The notes under the pieces: generated by a model
Databases searched by the model: none
Told to the model about the DNA's origin: nothing
The model's input: only the letters and a program-made list of their open reading frames with translations
Assembly: GCA_964036195.1 (NCBI GenBank)
Contig: OZ038456.1
Span: forward strand, 3,782,001-3,846,000
From: Sphaerolaimus hirsutus
Taxonomy: Eukaryota; Nematoda; Chromadorea; Monhysterida; Sphaerolaimidae
Length of the DNA stretch: 64,000 nucleotides
Reading direction: 5' to 3'
In this document: positions 1-64,000 of the stretch, piece by piece
Position numbering within the stretch: the stretch's first letter is position 1
Layout: the number at the start of each line of letters is the position of its first letter
Translations under genes and position numbers: made by a program

Positions 1-144
1 CAGGCACTTCACAGCCCATGATCACACTTCAGAGCCTGATCACAACCTATCACCAGGCACTTCACAGCACATGATCACACTTCAGATTCTGATCACAACC
101 TATCACAAGGCACTTCACAGCCAATGATCACACTTCAGAGCCTG
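1..144. repeat. 53-bp tandem repeat (satellite fragment)
   Basis: Units start at 1, 54 and 107 with caggcacttcacagc and differ at only a few bases. A fourth unit, 1181-1233, lies beyond the inserted family A element, so the array was continuous before that insertion. The array enters from outside the window, so its full length is unknown. Confidence 0.85.
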
Positions 145-152
145 ATCATGAC

Positions 153-1165
153 CAGGGTTGGCAAAATCTCAGAAAAAAATAAAAATAAAATAAAAATAAA
201 ATGAAATATTAAAGAATAAAATAAAATAAAATAAAATGGAAAATTTAAGAATAAAAGTAAAAATTGTATAAAAATTTAAATTTTTGTAAAATTGTATAAA
301 AATTCGTATTTTTGTAAAATTGTATAAAAATTCATATTTTTTGTAAAATTTTATCTCGTTGCTTGAGTTTCTACCTGTTTATTCATGTATCTGGGAGCAG
401 CCCCAAGTGTAAAGTGTCAAATGTCATGCAAAATGTCATGCAAAGTGTCAATTGTCATGACAAATGTAAGGTAAAGTGTAAATTGTCATGACATGTAAAA
501 AATAAAGTATTAATTGTCAAGCAAATTGTGTCCAAATCTTTTGTTTTGTATCTAAATCTTATGTTTTGTATCCAAATTATGCTGTTTTTGAATCCAAATC
601 TTATGTGAACATTTGGATACAAAATTATAAGATTTGGATACAAAACATACAATGGATACAAAAACACAAGATTTGGATACACAATTTACACTTTGCATGA
701 CATTTGTCATTACAATTGCCACTTTGCTTGAAATTTGACATGACACTTGACATTTGTCATGACAATTGACAAATTGCATTACATTTTACAAATGTGCCCA
801 GCACACTCCACTAGTCCTTATACTGAAAATGCAAACCATTCTTATCAATAATTGTAACTTTACACTTGCAGCTGGCTAACAATACATACTGCATGCAACT
901 TTTGAAAATTAAGGGAAAAATTGGTCACAGGTTTTTCATGTATGGGTCTAATTATAACATTTTTCTGGCCTTGCATGCATGATTCTGATTTTTTGTAAAA
1001 TTTTTGTAAAATTTTTGTAAAATGTATCATTTTTTTTTATTAATGACTTTTGGGAATAAAATAAAATAAAATAAAATGAAACAAGAATAAAATAAAAATA
1101 AAATAAAATTTTTATAAAATTTTTATACAATTTTACTAAAATGAATTTTTATAAAACCAACCCTG
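153..1165. mobile_element. hAT-like non-autonomous element, family A (A1)
   Basis: The ends are CAGGGTTGG and CCAACCCTG, flanked by a perfect 8-bp duplication ATCATGAC (145-152 and 1166-1173). An 8-bp TSD with a CAG-start TIR is diagnostic of the hAT superfamily. Both ends carry AAAATAAAAT arrays followed by TTGTAAAAATTTTTG-type repeats. The centre (about 415-785) holds TGTCATGACAAATG and TCCAAATCTTATG motifs in inverted arrangement, resembling family K. No transposase reading frame is present. It interrupts the 53-bp satellite. Confidence 0.9.
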
Positions 1166-1233
1166 ATCATGACTGATCACCAGGCACTTCACAGCCCATG
1201 ATCACACTTTAGAGCCTGATCACACCCAATCAC

Positions 1234-1589
1234 TGATGGAATGCACTCCATCAACACTTCACAAACTTTATTACTATTGTAAATTGTTTACATGTTGAAC
1301 AAACCCAGAAATTCGTGAAGATTGTTGAAGTCTGTGAAGACACTCCACTGCAGATCACAGCAGATCACCAGCACTATTTTTACTGTGATAAAGTGCATTC
1401 AATTTGACCAGAATAATTACAAAATGCAACAATCCATGGTTTTAAATTTGAAAACGCAAAAATGTGCAAAAAATACATATTTTTGGAAAAATGTCATAAG
1501 TTATGTAACATATGATCAAAAATCAGATTGAAATTTAAACACTTTTTCTGGGGTTTGCCTAATGACAACTCGAAGTTCACCCAATGCAG
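1234..1589. other. No gene seen (intron or intergenic)
   Basis: AT-rich unique-looking sequence between the satellite and the first kelch exon. Small open frames here have no recognisable domain. Confidence 0.6.
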
Positions 1590-1833
1590 CTGGCAATGGC
1601 GCAGCGATGCGGATCAACCAAAATGATTATTCGGTCACAACATTGCCATCCGTACTGGCATCGTTTACATATCGGAAACACGCCGCCGGTGCACTCATCG
1701 ATGACCAAGGTACGGTCCAATTGACGATTGTGAATTCATCACTGTACCCAAACATTCACCGATTCACAGGCACTTTCATGGTTTGTGGAGGACAGTTGCT
1801 AGACTCTAATGCCTTTATGAACACATGCTATAC
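1590..1833 (+). CDS. Kelch-repeat exon (internal, partial gene)
   Basis: This exon reads through 80 codons in one frame. Near its end is FMVCGG, the double-glycine hallmark of a kelch blade, followed by DSNAFMNTCYT. I place the acceptor at gcag (1586-1589, phase 1; a second gcag ending at 1604 is also in phase) and the donor at c|gttagt (1833/1834, phase 2). The phase-2 end joins exactly to the exon at 5892, giving CYT-YD, the expected strand order after the GG pair. Kelch blades form beta-propellers that bind partner proteins. The presence of Cys and lack of a BTB region leave open an extracellular propeller. The gene must start upstream of the window because the exon begins mid-codon. Specific function unknown. 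Confidence 0.65.
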
Positions 1834-1953
1834 GTTAGTACCTGCTACCAGACTTTTCAAGTCTGGTGTGAAATACACCACATATTTACCATCCCCATAC
1901 AAAAGTGTTACAAAGGATTCGTTTTTTTAGTCTTGTATAAAGACGGAGTTACA

Positions 1954-2372
1954 GCATAACGATAAATAGAAGGTGAAGCGACAAATACATGTCGCCGCAA
2001 ATTTGATTTCTCAAGAACGCTTTAAGCTCCATCCCTAAATTGACATGTTGAAAGCACTCACAGATATCTACATCGTGTCCAAAAATTATCCAAAACGCGA
2101 CAGTGGTTCGTTGGATATCAATGAAAAACAAAAATTTCGCTATTTGTCGGCGATCTCAACGAGAAATGCTGCCGACAAATAGCGAAATTTTTCTTTTTCA
2201 TTGATATCTCAAGAACCACTGGAGCTTTTTGGATAATTTTTGGACACGATGAAGATATCGGTTGGTGTTTTTTCAACATTTCAATTTAGGGATGGATACC
2301 TTTAAGCGTTCTTGAGAAATCGAATTTGCGGCGACATGTATTTGTCGCTTCACCTTCCATTTATCGTTATGC
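1954..2372. repeat. Fold-back element, about 200-bp arms
   Basis: The left arm starting gcataacgataaa (1954) returns as its reverse complement ending at 2372. Arms include gaaggtgaagcgaca and tcaagaacgctttaa, and the loop centres near 2163 between two copies of gacaaatagcgaaattt. Arm identity is high but broken by small differences. It lies in the intron after the first kelch exon. It looks like a MITE or fold-back transposon; no duplication could be fixed at the ends. Confidence 0.8.
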
Positions 2373-2697
2373 TCCGGCTTAAAGGGAACTGAAAAACTCA
2401 CAGTCATGGTGATAGGAGTCCAAGCTCGATGAAAGTATGAATCAATGATTTGTATATCATTGTGTAAGCGGTGCACACTGCACGTTGCAGTGATTTATTG
2501 TGATGTGCACTTTATTCACATATAGTGCCATGTATTTTTTTACATGAACAAAAAATAAACAAAGTCGAGGTAAAATTAGCTTCTCAAGATTGTCGGAAAC
2601 GCACCGGGGCACCGGGCACCGAAGGGCACCAGCACCGGTGCGGTGCAGTGCCCGTTTTCGAGGGTGCCCTGCCGCCGAAGTAAAATGCGCCAGCCAA
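2373..2697. other. Intronic sequence with a short GGCACC array
   Basis: Positions 2594-2688 contain caccggggcaccgggcacc and caccggtgcggtgcagtgcc, a fragment of family G arrays seen complete at 28.5 kb. The rest shows nothing recognisable. Confidence 0.6.
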
Positions 2698-2705
2698 GTT
2701 TTCAT

Positions 2706-2881
2706 CACAGTTGTTAAAATGTATTTACATTTACCTGAAAAATACATATACATGAGTACATTTTACTCATTCATGAGTATGGGTAAAAAAGTATTTTACA
2801 TTTTCTGTATTCAGCGGTGAGTAAAAAAGTATTTTACATATGCATATACTTTGAAAAAATTCAGTAATTTTAACAACTCTG
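2706..2881. mobile_element. hAT-like MITE, family H (H1)
   Basis: The left end CACAGTTGTTAAAATG and right end TTTTAACAACTCTG are inverted copies. Flanks GTTTTCAT (2698-2705) and GTATTCAT (2882-2889) match at 7 of 8 bases. The interior is made of TTTAC and AATACAT motifs typical of family H. At 176 bp it can only be a non-autonomous copy. Confidence 0.75.
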
Positions 2882-3003
2882 GTATTCATGGGGTGTAAAA
2901 TTTCGTCCACAGCATCAATAATGTGTTGTCAGTTTATGACAAAATATAGTAACATTTTCTGTACAAGATCCACCCCAGTCAGTAGAGTAGACAATGTGGC
3001 CAC

Positions 3004-4299
3004 TAACGATGGCAAACACCCCGAAAAAAAAAGTATTTAAATTTTTAAGTGTTTTTTCACAAATGAATTTTTGAATTTTCGAATTTTTCCTCAAATTAAT
3101 TTTCGAATTTCAAATTTACTTTTCGAATTTTTGAATTTTCAAATCTTTTTTGGCAATTTTCAAATTTTTTTGGGTAGTTTTCGATTTTTTTGAAATTTTT
3201 TTTCGAATTTTCTTGAAGAAATGTTGAATTTGAAGCTTTGAATGCAGTATTCATATAGTTTTAATGGTTGAACGCTTTTTAAAATTACTGTATTTCTTCA
3301 AAATATCCCCCACCACCCCCTTGAATTAGCCCCTCCCCCTCTAAATACTGCCAGGTCAGAGCGACCACTCTGAAAAAATAAACCCTCTGAGTGGGTATTT
3401 TCACTGTGATTTGATATACCTTATTACCTCGAAACACCCCCATGGGGGTTTGTTATTTCGTCATCAAAATTTGAGGGGGGTTAATTCGAGGGGGTTTATT
3501 TTTTCATCAGAAATTTTTGTAAGTATTGTAGCAAAGAGTAGTCATTTACGTACCCAAAACATGTAATAAATGCATTCAAACAGGATATATTAGGACTCAA
3601 CGTGCATCGCTACACAAACTAGTCTCTATGTGCAGTTGCGATGCACTTTGGTTGCAATTAATACATCATCTACATTGAATCCATGATGTATTTACTTCAT
3701 TCCAGGGGGTATTATTTCCCCAGCTCATTTTGAGGGGGGTTAGTTCAAGGGGAGTTAATTCAAGGGGGGTTTGATTGAGGATTTGTAGGATTCGGGGGTT
3801 TGTACAAATAAGTATGCCGTTTTCCAGAGCATTTTCCATGACTTTGACATGTTGCATGACATTTGACACTTTACCTGACATTTTACAGGGTCTGGAACTG
3901 GAAGCGGCAACATGTCGGATGGACTTGTTAGACAGTGCTCTGTTCAACAACTTGCAACAACAACACAACTTTTCATTTTAGATCTTATTTTTACATGACT
4001 TTAGAATGTCTTTACAATTAACACAAGACCGCTTTTTTGACGTTTTTATTTGTTACATTACTGTTTCTCAGACACACCTCATATCAATTGTTGATTGAAA
4101 TATCACATGTAACGTGAGAATGCGTTTTGTGACCTTGCATTTCCTGAAAAATTCGAAAATTATTTTTGAATTTTCGAATTTATGAATTTTCGAATTTTTT
4201 GAAAAAAAATCGATTTTTAAGTGTTTTATAAATGATTATGAAAAAATTCGAAAATTCGAAAATGTTTTCGAATTTTCGAATCTTTTTTTGCCATCGTTA
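3004..4299. mobile_element. hAT-like element, family N (N1), 1.3 kb
   Basis: Ends are TAACGATGGCAAA and TTTGCCATCGTTA with a perfect 8-bp duplication GTGGCCAC (2996-3003, 4300-4307). Both subterminal regions (3030-3230, 4140-4285) are arrays of TTCGAATTTT. The interior holds a decayed family E segment (about 3290-3790, C/G-run rich, tatttcttcaaaatatcc) and a family K segment (about 3815-3960) ending tttacagggtctgg. No transposase is visible. Confidence 0.88.
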
Positions 4300-4315
4300 G
4301 TGGCCACACAAGCTA

Positions 4316-4687
4316 CCGCAAATCCTCGAATAAGACCCCCCTCGAATAAGACCCCCCCTCGAATAACTCCCCCCTCCTGAAATACTCCCCATGTGTATGA
4401 ATAGGACACAATACAAAATACAAAAGAATATTACCCAACGGCAGCGACAGCAGATAAATACATGATGTGTATGCAGTGTATACTGTATACACATCTTTTT
4501 TGTTGTTGTGTACAGTTTAATACCTGAATAACATGAGTTGACAGGCTGCATCTGCAATGATTTGAGTCAGAGTTTTCTGAGGAAAAAATAACTCCCCCCT
4601 CGAATAACTCCCCCCTTGAATAAGTCCCCCCTCCAAAACATCTGACGAAAAAATAACTCCCCTGGGGTCTTATTTGAGGATTTAGGG
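4316..4687. mobile_element. TA-flanked MITE, family E (TCCTTGAATAAG-type subfamily)
   Basis: The left end is ta|ccgcaaatcctcgaataag and the right end is ttatttgaggatttaggg|ta. Inside are runs of CCCCC with ctcgaataac units on one side and their continuation after a non-repetitive middle (4390-4570). The TA flanks agree with better-preserved copies elsewhere. It lies 9 bp from the right duplication of N1. Confidence 0.65.
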
Positions 4688-5049
4688 TACATAGTTTTCA
4701 ACGCGTCACCATAAATTTTTCAATACTTAAAAATTTCATTTGCAAGCATTTGAGATGAGTGGTTTCGCAAGTCACAATCACTGGCGATGCATCGCCACTC
4801 TTGGCATACGGTATATCCTTGATTAAGTCCTCCCCCTTGAATAACATCCCCCCTTGAATAATGCCTCCAGTTGGCCAGGTGAGGAAAAAATAACTCCTCC
4901 CCTTGAAAAACTCCCCCTCCTAAATAACTCCCCCTCTGGGTATTTCATATGTGTATCCACAACGTGTATTTGAATGATTCAGATGCTGATGTGATGAACA
5001 CTAATTTTTAGCATGAAAACCTTGTTTTTGTTATTTTTGAACTGTTTAA
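4688..5049. mobile_element. Family E fragment
   Basis: Starts at atacggtatatccttgattaag (about 4807) and contains ctccccctcctaaataactcc. Its downstream part matches, in inverse orientation, the interior of the element at 7675-8090 (gtgtatttgaatgattcaga). No right end is found before the GGCGCC array. Confidence 0.55.
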
Positions 5050-5853
5050 TACTGTGAGCGGGACGGTAAATTGGCCCCGGGCGCCAGAGGGCGCCAGAGA
5101 AAATGGGGCCAGGCGCCAATGGCGCCATGGCGGATGGCGCCATCTGAAATAATGGCGCCGGGTGCCAAAGGGCGCCAGAAACAATGTCGCCAGGCGCCAA
5201 AATGGCGCCAACAATAAAATTCACTATTTTAGCCTGTAAATCATCACAGAAGCATTCAGAGAAGAGCAACGAGCTGTACCATTTTTCTGATGGCGACTCA
5301 AGCCACAAAACTCACCTTTTTGTTTCCGAGCCAGGGAAAAATAAACCCCCTCGAGGACTAAGCAAGACTGTGGAAATAATAAATACCCCCATGGGTTTAC
5401 AGTGCATTGTTAATAGGTATTCAATTATGTATTATAATGGCTGTGAAAAAAATCATTTAAGATTGACATTTTGTCAGATCAATTGTCATTTTTGAATACC
5501 TATTTGCAATTTATGTGATATAAAAGAATCAACATGAACCCAAACTTGCAATGCTGGCGAAAAATTCCAAAGGTGTAAGTGTTAAATATCACCTAAATGA
5601 AATCATTCAGCAGACAAAGCATTTTAATATGGCCAAAAATTATCACGCATCCCGGGGGTCCCGGCATCTTGGCGCCATTTCCAAATTGGCGCCAGCGAAA
5701 ATGGCGCCAAGCGCCAAGTGCGCCATGGCGTCATTCGTAATAATGGCGCCAGGCGCCAGATGGCGCCACAGAAAAAGGCGCCAAGCGCCAATGGCGCCTT
5801 GGTGCTGGCACCCTTTGGCGCCATTAAACGGCGCCAGCGCCATTCCATCACTA
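5050..5853. mobile_element. Family F (GGCGCC) element, left end decayed
   Basis: Two GGCGCC arrays (5075-5215 and 5655-5853) bracket a non-repetitive middle. The right end is CCATTCCATCACTA. The middle (acaataaaattcactattt through aaagcattttaatatggcc) is shared with the intact copy at 39740-40860, which has an 8-bp duplication, so this is the same element. It ends 38 bp before a kelch exon. Confidence 0.7.
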
Positions 5854-5891
5854 ATCCCTACATACAAAACACTATTTATCACATCCTTCAG

Positions 5892-6010
5892 GTATGATGC
5901 AATTACTGGAGCATCTGCACAGGCCCCCTCAATGCCCGGCCTAAAAGTGGAATTTGCAATGTGCAGATTTGATGATGACCGAGTCATTGCTGTTGGCGGT
6001 TTGGGCTATC
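5892..6010 (+). CDS. Kelch-repeat exon (internal)
   Basis: A strong acceptor atccttcag and an excellent donor c|gtgagt bound 119 nt, phase 2 at entry and phase 1 at exit. It encodes YDAITGASAQAPSMP, then RFDDDRVIAVGGLGY: the YD start, spacing and VGG of a kelch blade. Joining from 1833 and into 9751 keeps frame and places the next blade's YRYDGSAW at the right distance. A family F element ends 38 bp upstream. Kelch assignment is firm from motif order; the protein is not identified. Confidence 0.75.
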
Positions 6011-6299
6011 GTGAGTTATTAACCAACAAGAAAGGGGTTCTGTAGGGGGCTAACCCAAATCGGCGAGCTATCTAATTATCTGATGCAAATTTTGAGTGGT
6101 TGTGGCCAGATTTGATGGCCAGAGGATGAGAAATAAAGCACCCGGGTGCTTTACATGGAACATTTTGCACAGCATAGCACCCCGGGAGCTTTGAACGGGG
6201 GGGGGGTGCTTTGATCGGAGAAATGCGGTAGGGTCAGCTCAACCACCACTCAGTGTTGATGAGATTCCCAAAAATTACCCTAGTCCCTGGTTATTAGAC
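6011..6299. other. Intron with GCACCC motif cluster
   Basis: At 6137-6222 gcacccgggtgcttt, gcaccccgggagcttt and a run of ten G with gtgctttgatcgg form a small inverted motif cluster, possibly the remnant of another array element. Otherwise nothing recognisable. Confidence 0.4.
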
Positions 6300-6667
6300 T
6301 AGTGATGTAAAAGCGTCATGGCCCTGGCGCCTGGCGCTGGTGCCAAAGCAAAAAGTGCCATGGCGCATTTAGCGCTTGGCGCCATCTTGCGGTGGCGCCT
6401 TTGGCGCTTGGCGCTGGGTTTCGCAAAAAGCGCCATGGCGCTTTTGGTACTTGCTGCTATTTTTACCCGGCACCAGGTACAAAAGAACTGTCGCTGGTAC
6501 TAGGCGCTAGCGCCAAAGCAAAAACCGCAATGGCGCTAGCGCCACAGCAAAAGCTGCAATGGCGCTTCTTTTGCTCTGGCGCCATTGGCGCTTGGCGCTG
6601 GATTTCGAAAAGCGCCATGACGTTTTTGGCGCTTGGCGCCAAAGTCCTGGCGCTTTTTACATCACTA
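6300..6667. mobile_element. hAT-like family F element, 368 bp
   Basis: Ends TAGTGATGTAAAAGCG and CGCTTTTTACATCACTA are inverted copies. The body is almost entirely GGCGC / GCGCC units. Flanking octamers TATTAGAC and TATTGGGA agree at only 5 of 8 positions, so the duplication is decayed or the ends are recombined. Confidence 0.75.
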
Positions 6668-6763
6668 TATTGGGAAATTTAATTCCGTACCCGGTCACGA
6701 ATACCCAGTTGCATTTGATTGAATCCTTATTCAATTAAAATACCGATGTGATCGATAACACAG

Positions 6764-6951
6764 AAAAAAGCACGCAGACAACGGCGCTTGGTCACCCAAG
6801 GAAGTGTACTCATACTCGTCGAGCGCGAACGCATGGAGCACCGTCGCGCAGACTGCACACCCACACAAAGTATTTGGTCAATGTGCAAATTACCACGGCT
6901 TTTTGTATGTCTGCGGGCATCACCCTTATTACTCAAACATCTGCGAGAGGT
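6764..6951 (+). CDS. Possible exon, unrecognised
   Basis: A stretch free of simple repeats, with balanced base composition, is open from 6752. It can be bounded by acceptor aacacag and donor gag|gtaact in phase 0. It encodes TQSIWSMCKLPRLFVCL and ends LLLKHLRE. The kelch exons before and after already join without it, so it would belong to another transcript or to a TE passenger. The exon at 5892 exits in phase 1, so it cannot splice directly into this one. No domain recognised. Confidence 0.2.
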
Positions 6952-6956
6952 AACTA

Positions 6957-7298
6957 CCGTATTACCTCGAATTAAACCCCCCCTCGAAACGACCCCACCC
7001 CTCCTTGAGAAGCTTGAGGAAATAATACCCCCCCCCCCGCCCACGAAATACCCCCCAAAATCTTGAAATGTACATAATGTATGCAATGTACATAGCAGCC
7101 ACACATACAAATACTAGTCCCAATATAAATATGTACAAATCCTGTTTGTTCTCATTTATTGCCAGTTTTACGTGTTTTTTTGGCTATCCTTTCCTATGAT
7201 TCTTCACAAAATTTTCTGACGAAAGAATAACCTCCCGTCAAAGTCAAAATTCGATGGCGAAATAATAACCCCCTGGCGGGTACCTATTTCGAGGTCGG
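6957..7298. mobile_element. TA-flanked MITE, family E (E1)
   Basis: Left end ta|ccgtattacctcgaatta, right end atttcgaggtcgg|ta. Runs of C lie just inside both ends, with gaaataataccccc units. The interior (gtacataatgtatgcaatg, cagttttacgtg) is shared with copies at 29972 and 49171. Confidence 0.75.
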
Positions 7299-7345
7299 TA
7301 GACAAACTTTCTTTGAAATCATAAGCCTAATCACTAGTTAATGTG

Positions 7346-7560
7346 TAGTGATAGAAAAGCGCCAGAAAAGGGGCGCCAAGCACCAATGGCGCCATGACGC
7401 CATTCAGAAGCCGGGCGCTATGCGCCAAGGGCGCCACAGAATGAGGACGCCAAGCGCCAGTGGCGTTATGGTGCGATTTGGAAATGGAAAGAAATGGCGC
7501 ATGGCGCACTCCAAGAAATACGGCGCCACAGTCAAATGCGCCACAGTAAACGTTGTGATC
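7346..7560. mobile_element. Family F fragment
   Basis: Begins tagtgatagaaaagcgcca, followed by GGCGCC-type units to about 7550. No inverted right end is found. Confidence 0.55.
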
Positions 7561-7674
7561 ATTTTATATCCTATTATTTATGTGTAACTGCGATGCATTT
7601 GTCAGCAATAAATACATCATGTACCTTTCATACATGATTTTCCTTATTTCCAGATGGGTGGTATTTAAAGGATA

Positions 7675-8090
7675 CCGTATATCCTTGAATAAGACCCCAG
7701 GGGCGTTATTATTTCGTCAGCGGTTTTGGAGGGGGGAGTTATTCAAGGGGGGGTACTATTCAAGGGGGGGGGGTTATTTTTTCCTCAGAACTTCCAGGAA
7801 AACTTTCACTTTATTCATTGTTTGTATGCATTCCGTCAACACATCTAATGCAGAAAATGACCAGTTCAACAAGAACAAAAACAACGTATCCATCCTAAAA
7901 TTCGTGTTCATCGGTGTCTGAATCATTCAAATACACATTGTCGTTTTTCCCAGAGGGGGGACTTATTCAAGAGGGGGGAGTTATTCAAGGGGGGGGGGGC
8001 GTTATTTTTTCCTCACCTGGCCAACAGGGGGGTGTTATTCAAGGGGGGGTATTATTCAAGGGGGGGGGGGTCTTATTCAAGGATATACGG
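7675..8090. mobile_element. TA-flanked MITE, family E (CCTTGAATAAG subfamily)
   Basis: Left end ta|ccgtatatccttgaataag and right end cttattcaaggatatacgg|ta are near-perfect inverted repeats of about 20 bp. Long G-runs with tattcaag units fill both flanks of a unique middle (7790-7945). This is the best-preserved member of this E subfamily. Confidence 0.8.
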
Positions 8091-8326
8091 TATTTTTGCC
8101 TCAGCTCGGAACGACCTGGGGGTATTTCAAGGGAGAGGGGTCAATTCAAGGGGGTAGGATATACTACATTAAAGAAAATATGGTAAATATTGAATCCCCG
8201 CGAACACCCCCCCCCCCCCCCAACAAATAAGAACAATTTTTTCTGCTATCTATCCTTCCAGGGTGTAAAAATCCAGACGACTACTGAACTGCTCGTGTGC
8301 CCATGCCCTAGAGGAAATAAGCCCCT
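8091..8326. repeat. Decayed family E remnant and poly-C tract
   Basis: Contains tatttcaagggagaggg and tcaattcaagggggtagg, then a 17-C run near 8206-8222. This appears to be the outer, older E copy into which the previous element inserted. Confidence 0.5.
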
Positions 8327-9744
8327 CATTGGCGCCACACACACTAGTTGACATCGATATTAGGGTCAACTCAGTGTCAACTAGTGTTTAGTTGATGCAA
8401 TCGATGTCTCAGTCGTCAGTTAGGGTTGGAAAACATCAATTTTTTAAACGCCTTGATTAAAAAAAATCAATTAAAAAAATTGATTTTTTAAAATTAACAT
8501 CATATTTTTTAACTTTGTCCAAAAGACAAACGTATTGTTAGTCTATTGTGGTCATATTATGACTTTGGAGCAAGGTGATCATTGAACTGATAGAAGTGCA
8601 CACAGGAAATGAAAGGTATGATTTAAAAAAATTCAGTGCTTAAATATTTAAAAAAATGTTTTTATTGCTGGAATTAAAAGTGTGTAACCTGTGTCATTTG
8701 GTAGAAGAATCCATACTAAAGCACTTCAAAAAAGTTGTTAAGAATGTAAAAGATATTTTATTTAAAAAAAATTATTTTAAGAAATAAGCAAAAATTGCTG
8801 AGTTGAGCATGAATTCATGAATTTGACAAATACCATTACAGTGAATTGTCAATTTGGCAATTTTGCCAATTTCACCGTGAAAGTCTGCCTACTCCAGAAG
8901 TCATCCATTTTTTCACCTTATGGCAATACCTTTTGGCAATTGACAATAAACAGCAACTACTTGTGTCAATTAAATTTCTATAACATGACAATGTCAACTA
9001 ACAAATGAACACCTGCAATGTGTACACTTTTTTACTATCGTTAATTGTAAAAATTGTTAATTGTAAACAGGAAAAATGTCAACTGAAGTTGATTTTTGCC
9101 TAATACAATGACCCAATTGACAAAAGTAATCATTGAGAAATGTCAAATTGATACAAAACAAACTGTTGCACCCACGGGGCTTGAGCAATGGCAGTCTGTA
9201 CCCAGGGTGCTATTCGACTTCATGAGCCTCAGCAATATGGAGCTGAGGTCACTTGGTGCCGACAAGGGCGAGGAGTGGAGGCGTTTGGAGTGCGCTGTGG
9301 AATTATTATTTTGGCACCGTCGCCATGTGACACATTCCTCAGGTTGTTATATTAACTTCATTTACTGAAGTGCAAAAGAGAACAGGCAAAAGAACTGAAC
9401 TGGTTAATGCACACAAACAGCCACTTATAAAGGATACGCTGAAACATAAAGTTTAGGGGTTCAGAAGTGAACCCAACACCTACTGAACTGCAGAATAAAT
9501 ACATGTAAGTGATTCAATGTAGTGGAACTACAACAGAACACTTTTTGGCACATGCGTGCGCTTTAGTTGACTCTACCAGTTACACAAAAATATGTACTGC
9601 CCAACTTTTTCAGTTGACAAAAAAAAGTTGTGCACGTTTTCAACTAATATGCTCTGGGGTCAACTCACAAAATTCTCAGTTGACTCTGAGTTGACACAAT
9701 CGATATACAAAAACCGATGTCAACTAGCATGTGTGGCACCAATC
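8327..9744. mobile_element. Family P inverted-repeat element carrying a coding-like segment
   Basis: The left end CATTGGCGCCACACACACTAG, then ttgacatcgat and caactcagtgtcaac, is mirrored on the right by gagttgac...ccgatgtcaac, then TAGCATGTGTGGCACCAAT. The inverted arms extend about 60 bp. The 1.4-kb interior includes AT-rich sequence and a GC-balanced open stretch at 9195-9342. Superfamily not assigned; no duplication could be fixed here. Its right end lies 6 bp before a kelch exon. Confidence 0.65.
9195..9342 (+). CDS. Coding-like segment inside family P element, unrecognised
   Basis: After ggcag|TCT the frame reads SVPRVLFDFMSLSNMELRSL, then EEWRRLECAVELLFWHRRHV, and ends at a weak donor tcag|gttgtt. 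The pattern recalls BACK or kelch regions (a W, then HRRH), but it cannot splice in phase from the exon at 5892. It sits between the TIRs of the P element, so it may be a captured host exon. Weak evidence; family not established. Confidence 0.25.
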
Positions 9745-9750
9745 CCACAG

Positions 9751-9990
9751 AAAAATATGCGCATTTAACTCGATACAGGTATGACGGAAGCGCGTGGCAA
9801 GAAATGGCACCAACGCCAATGTTACACTGCTGCGCCGCACTTGTCGTTGCCAATGACATTTTATATTTGACTGGAGGACTTAACAATGTCGCAGAGTTGA
9901 ACACCGTCTTTCGATTTGATGAAACAAACTTGCAGTGGATAGACACATCCTACCCACTGTTAAGGGCTGTGCATCGACATTTGGCTGTTG
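9751..9990 (+). CDS. Kelch-repeat exon (internal)
   Basis: The exon is 240 nt and symmetrical, phase 1 to phase 1, between acceptor aatcccacag and donor g|gtattg. It encodes TRYRYDGSAWQEM, then ILYLTGG, then VFRFDETNLQW and LLRAVHRHLAVG: one complete kelch blade core and the start of the next, with Y, W, GG and R/H positions as in the family. Phase matches the exon ending at 6010. Part of the acceptor region (ccaat) comes from the end of the P element 6 bp upstream. The next exon of this gene is not visible in the following 33 kb. Confidence 0.8.
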
Positions 9991-10362
9991 GTATTGACTG
10001 GTGATCACTTGTTGAGTTTGACAATTATTTTTTACAATTTCGACTTTGTGATGTTTAGATATTTACATACCTAGAGTGCTGGAAACCAGAAAATAATTTC
10101 ACCATTTGAGAGTACAATTTGAACACTCAAATGGCGCTGGGGCCGCAGGTGTGGAAACTCACTATGAAAATTTACCAGTGAAAATGTCTTGAAAACAGAA
10201 AATCATTCCATAGAAAAATTCAAGGAATGCCCAGCAAAATTGAAATGTTGCCAGTATTTTGTGTTTTATAGAACATCTGCATGATCTACAATAAATTGCA
10301 ATCATAAAAAAATAATAAAGGTAATAATAATAAACAATAATAATAAATCAATACCATGCATA
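9991..10362. other. No feature seen
   Basis: AT-rich unique sequence after the last kelch exon, ending in a (TAATAA)n stretch at 10315-10350. Confidence 0.5.
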
Positions 10363-10784
10363 CCGTATTACCTCGAATTATCCCCCCTTGAATTAACCCC
10401 CCCCCTCGAAATACCCCCCTAAATTTCGGCTGAGGAAATAATAAACCCCCCCTCGAAATACCCCCCCTAAAATTGAGTGTAACGTGAACGTACATGACAA
10501 ATACCGCAGTTTGTGATCTGTACTATGCAGAACACACATTAACACTGATGATTAGGTGACGTTAGGGAAGGGTTTTTGTGTATATATACAGTAATATGTG
10601 CCTATAAACACATATAAATCTATGTGATTGTTAGATTTTTCTACGTCTGCGTATGGGGAATTTCCGAAAAATTTCTGGCGAAATAATAGACCCCCCCTCG
10701 AATGAACCCCCCCTCGAATTATCCCCCCCTCAAATTTTGCTGGCGAAATAATAAACCCCCTGGGGGTATTTCGAGGTAATACGG
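10363..10784. mobile_element. TA-flanked MITE, family E (E3), 422 bp
   Basis: ta|ccgtattacctcgaatta at the left and tatttcgaggtaatacgg|ta at the right are inverted repeats with TA duplications. Internal C-runs and the middle cgtacatgacaaatacc plus cagaacacac match the copies at 21142 and 28033. Confidence 0.85.
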
Positions 10785-11986
10785 TATAATAAACCAATAC
10801 CGTATAATGTAAATATATAATAAACAGCCGCATGCTGTAAATACAGTAACTTCCAAGAAATTAATACATTGTTATTAGCCTTAAGAGTTTCAGATATTAA
10901 AAAATAAAAATAAAAATTAAGTACCGTATTGGCTTGTTTTTTTTGTACCCACAGTGCTGTTTTTTTCACAATGCTCTCACAGTGGCACTCATTTCGAGCA
11001 TGGTACTGTATTATTTCGTACAGATTATCTGGAAATAGAATGCAAAAAATTAAGGATAAGCGCTTTGTTCTAAGCCCAAGATGCAATGCATCTGCATTAC
11101 AGTGACTAGTGATCAGACATACAACAATAGAAAATTTGATTTGATCACTATTATTAGAATCTTCTAAATTCTGTCATTATGTAAGGCCAAAACACGTATT
11201 TTTCACCCATCGCTTTGAAGTTCCATATCCCTGCCATGTTCTTTTATCACTTGTATTCAAATTAGAGCGTCATCACCACCGGCAATGATGTACACACTCG
11301 TAAACTCGACTTACATGAAACGAATCAGGTTTGTTTGACTTATGTTTCCCTTCGCTGAGCGCAGACGACGTGAAACTTAGGTTCTAAGTTCGCAAAAATA
11401 AAAATAAAAATAGAAAAAGAATTTGCTTGTCTGCTAGATGTGAGTGAGTCATTTTCGCAAGCTGCGACGCTGTTTTCGCTTTTAAAGAGGATATGTAATT
11501 GCACTAAATTAAAAGCAAATTGCCTCATTTAATTACAATTTCTAACATAATAATAAACCATCATCTTTTATCGGGTGAAGTGTTTTAAATCCTAAAAACG
11601 CTCAAATGTGACATCTACGTTTGACCGTCTCATTTCTGCTTTTTTAGGACTAACCATACCCATTATTATGAAAAACAATCTTATCTATGTAAAAAATACA
11701 TACTTGGACAGAATGAAACTAGATAAATGATGGGTGAGTGCAACTTTTTGTTTTGATTTTTTTGGCCAATGTAATTTTTATGGATTTACATGTCTAACAC
11801 GAAACTTTGAGTGATGAGATGGCATCGCAGGAAATCCATTTTAATGTGGTAGTTCTTTACGGGTCAGCAAATTTATGTTTCATCGTCCTTAACCACCACA
11901 ATTTATTTTGGCATTGTGCCAAAATCCTGAAATGTGCATAGGCTCGATTCTATTCCATACGTGCATAAATATGTTGTCCCAGGTGC
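10785..11986. other. 1.2 kb without recognised features
   Basis: AT-rich. A short segment at 11330-11360 (cttatgtttcccttcgctgag) recurs at 54168. Open frames are short and without domains. Confidence 0.5.
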
Positions 11987-12187
11987 CAGTTCCGCAAATT
12001 GAGAAGTGAAGTGGCAAATGCGAAGTGAATTGAGACAAAAATTGGCGAAGTGAAATGGGACGTAAATTGGCAAAAGCGAAGTAAAAATAAAATAATAAAA
12101 AGCTATTTCCCTTCGCTTTTGCCAATTTCTTTCTCAATTCACTTCGCATTTGCCATTTCACTTCTCACTTGTCAATTTGCGGAACTG
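11987..12187. repeat. 201-bp inverted repeat with GAAGTG motif
   Basis: The left end cagttccgcaaattg is mirrored by caatttgcggaactg at the right end. Arms consist of gaagtgaagtggcaaatgcg-type repeats. It has the same plan as the hAT array elements, but no 8-bp duplication is evident. Confidence 0.65.
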
Positions 12188-12448
12188 GCCCCAGAGGTAT
12201 CTTGAATTTTGACTCCCTAGGGGTCGGATATTCGGAAAATCGCTCCTTCGGAGACGTAGATTTCTTTAAAAAATTCTTGTTGTACTCGGGGGGGGGGGGG
12301 GGGTGTACAGTGGTCCAATAAATAGGCTTTTTCAAGATGTAAAAGGAACAAAAATCGCTAAAAGTAGGTGAAAAATAGCTACAGATAGGTACATAAGCAC
12401 AAAAGTACTTCAAATGTCTGAAAATAGACAATAAAACACACGAGCAAA

Positions 12449-12603
12449 TAGGGTTCAGACGATATATCGTATTGAATATCGACAGTTTTTTCATGTCAAT
12501 ATTGAATATTTAGTTTCAGAAAACGATATTGAATATCAAGATTGAGTTTCAGCAAAGAAAATATCAAATATCGATATCGAAAAGTAATATCGTCTGAACC
12601 GTA
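12449..12603. mobile_element. hAT-like MITE with ATATCGAT array
   Basis: The left end TAGGGTTCAGACGATAT is mirrored by ATATCGTCTGAACCGTA with one mismatch. The body is gaatatcgata / cgatattgaatatc units. The TIR is nearly that of the element at 13938 (TAGGGTTCAAACGGGAT), but the array differs. No clean TSD. Confidence 0.6.
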
Positions 12604-12656
12604 TGAAAAAGTGATTTTGTAGGATAAATCAGCAATTTTAAGCAAATCCTGCCAGG

Positions 12657-13165
12657 CAGGGGTATCTTTAATTTTGACCCTCCGAGTGGTTGGATAGATA
12701 GCAAATCGCTCCTCCGGAGGGATAGATAGCTGAAAAATCTTCTGGGGGGGGGGGTTGTGGGGGTTCGATATATAGGCTTTTTCGGAGCATAGAAGGAAGA
12801 AAAGGGAGAAAAATCGCTAAAAGTAGGTGTAAAATAGCTCAAAATGGGTATACAAGAGCATATAGTACTTAAAATAGCTGAAAATAGGCAGTTAGATGCA
12901 TGAACTAGTGATATTGGAGGTGAAAATCTATATATAGGTATGAAAAATAGCGATTTTGAGCGAAAATTGGGGTATAGTTTCTGAAAAATCACTCCAGATA
13001 GGCAGATAGCTGGGTGATTTGGGGGGGGGGGTTTAGGGGGTAGTAGCCCAAAATTTTGCCTCCAGGATAGATAGATAGCTGAGCGGCCTCCGGGATAGAT
13101 AGATGGGCGGTTTGGGGGGGGTAACCCCCCCCCCCCCCCCACCCCCCCCCCATTTGAGACCCCTG
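12657..13165. mobile_element. hAT-like element, family L, 509 bp
   Basis: Ends CAGGGGTATC and GAGACCCCTG, with a perfect 8-bp duplication CTGCCAGG (12649-12656, 13166-13173). The body carries ggatagatagc units, G-runs (12745-12756, 13021-13031) and a long C-run near the right end. Open frames through it are proline/glycine-rich artefacts. Confidence 0.85.
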
Positions 13166-13270
13166 CTGCCAGGTAGCTGGCCGACTTGGGGGGGGGGGGT
13201 TCAGGGGAAAGTAGCCAAAAAATTGCCTCTGGGAGAAGTAGATAGCTGAGCGACCTGTGGATAGATAGAT

Positions 13271-13560
13271 CAAGGACGTAGCCAGGGGGGGTGGGGGGGC
13301 TGCGGCCCCCCCTTGCCGGGTCGGACCAAAAAATATGCCTGAAATGACACTTCCGTAAAGCGATTTTGTCGGCAGTCCCTAAAAATTTGCGCGCAAGCGC
13401 GCATTTCTGCGCCGCACCGTATTTCGCCTTCATATTTATAGTTAAGGCCAAAAAAATCACTTTACCACTGGGGTCAAATTTTAGGGCGCCCCCGCCGTTC
13501 GCCGGGCTCCGTATACAATCCGCCCCCCCCCCCGGCTCAAGAATCCTGGCTACGTCCCTG
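13271..13560. mobile_element. hAT-like MITE, family U, 290 bp
   Basis: Ends CAAGGACGTAGCCAGG and CCTGGCTACGTCCCTG, flanked by AGATAGAT on both sides (13263-13270, 13561-13568). The flank is part of a local GATA-rich stretch, which weakens the duplication slightly. The interior has gggctgcggccccccc and cgcgcaagcgcgc. Confidence 0.8.
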
Positions 13561-13607
13561 AGATAGATAGCCGGGCAGATGACCCCCCACCCCATTCGAG
13601 ACCCCTG

Positions 13608-13929
13608 TCGTCCACTACACTGAATGTCAACATTTAGAATTCCTACATGCTTGACACCCGCCGCACTAAACTGCTGAACCGAGATCACCCAGACACTTGC
13701 AAATTTAGCGGTTTTTCAATTCAGCAGGGAAACGTCAAAAAAATTTCGCGTGATAAAATCATCGTGATAAAATCTTAAAATTTCGCGTGATAAGTGTGAT
13801 ATCATAACATGACATTTGTTTTTCAAAAAATTCGGATATTTGACACTTTACAAGCAGATTTACGTTTATGCGAGTGACTGCCCCGACACCAAGTTTGCGC
13901 AGAATCTGATTCTTGAGGTTGATCTGTTG
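13608..13929. other. No gene seen
   Basis: Contains a short tttgacactttac segment related to family K (about 13840). Nothing else recognised. Confidence 0.45.
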
Positions 13930-13937
13930 GTGTGATG

Positions 13938-14395
13938 TAGGGTTCAAACGGGATTGACTTTTCGGGATCGGGATCGGGATTGGTTTTTTGAGATTTCGGG
14001 ATCGGGATCGGGATTGGCCGGGATTGGGGTCACGGGATCGGGATCGGGATTGGCATTTTTTCGGGATCGGGATTGGGGTCTTGGGATAGAGATTTTGGCC
14101 AATGTTTTGGCATCCACAGTTGTTCATAAAGGTCTAAAAACACTGTTGGATGCCAGAAACGTGGCATATAATGAACGCTGGGGGTTTGCGTTCACATTTT
14201 TGCATGCCAAATCGTCGTTTTTTCACTTTTGATAATTTCCACTTATTTTTCCGGGATCGGGATCCCGGACTTTTGAGTTTCTCGGGATCGGGATCGGGAT
14301 TTGAAAAGTTTTGGGATCGGGATCGGGATCGGGACTGCTAAATCCCGGAATTTCACGGGATCCGGGATCGGGATCAGGATCCCGTTTGAACCCTA
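13938..14395. mobile_element. hAT-like element, family M (GGGATC array), 458 bp
   Basis: Ends TAGGGTTCAAACGGGAT and ATCCCGTTTGAACCCTA are perfect inverted repeats with a perfect 8-bp duplication GTGTGATG (13930-13937, 14396-14403). Two GGGATC arrays (13963-14070 and 14251-14380) flank a unique middle of about 150 bp. Confidence 0.9.
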
Positions 14396-14403
14396 GTGTG
14401 ATG

Positions 14404-14844
14404 TCATCAAATTCGGAAAGCAGATGAAATCTCAAATGTGGAAATGGGAAATTTTATGTCAAATTTGTGTTTGGTAGTCGAGTTGGGTTCAGGTATTGGG
14501 TTTAGGGATGAAAAAAAATCGTTCTTTAAAAAATTTTCAAGAAAGTGGGGTTTTTAAAAAACAACGTTTTTTTACAAAAGCTCTCAGACACAGATACAGG
14601 TAAATCGGACAAGTGGTAGTACTTTACGATTTTGTATAAAACTACCGTAACTACAGAATTAATTGCTGTGGAGTCATGGGTGAGGATTATAAGTGGTGAT
14701 TTCTGTAAAAATATCTGTTTTTTGTTGACTCGTTACGTAAATCGCCTTTTGTGGAATGTTTGTGACTCGAGTGAAGTTAGTGGAATGGAATAGTGAATAA
14801 ATAAGGTTATAAGAGAAGTGATGTTTCACTTTGTAGAAGAATGT
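14404..14844. other. No feature seen
   Basis: AT-rich sequence without recognisable genes or repeats. Confidence 0.45.
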
Positions 14845-15480
14845 TGGGCACGGGTCTGAAATGGGGGGGGGGTTGCCCCCCCCCCCAAGCTCCCCAGCTA
14901 TCTATTTATCCTGGAGGCAAAATTTTGGGCTACTACCCTTTACCCCCTCCCCCCAAATCAGCCAGCTATCTACCTATCTGGAGCGATTTTTGAGAAACTA
15001 TACCCCAATTTTCGCTCAAAATCGCTATTTTTCATATCTATATATAGGTTTTCACCTCCAAAATCACTAGTTCATGTGTCTAACTGCCTATTTTCAGCTT
15101 TTTTTAAGTACTATATGCTCTTGTATACTTATTTTGAGCTGTTTTACACCTACTATTAGCGATTTTTAGCGATCTAAATATCAAACCTTTTTATAGATTT
15201 TAACCTACAAAATCTATAGTTCATGTTCCTTATCGCCAATTCTCAGCTATTTTTTGTACTTCTATGTTCTCCCATACCTATTTTGAGCTTTTCTACATCT
15301 ACTTCTAGTGCCTTTCTCCCTTTTCTTCCTTCTACACCCAGAAAATATACCAAACCCCTGCAACCCCCCTATATTTTCCTGCTATCTATCTATCCCAGAA
15401 TCTGCTCAGCTAAACTATCCAACCCCCTGGATATTTTTTGCGATTTTTGCACTTATCTTCACCAAAAGTTTTTGCCCTTT
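14845..15480. repeat. Family L copy, inverse orientation
   Basis: Begins cacgggtctgaaatgggg with G- and C-runs, then ctatctatttatcctggagg and aaatcgctatttttcat, matching the 12.2-13.6 kb copy in reverse. The far end is not sharply defined. Confidence 0.65.
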
Positions 15481-16880
15481 TCACCTTCAAAACCACTAAA
15501 TTTTGTTCCTTTGTATTTTTAACGGTCAGAAATAATCAAACCTGTGATGTGAATTTTCATATAATTACTGAATTTTCAGAGTTAAAATGTTTTTAATGTA
15601 ATTTTACCCAGTAAAAAGTTGATTTACTTTTCACTATACAATTGTACATCGTTAAACAGTACGATAAAATGCAGAAATTGTCCTTTACATGTCCCACACA
15701 TTTTTTTTGGCACTAATCCAAGAACGATGTAAGTCGATTTTTCTCAAATTAAAAGGTTGGATTGAATAAAATCAACCAAAAACCGGATGGAAACAGTCCA
15801 TTCATATTTATGATTGAAACAAAATCAATCGTACATCAACGGGACGAAATTGTATAGTGAAAAGTTTGTCGACTTCAGAGTATGTCGAAGTTTCGTAATT
15901 TCTAATATCGATATTACGAAAAACTGACGATTTCATCATTTTCGGTACGCATTTTATTTTACCTATTTTTTATTTTTGGCCGAATTCCAAAAATGACGTC
16001 ATGCATGGGTTACGGTCAGCAGAATTGACTGGCATAAAGTAACCCGAGTTTACCCATTTCCCCCTTCCTGTCAGTGTGGTCCACTTGGCCAAAAAGTGTG
16101 CACTGCATTCGTTCCAGGTTGAATGCAAATGTTTCACAATCTTCACTGTGTAAAAGACATTGATCAGTTGAAACATACAGAAAAAGGTCTTTGTACATAT
16201 GTATGTTTGCAATTTTACATGACATTTGACATTTTACAGGATCTGAGCTGAGAGTGCCTCAAAACCTGAGAGCTCCCTCACTGTGTGACAAAAAAAACAG
16301 GGCAAAAGCTAACTTGAAACACTGCCACGCACACTGCTGCCCCACGCGCACTGAGCTCAATGTCACCAGGGGTGTCTTGTCTACATTTTCATTAGACCCC
16401 TCTTTCAGACCATAATGTGCCACACCTGTGGCATCTGTAATGTTTGCATGGTGCTGTTGTTGGAGGGGACTTTACCTCAATTTACATCAATTTACCTAGT
16501 GGACATCTCATTACAAACCTCTACTTGAAGTGGCCATGTTCTATTGTTTTACCTTTAGAGGGGAAGTGATCAAAGGTGCAAAATTCAAGGGCGTGTGAAT
16601 TGAGATGAAGCCTGCTTCACTGCGGGCAGATCGAAAACCTCCCCTGTGTTTTCCCTGTAGTTGGTAAATATGTATTATTCTTTAAACACTGATGCTTTTT
16701 GAAAGCTGATTCAAGAAATATCAATTCCAAATGCTATTACAAGCTCATTGAACTTTATAGAAAGAAATTTTTATGGTTTTTGAGGTAGCTTCAAATAGAT
16801 CCATTCATTCTATACAAAGTTATGTAAATATCCATGATGTGATTTATTCCATAACTTAAACCACTTGAAGGGTATGCATT
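15481..16880. other. 1.4 kb mostly unrecognised
   Basis: Contains a family K end (about 16200-16240: ttacatgacatttgaca then ttacaggatctgag). A Cys-rich open stretch near 16410-16450 (MCHTCGICNVC) has no clear splice sites and is not called. Confidence 0.45.
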
Positions 16881-19615
16881 TAGGGTGGCAGCCCACGGAC
16901 GTATCCAGGATTTTTGAGCAGGGGGCCGCTTGTTTACGGGGGCTGGCGAACGTGGGGGGTGCTCAGCCCCCCCCTATAATTTTGCATACATGGTGGTGGA
17001 ATGGCGGATGACTATTGATAGGCGCCACACCATGGCACTGTTGGCGTTGGCGCTGGCACCAAGAATCATTTAAATATTTGTCAATATACATGTATTGTTG
17101 TGCACCGGGGAAACAGGGCTCACAGCGAGCTGAGTCCATGGCACACAGATGAGAAATGTGCAGTTGGGTTCAGCTGGATTGGCATGTGGACCTTGGGCAA
17201 GAGGCGAAGCCAAATCCAGGAAGCCAATGACCAGAGGAGATTTGCATCTGAGATGTGGTGTTGTTGTGTTTTGGGTGGAACATCACTCAGTGACAAGGGT
17301 CTCAAAGTTTAACATCTCATATTCATAGAAGGGCAACCCCCAAAGGGGACATGAATGATGAGGGAAAATGAGTCAATGAACATCAACCGACCTAAAAACC
17401 CACACAGTCACTAATGAAGATTGGTTGAAACATGAAGTTTTACAGTTAAGACAGACCAATCACTCAAAACCTATACAACAGTAGGAATGCAAGTGTATAT
17501 ATAGAACGTAGTGGACTCCAACTACAACAGAATACAGAGCGACAGTCACGCCATTCAGCGTATTTTGGAAAGAATTCTGTGTACAGGTACTGATTAGCCA
17601 ATAATACCTCTTTAGGAAGCAAAAATGCTCGCTTGTGTGCAAAAATTTTACATAGCAACTTGAAAGTTGCATTTTCACCAAGTTTTTCAAGTCTCACCCG
17701 TTCTGTGTATTCATGAGATAGCAACATGTGTAAGATAGCAACATATATTTTCTTTTTTAAATTCATATTGATGTTGAATACCTTATGTATACTATACTCC
17801 ATCAAACACATGTCACTGCAACAAATAAGCTCAAAAGAAAAAGTAAATACATTGAGAGTGATTTTTCACACCTTAAGAGCATGTGGAAGCACATTGGCTT
17901 GATTTTATAAACACAATAGAACAACAACAGTATACTCGGCGTACATGATACTCTGCTCTCGCACTGATTTATGTCTTGTGTTGGAAGCGTGCCAATGATT
18001 ATTAAATCATGCGATTTCTGTAAAAAACGAAAAAGTCCATCGATGTGAATATGTTAATGAATAACATTATAACAACGATCAATTTTTTAATTTTTTTATG
18101 AAACTCGCACACGTTAACCATCGTTGGCACACTTCCAGCAGGAATCACGCGTGCAAGGTTTAAAGTAACCGGAGTATATATTGTAATACACTACCGTGCA
18201 GAATAGTTGAGACTTTTTGTGCTGCTTGATTAATGTTGCCAGAATTTCGAAAAGGTCGATATGCAAAACATTTGGATACTATACATGGGTACCCTGGGGG
18301 GTTGACTACACATGCCCGGGATGACCGCCCCTTGAGTTCAAATATGCATATATTCCTAGTGTACAAACATATTAACTCAGTTTGTTCATGTTTCAGAATA
18401 GTTGAGACTTTTCTTGTTTTGGGCAGTAACCACCCAGTATCCCACTTTAAAGTCTATATCCAATCCCTATGTTCATTTTTTGACAAAATTTTCACCATGG
18501 CAACTGCTTGCCTGCATCACTGAGCTCTGTGTGCAGCAAGAAACATTCTAAGCATAACAGCATATGGCAATGCATATATGGAAATGTGGCATTTATTTAT
18601 TTTTGCTGCAGTTTTGAATCCATTGCCAGCAACTCAGAAATGGGGGTAGGCATACTACAGAGTGGGGCTATTTGGTGTGTAAATTTGAGGTTTTAGCTTT
18701 GCTCTATTAGGGAGAAGAGTTGGCCCAACTGTGAATGAGTAATGTGCAAATATTTTGTATTATGAAGTTGGAAGTTAGTAAGTGCTATAACTTTTGATCG
18801 GAAAGAGATATTGAAAAAACGTTTTTGTCATATTAATTCTCTCTGTCTAAAGTATGTTAAAGAATGTTCAATAAAAAAATTTCTTGCTGCAAACCCCAGT
18901 AAAAAAGCATAAAATATTTAGACACCATTGAAAACTTTGAAGTGCCATAACTTTTGATTCAAAAGAGATATTGAACTCATTTTTGTTTTAAATGAATCCT
19001 CGTTATCTAAAGTATATGATAGCATTACAATACTAATTTTTCATGTTCAAAAACTGGGTCAAATTGACATACAGAGTTGACACATCACTAAACCGACAAC
19101 AAGAATAGGATCTGCAGGTAATCCCAATCATTTTAAGTGTTGAATCATTCAAATCAGCCCAGAAGTGGTTGAGTTATTAAGCTTCAAAGACACTCATCCA
19201 GATTGCCCATTTTCTGTATATTTATTGACCATAATTTTATAGACCCCCCTTATCTCGGGCCTGGGTTATTATTTGAGCAAACAAAAAATTTTCAGTGGAG
19301 CCCCAGCATCAAACCCCGACATACTCAAATGGCATCAAAATTGGGCAAGGGACAAGAAATTGGGAAGCAAAAAAGTGCAGTGGACCCCCAGCCTACTGTT
19401 TCTCTATGTGTGAAAAGTCTCAACTATTCTGCACGGTAGTGTATATTACATAATACTATTTAATGTTAATTGACTTATAACAATATAGCATGCAATAAAT
19501 GGTATGGTACGGTACAGTAAATTTCAGAAAATGTGGTACATGGTACAGTATGGTACGGTAAATTTCCCAAAAATGTAGTACGGTATGCTACGGTACGGTA
19601 AATTCTGCCACCCTA
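16881..19615. mobile_element. hAT-like element, family O, with nested Tc1-like insertion
   Basis: Left end TAGGGTGGCAG and right end CTGCCACCCTA, with GTATGCAT at 16872-16879 and 19616-19623. One extra T lies between the left duplication and the TIR. The right subterminal region (19495-19610) is an array of GGTACGGTA / GGTACAGTA units. A fragment of a family U end (ggacgtatccagga) lies just inside the left end. Without the nested element it is about 1.5 kb; open frames inside show no transposase. Confidence 0.75.
18189..19441. mobile_element. Tc1/mariner-like element, non-autonomous (J)
   Basis: Ends CACTACCGTGCAGAATAG and CTATTCTGCACGGTAGTG extend as about 30-bp inverted repeats (then ttgagactttt), flanked by TA on both sides. 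CACTACCG-type ends with TA duplication are characteristic of Tc1-like elements. A second copy of cagaatagttgagactttt lies about 205 bp inside the left end (18395), reminiscent of the IR/DR layout. No DD34E reading frame survives in the 1.25 kb. Confidence 0.85.
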
Positions 19616-19623
19616 GTATGCAT

Positions 19624-20131
19624 GATCAGCTTAAATGTACAGAGCCTGGCGTGAACAAACACAAACTGTTAAATAAGTGAAAGTTTCAAGAAAACGAAAT
19701 GTACAGACAATTATATATGAACATGTTTGTATTTATGTTTATTTGTAATATGTATTGATTTTAAATAAAAATTCACCTTTGACACACAATGCTCTGTAGT
19801 CCTGATTTACGACAGCATAATCCAACACAGTCTGTGTATCTGTTACTTGCAGCAGACCTCTGTAATTACTACAGATTACTCTGTCTTTTAATAATATAGT
19901 AAATACTCATCAATATTGACAGATACATTTTCAAATTGCTTTTATGTTCTACAAAAAAATCACGCAACACACTTAAAAATTCAAATTCAAAAGCATTACT
20001 GCAATTCCCATAAGTCATGAAATCCACTCTGCTACATGGAAGCACATAACGTTGGCAATAGCCATAAATGTGGTCGTAAGCAAAGCACCTGCACTGATCT
20101 GGAATGGAGAAAAATTTTCCAGGCATGTATA
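19624..20131. other. No feature seen
   Basis: AT-rich unique sequence between elements O and E; no domain in its short open frames. Confidence 0.45.
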
Positions 20132-20350
20132 CCGTATTTCCTCGAAATACCCGCAGGGGGTTGATTTTTTCAGAGTGACAATTTTGAGGGGGGGGGGGGT
20201 ATTTCGAGGGGGGGTTTATTATTTTGCCAGAATTTTTTTGAACACCCAGTACTAAAAACGTACGCAGATGTAGAAAAACACAACAAAAACCACCATGTAA
20301 ACACCTTCCCGGTCACGTCCGGCAGCCATTTTTTGATTTTCAGGCGATTC
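20132..20350. mobile_element. Family E fragment (left part)
   Basis: ta|ccgtatttcctcgaaatac, G-runs, then gtactaaaaacgtacgcag matching the E8 interior in inverse orientation. The right end is absent. Confidence 0.6.
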
Positions 20351-20542
20351 AGGCGAAAAGCTCTGAGACATCTGTTCATCTGATAGTTCTTTTCCGCCAT
20401 TGAAAAACCGCTTTGTGCACTGTCAAACGTGATGCGATGATGTACTGGGCCCTTGAGTGACCAGTGGTCACTCATGTGTGAATTGAACCAGCGCCATAAC
20501 TGCGGTAGATTTTCAAGCATTTGTAGCGTTGTACTGGCATTA

Positions 20543-20760
20543 GGGCCCACACACTCTATTTGACATCGCAAATTCATGTCAACTCAATGTCAACAATATA
20601 ACACAAATTTTTTTTAAAGCATCAGACTTTACATAATGAAAATTGAGTGTCATCACAAAAAATTAACTTAACTCAGATAGGAAAGTTGAAATCCTATAAT
20701 TCACTAAAATTTAGTTGACACGAATTGAGTTGACATCCAGTCTGTGTGGCGACTTAGTAT
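20543..20760. mobile_element. Family P short element
   Basis: Left CATTAGGGCCCACACACTC followed by gtcaactcaatgtcaac; right gaattgagttgacatccag then TCTGTGTGGCGAC. It shares the P1 subterminal GTCAACTCA motifs and gives a 0.2-kb MITE version. Confidence 0.65.
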
Positions 20761-21141
20761 TTAGCATCATTCGAGGTGAAAATTGTCCGTCGATGGGTGA
20801 TTTTTGGTCACCAAAAAGAAAGAAGAAGCGAGTAGGTAATGAGAACCAGTCGAAATTTTTGCATTTTGTTTGACGGCCCAGAAACGTTTTTACCGACTTA
20901 TAGGTAATGAAAATCCATTTCAGCCCACCACCAACCAGAGTTGATATTGGGTATTTACTTTTACTCTAAAATACGCGTAAAACATCGTACTGAGTAAATG
21001 CCCATGGGTACAATACTTAAATTGAACCAGTACCCATTGTACCCAGTATTTTTTGCAAGTACTTGGTACTTTTGAGTACTTCAGAAAATTCAATGAAAGC
21101 GTGCAAAGAGCAAAAAAAGCCTGCACACTTGGGTATAGGTA
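20761..21141. repeat. Family H-related sequence
   Basis: 20935-21125 contains gggtatttactttta, tacgcgtaaaac, gagtactt and similar motifs of the H arrays, without defined ends. The rest is unrecognised. Confidence 0.45.
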
Positions 21142-22110
21142 CCGTATTCCCTCGAAATACCCCCCTCGTTAACCCCCCCCCCCTCTCGAGTCCACTATGA
21201 AACAATCACCCCCCCCTCGAAATACCCCCCCCAGATTGAGTGTAAACAGAACGTACATGACAAATACTCAGAGTAGTTAAAATACCGGTATTTTTGGAAA
21301 GTGTAAGTGTAAGTGTAAATACACTTTCCAAATTTTGAGTATGGATACCAAAAGTGTAAGGTATTTTTAAAATACCTAGGAAAGTGTAAAAAAAGTGTAA
21401 GTGTAAAAATTTTTTTTAGAAAGAGCTCTCACTGTTGAGCATTAGAAAACACCGCTGTTCTCACCTTTAGATCAATTTATTTATCATTTTCATGCATTAT
21501 TTCATATTTTACAGCCTTTTATGACACATTTGAGACTGTAACAAATACTGTAGTGGTATGAAGTTCCCTTATAATGGCAGTTTTTCAGTGTTGATAATTT
21601 ACTGATTAAGCAATGCGATACACACTGTTTAAATGCAAGAATGGACATGCAGCAAAGGTCAATGCAAAAGTTGACTTTGTGTCCAGTTGGTGAACTTCTA
21701 TTGATCTTGTCCTTTTTTACAATAGTATGATGAAACTGTAGAATACCATGATTACTGTTCAAAGGTTGTAGATCAAAGGCTAGTTTGTACATTTGCCATA
21801 TTTTCTACATTCAATGCATTTTTTGTACATGACCCTATTTTATGCTTACTCAACAGCATAAAACAGGGCCATCTGAAAGAAAAATACACTTTCTGTACCC
21901 GGGTATTTTGCCCAGGAAAGTGTAAAAAAAGTGTATGGGTATTTTATGAAAGTGTAAGTGTAAGTGTAAATATAAATACCCATTTACCCGGGTATTTCAG
22001 GTAAGTGTAAATACACTTTCGCAACTCTGCAAATACTGCACTTTGTGTTCTGCGTAGTGCAGAACACACGTTAAAACAATGTCGTAATTACGTTAGAACA
22101 GTGTTTATAC
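21142..22110. mobile_element. Family E copy interrupted by an H element
   Basis: Left end ta|ccgtattccctcgaaatac. The interior gaacgtacatgacaaatact continues after the H insertion as ctgcactttgtgttctg and cagaacacac, as in the uninterrupted E copy at 10480-10540. The right end is lost near 22110. Confidence 0.7.
21269..22029. mobile_element. hAT-like element, family H (H2), 761 bp
   Basis: Ends CAGAGTAGTTAAAATACC and CGCAACTCTG, perfect 8-bp duplication CAAATACT (21261-21268, 22030-22037). Subterminal arrays are gtaagtgtaaatac units on both sides of a unique 400-bp middle. The family E interior provides the paralogous empty site. Confidence 0.88.
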
Positions 22111-22131
22111 CATCTACGTACTACTATTAGT

Positions 22132-22353
22132 CAAAAAATGGCACCGCACCGCACCGGCACCTTTGCCATCACATGAAATAGGCACCTGGCACCCTGGGGC
22201 ACCGGCAAAAAAATGGCACCGCACCGCACCGGCACCGGTGCCATTCCTGAAAAAATGGCACCGGCACCGAAGGGAAACCGGCCGGTCGCTGGTGCTAGCA
22301 CCGAAGGGAAACCGGCCGGTCGCCGGTGTTAGCACCGAAAGGCACCGCACCGG
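22132..22353. repeat. GGCACC array, family G
   Basis: Dense caccgcaccggcacc and ggtgccattcc units, including two copies of gaaggGAAACCGGCCGGTCG. Same motif as 28.5 and 29.4 kb. Ends not resolved. Confidence 0.65.
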
Positions 22354-22439
22354 GTCAAATTTTTGCCAAAAAAAAATCGGCGATAAAAATGATCAATATG
22401 TAGGTACACATAGCTTTGCGCGATAAACGAGCTTCTGTC

Positions 22440-23022
22440 GAGCATAGGATAAATTGGGGTAAACTCCTCTTTTTGGGAGGGGGGTCCACCAGAATTTAGC
22501 GTCATCCCATTGTTTGCCGATTTTGATGTCATTCTAGTATGTTGGGGGTTTGGGGATACGACTAAATTTGTTGTTTCCTCAAAAAATCCCACAGTCCGGA
22601 GATAAGTTTGTCTATAAAAAGGTGGTCGTTATATTTACATACATTTGCAATCAATTTTGAAGGTCAATAACTCAGTCGTATCTTGACCGATTTGGACCAC
22701 TGAATACTTGAAATGATCGGGGCGAAAGGTAGATTTCATTTTAATCGAATTTTATGTCTAGATTCGTATGCCCATTTGACCAGTTTCTTCAAAATGGAAT
22801 TTTACTGAACATGCTATCATTTACCTCAGACAACGAGGATTCATAATGCTTAAAAAATTTCAATATCTCTCTTTCAATACAAGTTCAAATATTCAAACTT
22901 CCGCCTTCCATGCAAACTGTGGTCCAAACTCCAAGTCGAGCTGTGTTATTGAGCTGCTAGCGTCGCTCTGCGATGTAAAATGACCACCTTTTTATAGACC
23001 CCCTTTATCCCAGGATTGGGGG
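22440..23022. repeat. Repeat related to the interior of element J
   Basis: tctataaaaaggtggtc at 22612 is inverted at 22982 (gaccacctttttataga). gtcaataactcag and ccgatttggaccac lie between. The segment at 22550-22620 resembles 19210-19290 and 60725-60790 in inverse orientation, so this is a dispersed family. Coding not seen. Confidence 0.5.
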
Positions 23023-23424
23023 ATTAGAACCAGGGTTGGCAAAATCTCAGAAAAAAAAATAAAAATAAAAATAAAATGGAATATTTAAGAATAAAATAAA
23101 ATAAAACAAAATGGAATATTTAAGAATAAAAATAAAAGTTGTATAAAAATTCAAATTTTTGTAAAATTTTTGTAAAATTGTATAAAAATTCGTATTTTTG
23201 TACATGGTCGGTTGAAAAGTCCCCGGGCAGTGCTCGCCATTCGCGCTAGCGGTAAGCTACGGTTATAAAATTTTAACACGTTAATATATCAGGTGTTTTG
23301 AGTTTTCACCCAAAATTTCACCCCTCTAGCTCCACCCACTGCGGAACTGTGGGGGTTACAATTTCGGTCATTTTGTACTGATGTAGAAATGGTGCTCTAG
23401 CTCAACGCTGCTTTAAGTTGTGAT

Positions 23425-24263
23425 CAGGGTTGGCAAAATCTCAGAAACAAAAAAAAATAAAATAAAAATAAAATGGAAAATTAGAGAATAAAATAAAATA
23501 AAATAAAATGGAAAATTAATAAAATAAAAATACAATTTTACTAAAATTTGAATTTGAGTAAAATTTTAGTAAAATTGTACAATAATTCGATTTTTTGTAC
23601 AATTTTAGTAAAATTTTACAAAAACTCGAGTGTCTGTTAAATTCTATAGAAAGTTTTCTATCATGTTGCTTAAGTTCCTAGCTGCCAATTTGCAGAACTA
23701 GTGTCTTGTTGTATCTTTCATTGTTGTGATTGAAACATATCATTGCTCAAAATTGCAAATTTTCACATTTTTTAAAATATTTTCACCTTAAAGATCACTA
23801 ATTTATGTGATTTGTTTCCCATTTTCTTCGTTCCATACCTTGAAAAAGCCAATATATTGAACCCCGCAAGCCCCTACCCAAAAAAACAACCTAATTTAAG
23901 GTATCTTCCCTTGGGCGGAGCAATTAGATGCATATATCCAGGACCTCCTGAGGGTCAAAATACAAAATGCCTACCTCACAAATTGTGTCAAAAGTTTACA
24001 TAAATTTTTTTGTATTCATCTGCATGCTTCTAGCATGCACATTGTTTTATGTCCTTGTATCCAAGATTTTCAATTTTTTTGTAAAATTTTTGTAAAATTT
24101 TTGTAAAATTTTTGTAAAATGGTTTCATTTTATTTTATTAATGACATTTCAGAATAAAATAAAATAAAATAAACGGAAACATGAATAAAATTAAAATAAA
24201 ATACAATTTTAATAAAAATAAAATACAATTTTAGTAAAAAGAATTTTACTAAAACCAACCATG
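23425..24263. mobile_element. hAT-like family A element nested in B (A3)
   Basis: Ends cagggttgg and ccaaccatg, perfect duplication GTTGTGAT (23417-23424, 24264-24271). The intact B copy at 44358 reads gttgtgatcatgaaac with a single GTTGTGAT, a clean empty site. Body of AAAATAAAAT and TTTTGTAAAAT arrays. Confidence 0.92.
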
Positions 24264-24348
24264 GTTGTGATCATGAAACTTTGGCTAGTGTAAGCCACCA
24301 GTGTTGGCAATGTGCTGATAGTATTCAACACTTTCATCAACATCATTG

Positions 24349-26454
24349 GCCCCACACAAGCTGGTTTTCAAGGTTCCCTCTGTGAAAACCCATTATTTTG
24401 TTTTCAAATTCATTTAAACAGTCTGTGTAATGAGCCAACTGGCCGCCATCTTTGTTTTTTTTTCTATTTTTCCTCCGGAAGAACACATATTTGAAAACTC
24501 TGGTAAAATGCTGCAGACAAAATATTTTTTTGTCAAATAAGTACAAATTTGTAGGACAAGCTGTAAGCGGCATGTGATGCAGAAAATTATGCTTGATTTT
24601 TGGGACTGTATTGTATATTTTTAGCGCTGTTATACATATTTTTAAAAATTAATTCATTTTATAACTATAAATATTTTAAAAAATTTGGTTTTACATTGTA
24701 TATGATATCCGTCTCAGATATATGTCCAGTTTTTTTTCTCTTTCATTTGATACCATGTTTCATGATAGAAGTTCAAAGATGATGGAGAAATTGTTGTGAT
24801 GCTCAAGACATTAAATAATTTTTTAAAATTACATCCCTGTATCTGTAATTATCACATTATCACAGTAAAAAGCCCTTATTTTTTCACATCAAACAAAAAA
24901 AAACTGAATTCAATAACATTTCTGTAAAACAAGTAATGATATTTTTATACAATCCACCTTATAATTTTTTTAAAAATCACAAGTGCAATTCAAACAGCTG
25001 ATTTTGTATGTAAATGAAAGCCAAAAAAATGAACAACAAGTGAACACTGACTGCGACGATGTCACATTCAAGACACTAGCACAAAAAAATAAAAACAATT
25101 TTATTGTATTGTTTTCAGAAATGTTTTCATTTAATATTACAATCTGTCACGAAATTTAACATAAACATGAACCTTTTTGAAAACTCAAAAGTTATCTAGA
25201 TCTATCCATGGAATTGAGGAATTGAGTGAAAGTCTTGTAAAAGAAAAGTAAAGATGCAAAAAAAGGCTTGGAAAACATCACATAGTCTTTTTATGTTTCC
25301 AGAGATTTTTTCAAAATTATTTACTGTATGTGCACAACTTCAAAGTGTCAGTGCAAAAGGTATAAATTAACTACCACGCACTCAGTGGGGGCCATTACAA
25401 CACTCCAGCCTGCAGCAAAAACACCAAAAACTCCAGTCCAGCTGAGCCAAGCAGTGCAGCTGTGAAGCAGTGCAATGAAGCAAGAAAATCTAGAGCTGCA
25501 CAGGAAAACTCAGCTTAGTAAATGTGATGCAAGGTGGAAGTGCACAAAATAAGACATATGTAATATGCAGAAAATCAGGTTTGGCACCTGGCCAGATACT
25601 GTTTAGTTGTTTAGTCACTGTGGAGTGTTGATGCTGGTATCAACCTCACGTTGCAACAACATAAATACCATAAGTATGACATCAACCCCACATAAATATG
25701 ACATAATCAATATAATAAAACTCCCACTTCACAACATCATAAATCTAAAACTTTTCAAAATTGGTAATAACTTATGGAAACAGGTGACATATGCAGTTGT
25801 CACCTGAAACGTCGCCACAGCGACGTTTTTAAAAAAAAAAATTATTTTATTTTATATAAATCCCAAGTTTTCTACGACCCTATCATCAGATGCAACAAAA
25901 AATACTGCATCTACAGTGTCAATTTTACATAAACCCATTCATCCAGTGGTTTTTAAAGGATTTTGAAGTAAGTTGGCGAAATTTTGTAAACTGGTGATGC
26001 TGGGCGACGATTTTCCTACTTTTGATGTGTGAGGCGACGCATTTTCACATTTGTTCCACAGATATTGAAAACTGGCGCGTACAGCGACGTACAGCGACGT
26101 CGCCGTACGTCGCTCTACATCTCTACATTCACAAATGTTCTGCAAATTTGAAAACTGTAATGTACATTTTTGAAAACTAATTTATTCAATTTTAAGTTTT
26201 CAAAATTGTCTTCAGAGTATTATAGTGGCGACGTGTCGCCGCTACAGAGGCGACGCGTCGCCCTACGGTTTTCAAAAATGTTCTGCAAATGTGAACTTTG
26301 AACGGCAAATGTGACTTGCCGAAACCAATATTCACATATGCTGTCACTTATTGAAAAATAAAAGTGCAAATTGCACACTTTTGAATTCCATACAGCGACG
26401 CGTCGCCTAGGAGAGTTTTCAAAAAGGAACATTGAAAACCAGCTTGTGTGGCCA
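24349..26454. mobile_element. Family P element nested in B (P3)
   Basis: Left gccccacacaagctggtttt, right aaaaccagcttgtgtggcca, with CATTG at both outer edges (24344-24348, 26455-26459). The B family empty site (60554) has one CATTG. The 2.1-kb interior contains GCGACG / CGTCGC motif clusters at 25809-25830, 26030-26120, 26225-26265 and 26392-26408, and otherwise AT-rich DNA without coding domains. Confidence 0.75.
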
Positions 26455-28032
26455 CATTGCTATTAAGGTAAAATTAATGTGCAGATCAGGGCGATGTGCA
26501 AGAAACGTGGGAACTGTGATGGATGTTTTTGGTGATCATCTGAGATCATGTTGTATTGCAGTGATTTTAATGTTGTTTTGAAACGTGCAGTAAATTATTA
26601 TGTCAATTAAATTTCATTTGTGTTTCATTACTAATCTGTAGTGGACACATTACCCGTGTTCAACAGCAGTGTGCATGAAAAACGCCTCCTGTATTAACCT
26701 GTATTGACCAACCGTAGAGGCAGAATGATGAATTTGGTAGTGAGAGTAGTGACAGTAATGGCAATATGGACTAGGCTTATGATATCATTGCTAATGTTGG
26801 TTAGTGCTGGCACATTGCCAACACTGGTGGCTTACACTAGCCAAAGTTCCATGATCACAACTTAAAGCAGCGTTGAGCTAGAGCACCATTTGTACATCAG
26901 TGCAAAATGACCGAAATTGTAACCCCCACAGTTCCGCAGTGGGTGGAGCTAGAGGAGTGAAATTTTGGGTGAAAACTCAAAACACCTGATATATCAACGT
27001 TTTTTAAATTTTATAACCGTAGCTTACCCCTAGCGCGAATGGCGAGCACTGCCTGGGGACTTTTCAGCCCGACCATGTAAAATTGTATAAAAATTCATAT
27101 ATTAATTGTAAAGTTTTATCTCGTTGCTTGAGCTTCTACCTGTTTACTCATGGATCTGGGAGCAGACCCAAGTGTAAAGTGTCAAATGTCATGTAAAATG
27201 TCATGACAAATGTAAGGTAAAGTGTCAATTGCCATGACATCTAAAAAATAAAGTATCAATTGTCAAGCAAATTGTGTCCAAATATTATGTTTTATATCTA
27301 AATCTTATGTTGTTGAATCCAAATCGTATGTGAACATTTGGATACAAAAACATAAGATTTGGATACAAAACATACTATGGATACAAAAACACAATATTTG
27401 GATACACAATTTACACTTTGCATGACATTTGTCATGACAATTGCCACTTTGCTTGAAATTTGACATGACACTTGACATTTTGCATGACAATTGACACTTT
27501 ACTTTACATTTGTCATGACAATTGACAAATTGCATTACATTTTACAAATGTGCCCAGCACACTCCACTAGTCCTTCTACTGAAAATGCAAACCATTCTTA
27601 TCAATAATTGTAACTTTACATCTGCAGCTAGCTAACAATACATACTGCATGCAACTTTTGAAAAGTAAGGGAAAAATTTGTCACAGGTTTTTCATGTATA
27701 GTTCTAATTATAACATTTTTCTGGCCTTGCATGCATGATTCTAATTTTTTGTAAAATTTTTGTAAAATGTGTCATTTTATTTTATTAATGACTTTTGGGA
27801 ATAAAATAAAATGAAACAAGAATAAAATAAAAATAAAATAAAATTTTTATACAATTTTTATACAATTTTAGTAAAATGAATTTTTATAAAACCAACCCTG
27901 ATTATGACACGTCGAAATCACTCTTATCCAACCCGAATCCATTTTTTAAGGTTGTAAATGGTTGCACAATAGCGCTAAAAGCCATCTCAAGCAGTTTCAA
28001 CGTGCATTACATTGCGTCACTTTTTAAGTATA

Positions 28033-28461
28033 CCGTATTACCTCAAAATACCCCCAGGGGGTTTATTATTTCGCCAGCAAAATTTGAGGGGGGAATAATT
28101 CGAGGGGGGGGGGTTTATTCGAGGGGGGGTCTATTATTTCGCCAAAAATTTTCGGAAATTCCCCGTACGCGGACGTAGAAAAATCGAACAATTACATTGA
28201 TGTATATTTGTTTATACGCATATATAACTGTATATACACAAAAACCCTTCCCTAACGTCACTTAATCATCAGTTTTAACGTGTGTTATGCATTGTACAGA
28301 TAACAAACTGCGGTATTTGTCATGTACGTTCACGTTACACTCAATCTTAGGGGGGGTATTTCGAGTGGGGTTTATTATTTCCTCAGCCGAAATTTAGGGG
28401 GGTATTTCGAGGGGGGGGGGGTTTATTCAAGGGGGGGGGGAGTTAATTCGAGGTAATATGG
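28033..28461. mobile_element. TA-flanked MITE, family E (E6), 429 bp
   Basis: ta|ccgtattacctcaaaatac and attcgaggtaatatgg|ta. G-run arrays flank a middle (acgtagaaaaatcgaac, gtacgttcacgttacactc) shared with E3. Confidence 0.85.
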
Positions 28462-28511
28462 TACATGCGCACGTTCTAAAAGGTGACAGATTATCAACAC
28501 TTGAAATCCTG

Positions 28512-28839
28512 CCGGTGCCTTTCCCGGTGCCCCACTTTTTCCGGGTGGTGCCAGCACCTAAAGGCACCCTCGAAAAATGGCACCGCACCGCACCGGCACC
28601 GGTGCTATTCTAAAAAAAATGGCACCGGCACCGGCATGGCACCTCTGGAAATTGCAATGGCACCGCACCAGCACCGGTGCTGGTGCGGTGCCATTGCAAT
28701 CTTCAGGGGTGCCATGCCGGTGCCGGTGCCATTTTTTTCAGAATAGCACCGGTGCCGGTGCGGTGCGGTGCCATTTTTTTGCCGGTGCCAAAGGTGCTAG
28801 CACCAGGGCCAAAGTAAAAGGCACCGGGAAAGGCACCGG
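28512..28839. repeat. 328-bp near-perfect palindrome of GGCACC units (family G)
   Basis: ccggtgcctttcccggtgcc at the left edge is exactly mirrored by ggcaccgggaaaggcaccgg at the right edge. The centre lies between 28675 and 28676 in accagcaccggtgctggt. Intermediate blocks (gcaccggtgctattct / agaatagcaccggtgc; attgcaatggcaccgcac / gtgcggtgccattgcaat) are also mirrored. Confidence 0.9.
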
Positions 28840-29341
28840 CCAAGGCTTCATGTGCTGTGCAATTTTGTCCATAGTATGTGCTTATTCATATTTCAAAAAA
28901 CAGCGATATATTTACCCAACCGTTTTTGCCCATTTTGTAAACCTCCCATCAAATAAATATACCTACTGTGAAATCCATTATACCCGATACGTGATCTGAT
29001 GAGCGAATCTAAAATTTTGTTGAATTTTAAATCATTTTTATATTTTATATTTATCTTACTTTTTGGTTCAAAATTTGTTGTCAGTTTATGACAGAGATAG
29101 TTCCATTCTCTGTACAGCAAGACTCCGATCAGTAGACAATAGTGGCTATGGACATTGTAGTGAATTAAATATTTTATCTTTCATTTGTAATCATTGTAAT
29201 TGCTTCATAAAAGTTATTGCCGTATCATTCTGATCATTTTAAGTGCTCAACCATCAAAATCGGTTGAAAATTCATGGAAATATGCACTTCCAAAGGTGAG
29301 ACCACAGAGAAACTGCCCAATATTTACTTCAGAAATTCCAG
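28840..29341. other. No gene seen
   Basis: AT-rich. 29190-29280 has aatcattttaagtgctcaacc-type sequence shared loosely with element J (around 19130). Confidence 0.45.
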
Positions 29342-29549
29342 CCCGGTGCGGTGCCTTTCGGTGCTAGCACCGGCAACCCGCCGGTGCCCTTCGGTGCCGG
29401 TGCCATTTTTTCCAAAAGGCACCGGTGCCGGTGCGGTGCGGTGCCATTTTCCGGCCGGTGCCCCAGGGTGCCAGGTGCCCTTTTCATGCGTTGGCAAAGG
29501 TGCCGGTGCGGTGCAGTGCCATTTTTCCCGGTGCCTTTAACATCACTAG
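29342..29549. repeat. GGCACC array, family G, with F-like right end
   Basis: ggtgcggtgccttt / ggtgctagcaccggcaac units run to 29536 and end CCTTTAACATCACTA. That terminus is almost the family F right end (CTTTTTACATCACTA) although the array motif differs. No matching left end found. Confidence 0.6.
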
Positions 29550-29568
29550 CCGCGGGTGCATTTCTAAA

Positions 29569-29703
29569 AATGGCTGTGACCGGAGAAGTGGTCGAAATTG
29601 AAACTAGTATGGATGACGATGATGAAATTCATGCTCCCGCAAGTTCATCAGGGACGTTGCAAAATTTAAAATTTTTCATAGCCAGACGCAATAAAATACC
29701 CTG
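29569..29703 (+). CDS. Small acidic open frame, unrecognised
   Basis: ATG at 29569 opens 44 codons to TGA: MAVTGEVVEIETSMDDDDEI, then a Ser-rich patch and FFIARRNK. It is not made of array motifs and has a coding-like third-base pattern. It lies between the G array and H-type repeats, so it may be the 5' exon of a TE protein or of a host gene. Not identified. Confidence 0.25.
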
Positions 29704-29971
29704 ATAAATACTTGTACCCCAAAAAGGATAAATTTTAAGCTCCCGTGAGAAAAAAATACTCTATTTACTCAAAAATACTTGATAAAATACCTTTACGCAA
29801 TTTTACCCAAGTACTGGGTAAAAAAGTATTTTACTCGGGTATTTTTTGAGCATGGGTAAAAATAAAAGTATTTACCAGTGCTGATACTTTTGAAAAAGTT
29901 TGGTACTTATAACAACTCTGCCCCCAACACATGACAGACGAAACTGTGAACGTTTCAGTGAAAAATTATTA
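29704..29971. repeat. Family H-related right half
   Basis: gataaatacttgtacccc, gtattttactcgggtat and ggtacttataacaactctg: the last is a canonical H right terminus. The left terminus was not located. Confidence 0.55.
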
Positions 29972-30375
29972 CCGTATTACCTCGAATTATCCCCCCCCTC
30001 GAATTAACCCCCCCCCCTCGAATTAACCCCCCCTCAAAATGGGCTGGGGAAATAATAACCCCCCCCCCTCGAAATACCCCCCCCTTCGGAATGATGTACG
30101 TCATGTACATAATAAATACGTCATGTACGCAATGCACATGATGTATATTACTGTTAATTTGCATTGCAGCTACACATTTTGTAGTTTGTGTAGCTATCTA
30201 CTTTTTTATGTACAAATATATCCTGTTTGGACACATTTATTACCTATTTTGGGTACGCAAATGCCTACTATTTACTACAATACTTACAAAAATTTCTGAC
30301 GAAATAATAACCCCCCCCTCAAATAAACCCCCCCCTCGAATTAACCCCCCTTAACCCTCGAATTAAGTCAATACA
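29972..30375. mobile_element. Family E element (E7), right end rearranged
   Basis: Left ta|ccgtattacctcgaatta with C-runs. The interior cctgtttggacacatttatt and gtagctatctac are shared with 49171-49590. The right part repeats ctcgaattaaccccc in the same orientation as the left, so the usual inverted end is missing. Confidence 0.65.
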
Positions 30376-31154
30376 GAAGGGGGTCCAAGTTGAGTTTGAG
30401 AAGAGAGTTTATTTTTAGGGCGATGGAAGAACACTAGCAGCAGAGAGGAAGCAAAAGTCAATTTTTGTTGTAAGTCAAAAGATTGGTGAAAAACAACAAT
30501 TTCAGCTACTTATAAGGAGAAGGCAACTACCATAATCGACGTGAATAAAAAGACTAAAAAAGGCATAATGTCGGGAATGCACAGAATCACTTTCAAATCA
30601 CATAAGCTCTGATGTAAGCACTTAATAAAATTGTAAGATACAAATGCTTATAAAAACTAAATAATTAGACTAATAAAATGTGCGGTAATAATTAAGAACG
30701 GCTAATAGCATCAATTAAAAGCTTCATGCGACATGGGGCTTATTCTAATAATTAACAACTTACTCAAGAAATGATTAACCACTTCCATAATTACCTACAA
30801 ATCCCTACTTAACCTAATATAATCTAGAACAGGTAATAGCGCAGTGCAATGCATATTTACAAAAGCGGGAATGACAGAAATATGAATAAAATGAATACGA
30901 CGTAATGAATTATTATAAGAAATCAAGCTAACAGGTAATTAAGCAATTAATACAAGCTTACAACTAATGCTAATTAATAAGATTACTAAATACGATTAAT
31001 TAAGCTCATGGAAATTGGCGTGAAAGACATTGGCGTGAAACGATATATACAGTATTTTCTACATGTCACATGGAAACTTTGCCCAGGGGTCTGTATTCAT
31101 AAGTTACGGTAGCTAACGGAATGCTCGCGAGCACAAATGCTTATCACCCTCAAC
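30376..31154. other. 0.8 kb without recognised features
   Basis: Strongly AT-rich, many TTAAT/ATTAA words, no open frames of note. Confidence 0.5.
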
Positions 31155-31162
31155 GTCGCGAC

Positions 31163-31822
31163 TAGGGTGTCAAAAAAATTTTTTTACGGAAAACGGAAAC
31201 GGAAACGGAAAAAAATTTCAGCGGCCGGAAAACGGAACGGAAAACGGAAAAAAATTTGCACTTGGCGGAAAACGGAAACGGAAACGGAAAAAAATTTTCA
31301 GTGGCCGGAAAACGGAAAAAGGGGCCGGAAAAACGGAAACGGAAAAATGAAATTAGCATGGAAATGGAAAAAATTGCTGAAATTTTGCCAGAAAACAAAT
31401 AAAATTTGCTGAAATTTTGCTGGAAGTGGAAAAAATTTGCAGAGATTTTGCTGGAAACAGAAAAAATTCACATAATTGACAATCTGCATGAATGTTTACC
31501 AGTTCTGCTGGAACAGAAAACAGAAAGTTGAGCCAGAAAAAGGTAAAATGTGGCAGAAAAAGAGAAAATTGAGGCGGAAAATGGAAAAAAGCCAGAAAAA
31601 CTGGAAATTGAGCCGGAAAATGGAAAAAAGGCGGAAAAACTGAAAATTTAGCCGGAAAACGGAAAATGAGCCGGAAAAACGGAAACGGAAAACAAAGTGG
31701 CCGGAAAACGGAACGGAAAACGGAAAAAAAATTTCAGCAGCCGGAAAACGGAACGGAAAACGGAAAAAAATTGCCTGCGGAAAACGGAAACGGAAAACGG
31801 AAAACGGAAATTTGACACCCTA
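31163..31822. mobile_element. hAT-like element, family D (CGGAAAA array), 660 bp
   Basis: Ends TAGGGTGTCAAA and TTTGACACCCTA with a perfect 8-bp duplication GTCGCGAC (31155-31162, 31823-31830). Almost the entire interior is an array of cggaaaa / cggaaac units in one orientation, decaying towards the middle (31370-31560). Open frames across it are Lys/Arg- or Phe-rich artefacts. Confidence 0.92.
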
Positions 31823-31830
31823 GTCGCGAC

Positions 31831-32379
31831 CCACTATTGTGACTATCCGGTTGGCTCGCGCCTGTGAGAAAGGTTTCAGCCCGATGGCCTCGCCCTTCCG
31901 AGTGTGATGAGATATTTATGCTGGAGTGGCGGAAAATGTATTTTTTTTGGACTGCGACTTGTCACTTGGGGCGTTATCAGAAGCTGTTCCTACCACCCAC
32001 CGATACTAGATGATGCACGACAATCTAGTCAACATGGGGAGGAACTCGGAACAGTATTTGTTTTTGATATTTTTTGTGAAATTCATTGTTCCTGGCTTCC
32101 GGTCGCCACCTACCTATCAGTCGCAGTCTCCGCCTCTGCCCAAAGATAAGTAAAGGGTGGAATGTGCATTCGGCCGCCCAGAAAGTCACAACAGTGTGCC
32201 GACGACTTCAAAGGCGTCCACACACCGCGCCGCGGCATTTTAGAGTGAAAATGTGAAATTCCCCTCTCACCTTGTGCCACATGGAATGTAGTTTACATTT
32301 GGGCTAGAAATAACTTAGCTAAGTTTACTTAAATTGAATTGGCGCACGTTGATATGATAAATTAATGGGGGATAAGCAA
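31831..32379. other. Unrecognised unique sequence
   Basis: Mixed composition, including an open stretch 31904-32149 ending VATYLSVAVSASAQR, with no domain I can name. Possibly host sequence because motif arrays are absent. Confidence 0.35.
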
Positions 32380-32491
32380 ACAAAAATTGTGCAGAGCACT
32401 ACAACCGCTAAAGACATGGAAAACTCAGTCTGCCAGTGCAGCGGCGTCGATCTTGCAGTGCAATGCTTTACCGGGGCTTAGCACAGCAGGG

Positions 32492-34315
32492 TAGGGTGTC
32501 AAATTTCCATTTCCGTTTTCCGTTTCTGCCTTTCCGCAGGAAAATTTTTTACCTTTCCGTTTTCCGTTTTCCGGCAGCCGCAAAAATTTTACCTTTCTGT
32601 TTTCCGTTTTCTGGCAGCCAAAAATTTTTTACCTTTCCGTTTTCCGGCAGCTGAAAATTTTTTACCTTTCCATTTCCGTTTTACCAGACCATTTTTCCAT
32701 TTTCTGGCTTGATTTTCAGTTTTCTGGCATTTTTCCTTTGTTTTTCCAATCTGTATTTATCTTCAATTGGCTCATCCCATTGTGTTGTTTTTGTCTCTTG
32801 GAGCAGCATTGACAACTGGGATTTCAGGGTCAGTGAAACAGGTGCTGTGAACCCAATTGGGTCATTTGCTGACACCTATAATTTATTCAAGTTTCGTCTG
32901 GTTGGTGTTGTGATGCTGTCAATTTGCAATTTTGGTGTTGATATTGCCAGCATGTCCGTTCGGTGATTTTATTTCATGCCCATTACTGCGGCAATTTTAT
33001 TCACCTTTGGACTCCTGTCATTTTCTGCTATTTCATTCATGACTGATCTGGAGTTTGACAGCCATTCCCTCATGTTCATAGAACATTGGTTAAATAAAGC
33101 TTTGACTTTGTAATATAGTTCTAAAGCTTAAACTTCATTCGTGACACTCATGATGAAGTTATCGACATAAATGTTGTTTATTATTATTGCCAACTGGTTT
33201 CATTCCCCTTCATTTTCTTCATATTCATTCATGTTGTTTATTGTCAGATTTAAATGGTATTTTCTGACTGCTCCCAAAATTGCTGGGCTGCAGACAAGTC
33301 CAAACAGTACGCGTTTAAAACGAAGTACTATTAAGTTATTTTCAGTTACTGGTTTGAGGCATCTTTCAGCCAGAAAAATCGTGTGTAGTCTCTAGCTTGG
33401 TCATGCAATCCTATTTGCAAAAATGCCTTTTCAATATTGGCAATAAATGCTAGATTGCCTGCCCTGAACCTCAGGAGTAGGCCCAGTGCTAATGGTGTTG
33501 TAATTGGTCCTCTAAAAAGGCACTCATTGAAACTGGGCTTACCTGCCAACCCATCGTACACGATTCTGCATGATGTCGATCTGCCCGGCGTGATTACTGG
33601 CTGGTGTGGCAGGTAATGAATCCCCTTGTTATCTGTTTTGTCGTCACAGATCTCAATTGATCCCTTTTCTAGTTGGTCGTCCAAAACTTTCCGGTATTGT
33701 TTGAATAAGTTTGGATCTTTGTTGAATCTTCTTATCAGTGATTTAAACCGCACCAAGGCTTCTGCTTTTCCCGTGGGCAGGTCACTGATACTCTCTTTAT
33801 ACGGCCAGTCAATATAGTATTGTTTGTTGTTGTCGTTCAATTTTATGCTATTTATTATCATCTCCTCTGCAATGTTGTCATCAATTGCATAGGGGTCATC
33901 AGTGATTCCCACTGCTTCTAGACTGTGAAATTGTCGTAGTGTTTCCTTTCCTATGGCCACTATGGCTACTTTTTGATGATTTTTTGTTGGTTCAGTTAAG
34001 CTTGAACTACAAGTGAAGTTACAGGCATGATCCATAGTTGCAGAATGTACATCTACCACAATCAAAGCCAAACAGGCAAACCTGCATGCAGGTTTTCCTT
34101 CTGCAAATTTGTCTATTACCGTGATAATTTCACTTTTTTTTCTGTTTCCGTGAAAATTTTGCTTTCCATTTTCCGTTTTCTGGCATTTCATTTTTCCGTT
34201 TTCCGTTTTCCGGCCAACAATTTTTTTTACCGTTCCGTTTTCCGTTTTCCGTAAAGTGAAAAAAATTTACCTTTCCGTTTTCCGTTCTCCGTAAAAAATT
34301 TTTTTTGACACCCTA
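32492..34315. mobile_element. hAT-like family D element (D2) carrying BEL/Pao sequence
   Basis: TAGGGTGTCA at 32492 and TGACACCCTA ending at 34315 are flanked by a perfect duplication CAGCAGGG (32484-32491, 34316-34323). Subterminal TTTCCGTTTTCCG arrays occupy about 32500-32710 and 34135-34300. The 1.3-kb centre is decayed retrotransposon pol on the minus strand. The element therefore mobilised as, or later became, a composite. Confidence 0.9.
32760..34060 (-). pseudogene. BEL/Pao retrotransposon pol fragment (reverse transcriptase, decayed)
   Basis: Reading on the minus strand from about 34060: YYIDWPYK, then DDQLEKGSIEICDD, YLPHQPVITPG, SCRIVYDGLAG and LLRFRAGNLAFIANIEKAFL, all landmarks of the BEL/Pao reverse transcriptase palm. 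A frameshift follows FFWLKDASN (near 33350). The family continues in another frame with RFKRVLFGLVCSPAIL. The catalytic YVDD box reads YVDN (about 33160). Then come REWLSNSRSV and, near 32870, NDPIGFTAPVSL of the downstream connector. Protease, integrase and LTRs are not seen. It is certainly non-functional. The open frame at the start runs without a break into the D-type array. Confidence 0.88.
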
Positions 34316-34489
34316 CAGCAGGGGAAACTGCTGCGCAGTGCCATGCCGGCCCCGTAGACTACAAAAAGTTGCCAAAATACCTGAGGGGATTTATTTAAGT
34401 TTTAGTTTCCAAAATACATTGTAGTTTACATTCCGTGAATTATTATTGCATTTGGTTGTCTAAAAATTTGTGGGGTGGTGTCTTTCCCA

Positions 34490-35563
34490 TGGTAAAAACG
34501 CTCTTACAGGGGTTTATTTTTTCAGAGTGGAAATTTTGAGAGAAAAACGTGAAAAATGCAACAATAACCACCAATTTTATGTTTTTACATCCTTGTATCA
34601 GAGTTGTTCAAATACTGGTATTTTTGGAAAACGTTAATGTAAACGTAAATACCTTTTCCAAATTTAAAGTATAAATACTAAAACGTAAGGTATTTTAAAA
34701 ATACCAAGGAATACGTAAAAGAAAACGTAAACGTAAAAATTTCAAGAAGTACCCCATATGAGCAGAGCTTCTGAAAAGACCATTGTTGTGACATTTTCAA
34801 CAATGTATTCATGATTTCCATCCACATTTTTCACCTGCATTTCACAGCAAACAAAATATCTTTATTGAAATGTTTGTCTTTGTAAATGAATGTTGGTGCT
34901 GATGGCCTTGCAGTTTAGCAAGCTCTTGGATTAGAACACTTCTTCATCAAACATTACATTTCTGCTAAACATCAGCACAATATGAATGAAACAAAACAGT
35001 GAAAGGTTGTCTAATACACAATACACACACATAAATACACACATTCCATTTTCTGCTTGTATTTATAGGTATTAATTATTCATTCACCACACTGTTCACA
35101 TTCAACAATTGACACATTGATTACATTTAAAATTGCTTGATTACATTTTTAAAGAATATTTGCACTGTCAAAATGACAATTACACAACACAATTGGCATT
35201 ATGTCCAATTGGTATAACTATTTACACAAAATCTATATGTGACTGTATGTAGTAATAGAGCACATTTGGCAGACGCGTGGTTAGATTTTTACGTTTTCTC
35301 TGGTACCCGGGTAATTGTGCCAGGAAAATGTAACAAAACATAATGGTATTTTTGGAAAACGTAAACGTAAGTATAAATACCTGAATAACCGGGTATTTCA
35401 GGTAAACGTAAATACGTTTTTCCAACTCTGCCTTGTATAAAGATGTAGATGGTATGAATGATGTTCTAACGTAACACAGTAAGTGTTTTGAACGTCTGTT
35501 ATGCATTTCCCGGACGACAAATACCTAGTGCCCATTTTGAGGGGGGTATTTCGAGGAAATACG
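34490..35563. mobile_element. Family E copy interrupted by H3
   Basis: Right end gggtatttcgaggaaatacgg|ta at 35563. The left part (cttacaggggtttattttttc) is close to the E start. The halves join across the H3 duplication. The left terminus itself is eroded. Confidence 0.55.
34599..35430. mobile_element. hAT-like element, family H (H3), 832 bp
   Basis: Ends CAGAGTTGTTCAAATAC and TTTTTCCAACTCTG, perfect 8-bp duplication CCTTGTAT (34591-34598, 35431-35438). Subterminal arrays of aaacgtaaatac units at both ends; unique middle without coding. Confidence 0.92.
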
Positions 35564-35723
35564 GTAAATATCAGCTGTGCTGTGTCACATTATCAAATCT
35601 TAAAAATCTGTGGCAAGCAGATAAACGAGATTCCTAACAACAAAGATTCCTGACAACGAATTGCCTGGCAACCACAGTTGGGCAATCCATAATACCCATA
35701 GATTGCAGGCAAGGACATAAATG

Positions 35724-37087
35724 CAGAGTTGTTAAAGTACTGTGTTGAAACTTTTTTTCAGAGTAAACGTAAACATATATTATTTTTATTTTACTCACGG
35801 TTAAGTACAGAAAACGTAAAGTATTATTTTAACTTTTACACTGATAATATGAGTAAATCAGGTAGGTACATTTCTTCGGGCCATGCTGAACCCACATCTG
35901 AACCCATCACACATCTAGTCCCATCACACATCCGCCGAACTCCCCCGTAGATGGGGATGGGGTGGGGATTAGTGGCATGTTAAGACTCATTTTGTGTAAG
36001 AATCAAATATGGCCAAACCTCAGTATGTAATAAATTCTGAACCCCGTTTTTATCATGGATTTGGAATCTACATACATAAAAACTCAAAATTTTCTTCCAT
36101 ATATGTATATAGGAATGTTATCTTCCTTCAGAAAAAAATGATCAAAGTCAAAAACCACCATTTTTGGGGCTGCTTTTTGGAAATTCACAACTTTTGTGTG
36201 ACATACCCTATCAATATAAATACTATTTTGGATTTTTATAAAGATAGTTATAGAGATTTATTAGCACATACAAACAAATGCAAACATTTTTCTCACTGAA
36301 AATAGTGGCTGAAATTTTGCAAATGACACCAAATTTTCAGTTTTGCATTGTGACCTGTACAATTTTTACAAAAACTGTGATCAATAGCATAGTTTATCAC
36401 AAAAAAAGTTAAAAAAGTATCTCTTCTTAAAAAAATAATTTGTACCAGTAGTCAAGTGTTCTGACAGTGACCTTTAGCTGGCCATTTCATTTTTTCATTC
36501 CATATTTGCACTGGAAAATTTGACGGTGTTTGATTCTTACAAAAAGTGAGTCTTAGCATGCCGCTAACTCCCAGCCCATCACACATCTAACCCCATCACA
36601 CATCTAAGCCCATCCCACATCTATGTGGGGTTTAGATGTGCGATGAGCGTAGATGTGTGATGGGTAGAATTAGATGTGCGGTCGGTCTAGATGTACGATG
36701 GGTTTAGATGTGGGATAGCACAGTTTCCATTTCTTCCAAGGAAAATGTAAAAGGGAGTATTTTTATAGAAACTGTAAAAGTGAGTATTTTTTCAATTTTT
36801 TTACTCTGGAAGACATTTAAGATACGTTTTTTATTCTCGATAAGTAATTCTTATGAATATGATATGATATCATTGAAAGTTTCTTTATTTTTGAGTTGAG
36901 GGCAATGCCTGTAATTGTAAATGCCACTCAAAATACGTTTTCTGTATTACGTACTTTTTAAAAGTATGCATAAATATCAATAAGTACCTACCGGTATTCT
37001 TTCCAGAGGAAACATAACATATTAACTCAGTACTCGAGTATACATATTTATTTGTTGAGTAAATGTAAACACGTTTGAACAACTGTG
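35724..37087. mobile_element. Family H element (H5) with nested insertion
   Basis: CAGAGTTGTTAAAGTAC at 35724 and GTTTGAACAACTGTG ending at 37087; flanks CATAAATG and CAGAAATC agree at 6 of 8. Arrays gtaaacgtaaac and gagtaaatgtaaac at the ends. Interrupted by the repeat at 35885-36720. Confidence 0.65.
35885..36720. repeat. Inverted-repeat element with CCCATCACACATCTA units
   Basis: gggattagtggcatgttaag (35965) is mirrored near 36575 (cttagcatgccgctaactcc); the arms extend about 45 bp. Outside them, cccatcacacatcta units (35905-35930, 36577-36625) and inverted agatgtgcgatggg units (36630-36715) form an array. The 0.55-kb middle is AT-rich with a 96-codon open frame lacking any domain. Confidence 0.6.
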
Positions 37088-37095
37088 CAGAAATC

Positions 37096-37498
37096 AGATA
37101 CCGTTTGAATAAGTAAGTGGCGCTTATCACATCGAATGGTAGCATTAAATGCATCAATGCAAACTTAAGGTTAGGAAGCATCGCATGCAACATACAAAAC
37201 AAAGGCGCAGGTGGGCAGGTGGTAAAGTACAAAGGAAAGCTTTATTCTTCACTTCTCAGTGTACTCTACTCTTTACTCTTTACTTTTTGCTTTACTCTTT
37301 AATTTCCCACCTGTGAAGCCAGCACAAAGTGTGGCAGTCCCAAAGTGTCAACCGTGCATCCAAATCTTATGTCTTTGTATCCAGCTTTTATATTTTTCGT
37401 ATCCAAATATATTTCAATTTTAATATTGTATAAACTATTTGTAGTGTATAACTTTTTTATGCTCTCCCATCCCAATACATTTCAAAAAATTCTATAAC
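37096..37498. other. No gene seen
   Basis: 37330-37400 holds tccaaatcttatg-type motifs shared with families A and K. (TACTCTTTACTT)n-like stretch at 37265-37295. Confidence 0.45.
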
Positions 37499-37888
37499 TA
37501 ACGATGACAAAAAAAAGATTCGAAAACGTTTTCGAATTTTCAATTTTTTGGAATTTTTGAGCATGAGGTGAAAAAATACATAAAAATCTGTTGTTGTTTT
37601 TAAAATTCGAAAATTTGGCAATTTGAAAATTCGAAAATACTGCGGAAAATAATAGGCCACGGATTGCATTCATAAGTTCAACGTGATAAATCAAACAACA
37701 CAATAGATTTACAGTGCATCTGAGCCGAAAAAAACGTAAAACAGGGTCAAAAACAGTCGAAAACGCCTCAAGACAACCGATACATGTACGGTTAAAAAAT
37801 AAAGAATATTTTACCGGGCATTTACATGACTTTAAACACTTTGCATGACATTTGTCATTTTCAACGGGCATTTTCCATGACTCCGGAT

Positions 37889-39509
37889 TAGTGATGGAAA
37901 AGCGCCATGGCGCTGGCGCCTGGCGCTAGCGCCAAAGCAAAAAGCGCCATGGCGCTTTTGGCGCTTGGCGCTAAAATGCTCTGGCGCCATTGGCGCTTGG
38001 CGCCGCGATCTGAGAAAGCGCCATGGCGCTTTTGGCGCTTGGCGCTATTTTCTGGTGGCGCTATTGGCGCCTGACGCCAGCAATTTAAACAGCGCCAAAA
38101 AAGCGCCAACCATAGCGATAGAATTTTTAAAATACAGGTACATAAATACATTGATATTTGAAAACTTGTTGATGATGATAATTTACTAAACATTGATTTT
38201 GAAAAACATCTCTGAATTTTGTACTGTATTGTTGATGTGTCTTGTAATTGTCATTTTCCTGTAAGTTTGTATATTTAAGTTTTATTATAAATTTACCACT
38301 ATGTGAAATCGTAAATCAGAGCTATGAAAAACATAGTAAATTCTAAAAACACACTAAAAGCCCTATAATAACTCCCCATGTTAGCTAAGTAGGGAACAAA
38401 AAACTCCCTTTGAACACCTTCCCATCTGACAAAAAACTCCATGGTGATTCATATGATAAATATGCTGCAATAAGAAATACCGTATTTCCTCGAAATACCC
38501 CCCCCCCCCTCGAAATACCCCCCCTCAAAATGGACACTATGAACTTATAAACCCCCCCTCGAAATAACCCCCCCCCAAAGTTAGTGTATAGAGAACGTAA
38601 ATGACAAAGGCTGCGGTTTGTCATCCCGACAATGCAGAACACACGTTAAAAACGATGACTCTGTTATGTGAGAACAGTGTTTGTACGTCTACACACTTAT
38701 AAATGTCTTTAGAGTCTTATAAATGGCGATTTTTGTTGCATTTTTCGACGTCTGCGTACGTTTCAGACGACATTTTAGTACTGGGATTTCAAAAAATTTC
38801 TGGCGAAATAATAAACCCCCCCCCTCGAAATACCCCCCCCCCTCGTTTAACCCCCCCTCAAAATTCTCACTCTGAAACAATAAACCCCCCGGGGGTATTT
38901 CGAGGAAATACGGTATGCCACATTGTAATGGTTAATTGAACGTTTCCTACAAATGGCATGTAATTGCATATATACATTAGTTAACTAATGAAAGTTTACA
39001 CATTTTGTGAAGTCATAAATCATCTTTGGGTGCATTTGAGTTTACTGGCTTGAGTTATCATTACTCTCAATCAAATAGTTTTTGAACATATGATTCCAGT
39101 ACAGGTTAAAGTTTATTTATGAGTTTACAAATTTTTAGTTAGTAAACCCTATTTTAGTTTACTGGAAGTAAACTAGTGTGTGTGCAACGCCCTCGTAGTA
39201 AGTTCAATCAACAGAACCCCGAAACATCGGCGGTACGATTACATATTTATGATATTTACGTCAGATCTACATATCTATACTTATTATTCTGCAAACAAAT
39301 TTGGCTTGGCGCCATTGTTGTCTGGCGCCATTGGCGCTTGGCGCCGAAGTCCAGAAAAGCGCCATGGCGCTTTTGGCGCTTGGCGCCATCTTGCTCTGGC
39401 GCCATTGGCGCTTGGCGCTGGGGGTCGGAAAAGCGCCATGGCGCTTTTGGCGCTTGGCGCCAAAACCTTGGCGCTTGGCGCCAAAACCTTGGCGCTTTTT
39501 CCATCACTA
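37889..39509. mobile_element. hAT-like element, family F (GGCGCC), 1.6 kb
   Basis: TAGTGATGGAAAAGCGCC and GCGCTTTTTCCATCACTA, perfect duplication CTCCGGAT (37881-37888, 39510-39517). GGCGC arrays at 37900-38110 and 39303-39500. The middle includes family E copy E8 and a segment ending gtaaactagtgtgtgtgc (about 39168-39186), resembling a P terminus. No transposase. Confidence 0.92.
38480..38913. mobile_element. TA-flanked MITE, family E (E8), 434 bp
   Basis: ta|ccgtatttcctcgaaatac and gtatttcgaggaaatacgg|ta, perfect TIRs of about 19 bp. C-runs inside both ends; middle with gacgtctgcgtacg. Confidence 0.88.
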
Positions 39510-39614
39510 CTCCGGATACTTTACATGACATTTGAGAGTTTACAGGGTATTTTACAGTACTGGGTCTGAGTGGCCTTGGGAACTGCACAGTTTTATGAGT
39601 GAAAAAGGTGTGAC

Positions 39615-39738
39615 TAGTGATGGAAAAGTACCATGGTGATGGCGTCTGGCGCTAGTGCCAAAGCAAAAAGCGCCACGGCAAAAAGCGCCACGGCAAAAAG
39701 CGCCACGGCCAAACTTCTTGGCGCTTTTTCCATCACTA
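39615..39738. mobile_element. Small family F element (F1), 124 bp
   Basis: TAGTGATGGAAAAGTACC to GCGCTTTTTCCATCACTA, body of gcaaaaagcgccac tandem units. Its right end was split by the next element. Confidence 0.75.
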
Positions 39739-39739
39739 G

Positions 39740-40860
39740 TAGTGATGGAAAAGCGCCAGGAAAAATGGCGCCAGGATCCAATGGCGCCATGGCGCCATCT
39801 GAAAAAATGGCGCCGGGCGCCAAAGGGCGCCATAAACAATGGCGCCAGGCGCCAAAATGGCGCCAACAATAAAATTCACTATTTCAGCCTGTAAATCATC
39901 ACAGAAGCATTAAGAGTAGAGCAACGTGCTGTACCATTTTTCTGATGGTGACTTAAGCCATAAAACTCACCTTATCGTGAATATTACCTACTGTATTTCG
40001 CTATAATACCCGCTCGAAATATCCCCGGGTGTTTTCAAGCTGGGGAAAAAATAAACCCCCCTCGAAATACCCCCGTCTGGAATTATGTACATCATGTATG
40101 CAATGTACATCATGTATTTATTGCTCGCAGTTTGCATAGCAGCATCACTTTAGTTTGTGTAGCGATGCACATTGTAAGGTCCAGATATACCCTATTTGGA
40201 CACATTGATTGCCGGTATTGGGTATATAAAAGCGTTGTCCTACTATGAATTTCATGAAAATTTCTGACGTTTCAAAATTTCAGTTTCTAAATTTCATAAT
40301 GAAACCCCTCTCGAATAAGCCCCTCTCGATAGCCCCCCTCATCCAAAATACCCCTAGGACTGAGCAAGCTGTGGAAATTATAAACACCCCCAAGGGTATT
40401 TCATGCAAATACAATGCATTGTAAACAGGAATCAATTATGTAATGGCTGTGAAAAATCTCATTTAAGATTCACACTTTTCCAATTGTCATATTTAAATAC
40501 CTATTTGCAGTTTATGTGATATAAAAGAATCAACATGAACCCAAACTTGCAATGCTGGCGAAAATTCCAAAGGTGTAAGCATGAAATATCACCTAAATGA
40601 CATCATTCAGCAGAAAAAGCATTTTAATGTGGCCAAATATAATCACGCGGCATCTTGGCGCCATTTCTAGTGCCATCCAAAATAATCGCGCCGGGCGCCA
40701 AATTGGCGCCAGCGAAAATAGCGCCAAGCGCCAAGGGCGCCATGGCGCCATTCGAAATAATGGCGCCACGGAAAAGGGCGCCAAGCGCCAATGGCGCCAT
40801 GGCGCTGGCGCCCTTTGGCGCCCTAAGGGGCGCCAGCGCCATGGCGCCATTCCATCACTA
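39740..40860. mobile_element. hAT-like element, family F (F2), inserted in the end of F1
   Basis: TAGTGATGGAAAAGCGCC at 39740 and GCCATTCCATCACTA ending 40860; perfect duplication ATCACTAG (39732-39739, 40861-40868), the target being the F1 terminus. GGCGCC arrays flank a middle shared with 5220-5650, within which a decayed family E copy (39985-40410) sits. Confidence 0.88.
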
Positions 40861-40868
40861 ATCACTAG

Positions 40869-41323
40869 TCGTGATTCGTGTGCATTGCAAAAAGTTTGTG
40901 CGGTCGATTTGTCTGTGTTGGCGCTGATTTCGAAAATGTCTGCTTTATCGCTCTCCTTTTTTGGTTAGGTGAGTGGATGCAACCAAAATATCATAAACTG
41001 GTTGACATAAGTGCTTTGATTGCTTGAAATGCTAGATAAATGGGAATATAAGGTTTAAAAAGTTATCTGAACATGAAAAATGCTTAAATACTGCATTAAA
41101 GGCTTACAATTCAATTTTTTCCAAAAAAATTGGAAAAAAACGAAAAAATTTCGAAAACTACTCCAAAAGATTCAAAAATTTGAAAACTAAATTTGAAATT
41201 AGTGGTTAGAAATTAGAAAACTATTTAGTGGAAAATATCGAAAATTTGAAAAGTCATTTTAGAAAAAAACAGCCAAAAATTTTAATACTTTCTTACGGAG
41301 AGTTTGTCATTGTTATCTACCTA
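40869..41323. other. No gene called; N-like array
   Basis: 41100-41280 has aatttcgaaaact and aaaatttgaaaac units related to family N. At 40960 gtgagtgg follows a hydrophobic open stretch (FIALLFW), but no acceptor supports an exon. Confidence 0.4.
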
Positions 41324-41331
41324 TAAATGAC

Positions 41332-42367
41332 TAACGATGGCAAACCCTCCAAAAAAAAGTATTTAAATTTTTAAGTGTTTTTTTCCAAAATGAATTTTCG
41401 AATTTTTGAATTTTTCCTGACATTAATTTTCAAATTTCGAATTTAATTTTCGAATTTTGGAATTTTCGAATCTTTTTTGGCAATTTTTGAATTTTTTGGG
41501 CTATTTTTCGAATTTTTTCAAATAATTTTCGATTTTTTTTGGAAAAATATTGAATCTGAAGCTTTAAACGCAGAATTGGGACTGTTTTGGAAGTGGGTGA
41601 CACACTGAGTGTACTCAGTGCATACAGTGCTGACTTCACAAGATACGGGTACTTCTCAAACCAATACTCGAAACCACTCTTATACTCCAGCGACATTACA
41701 CCTTACAATGAAATCTACCATACCCCATCTGAATAAAAGGACAAACATTACATTTTTTTAATTATTTTTATCAAATTGCTTTGATAAATATGCTGAATTT
41801 TTTTTTTGGTTCTGTTATTCAGATGGGATATGGTAGATTTTCAATGTAAGGTGTTATGTGGCTGGAGTATCTCTTTGATCACATCCCTTTTACTTATAAA
41901 TATGTGCAGTTCCTTTGGGCAGTCCCAGACACCTGTAAAATGCTCTGTGAAATGTCAAATGTTATGCAAAATGTCTAAAGTCATGGAAATGCTGTGGAAA
42001 ATGGCAAATATGTTAGCCATTTTCAAGGGCATTTTCATAACTTTTGACACTTGCAAGACATTTCACATTATACATTTCAACGTTTTTGGACGTTTTTTTG
42101 TTTTGTTTCGCTTTTTCATACGCACCGCGTATCATTTGTCGTTTTATTTTGCACGTTGAACCTATGAGTGCGTTTTTTTGCATTGAATTCCCTAAAAAAT
42201 TCGAAAAGTATTTTCGAATTTTCGAATTTTTGAATTTTCGAATTTTTTGAAAAATAAATCGATTTTTAAGTGTTTTTTTAGGGGTGAAATAAAAATTCGA
42301 AAATTCCGAAAAAATTCGAAAATTCGAAAATGTTTCCGAATTTTCGAATATTTTTTTGCCATTGTTA
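41332..42367. mobile_element. hAT-like element, family N (N3), 1.0 kb
   Basis: TAACGATGGCAAA and TTTTGCCATTGTTA, flanks TAAATGAC and TGAATGAC (7 of 8). TTCGAATTTT arrays at 41395-41530 and 42195-42350. The middle (41915-42080) is a family K segment. Confidence 0.82.
41920..42080. mobile_element. Family K segment inside N3
   Basis: gggcagtcccagacacctg, then aaaatgctctgtgaaatgtc and inverted partners (ggcattttcataactttt, cttgcaagacatttcac). Matches the K copy in the sushi exon at 52938. Confidence 0.6.
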
Positions 42368-42375
42368 TGAATGAC

Positions 42376-43274
42376 ACCAAGATATTACCAACACAGATGC
42401 AGCCAAATTTTAAAATAATACAGAAAAAGCAAAAAATCATGATATGGTTGCCTATAATCTGCCTTCTTGATTGTACACTCTCCACCTGTTTGCAGCATGG
42501 ATATGGTATCATACATGGTAAATAAATTTAGGATTCAACCTTAAAATACGTATTTAAGTAAATACATATAGGTATTTACCGTATTTCTACCATGTAAACC
42601 CCCCGTGTGTTATACGAAATTCAGGCCATTTTCAGCTACCTTTTTTAAACTTGTAAAACGACCAGGTGTTAGGTCAATGGGGGTTTCTAAATATACGTTT
42701 GCTATGAACTGAAGATGCCTACATATTTAGGTAGCTTTTTTTTGGTTCCCAGCATGCAGCTACCCGATTCAAAATGCAAATGCAATAAAACACATGATCT
42801 AGTGATTTTAAAGGTAAAAATCTATAAAAAGTATGAAAATTAGCAACTAGGGTAAAATTGCTCAAAGCGCTCCAGATAGCCAGATAGCTAGGCAATTTGC
42901 GGGAGGGGGCTGTTCAGGGGAAAGTAACCAAAAAAATTTGCCTCTGGCATAGATTGATAGCTGGGCAGTTTTGGGTGGGGTTACCCGCCCCCCCCCTTTC
43001 TTACCCCTGCGGGTATAATGCGTCTGTGATGGGACTACATGCGTAATGGGTTTACATTTGTAATAGGCCTGACCCTGACCAAAATGTGCATGCCACACAA
43101 ATACACAATTACAGAGAGTGGCGCCAGGCAAAGCATTCAAACAGTTCAAATCGAGCAGATTTTTTTTGCAAGCTAGCATGGGTGTTATAAAGATGTGTTG
43201 TGCACTACTGCACAGGGGAGGGGGTAGTTCATACGGAGAAACACGCTACAATCTTCATAGCTCAATATTTTCAG
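42376..43274. repeat. Family L fragments and unrecognised sequence
   Basis: 42840-43010 has tccagatagccagatagc, ggcatagattgatagctgg, G- and C-runs of family L. 43015-43080 has short ctacatgcgtaatggg-type units. No genes. Confidence 0.5.
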
Positions 43275-43664
43275 TTTGACCCAAAAACTTATCCACAGAT
43301 TTGGTTGGGAACCTGGAGAAAGAATGCCCAACACTGGCCAGCGCCACATACTTTTCAGTGGACACGTGTTTCTTCAGACATGCCACCAAAGTGACCAATG
43401 CTGATGCCTGGGCCGCCTGCGAGCAGAAGGGTGAACTCACTGCTTCCATGTGACACACATTCTTCACAAATGTTCCTAAAAATGTTCATGTTCCTACAAC
43501 TGGCTACAGATGCGCGGCTGGCACACATTCACACAGTTTCTCAACTGAAAGGGCTGTCGGATTCGAGCACTATTTTCCCAGCGGAACTGGTTTGGCTGGG
43601 AGCCAAGTTACTCAGTGTGGGCGGAGTACTAACTCCACATTGGGTTGCCGCAGGCAGCAGTCAA
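43275..43664 (+). CDS. C-type lectin-like exon with two compensating frame breaks
   Basis: Good acceptor caatattttcag and donor caa|gtaggt bound 390 nt, phase 0 to 0. It starts FDPKTYPQIWLGTW and FQWTRVSSDMP, the WLG and F-W core of a C-type lectin domain. A TGA stops that frame at 43392. The +2 frame continues lectin-like with NADAWAACEQKGELTASM to a stop at 43451. Then the first frame resumes with DTHSSQMFLKMF and AELVWLGAKLL. The two 1-nt shifts cancel, so total length stays divisible by three. This is either an assembly error pair or a mildly damaged gene. C-type lectin folds bind sugars or proteins outside the cell; calcium-binding EPN/QPD motifs are not evident. Confidence 0.6.
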
Positions 43665-44141
43665 GTAGGTTCTCATGTTTTGATACTGTTGGTGCACAAT
43701 GAATTGCAAGCTGCCATAAGCCCGCAATGAAACGTGCAAAACTTTCACTGTTTAACTGTGCCTGTTGGCATGGAAACCCCTTCATGTTGACAAGGGATCA
43801 GGGTTTTTTAAGGTTTCGACCCTCGCGGGGGCTGGATGTATAGCAAATCTCTCCTCCTGAGGGATATTTAGCTGAAAATTATTCAGGGGGCTCGCTGGAG
43901 AAAAAATAGATGATATATGGCAAAATTGACTAAATGGAGCAACGTTTGGGAATTTTGAGTGAAAATTGTGGAAAAAATCGTTCCATGTTTGCCTTATGTA
44001 GATACCTAGACAGTTGAGAAATTGGGAGGGGGCTCAGGGGATAGCAGCCTCGGGATGGAGCGATAGCTGAGCAGCCCCCCCCCCTTGAGACCCCCGCAAC
44101 GGGTCTACATGCCAAGCGAGCCTACGTCAACTCATGATGTA
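43665..44141. repeat. Intron with family L fragment
   Basis: 43798-44100: cagggttttttaaggtttcg, ctcctgagggatatttagctg, then C-run and ttgagacccccg, a diverged L copy. Confidence 0.5.
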
Positions 44142-45036
44142 CATGGTCCGGCTGAAAAGTGCCCGGACAGTGCTCGCCATTCGAGCTAGGGGTAAGCTAC
44201 GGTTATAAAATTATGACAGGTTAAGATATCAGGTGTTTTGAGTTACCACTCAAAAATTCACCTCTCTAGCTCCACCCACTGCGGAACTGTGGGGGTTACA
44301 ATTTCGGTCATTTTGTACTGAAGTACACATGGTGCTCTATCTCAACGCTGCTTTAAGTTGTGATCATGAAACTTTGGCTAGTGTAAGCCACCAGTGTTGG
44401 TAATCTGCTGATATTCAACACTTTTATCAACATCATTGCTTTTAAGGTAAAATTGCAGATCAGGGTGATGTGCAAGAAACGTGGGAACTGTGATGGATGT
44501 TTTTGGTGATCATCTGAGATCATGTTGTAATGCAGTGATTTTGATGTTGTTTTGAAATGTGCAGTAAGTGAGTTATGTGGTTAAAATTTCCTAATGTTTC
44601 ATTACTAATCTGTAGTGGACACATTACCTGTGTTCAACAGCAGTGTGCATGCAAAATGCATCCTGTATTAACCACTTTTTGAGAAGGAGAGGCAGAATGA
44701 TGAGAGTAGTGACAGTAATGACAATATGAACTAGGCTTATGATATCATAGCTAATGTTGGTTAGTGCTGGCACATTGCCAACACTGATGGCTTACACTAG
44801 CCAAAGTTTCATGATCACAACTTAAAGCAGCATTGGGCTAGAGCACCATTTGTACAACAGTACAAAATGACCGAAATTGTAACCGCCACAGTTCCACAGT
44901 GGATGGAGCTAGAGGGTTGAAATTTTGGGTCAAAACTCAAAACACCTGATATTTAAACCCGCCAAAATTTTATGACCGTAGCTTACCCCTAGCGCGAATG
45001 GCGAGCACTGCCCGGGGACTTTTCAGCCCGACCATG
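44142..45036. mobile_element. Family B element, uninterrupted copy, 895 bp
   Basis: CATGGTCCGGCTGAAAAG at the left and CTTTTCAGCCCGACCATG at the right; the inverted arms reach about 260 bp, to cagtgttgg / ccaacactg. Left flank TA, right flank TT, so the TA duplication is imperfect here. It supplies the reference empty sites for A3 and P3. It ends 16 bp before the next exon. Confidence 0.82.
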
Positions 45037-45052
45037 TTCCATGTACTTGCAG

Positions 45053-45191
45053 GACGGAATTGATGCAAGCAATGGCATACTCATGGCCACAGATTATACT
45101 GACCACTCACTGGCACTGGCACTCAACACAAGCTCATTTGCAATGGTTCAGGTATCACAAACTGATCTTTTTCACCCACTGTGTGAAAAAC
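45053..45191 (+). CDS. C-type lectin-like exon (C-terminal part of domain)
   Basis: Acceptor gtacttgcag and strong donor c|gtgagc enclose 139 nt entering in phase 0, as the previous exon leaves, and leaving in phase 1. It reads GIDASNGILMATDY, then SSFAMVQVSQTDLFHPLCEK; the final LCEK is the usual closing Cys-Glu of a C-type lectin domain. An earlier donor after MVQ (cag|gtatca) would break phase with the next exon, so I prefer the later one. The lectin domain is thus split over two exons by a 1.4-kb intron containing element B. Confidence 0.7.
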
Positions 45192-45263
45192 GTGAGCAAC
45201 TTTTACAACCATTGAAATAATTATCTTAAATATTTATTTACTCACATTTCACATTGTATCCAG

Positions 45264-45521
45264 ATGTTGCTAAAATGACGAGGTTCATTGGCATTTACCA
45301 AGACACAGCCATTGTCCCGGGGATATCAACCCTCATGACAATATGGAGCATAGTGCAGCAGTGTGTCTTCAAATGTTTCAAAATGGATAGTTGCTTCTTT
45401 GTGTCCCACAATTCTGACAATAATGCATGCAAACTGTATGCGAGATTTGCATTACACCTGAAACCCAGTCTGTCCGTGGAGGCCAAAACGACAGTGTACT
45501 CCATGTACGGTTATGACACTG
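45264..45521 (+). CDS. PAN/apple-like domain exon
   Basis: 258 nt, phase 1 to 1, acceptor attgtatccag and donor g|gtgagc; the intron before it is 72 bp. It encodes QQCVFKCFKMDSCFFVSHN and then NACKLYARF. Spacing of Cys and the SCFFVSH core resemble PAN/apple domains (C-x3-C-x4-C-x(n)-C-x-L). Such domains mediate protein or carbohydrate binding in secreted proteins. The Cys count is minimal, so the family call is moderate; coding status is strong. Confidence 0.65.
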
Positions 45522-45882
45522 GTGAGCAATATTGAATCTACCAGTGATGTGGGGGCGCCATGTATGGCGGCTCATGTGCACCTACTTGCACTGGTGTCAT
45601 GAATTTACACATGAGTGGTTCTACGGTGGAAGTCACATTCCCTATCAATCCCATAACAGTGCTGCACCGGTGTTTACTGCACCTCTGCCCTCAGTGATCA
45701 GTGTTCCTTTCAATGTCTTTCAAATTATGGAAACTTTTTGGGACATGAACATAAAAGAACTGTATGCGTGTACACTTGGGCACACGGTTACAGTCCTGGC
45801 AAGCACAGCAATTGGACAGACAGGTGTTAGGCTTTTCAGCACACTGTTAGATATTATTGAAACTGGGCTAAATGCATTTTAA
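45522..45882 (+). other. Possible coding region, unrecognised
   Basis: A 116-codon open frame (45532-45882) and an overlapping frame with CAPTCTGVMNLHMSG both look less repetitive than intronic DNA here. A donor-like acagacag|gtgtta is at 45819. No acceptor gives a convincing phase-1 exon, so I do not call one. Confidence 0.25.
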
Positions 45883-46954
45883 AGAGAGCTTCATGTCATT
45901 ACATCAGCAAGTAAATCTACAAAATCTTGAAACAAAACAGGCATTGCAGCAGCAAACTTAAAAACATGGCAAGAACACAACTGGGGGCCTCACAGCTGAT
46001 AGTATTATTACTTAGGCATGAACTGGCTACCTTACACCAAAAAATAAATACTCAAAAAGTACCAACTGGCTACTTAGAATAGGTGAAAGCTGACTTTTAA
46101 TGATGTTACTGAAAGATCACTTTACCATAAGTCAATGAATATAACAGACAATTTCTATATTAAATTACCATAAAACAACTAAATAAATAGACATCACTTG
46201 CACATACTAAAATATGGAAAATATACACAATAAATTACTGTAAGTTACATCACAATGTAGCACAATAAATACAATAATGTTACATAAAACAGTGAATGTT
46301 TTATCACCTTCCATAATCAAAATATGATACAAACTGTCACTTTAGAGTTACAAAAATTATTGAACAGTACATAACTAATACAATCACATACATAAGTTAT
46401 TTATCCATGAACTTGCACAAGGAATAAGATAAACAAATTGCACTGTAAACTTCATCATGTTTTCTAGACAAACATTTCATATTTCAGTGACCTCAGTTTA
46501 TCTCATCAACTTTTGGTACCTATGTGTTCTCCTGAAAGTTGCAACTTTGTGTTTATAAATGAGCTGTCACACCGGCGGCACAGACCACAGTGTAAACAGA
46601 GCATCCAGAATGACTCGGGCACTCCCGCTGGAGTGAACTAAATAGTCAACACAATTGTGATTGTCACTACAATGTATGCAACACTCCTTGAGTGATTGCA
46701 ACAAAAACTCCCGGTCATCACAGTGTGCTCTTTTTATACCTAGCTCTATTGCCAGGCAAAAGTCTCTTCACTCACACCGGCCACCTCTCAAGAAAACAGG
46801 CACAAAGAGTGAAATAAACTGTCAATTTACTGCACACTTATAAATTACAATGTTAAGTTTCAAGTGCTTCAAATCTGAAACCTCAATATGCATATAATAC
46901 ATACAATCACAAATGTTTATGGTGTAGGAATAAACATATGGAACACAAAAAACA
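45883..46954. other. 1.1 kb without recognised features
   Basis: AT-rich with many tacaataa words; 46560-46800 is less AT-rich but carries no domain. Confidence 0.5.
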
Positions 46955-47300
46955 GAGCACTACAACCGCTATATTACATGGTAAAACTCAGTGTGCCAGT
47001 GTAGCGGGGGCGATCTTGTCGTGCAGTGCTCTGTCAGGGCACTGCGCAGCTCACTGCATGGCTGTGCATGCCGCACAAGCCCCGTAGACTATGAATAGTT
47101 GACACGATATCTGTGGGGGTTTATTTGAATATGAAATATGTGGAGCTCAGGCATCATCATTCACATTTCATGAAAATACATTGTATTTTCGTGTTTAAAT
47201 TTTCAGGGGACATGTAAAAAGCATCAAGAATGCCCAAATATCATTTCTACATGAAAATAACTAATTAGAATAACTTTTAAAATCACACAAAACAAGGTTG
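46955..47300. repeat. Family T repeat, uninterrupted copy
   Basis: agagcactacaaccgctat through gccccgtagactat and gtgggggtttattt aligns with 32395-32491 plus 34316-34560 and lacks the D2 insertion, serving as its empty-site paralogue. Confidence 0.65.
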
Positions 47301-48018
47301 TGATTACATTCTGGGGATTACGGTAACAAACTACACCGTGCTATCTCTCTGCCCACGGGAACATTCTGTTTTGTCTGTGACTTGGTCCGTTCACTTAACT
47401 GCAGCTGGTTGCGGGATTGGGTGGAGAATTGCACTGGTTGCTGATGACTGTGGGCATATTTGTGAATGTTTATTAACAATATCTCGATGACAAAATGGCA
47501 TTAGATTTCTGTAAAACACATGTTTATGGGGCACTTGTTTCCAGCTTACAGAAATGTCTTCCAATATACTTTTCCATGGAAAACTGGGATTTACTTAACA
47601 TTACATAAAAGCAAAAAACGTTTTTTCCAGCTATGCAGCTTCTCCAGATGTTTTTGACACCTACTTATTTATGTTTTATTCCACCCAAATTGAATGTCAA
47701 AAGTGAAATTCTGTCAAGGAAATTTGACATTGACATTTACATCAATTTCCACATCATATTTGTCTGGCTGGAACTGGGAATAAAAATAAAAATCAGGCCA
47801 GTATACACTTCATGTATATGTGAATGTATTTACCTAAATAAATACTTATAAACTGTGTTCAGAAAAACGATTTTGACTTTTTCATGGGGGTCTGGAATTA
47901 CGGGAATTTGAACACAGGGATTTTTCCATTTTGCACACAATAAAATGCTCTTACACTGGTGCCACTTGCGTTATTCATTTCAAAGAATTATGGCGCTCCT
48001 ATGTAACTAAAAAGTTCA
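47301..48018. other. No feature seen
   Basis: AT-rich; short open frames without domains. Confidence 0.45.
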
Positions 48019-48019
48019 C

Positions 48020-48265
48020 TGTATTAGCTTGAATAGTTCCTCCTTAAATAATTCCCGCTCTCAAATAATTCCTCCCTGAAAGATGAGTGAGGGGTGCTGA
48101 TAAAGCACGTTTAATGGAATGGGTTGTAGAAAAATGCTTGAAAGTTTTGATGAAATAATAATCCCCCCCCCCCTTGGATAATTCCCCCTTGAAAAGTTCC
48201 CCACTCTAAAAAGTCTGACAAAAAAATTTTTGCCCAAGGGAAAATTATTCAAGCAAATACAGTAT
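48020..48265. mobile_element. Decayed family E element
   Basis: ctgtattagcttgaatag at the left and ttattcaagcaaatacag at the right are inverted; C-run and ttccccc units lie inside. It ends about 30 bp before the next exon. Confidence 0.55.
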
Positions 48266-48294
48266 TTAGGTTGATGGCAGAATTCAACACACAG

Positions 48295-48516
48295 ATACCT
48301 GCAAAGTGAATGAAGAATCGCAACTGAATGGCGGTGCCATCAAATACACGGGTCCATTGGTCACTGCGCGCTGGGCAGCTCTGGGCACCACAGCTGTCTT
48401 TGAATGTCCACAGAACTTTTCATTGAAGAATTCTTCAGAGGTGTTTATTTTCAGCGTTCAATCAGCAATATTCGGTGCCAATGTGGACCCAGTGGCTTTT
48501 GTTCAATATCGTGCAT
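48295..48516 (+). CDS. Sushi/CCP-like exon, 3' end uncertain
   Basis: After acceptor acacacag the phase-1 frame reads TCKVNEESQLNGGAIKY, then ALGTTAVFECPQNFSLKNS. This gives the first Cys, the G-x-Y step and the second Cys of a sushi module. The later cysteines are not where expected, and the tail (AFVQYRACMGHRSLIY) is echoed on the opposite strand at 48715-48775, so a repeat may cover the 3' part. I place the end at t|gtatgg in phase 1, matching the next sushi exon, with low confidence. Sushi modules occur in complement regulators and adhesion proteins. Confidence 0.5.
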
Positions 48517-49027
48517 GTATGGGACATCGCTCATTGATTTATCGATTTATTTAAATACTGCCAAATCTGTCCATTACCCCACTTGTAGAGGTTTGTAATG
48601 CTGTGGATGTCAATATATACACATGCATGTATGTTTTCTTGTGTGCTGATGATAAGTCCAGCACCCCTACCCTTCCTTCACACAGCACATGCACTGAATT
48701 TTAACCAATCAATAAATGAATGACTGATGTTGTGTAGCTGCACGATATTGAATTAATGCGACCCGGTGTCCCGGTACTAAGGCACAGCCCCTGTACTTGA
48801 GCACTGGGTCTTCATGGGTGCTGCAGGGGTTCTGTAAATAATGCTGAAAATTTCCATCAGAAACCAATTTATCAATCCATTGCAGGTTTCCAAAACAATC
48901 AGATGTGACCAAGTGTTTCAGAAAGACTGATTTTCCAGTAAACATAAAATATTCTAAAATCTCTACTCACCCGAAATTCTAGTACTCCTAATTCAGTACA
49001 TCCTCAAATTTTATTTAGTTCCTGTGG
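48517..49027. other. Intron with an inverted echo of the exon tail
   Basis: Minus-strand translation near 48780-48715 gives VALIQYRAATQHQSFIY, close to VAFVQYRACMGHRSLIY on the plus strand at 48493-48543. The minus frame is open from 48945 to 48709, with no known domain. Either a dispersed repeat or a duplicated exon remnant. Confidence 0.4.
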
Positions 49028-49035
49028 CCCCAGAT

Positions 49036-49908
49036 TAGGGTGTCAAAGTTTTTTTTAATGAAAACAGTAACGTAAATTTTTTCTGCTGCCGGAAAATGGA
49101 AAGGTAGGAATTTTTCCTGCAAAAAGACAGAAACGGAAAACAGAAAAATGGGCCATAAACAAGATAAGTACCGTATTACCTCGAATTACCCCCCCCCCCC
49201 GCGAATTACCCCCTCCCCCCTCGAATTAACACCCCCCCTCAAAATGGGCTGGGGAAATAATACCCCCCTCAAAATACCCCCCTTCGGAATGATGTACGTC
49301 ATGTACATATTAAATACATCATGTATGCAATGTACATTACTGCTAATTTGCATTGCAGCTACACATAGACTAGTTTGTGTAGCTATCTACGTTTTTATGT
49401 CTAAATATAACCCGTTTGGACACATTTATTACCTGTTTTGGGTAAGCAAATGCCTACTTTTTACTACAATCCTTACGAAAATTTCTGACGAAATAATAAC
49501 CCCCCTCAAATACCCCCCTAGAATTGACCCCCCCTAAAATTTTGCTGGCGAAATAATAAACCCCCATGGGGGTATTTCGAGGTAATACGGTAAAAAGATT
49601 TTCAGCTGCCGGGAAACGGAAAGGTAGAAAATTTTCGGCTACAGGGAAACGGAAAATGGAAACGTAGAAAAGTTTCCTGCAGAAATACATAAACGGAAAA
49701 CAAAAAAAACAGAAAAATGGGCCATAGGCAAGATAGGCAAAAAAATTCAGCTGCTGGAAAATGGAAAGGTAAAATTTTTCGGCTGCAGGGAAATGGAAAA
49801 TGGAAAGGTAAACATTTTTCAGCTGCCGGAAAACAGGAGGCCAACAGGTAAAAGATTTACCTGCGAAAGACGGAAATGGAAAATGAAAAACGGAAAGTTG
49901 ACACCCTA
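49036..49908. mobile_element. hAT-like element, family D (D3)
   Basis: TAGGGTGTCAAAG and GTTGACACCCTA, flanks CCCCAGAT and CCCAAGAT (7 of 8). Interior of ggaaaacggaaa and ggaaaggtagaaaa units, more diverged than D1, with family E copy E9 nested inside. Confidence 0.82.
49171..49590. mobile_element. TA-flanked MITE, family E (E9), 420 bp
   Basis: ta|ccgtattacctcgaattac and gtatttcgaggtaatacgg|ta. Middle with acgtcatgtacat and tttggacacatttattacc shared with E7. Confidence 0.85.
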
Positions 49909-50061
49909 CCCAAGATACAATTATACCTAAAAAATGTTTCTTCGTAATGCCCTATGATTCATAGGCTATGACCAACACGCACCTCATGAATGCCCTAAAA
50001 TGTGTATTAAATTCAAGTTTACCTAAGCTGACTGAGCACCCCAAGTGGCGATTACAGCATA

Positions 50062-50171
50062 CCGTATTTCCTCGAAATACCCCCCGGGGGGTGATTGTTT
50101 CATAGTGGTCTCGAGAGGGGGGGGTCAAACGAGGGGGGTATTTCGAGGGGGCGTATTTCGAGGAAATACGG
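50062..50171. mobile_element. Minimal family E element, 110 bp
   Basis: ta|ccgtatttcctcgaaatac to gtatttcgaggaaatacgg|ta with only G/C-run units between. Essentially two TIRs joined, the shortest E copy here. Confidence 0.82.
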
Positions 50172-51210
50172 TAGTTGTTAAAACGTATTTACGTTTACTC
50201 GATAAATACGTATAGTCGAGTACTGCGTATATACGTTTACGTTTCCTACAGAAAAAATACCGGTACGCACTTACTTGTATATTTTTTGAAATTACGCGAG
50301 TACAGAAAACGTAATTATGAAAAAAATTCAAGTGCATCAAGAGGAAAAATCACTCAACCAAATTGAAACGGCTGCAAAAATTGCATCGGAATCGGAAATT
50401 ATGGTAGTTGCCAAGGTTAGGGAAAGCGACGACACTCGCTTTCAGTTTTGCTTATTTTTACGTCTTCCTAGGTACAAAATCGAAAAATATCCTTAGTTTT
50501 ATGTTTTCCCTGAATAAAACTTAGTATTAGAATACATTACTTTTACGTGTGATGACCCTACAGAATTTATCAGATGACTTTTCTCACCAAAATTTGGTAC
50601 CTACCTATATTTCTTAAGCATGCAGTCAACTCCTGTAGTTGTTTAAACATATTTATGTTTACTCAAAAATACATATACTTGAGTACTAAGTAAATACATT
50701 TCAATTTCCGCTGGAAAAAGTACCAGTACTCTCTTTTATGTATACTTTTTGAAAGTACTTCGAGTACAGAAAATGTATTTCGAATAGACTTGTTCTGCTC
50801 TTACATGCCCTATCGGAACAGAAAACGGGGAGAGAAAAAACTAAAAATAGGGGATAAATAGCCAAAAATGTCTAATATAAATGTTTAAATATAAATCTCC
50901 CAGAGATTTTTTCAATGCTAGACATGATGTAGAATTATGATGCATAATTTAAAAAATTTGCAAACAAATAGCACAACTCCTAGTACAATTAAAATGAACT
51001 CATGAGCTTTGAACACAAGAAACATCTGCATCTACAGTTCCTTTGATCGTCATATCACTGTGGTATCTTTATAGATTGACCTGTAATTAATTTGACAACC
51101 AAAAAGTTGTTTACTGTTTGATCGAATCACATCACAATTCAGCCATTCAGTGGAACCAAATTCAATGAAAGCAATATTGAAGAACCAAAAAGATTAGTTA
51201 AGTTCATTTG
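50172..51210. repeat. Family H and L fragments, otherwise unrecognised
   Basis: 50173-50310 (agttgttaaaacgtattta, gataaatacgta) and 50635-50785 (gtagttgtttaaacat) are H left halves. 50815-50890 resembles L. The rest shows nothing. Confidence 0.5.
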
Positions 51211-52153
51211 TATTATGAGCCTGTACACACTAGTTTACTAATGCAGCATGTTGAGAAAAAATGTAAACTAAAAAGTGACACATGGCGCATCACTTTACCT
51301 TTTTAATCAACATGTTAAAATTAGTTTATTTTTGTGTTTCACTTTCTGGGTTTAGTGGTTTTGGCAAGTCACAGAAGTACAACACATTGCCAGAATATTT
51401 TCTATGTGAAACGGAATGGGCAAACTGGATGCAATTTTTGGCGAAGCATCGCTGGCGATGCATACAACGCAGACAAAGTGTCACACATAAGATGTAAACT
51501 ACTTTTTGTGAATTTCATCTCAAACAAGAAATTTGTGATTGTTGTAGCATATATATCTTATTTTGGTGCTTATAATGATTGTTACTTAGCATTCTGGTTA
51601 TAAATTTGTTATTTTTCGCACTTTTACAGTAAGCTGGTCACGTGAAATGCACAGGCAAACTGAATGACATCTGCAACACTTGTGACGCTACCATAATCCT
51701 GCCAAATTACAAAAAGGTGACACGTTGCCAGTTGACTTTTACTGTTACTTTGAATTAAACTGTCGTAAATCATCGCGAGAGTCTTCAAAAACATCGCAAA
51801 ATGTCACTTTTTGACTCAGCTTAACGGCGACCCCCACTGATGAAAAAGTAACTTTATTTGTCACTCATAGGTTAGATTGAGCCATTTTTTCACTGACATG
51901 TGCAGAAAAAAATCTTGGTTTTAATGGTGTTTTTTACAAGTCAGATAAAAAGTTCATATAATTTACCTACATATTCATAAATATAAAACATGAGGTTTGA
52001 AACACTCTAGGCAATGGAGAATGGGATGTGAACATAACGACACTTGAATGTGTTCCGAGTAAGTGATGCTGTTAGAATTATTCATTTATTTTCTTATTTA
52101 GAGTACTATCGGGAAAGGTCTATTTAATAATTCACTTTCCTAATTTATTGAAG
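51211..52153. other. No gene called
   Basis: gagcctgtacacactagttt at 51219 resembles a P left end without a partner. A Cys-bearing open stretch at 51660-51710 (LNDICNTCDATIILPNYKK) ends at aaaaag|gtgaca, but its 5' boundary is unconvincing. Confidence 0.4.
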
Positions 52154-52161
52154 AGAAGAGC

Positions 52162-52341
52162 TAGTGATGTAAAAAGTGCCAGGACTTTGACGCCAAGCTC
52201 CAAAAGCGCCGTGGCGCTTTCTTGACCTACTCAGCGCCAAGCGGCAATAAAGCATATCAAAAAGAGCCAAGTGCCAAAAGCGACATGGCGCTTTTTTGCT
52301 CTGGCGCTAGCGCCAAGCGCCATGGGGCATTCACATCACTA
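52162..52341. mobile_element. Family F element, 180 bp
   Basis: TAGTGATGTAAAAAGTGCC and GGGCATTCACATCACTA, body of gcgccaag units. No TSD detected (AGAAGAGC versus CTCAGTGC). Confidence 0.65.
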
Positions 52342-52466
52342 CTCAGTGCACAGCGTCAAACCCCCATCATATTTACCTATCTTTACCGGTAATTAGGAAC
52401 GTGTACTCCAACACCTTCCAAAATATACCAAATATTTATAACGGAAAACTTTACTTATCTATGCAG

Positions 52467-52685
52467 CGTGTGTGGAGCCGGACAACCCAACCGATGGAAG
52501 TGTGCTGACAAGCTCCGATATTCTCCACCCCAATACCAATGCATACCAACTGGGGGCAGAAATCAAAAGAGCCTGCCAAAGTGGCAGCTACTTCTCAGAG
52601 ACGCCGTTCGTGTTTGAAAAACACGCGCAATGCATGAAAAACAGTGACTGGGACAAGAACATTTTAGATGACCACTGTGTCAAAC
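52467..52685 (+). CDS. Sushi/CCP domain exon
   Basis: 219 nt, phase 1 to 1, acceptor ttatctatgcag and donor c|gtttgt. It carries the full sushi set: CVEPDNPTDG (first Cys, Pro), AYQLGAEIKRACQSG (Tyr, Gly, second Cys), KHAQCMKNSDW (third Cys, Trp region) and DDHC (fourth Cys). One exon per module with phase 1 boundaries is the usual sushi gene structure. Probably extracellular binding or adhesion; partner unknown. Confidence 0.8.
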
Positions 52686-52746
52686 GTTTGTATCGCACTG
52701 GTTTCTGAAGCACTTGCCAGTGGTCACAACTGCAGCTGCCCCACAG

Positions 52747-52937
52747 CGTGCCTCCCCCCGGACGCGGAGCAGCTGGGGGCGACGTGGAGCGTGGTGTACA
52801 ACTCGTCGCTGCACAGCGCGTGGCAGGCGTACCCGTGCGGCACCTCGCTGACTGTGACCTGCGCGCGCAACACCACCGCCGCCGACCGCACCAGCGCCAG
52901 CCTGCAGCACCTGTGCCAGCCAAACGGCACCTGGAGC
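52747..52937 (+). CDS. Sushi/CCP domain exon, GC-rich, interrupted by a K element
   Basis: The intron before it is only 61 bp, with acceptor gctgccccacag. The phase-1 start gives CLPPDAEQLG, then YPCGTSLTVTC and HLCQPNGTWS: first Cys, G-T, paired Cys and N-G-x-W of a sushi module. Third codon positions are almost all G or C, unlike every other exon here. The frame runs into a K element after TGGAG. Downstream of it, ggagtctcagccacttgttc at 53189 resumes the exon and supplies the missing final Cys (SLSHLFNC). As it stands the module is broken unless K is spliced out. The donor of this exon was not found before the next E element. Confidence 0.75.
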
Positions 52938-53185
52938 CAATCCCACACTCTGATAAATGTCCTGCAAAATGTCAAATGTCATGCAAATTGTCAAAAGTTA
53001 TCTAAAATGCTCTGTAAAATGGCAAACGTAAATACGTTACAATAATTTTGGCAGTACTTTTGAGTCAAAAGTAATGTAATGTATTTACGTTTGTTTGCCA
53101 TTTTACACAGCATTTTAGATAACTTTTGACAATTTGCATGACTTTTGACACTTTACAGGGCATTATACAGGGTCTGGGACTGCCC
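52938..53185. mobile_element. hAT-like element, family K, inserted in a sushi exon
   Basis: Left caatcccacactctg, right cagggtctgggactg, inverted arms of about 100 bp (gtcaaatgtcatgcaaattg / caatttgcatgactttt) around an H-like centre with gtaaatacg. CCTGGAGC (52930-52937) and CCTGGAGT (53186-53193) flank it. Removing it and one flank restores the sushi frame. Confidence 0.75.
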
Positions 53186-53256
53186 CCTGGAGTCTCAGCC
53201 ACTTGTTCAATTGTAGCTCAAAGCCGAGTGCGTTTGATTGCGCAGTCATTTTTGTA

Positions 53257-53530
53257 CCGTATTTCCTCGAAATACCCCCCTTGAATTAACTCCCCCTCGA
53301 AATACCCCCAGGTGTTTTTGAGCTGGGTAAAAAATAAACACCTCCCTCGAAATACCCCCCCCCCATCTGGAATTATGTACATCATGTATGCAATGGTCGC
53401 AGTTTGCATCGCAGCTAGTGATGGAGAAGCGCCAGGAAAAATGGCGCCAGTTGCCAATGGCGCCAAGGCGCCATCTGAAAAAATGGCGCCAGGCGCCAAA
53501 GGGCGCCAGAAACAATGGCGCCACGTAGAA
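53257..53530. mobile_element. Family E fragment abutting a family F fragment
   Basis: ta|ccgtatttcctcgaaatac at 53257 with C-runs up to 53365, then tagtgatggagaagcgcc at 53416 with GGCGCC units to 53525. Neither right end is intact. Confidence 0.65.
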
Positions 53531-53750
53531 AAGTCACTTTTTCAGCGTGTTTATTGTAACAGAAGCATTTATATAACAGCCCACAATGTTGTCATATTTT
53601 CCTAGCCATCAAAACTAACAAACTTGCTTGCAACTGCCTCTTGAATAGTTGGTGAGATCAACGTTTTATCAGAAATTAATTTTTTTTGAAGATTTGCCTT
53701 AAGTTTATGCATTGAAAGAACCTTCAAATGCAAAATTCAAAATTCCATTG

Positions 53751-53993
53751 GCCCTACACACACTAGTTTTCACCATGACTGATGTGAAAACTGAAATGGC
53801 GACATGGCGACATTCAGCCTACTCTTATTGTATGCTATATGTGTTTTAGTTTTGAAATTTTCAAATTTTAACTTTTATTAATTAAAATTCTAATTTAAAT
53901 AAAATCAAATCATTCACCCGTGTTCATCAATTTGCATTTGAAAAAAATTCAGTTTTCCCACGAAGTCACGGTGAAAACTAGTGTGTGTGGGCA
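53751..53993. mobile_element. Family P MITE, 243 bp
   Basis: gccctacacacactagtttt and aaaactagtgtgtgtgggca, about 25-bp TIRs (with caccatgac / cacggtg), outer flanks CATTG and CATTA. AT-rich interior. Confidence 0.75.
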
Positions 53994-53998
53994 CATTA

Positions 53999-55322
53999 GA
54001 GAATACTGTATTTTTTCTAATAGAAGAGCATAGGTAGTTGTTAAAACGTATTTACTTTTACTCGATAAATACGTATACTCTAGTACAGAGTAAATACGTT
54101 TACGTTTACTCCGAAAAAAGTTCTGGTATACTCGGCATACATGATACTCTACAAGTTTGGTTTACTTATGTTTCGCTTCGCTGAGAGTCAATGAAATTCA
54201 ACACCTTACTGAACAGCGAAGTGCGATACATCTTAAATACAGTAGAAAAACGGTGCACAGTGGGTCGTGAATATGTGAATACTAGCAGGATTCTCTCTGA
54301 CCTTCAGTCGGGTTTTCATGTTTTACTATACTTTAACAAATACTAATGGACACTTGTTACCACATCAGCTATGAATCCCTTTGAAAATAAAGCCCGCAGG
54401 GTCCACCATCTAATTATTTGCCAGTTTTTCCGATTGCTTTCTATTTCAGCCTATGGTGATGTTGTGTCAAAACTGGTGCATTATCTATGCCACATAAAAA
54501 GACCCCATTATTGGAAATATTGTAAGCACAAGGGGTTCTTTTTAAAATTTATGGTAATTTAGTGACACAATGCAGTGCAAATTACCATCAGCAATATCAG
54601 AAACCCCTGTAGTCACTGTATCAAAAACCCACATGGATCATGTCATGATTTGTAATTTGGTATTGTTATTGTTTGTATTGTTGGTACATTACATATCGCT
54701 TTTCTAAAAACATGGCTAGCATGCGGGCAAGCTGAACTATAAGATTTTTTTTTTTTTAAACCAGGTCATTGTATAAAATTTTTTGGGCCCATCCCCACTC
54801 AGCCTCCAGGACAGAAAGATAGCTGGCCGATTTCAAGGGCGGGGGGGGGGGGCAGACCCATGATAAAAAAAAAGTTTTTTTTTCATCCCTACTCTAGCAC
54901 AGCTGGCGACTCCTCAACCAATGTGCACCAGAAAGCTGCTTGATTACAAGGCCACAAAATCGCAACCTCACAAAGACACACAGTGACAAATAAAAAGTCT
55001 CGTTCCATAAGTATTTACATAAAGTCCCAAATCCACAAAAATGGTGTCGTCAGGCATGTATTTAAATACAATAGGACAATAGACAATATCCTTAAATATC
55101 TGAAAAGTGTAGTTGTCTCTCAAACATGGTGCTGCCCAACCAGCGCCAAACTTTAGAATGGGACCTTTGAATTTTGATCTCGTAGTTTTGCAATGAGACT
55201 CTTCAAATGTCACTATCAGACTGTTCCCAGAGATTCATAATGCAGCTCACCAGGGGCCACTTCCGCAAGTGGTAAAGTAAAGAGGAAAAATTAGAGATTA
55301 GAGTATCGCCATTCCCTTACTA
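53999..55322. other. H and L fragments in unrecognised DNA
   Basis: 54033-54125 is an H left half. 54785-54860 has L-type cagcctccaggacagaaag and a G-run. A minus-strand open stretch 55213-54968 (GWAAPCLRDNYTFQIF) has no domain I recognise. Confidence 0.4.
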
Positions 55323-55329
55323 CAGGGTT

Positions 55330-55419
55330 TAAATTTTAGGGGGGGGCACCCCCCCCCCCTGTTCGCCGGGCTCCGTATACAATCCGCCATTCCACTCAAA
55401 AATCTAGGCTACGTCCCTG
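55330..55419. mobile_element. Family U right half
   Basis: aaattttaggggggggcacc, cgccgggctccgtatacaat and ctaggctacgtccctg match the right part of the family U element at 13271-13560. The left end is missing. Confidence 0.6.
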
Positions 55420-57413
55420 AATGTTACCCTATTCAAAAACTTCCAAATTTTGCATCGCTTTTCACTTCTCCTCTTGCGGACTGGCCGTGGTGGACCAAAT
55501 CGTTGAATGTTCGAGTAGGAAAAACAAAAATGGGACACACAAAACAAAACTTGGCACTCATCCAAATTGTAGCCAACCTGGGATATCCTATTGGCATCCA
55601 AATTGAGCAAATGTCGACAACTTAGAAGCCAAAGCAAGTGAATTAAGGTTAAAAGCGAGCAGCGCTGGCAACGGTTGCAGGCATTTGGGGAGTTTCATTC
55701 TAAAAATGCATGTATCCAAGTTTTTCAATTTTTCAAAATCGCATTTTTAAGTTTGACGCTGGCCCGGTGGCGCTATGTTTGGGGGACGATGCTTGCCATG
55801 CACTTTTCAGATAGATCCGACATTTCTCTACAATTTTTGTAAACACAAATTTTGTTGGCCGGGGAATATTTAGGGAGTTATGTGAGATTTTGTAAGTCAC
55901 CCAAAATTGGGAACAAATCTGAACATTTAAAATTAAATAAGTAATAACTTCTTATCGGTGCATCGTAGGATAAAACGAATGACATCACTGCAAAGCCCAT
56001 GTCTAAAAGTACCTCTACCTAAATTTTCAGATCAATATATGCACACATATTTGATTTATAGTGCAAAATAGATTTGGAAATTCACGTATGCATTTTTGGA
56101 AATGAAACTTTTTTTGTATTGGAATTCCGGCCAGCTCTTCGCGGCTGCGCCGAAGCACGTGTGCATTTTTGGAAATGAAACTTTTTTTGGATATGTGCAC
56201 TTATGAAATGAAACTCCGGTGGTCTGAGATGGATATGTGCACTTATGAAATGAAAGTCCGGTTTTTCATAGGGGATCTGAGATGGATATGTGCATTTCTA
56301 TGTGAAAATTGTGATTTTTTTGAAAAATGGTACCACTGTATCTCGGGAACGAAATGGACTATAACGCTGATTTTTTTTCTGTGAAAAAGTATACATGGAG
56401 GTCAAATCCACGCTTAACTCGATTTTTCTGGATTTGGTGCTTGTGAACTTTTAGAATGGAACTCCCCATTGGCTTCCATTCCGGCTTTCCCGCCCCTTCT
56501 GCGGCGATACTGGTGCACGCGAGTGAACCAAGCCTCCCACCGCTTTTTTCTTTTATTTAACCCACTTGGGGAGATTCCCCACATATAAACTTGGCCGCCG
56601 GCCAAAACTTTTTTCTTTTGCCTCGCTGCCTATTTCAAGTATTTAAGCTTATTTTAAGTTTTGACATTCCCAGACAATCCTCATTCGTTAGCGACAATTT
56701 CCAGTCGCTTAATTACATTGCACTTTTGTTCATACAATGCACAACCAAATTCTTGGCCGTGGGCCAACTTTATTTAAGTCCCTAATTCCGCGCGTGTAAC
56801 TTTCGAAGCTGTTACGAAACTGCCTTTATTCACAGGACACTGCATGTGCAAATTAAAAGTGTCCGCATTCTGTGTGAAATCATTCACCAATCGGGTACAA
56901 TGACCCTATGAACTTCGCACCTCCTATCTTTTGCATTGGGCACACGCGGCATACTTTGCACGCAGTTCACTCAAAAACATATATTTATGTTCTGATGTAT
57001 AGTCAACAGACATATCATTCTACAAAATCGGAAAGTCATTTTTTGTTCTTGCTGAACGAACGAGAAAGGAAATTAGTAAAAAAGAAAATATAAAGATAGT
57101 AAGAAGGAAAATAAAAAATGTGCTGTTCTTTACGCACTCGTTTACTCCAATTTTTGTGCCGATAGGTGCTGCAAATTTTTGATTATACGTTTACCTACGT
57201 TTAATCTAATTCATATTTAGAAAAGTTACAGGCTATCGATTCATTTTGAAGAAAACTTGTTAAGTTCAAAATTTTGAATTCGGAAAACGTTCCCGCTTTG
57301 TATTTATTCAGATGCTGTCCATCCAGACGACGCTTGGATGGCATCATGCCAAATAACTCAATTATACTTTGATCGAGTGTTTCAATTGTGCAGGCACAAT
57401 TGAATGGTTTCAT
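55420..57413. other. 2 kb without recognised genes
   Basis: 56165-56290 contains three copies of gatatgtgca(c/t)tt-type units with atgaaatgaaa. 56450-56800 is less AT-rich (cattccggctttcccgcc, ttggccgccggcc) but has no domain. Small minus-strand frames are unremarkable. Confidence 0.45.
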
Positions 57414-57421
57414 TCCGTATA

Positions 57422-58264
57422 CAGAGTTGTAAAAACGTATTTACGTTTACCCGAAATACCCGGTTATTTGGGTATTTATACTTACGCTTACGTTTACGTT
57501 TTCAAAAAACACCATTACGTTTTGTTACGTTTTCCTGGCCAAAATACCCGGGTACCAGAGAAAACGTAAAAAACGTTATTTGAGAAAACATTTAATAGCT
57601 TATTCTCAGAAATGCACTTTCAAACAATGTGTAATAGGTCCCAAAGGAATAGACATTAGACAGAATGCTTTCTGTTCGCACTCCGAAACACTCACCTATG
57701 TAAATATGTACACAAAAAATACCATTTAGGTATTGAAAATATTAGAACTGAATTGAGGTGGGTTTTCATTGTGCGGTCTGTGTGATCGTTTTGTGAATGC
57801 TAATTTGGTGCACGCTGGTTTTACCCATCAATCAAATGTCTTCAAAATAAATTGCATACTGAACTGTCAATGAATGAGTCTGGTAATGATGACAATAAAT
57901 GCATGATACAACAAAACGACATGTCATCACAGTCACATCCCAAAACCAGGTGGTGATAATCACAGCATCACTGTCTCATTTTTCGTTCCTCCAAAAATTC
58001 ATTATTATTCATCCCTCTAGATAAAATAAAAGCAGATAATGTGGGTGGAGATCATAGGAACAACCGTGATGTTGTAAAAACATGGCTTTTTATGTCCTCT
58101 CACAGTGGAAGCACTTAATAAATTTTTTACGTTTACGTTTTATTTTATGTTTTCCCAGGTATTTAAAAAATACCTTACGTTTTAGTATTTATACTTCTGA
58201 TTTGGACAAGGTATTTACGTTTACGTTTACATTTTCCAAAAATACCAGTATTTGTACAACTCTG
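57422..58264. mobile_element. hAT-like element, family H (H4), 843 bp
   Basis: CAGAGTTGTAAAAACGTAT and GTATTTGTACAACTCTG, flanks TCCGTATA and TCCATATA (7 of 8). acgtttacgtttacg arrays near both ends; unique middle without coding. Confidence 0.85.
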
Positions 58265-58272
58265 TCCATATA

Positions 58273-59261
58273 TGCATAAGCACCAGTCACCAAAACAGAG
58301 TTCTACGGGTTGGATAGAGCGTGCATGATATGACATCATCATGCAACTCATTGTAGAGTATCATGTCTGCCGAGTTTACTCGCTTTTACATATACTTTTT
58401 GAAAATACTCGAGTACAGAAAACGTATTTTATATCGTCTTTTATATAGATTTTCAAAGGCATAGAAGGGGAAAAAGGGAGAAAATGAGCTAAAAAATATG
58501 GTAAACTAGTCGGAAATATCTATAGAACCAAAAATATAGTCAAAATTGCGTAAAATAGGCAAAAAGTTATGAAAATGTTTGCTTTTGTGCGACATTTCTC
58601 GAAAATTTTGGCGACATTTCTCAAAAGTACTCACGTTTACATTTTCTGTGAGGAAAAGTACGTTTACTCACGTTTACTCATGAGTAAAAGTTAAAAAAAA
58701 TATGACTTTACGTGATCTGTACTCAAGGTCAAGGGGTGAGTAAAAAATGAATACTTCACGTTTACGTATACTTTACAAAAAGTTCGGTACTTTTAACAGT
58801 TATGTAGAAGAGCGCCGTTCTATTTATAAATAAATATATATTTAAAAATAAGTTTTTACCTGCTGTTCTACATTAGGTGCCGTACTATTGGAGGTATGCC
58901 ATTCTTTTAGAAGAAATATCGTGTGCATTGAGTGTATATTTCACATAATGATTTGATAAAAATATTCTTGGAATTTTGATATACCTAATTATAATCAGGA
59001 ATAAACAACGTTTATTGAACAAAGCATATTTCGTAGTTTTGGAAAATACGATATCTCCAAATTTTCAAGAAGACAAATTTGGGACAAATAACAACAATAT
59101 TCAAAAAAGTCGATAATTCCCAGTCGATAAGTCGTACCCAGCAAAAAGTCAATTAATGCACTCATTAAAAATATATATTTAAAACATAATGAAAAGTAAA
59201 TATTTATATTAAAATAGGTAACATTATGCAGGTTGGACATGACAATACTGCTATTTTCATT
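58273..59261. repeat. H-related arrays and unrecognised DNA
   Basis: 58370-58440 and 58620-58800 carry actcgagtacagaaaacg, cacgtttactca and gtactttta motifs of family H. 58440-58570 resembles L. The remainder is AT-rich. Confidence 0.5.
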
Positions 59262-59490
59262 ACATCATGGCGCCTTTTCTGGCGCCATCCAAAACAATGG
59301 CGCCGGGCGCCAAAATGGCGCCAGCGAAAAATGGCGCCAAGCGCCAATGGCGCCATGGCGCCATTTGAAATAATGGCGCCAGGCGTCAGATGGCGCCAGA
59401 GACAAGAGCGCCAAGCGCCAATGGCGCCGTGGCGCTGGCGCCCTTTGACGCCATTGAAGGGCGCCAGCGCCATGGCGCCATTTAATCACC
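59262..59490. mobile_element. Family F element, decayed ends
   Basis: acatcatggcgccttttctg to gcgccatttaatcacc: eroded F termini around GGCGCC units closely matching 40650-40850. Confidence 0.6.
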
Positions 59491-59514
59491 AATCGCAACT
59501 ACACATATAAACAC

Positions 59515-60230
59515 CTTCCCGGTCACGTCCGGCACCCATTTTTTTATTTTACTTCTTACATCCTATCCCCAGTTCTAGGGCGCCCCAAAGGCTGAAACTT
59601 GGGGGAGATATTGGTGCAACCCCCCTCTACTTCGCATAAATTTGGGGGGTCGCGGCGACCCCTCTCGGCTATTTACACAGGCCCCGGCCGGGGACCGGTC
59701 CGCGGCAAAAAATAAAACTTTTCAAAAAACAAAAATTGGTGTGCATGGGTTCTTTGTGTGTTAATTAGGTTAATTAACACCAAATTTGCATGCACAAAAT
59801 TTCTGCACGACGGTCAAACATGGCGATGCAAATTTTGTTTGGGGGGGTCTATAATTTTTTTTGATTTTTCTCAAATTTGGCCTGCGTGTACTCCTTCGTC
59901 GAGTGAGTACGCATGCCAAATTTTAGCTCAGAGCAGTTACTGAGTACCTTTTTATTTACACTTTAATTTTCGTTGATTACTGTATTTTTTTATAGTGCAT
60001 GAAATTCTGCCGGGGTCCGGTACCCGGCAATATTGAAATGGCACCGACCGGGGCCAAACGTCCCCGGTGAGGAACGTTTTTTTTCAGTATACAACGAATT
60101 TTGGTCCCCGATCGGGGTCGTTTGGCCCCAGTACCACACAAAAATTTATGGTACTTTTTGGGACTTTGTGGTAATTGTCCCCGGTCGGGGCCAAACGACC
60201 CCGGCGAGAAAATTTTTTTTTTAATAAACA
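59515..60230. repeat. Family S repeat with CCCCGG motifs
   Basis: 59680-59940 (ttggtgtgcatgggttct, acgcatgccaaattttagct) recurs at 63070-63270. The flanks carry ggccccggccggggaccgg and ccccggtcggggccaaacg arrays (59655-59710, 60010-60212). Ends not resolved. Confidence 0.6.
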
Positions 60231-60261
60231 GAATTTTTTAGTAATCAGAGAAGTAAACAGA

Positions 60262-60720
60262 GAACGGGCTGAAAAGTACCTGGACAGTGCTCGCCATTCG
60301 CGCTAGGGGCGAGCTACTGTCATAAAATTTCAACACGTAAACATATCAGGTGTTTTGAGTTTTTACCCATAATTTCACCCCTCTAGCTCCACCCACTGCG
60401 GAACTGTGGCGGTTACAATTTCGGTCATTTTGTACTGATGTACACATGGTGCTATAGCTCAACGCTGCTTTCAGTTGGGATCATGTAACTTTGGCTAGTG
60501 TAAGCCAATGTGTTGGCAATGTGCTGATAGTTTTCAACACTTTTATCAACATCATTGCTATCAAGGTAAAATTAATATGCAAATCAGGGTGATGTGCAAG
60601 AAACGTGGGAACTGTGATGGATGTTTTGGTGATCATCTGAGATCATGTTGTATTGCAGTGATTTGAATGTTGTTTTGAAATCTGCAGTAAATAATTATGT
60701 ACATAAAATTTCATTTGTGT
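60262..60720. mobile_element. Family B left half
   Basis: acgggctgaaaagtacctgg through caacatcattgctatcaagg follows the B copy at 44142 and stops near ttcatttgtgt. It provides the empty site for P3. Confidence 0.75.
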
Positions 60721-60724
60721 TGTG

Positions 60725-61085
60725 ACCAAATATTTTTGTTTGCTCAAATAATCCCCCACTCCTGAGATTAGGGCGTCTATACAAAGGTGTTCATTTTGTA
60801 TGCCTTATCTGGACATTGCTTTTGAAGCTTAATAAGTTGGTCATTTATGGGCTGTTTATGAGCGGTCAACAATTAAAATGATAAGGACAGCGTGCAGATT
60901 CAATTTTTGTGGTCGGATTAGTGATGTGTAAATTTCATATGCTGATTTGCTCCAGTTGAATGAAAATGCATGCAATTTCAGAACTCAATATCTCAGCTAT
61001 TTCTCAACCGATTTTCACCAATAAACACTTAAAATAATCAGAATCACCTAGAGCTTCCATATTTATGTTCCAATTATCAGCCGCT
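60725..61085. repeat. Sequence related to element J interior, inverse orientation
   Basis: tttgtttgctcaaataat and ggcgtctatacaaaggtg match 19210-19290 reversed. aataagttggtcatttatgg corresponds to the gttgagttattaag region of J. Confidence 0.5.
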
Positions 61086-61089
61086 ACTC

Positions 61090-61410
61090 CTAGACCCTGT
61101 AAAAAAACCTTGAAAAGTGTCAAAGACCCTGTAAAATGTCATGTGTAATGTAAAATACCCTGTAAAGTGTTATGTGTATCCAAATCTTATTTTATAATAT
61201 CCAAATCTTATGTTTTTGTATCCAAATCTTTCATTTTACATAAGATTTGGATACATAAAACGTAAGATTTGGATACAAAAACATAAGATTTGGAAACACG
61301 TGACACTTTACAGGGTATTCTACATGACATTTGACAATTGACAGGGTCTTTTACATGACACATGAAATTTTACAGGGTCTTTGACACTTTACAGAGTCTT
61401 TACACAAGAT
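61090..61410. mobile_element. Family K element with central hairpin
   Basis: agaccctgtaaaa... at the left and gacactttacagagtc at the right. tccaaatcttatgttttt units (61180-61235) are mirrored by cataagatttggatac units (61238-61300). No TSD fixed. Confidence 0.65.
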
Positions 61411-61799
61411 TATGCCTAATCGGATCAAAAAAAATAAAGATAAAGTTGGCCTTGAATAGTGATGTAAAAAACGCCAGACTTTTGGAGCCAAGCGCCAAAA
61501 GCACCAATGGCACCACAGCAAAACAGTGCCAAGCGCCAAAAGCGCCATGGCGCTTTTCATGAACAAGGCGCCAAGCACCAATGGTGCCAAAGGATGTTGG
61601 CACCAAGCACCAATAGCACCAGCACCAAAAAATTTTGCTGCTCCTCAAGTGCAGCAAGCTAATTCAGTGCTATTTACTTGTGTAAGATGCAAGATTACAC
61701 CTAATCGAGACAAGTTTTCTTCTTTTTGTTGATGTTATTTTACAGCTGAGAGTTCCGGTTGACAATGGCAAGCCATCGCGGAAAAAAGTGCTTAGATTT

Positions 61800-62310
61800 A
61801 TAAAGATAATGTCATGTGTCATGTAAAAGACTGTTTAGTGTCAAATGTCATGTAAAAGACCCTTTAAAGTGTCATGTGTATCTAAATCCTATTTTATAGT
61901 ATCCAAAACTTATGTTTTTGTATCCAAATCTTACCCTTTTACATAAAATTTGGATACAAGAACAGAGAGTTTGGATATGACAAAATGAGATTTAGATATG
62001 ATAAAATAAGATTTGCATACACATGACACTTTACAACGTCTTTTATATGACATTTTACACTTCACATGGTTTTTACAAGACACCTGACCATGGTCAGTTG
62101 TATAAAATTTATTTGTATACAAATTGTATAAAAATTGTTTTTTATTGTAATTTTATTCTTGTTTCATTTTATTTTATTTTATTTTATTTTATTCTTCAAT
62201 TTTCCATTTTATTTTTTTATTTTTTTTCTCTGAGATTTTGCCAACCCTGCACCTGACATTTTACAGAGTCTTTTACACTCTACAGGGTTTGTTACAGGGT
62301 CTGGGAGTGG
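61800..62310. mobile_element. Family K element nested in F
   Basis: tcatgtgtcatgtaaaagac at the left, tttgttacagggtctgggag at the right, with tccaaatcttac / aaatttggatac hairpin motifs between. Interrupted by A4. Confidence 0.65.
62089..62249. mobile_element. hAT-like family A element, minimal (A4), 161 bp
   Basis: CATGGTCAG at the left and CCAACCCTG at the right with a perfect duplication CACCTGAC (62081-62088, 62250-62257). The body is only ATTTTATTTT arrays, in reverse orientation to A1. Confidence 0.88.
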
Positions 62311-62629
62311 CACCAGGTACATTGCACATTAACATATAATATCAACAATACAACTTGATTTTCAACACAATGTAACACCATGCATTCGAACATCTCTCAT
62401 TGGCCCATTATTTGGGAAAAGTGTTGAATATCATTGTAATTCCATGAACATGTATACAAAAAAAGCAGTAGAGGACTTGTTCTTCCTGAATACACTTCTG
62501 AACACAGCGCCAAGCGCCAATGGCACCACAGCAAAAAGGCGCGAAGCAACAAAAGCGCTGTGGCGCTTGTTGCTTTGGCGCAAGCGCCAGGCACCAGCGC
62601 CATGGTGCTTTTACATCACTAGCCTTGAA

Positions 62630-62984
62630 TAACACCCCTTGAATAAATCTCTCCTCATTGAGTAATTCCTTGCTTGAGTAAGATGTGATTGAGATTTATT
62701 AGTCCTTGGTTGGTTAATTTTGTGCACAATTCCTGCGTGGTACTTGCAGACAGTGCAAAGAAGTTGTAACTTACATCTCTCTTTGCCAAAATTGATAGAG
62801 CTACTGTATTTACTCCAATTTATCCCTCTCTAACTCCCCCATGTTAGTTGAGTGTAGAAAAAATAAAAAATACTTGCTCCCTCTAAAAAACCCTACTCCC
62901 GAAACTCTTCTCCGATTGATGTCTGTGAAAACATCCATGTGAAAAAATATGTTTTGTTTGTTTTCTTTTTGGTCATATATTATT
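62630..62984. repeat. Decayed family E fragments
   Basis: cttgaataaatctctcctc, gtattactccaatt-like ends and ctccctctaaaaaaccc near 62815-62905. No complete ends. Confidence 0.4.
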
Positions 62985-63327
62985 TTGTCTGTATGTTGGG
63001 GCTTTTTACAGCAGCCCCTATAAAAGACTGGTCCCTGGTGAAAAATAATTTTTTCAAATATCAATAATTGGTGTGTATGGGTTGTTTGCATATTAATTTT
63101 GTTTATTATCACAAAATTTGCATGTGCAAAATTTCTGCACGATGGTTACATGCGCTGATGCATATTCTTTTGGAGGGTGTGTAGCAATTTTTATTGATTT
63201 ATCACAAATTTTGGCATGTGTTTACTCCTTCATTTACTGAGTACGCATGCCAAATTTCAGCTCAGAGCAGTTAGTGGTTCTTATTTTTAGTGCTTTTATT
63301 TTTGTCATACACTGTATTTTTGTATAG
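62985..63327. repeat. Family S repeat, second copy
   Basis: ttggtgtgtatgggttgttt, tgcaaaatttctgcacgat and acgcatgccaaatttcagct align with 59730-59940. Flanking CCCCGG arrays are absent. Confidence 0.6.
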
Positions 63328-63330
63328 TGA

Positions 63331-63529
63331 TTGAACTCCCAATGGGACTGTGATGAAACCACTGAAGTTAGCGACCTCTGCCACCAATTCTGGCAACTCC
63401 AAGACCATAATGAGCGACGGTCTCTAGAGTGGTTAGATTTTCTCGTTGTAGCCAAACATCCACTTTTCAGCAGCCAGTTATGTTTATTTAGTTGTTGCGT
63501 GTTGGAAAAGGGGTTCGAAGTTGTTTCAG
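63331..63529 (+). CDS. Possible exon, unrecognised
   Basis: An open stretch without array motifs reads NSQWDCDETTEVSDLCHQFW, then SLEWLDFLVVAKH and SQLCLFSCCVLEK, ending at donor ttcag|gtactt in phase 1. That phase matches the sushi exons, but the Cys pattern is not a sushi module. A plausible upstream acceptor (gtatag at 63327) puts a stop in frame. Status uncertain. Confidence 0.25.
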
Positions 63530-64000
63530 GTACTTTATTTTGATCAGATCAGAGGTTTCAGATCAGATACAGCATAAAAATACAAAAGCGCAAAGTTAGC
63601 AAGCTTCCTAGTCGAAGTTTCTATTGCTAACTTATTTTATTTGCAAGGTCAATTCCAGACTTGGGGTCAAAAGACTGAAGTAAAAACTTCCAAAGTTGCA
63701 GAAACATGGAAATTTGTATAAAAAATGTAGCTACAGTACTTTCCTAAATACAATGCACAAATAAAACACATTTAGCCTAAACAGTTGGCTTATGCAGAGT
63801 GCGTGTACATTCGAACAATTATGGTAAAGAAATACAGTGTACAAATTGGGCAAAAGAAAACAATTAATCTTGCGGGGCGCCAGATCGGCAAACTTGGGCG
63901 AGTTGTTAATCTGTCAGAAATTTGTCAGAAAACATTGACACACTTTGGAAACTAATTTGATAGAGTTAGAAACTAGAAATAGCGTTGTAAATTGTTCCTA
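63530..64000. other. No feature seen
   Basis: AT-rich sequence to the window end without recognised repeats or genes. Confidence 0.45.

What the first reader, a model, noticed from the sequence alone, without database searches (positions are those of the whole stretch)
153..62621. Array-bodied hAT families: short hAT ends wrapped around family-specific motif satellites
Seen directly: fifteen elements with exact 8-bp duplications (ATCATGAC, GTTGTGAT, CACCTGAC, GTCGCGAC, CAGCAGGG, GTGTGATG, GTGGCCAC, CTGCCAGG, AGATAGAT, CAAATACT, CCTTGTAT, CTCCGGAT, ATCACTAG, GCCTTGAA, GTATGCAT). Nine have T at position 2 and eleven have A at position 7, matching the known hAT target consensus nTnnnnAn. Most bodies are arrays of a single 6-10 bp motif: CGGAAAA, GGGATC, GGCGCC, TTCGAATTTT, ACGTAAATAC, AAAATAAAAT, GGTACGGTA. 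Known background: plant Ac/Ds transposase binds repeated subterminal hexamers. Inference: these arrays are amplified transposase-binding sites that came to fill whole elements, one motif per transposase lineage.
Basis: partly seen in the sequence, partly recalled or inferred. Interest (0 to 1): 0.75.

Follow-up and report, generated by a model that had tools for sequence, protein, structure and literature searches.

The report
hAT transposons with switchable binding-site codes
These are short, mostly non-coding hAT jumping genes whose two ends are packed with repeats of a short motif, one motif per transposon lineage, and in one lineage the repeats have changed together, one base at a time, into new versions that coexist in thousands of copies in the same genome.

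Summary
But the arrays do not fill the bodies. They are subterminal blocks (104-219 bp in 28 of 30 ends measured; two reach 248 and 297) around filler that is mostly unrelated between copies, as in maize Ds2. In the whole genome (348 Mb), hAT C-terminal domains lie inside elements with the same tips, duplications and arrays at 21 of 30 loci read. All 21 carry only their own family's motif of nine tested, and the domain tree follows the motif for families B, C2, D and E. A 6-kb E-type hAT (exact duplication, BED finger, dimerisation domain) has matching arrays. The new point is in family E: sister subfamilies share spacers, but their sites read ACGTA, GCGTA or GTGTA. Of 3,674 genomic copies of a three-site block, 3,096 are pure in one code. 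Each step is one base, in place. Arrays as transposase-binding sites is the best reading; in-place co-change of many sites, with an intermediate code still present, is the finding worth following. Binding is untested, and no transposase was assigned to GCGTA or GTGTA.

The parts
153..1165 (+). E1, family A (tip CAGGGTTGG, motif AATAAAA within ~100-130 bp of both ends), duplication ATCATGAC
   Evidence: 8 of 8 fetched genomic copies (the window copy included) each have an exact duplication
3004..4299 (+). E6, family D (TAACGATGGCAAA, motif TTCGAA), duplication GTGGCCAC
13938..14395 (+). E5, family C1 (TAGGGTTCAAACG, motif CGGGAT), duplication GTGTGATG
12449..12603 (+). family C2 copy (TAGGGTTCARACG, motif CGATAT and variants), duplication not established
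21269..22029 (+). E9, family E-alpha: 16 GTGTA sites, duplication CAAATACT
34599..35430 (+). E10, family E-beta: ACGTA sites in register with E9, duplication CCTTGTAT
57422..58264 (-). X57422, family E-beta, reverse orientation, duplication TCCGTATA/TCCATATA
23425..24263 (+). E2, family A, duplication GTTGTGAT
62089..62249 (-). E14, family A, 161 bp, nested inside E13, duplication CACCTGAC, weak tip match
31163..31822 (+). E3, family B (TAGGGTGTCAAA, motif CGGAAA / AAACGG), duplication GTCGCGAC
32492..34315 (-). E4, family B, carries a BEL/Pao-like reverse-transcriptase fragment, duplication CAGCAGGG
49036..49908 (+). family B copy, duplication CCCCAGAT/CCCAAGAT
41332..42367 (+). family D copy with a stretch like a D-family hAT domain (23 of 34 aa), duplication TAAATGAC/TGAATGAC
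   Evidence: Pfam alone gave no hit for that ORF
37889..39509 (+). E11, family F (TAGTGATG, motif GGCGC), duplication CTCCGGAT
39740..40860 (+). E12, family F, inserted at the tip of the F copy 39615-39738, duplication ATCACTAG
61457..62621 (+). E13, family F, duplication GCCTTGAA
29330..29548 (-). family F2 end (TAGTGATG, motif GCACCG)
   Evidence: F2 copies with exact duplications elsewhere in the genome

Best explanation
These are non-autonomous hAT elements built like maize Ds2: two ends, mostly 104-219 bp, that hold many copies of a short binding site for that lineage's transposase, around interchangeable filler. Shown: tips, 8-bp duplications, subterminal confinement, predominantly the same motif orientation at both ends, hAT coding remnants inside families B, C2, D and E, a 6-kb E-type hAT with BED and dimerisation domains and matching arrays, and in-place change of the sites between sister subfamilies. 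Inferred: the BED finger of each transposase reads the motif; a change in transposase specificity selected the matching change at all sites; the E series passed by single-base steps (ACGTA, GCGTA, GTGTA), so that a slightly promiscuous transposase could follow.
For: Confinement to ends. Ends of family members score above shuffles in 14 of 14 pairs, interiors in 2 of 11. Family B arrays contain AAACGG, 41 copies in 3.36 kb of three B elements against 14 in 60.6 kb elsewhere, the hexamer bound by Ac transposase (PMC3260210, passages). hAT domain between tips with a 7/8 or 8/8 duplication at 21 of 30 loci, each with only its own motif of nine tested; domain clades match families. Full-length E-gamma hAT: 6,006 bp, exact CCTTGGCG, zf-BED 22.8 bits, Dimer_Tnp_hAT 62 bits, GCGTA 13 and ACGTA 9 within 300 bp of the ends against 1 and 1 in the 5.4-kb interior. 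Co-change: alpha against beta consensus, left 15/15 switch columns, 0/24 core, 12/107 spacer; right 13/13, 1/21, 13/100. GCGTA subfamily: differs from beta at position 1 in 14/14 sites and from alpha at position 2 in 14/15, core 0/44. Genome-wide: 945 + 952 + 1,199 pure of 3,674. Literature: Hermes BED binds subterminal repeats and about 220 terminal bp are needed (PMC10368747, passages and section 8); BED-Hermes-type proteins prefer CGG, GCGC or AT-rich motifs (PMC8097297, parts 1 and 2 of 3), as in families B, F and A.
Against: No binding data. No transposase was found for the alpha (GTGTA) or delta (GCGTA) code, nor for A or F: the A and F copies beside hAT domains in L039 and L015 proved to be separate solo insertions. 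Nine of 30 domain loci did not show a matching tip pair with duplication (L015 did after extension). A genome-wide zf-BED search gave 10 matches, none of them the E-gamma finger. C1/C2 and F/F2 share tips and a little spacer homology but failed the in-register test. The Hermes paper judges auxiliary transposase binding inside the ends unlikely (section heading and passage). Motif orientation is mostly direct at both ends, not mirrored like the TIRs, which a simple symmetric synapse would not predict.
Confidence: 0.82

Rival explanations
1. The arrays are platforms for an element-encoded anti-silencing protein (like VANC of Arabidopsis VANDAL elements) rather than for the transposase; motif and protein co-evolve there too.
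For: [quoted passage not shown] Here too orientation is mostly direct at both ends, and over-represented 7- and 8-mers are rich in CpG (not so for 6-mers).
Against: Here the arrays lie within about 200 bp of the two tips in each family tested, the stretch hAT transposition needs (PMC10368747, PMC3260210 passages); VANC targets lie in introns and upstream regions and changed by repeat formation, not in place. No other known domain passed its cut-off in the nine ORFs of the 6-kb element that I scanned, which does not exclude a second protein.
Confidence: 0.1
2. The arrays are ordinary microsatellites that grew after insertion.
For: They are tandem and some are simple (AATAAAA).
Against: Arrays align site by site between independently inserted copies in E and F, F2, are interrupted by unique spacers, and stop at a fixed distance from the tip. 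Family A copies match E1 over its whole length at 92-94% with separate duplications in 8 of 8.
Confidence: 0.02
3. The code change is CpG decay or another mutational process, not selection: GCGTA to GTGTA is a CpG transition.
For: Decay products (ATGTA, ACATA) occur in beta copies (0.41 per left end); 6 of the 14 mixed blocks among the first 100 places are one C-to-T from a pure code (hand count).
Against: Decay would give GCATA as often as GTGTA; in the left ends of 30 alpha copies there are 240 GTGTA and no GCATA or GCGTA (these copies were the best matches to a GTGTA query). ACGTA/GCGTA is not a CpG change. E9 keeps CpGs in its ends outside the motif (1 left, 3 right). 945 genomic blocks are pure GTGTA at three sites.
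Confidence: 0.05
4. Gene conversion or slippage spread one mutant unit through the array.
For: Three of the sites are adjacent 6-bp units.
Against: Isolated sites between unique spacers, inverted sites and sites at the other end changed too, while neighbouring spacers mostly did not.
Confidence: 0.05

Closest known systems
Maize Ac/Ds, class Ds2 (hAT)
   Same: 8-bp duplications, ~200-bp ends with repeated AAACGG transposase-binding hexamers, unrelated filler (PMC3260210, passages). Family B arrays contain AAACGG.
   Different: Several families side by side in one genome, each with its own motif; several codes within one TIR lineage.
Hermes / Tol2 / Tag1 subterminal repeats
   Same: Repeated BED-bound sites concentrated near the tips; 100-220 bp of each end needed (PMC10368747, passages).
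   Different: Hermes sites are 4-mers AAG(T/C) in both orientations; here longer motifs in dense arrays and several co-resident codes.
CGG-binding proteins from hAT BED/Hermes domains
   Same: Measured preferences are CGG, GCGC and AT-rich words, with matches in subterminal regions of the parent hAT models (PMC8097297, parts 1-2).
   Different: Those are proteins; here are the DNA sides of what may be many such pairs, and their change.
VANDAL/VANC of Arabidopsis (Mutator-like)
   Same: Family-specific arrays of a short motif, same orientation, co-evolving with a TE protein (PMC5735166, passages).
   Different: Different superfamily and function; motif change through tandem-repeat turnover, not in place.
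Foldback and sea-urchin TU elements, CACTA subterminal motifs (recalled, from no call)
   Same: Ends made of short repeats; family-specific motifs.
   Different: Long inverted arms of tandem repeats, or other superfamilies.

Membership tests
hAT superfamily | 8-bp target-site duplication | tested here: met
   13-14 of 15 window elements; 25 of 30 alpha loci exact, 1 at 7/8, 4 without a right end in the locus; 8 of 8 family A copies
hAT superfamily | short TIR of the YA-G-G type | tested here: met
   tips listed; family D reads TAACG; the consensus form is recalled
hAT superfamily | hAT C-terminal dimerisation domain encoded by the same elements | tested here: met
   families B (11), D (7; L028 and L029 share a duplication and are probably one insertion), E (2), C2 (1) of 30 loci; E-gamma full-length
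hAT superfamily | the same for families A, F and C1 | tested here: inconclusive
   A and F copies near domains were separate insertions; no domain lay in a C1 or F2 element as its own
hAT superfamily | N-terminal BED zinc finger in the autonomous form | tested here: met
   one E-gamma element, two exons joined by my inferred splice, 22.8 bits over a cut-off of 20.6; the exons alone gave no hit
Ac-type hAT target preference (nTnnnnAn) | T at 2, A at 7 | tested here: met
   18 of 28 pooled, p = 0.0003; alpha T2 16 of 25, A7 15 of 25; the consensus is recalled, the string occurs in three papers of the listing that I did not open for it
Ds2-like non-autonomous element | conserved ~200-bp ends with binding motifs, unrelated interior | tested here: met
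   interior homology above shuffles in 2 of 11 pairs (E6 with 41332-42367; weakly E11 with E12)
transposase-binding site | bound by the cognate transposase in vitro | not testable with these tools
   needs protein
VANDAL/VANC-type anti-silencing array | bound by a demethylating TE protein | not testable with these tools
   no methylation data

The most novel reading that the evidence does not exclude
Family E records a protein-DNA recognition code changing step by step with every state still present: ACGTA, GCGTA and GTGTA subfamilies, each uniform over both ends where whole elements were read (about 16 sites), each with about a thousand genomic copies of a pure three-site block, sharing spacers and tips (alpha and beta with unrelated filler). 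If each code has its own transposase, new hAT lineages arise by escaping cross-mobilisation through in-place rewriting of the whole binding array, and the GTGTA code also removes CpG, freeing the sites from methylation.
Probability: 0.5. Interest if true: 0.8.

Novelty: new variant of a known kind. Interest (0 to 1): 0.68.

Why it matters
How a DNA-binding protein and many of its sites change together is an open question in regulatory evolution, because each single change should weaken binding. Here the DNA side of such a change is laid out with its intermediate, in thousands of copies that could be dated, so order, speed and tolerance can be measured, and the protein side can be tested with three short DNA probes. 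It also gives a simple mechanism for how transposon families become independent of each other, and a motif catalogue by which hAT families in poorly known genomes can be paired with transposases.

Tried and rejected
Arrays as whole bodies: rejected. L039 and L015 as autonomous A and F elements: rejected after extension; L015 turned out to be the E-gamma hAT. F/F2 and C1/C2 as further proven in-register switches: spacer scores exceed shuffles in some pairs (best 35 against a maximum of 23 for C1/C2, 32 against 20 for F/F2) but sites are not in register, so only suggestive. My earlier view that GTGTA cannot be reached by CpG decay was wrong once the GCGTA subfamily appeared; the argument now rests on the absence of GCATA. 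A second GCGTA triplet lies in L038; my attempt to align it took the wrong stretch and that row is meaningless, so the delta statistics rest on one element, L018:1-754, whose left flank was not held and whose duplication is therefore untested. Viral contigs: no match. GTDB genomes: 4 scattered bacterial matches to a loose pattern, taken as chance. A protein search with the BEL/Pao-like ORF gave four relatives covering 33-62% at 36-50% identity, so the host was not identified; the window is eukaryotic by its exons. CpG enrichment of over-represented words is clear for 7- and 8-mers, not for 6-mers. Of 44 PF05699 matches I read 30 (L021 and L022 overlap). The first-100 count was made by hand from the listing and agrees with the lists. 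Alpha and beta copies were the best matches to their own queries, so purity is partly selected; searches are not. Beta distance used 18 of 21 rows of full length, alpha 30 of 30. The null is a plain letter shuffle, so shared motifs alone lift end scores.
Full report
What is there. The window is a repeat-rich eukaryotic stretch with scattered host exons (kelch and PAN domains over their cut-offs, a hormone-receptor domain just below its own). It lies in a 348-Mb assembly at C9:3782001-3846000. Exact 8-bp duplications stand out, most clearly with perfect tips: 6 at 8 bp, 1 at 6 bp and none at 5, 7 or 9-11 bp. The nTnnnnAn bias holds (18 of 28, p = 0.0003). Three more elements of the same families have one mismatch in the duplication.

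Anatomy. The motif arrays are subterminal. Pooled over 16 elements, motif density is 5.6, 7.0 and 5.9 per 100 bp in the first three 50-bp bins from an end, 2.2 in the fourth, 0.37 in the fifth, and 3 hits in 7,384 bp beyond 250 bp. Over 15 elements the first site lies 11-74 bp from the tip and the array ends 104-297 bp from it, within 219 bp at 28 of 30 ends (the motif was relaxed to GGAAA or GCGCC for two old copies and shortened to GTGTA or ACGTA in E). In the families with non-palindromic motifs the sites point predominantly the same way at both ends of an element (A, B, C1, E), so the arrays are direct while the TIRs are inverted; three copies of the TA-flanked TACCGTATT family with sites in both halves show the same. 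Ends of copies in one family score above shuffles in 14 of 14 pairs; interiors more than 250 bp from the ends do so in 2 of 11 testable pairs, clearly in E6 with 41332-42367 and weakly in E11 with E12. E4 carries a BEL/Pao-like fragment as filler. This is the plan of maize Ds2, in which ~200-bp Ac ends surround filler (PMC3260210, passages). Family B arrays contain the Ac-binding hexamer AAACGG itself, 41 times in the three B elements against 14 elsewhere in the window.

Tie to hAT transposases. No hAT domain was found among 30 window ORFs scanned with Pfam. In the whole genome PF05699 has 44 matches. I read the 30 loci fetched. At 21 the domain lies between matching tips of one family with a 7/8 or 8/8 duplication: B 11, D 7, E 2, C2 1. 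In all 21, the terminal 200 bp on both sides hold that family's motif and none of the other eight motifs at three or more copies. The domain tree groups by family (short domains, modest support). Twenty of the 21 are 1.0-1.4 kb and one is 1.95 kb, so they keep only the C-terminal part. A window D copy, 41332-42367, has a stretch 23 of 34 identical to such a domain, which Pfam alone did not report. One further locus, L015 extended by L046 and L087, is a 6,006-bp element with E-type tips and exact duplication CCTTGGCG. Its exons include a BED finger (22.8 bits over a cut-off of 20.6 when two exons are joined; not found in separate exons, nor by the genome-wide zf-BED search) and the dimerisation domain (4.8e-17). 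Sites GCGTA (13) and ACGTA (9) cluster within 300 bp of its ends, against one each in the interior; GTGTA does not cluster (3 against 4).

Code change in family E. E9 (GTGTA) and E10, 57422-58264 (ACGTA) align through both arrays; interiors do not. At the two variable columns of the motif, 25 of 28 differ, against 1 of 43 in the GTA core and 21 of 206 in spacers (p = 1.5e-19). With motifs masked, 26 of 32 sites still fall in register. Genome copies confirm it: alpha has at least 40 close copies, 25 of 30 read with exact duplications; beta at least 40. Consensus of 30 alpha against 22 beta left ends: 15 of 15 switch columns, 0 of 24 core, 12 of 107 spacer; right ends (26 and 4): 13 of 13, 1 of 21, 13 of 100. 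Two E elements with hAT domains, L016 and L019, carry the beta code in register. Alpha copies are closer to each other (0.6%) than beta copies (2.0%), both being best-match samples.

A third state came from loci fetched for other reasons: L018:1-754 carries GCGTA at 15 of 16 end sites. Against beta it differs at position 1 in 14 of 14 sites and at position 2 in 1 of 15; against alpha, 0 of 14 and 14 of 15; core 0 of 44 in both; spacers 27 of 204 and 13 of 204. So ACGTA, GCGTA and GTGTA form a chain of single-base steps. An unbiased pattern with those columns free finds 3,674 matches genome-wide and none for the reversed control; 1,199 are pure AC, 952 pure GC and 945 pure GT, 3,096 in all, leaving 578 others. 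Independent sites at equal state frequencies would give about one ninth pure. In the first 100 listed places I count by hand 40 AC, 24 GC, 22 GT and 14 mixed; 6 of the 14 are one C-to-T change from a pure code and 2 read GT-GT-GC. The direction is not settled: the gamma hAT holds both ACGTA and GCGTA.

Reading. A transposase with one changed contact in its BED finger would favour elements with the matching base at many sites; redundancy of about 16 sites and a promiscuous intermediate would let arrays be rewritten site by site (inference). Measured hAT-derived BED-Hermes proteins prefer CGG, GCGC or AT-rich words (PMC8097297, parts 1-2 of 3 read), which matches families B, F and A. VANC arrays in Arabidopsis are the nearest precedent for motif-protein co-evolution but turn over by repeat formation (PMC5735166, passages). 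My searches for prior reports of concerted subterminal switching in hATs listed none that I recognised from the titles and abstract starts shown; these are capped lists, and subscription papers are mostly not held, so this is not proof of absence.

Limits. No binding data, no alpha or delta transposase, families A and F unlinked to any transposase, C1/C2 and F/F2 only suggestive, delta read in full from one element, host unnamed.

Noticed in passing
10361-10786, 28031-28463, 38478-38915, 49169-49592: A TA-flanked family (tip TACCGTATTACCTCGAA) also has arrays of CCCTCGAA, in the same orientation at both ends in the three copies with sites in both halves; possibly another superfamily with the same habit.
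   Followed up: partly
33349-34266 (-), inside E4: BEL/Pao-like reverse-transcriptase fragment as filler of a hAT element; two of four relatives carry PF05380 and PF00078.
   Followed up: partly
44141-45037; 23203-27066: Palindromic elements with 268-bp and ~163-bp arms; the longer one seems to split a family A copy (23031-27900).
   Followed up: no
G000:C1:7466186-7488779: Six BED-finger matches within 22.6 kb, with a seventh at 7679975; perhaps a BED gene cluster rather than transposons.
   Followed up: no
18187-19443: Element with TA-flanked tips CACTACCGTGCAGAATAGTTGAGACTTTT, Tc1/mariner-like, seen by eye, inside the composite 16880-19615.
   Followed up: no
window: Over-represented 7- and 8-mers are rich in CpG (60% and 77% of the top 60, against 31% and 27% of all words; 33% against 29% for 6-mers) although CpG is depleted overall (0.76).
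   Followed up: partly
39612-40868: E12 sits exactly at the tip of another F copy; its duplication ATCACTAG includes that tip.
   Followed up: no
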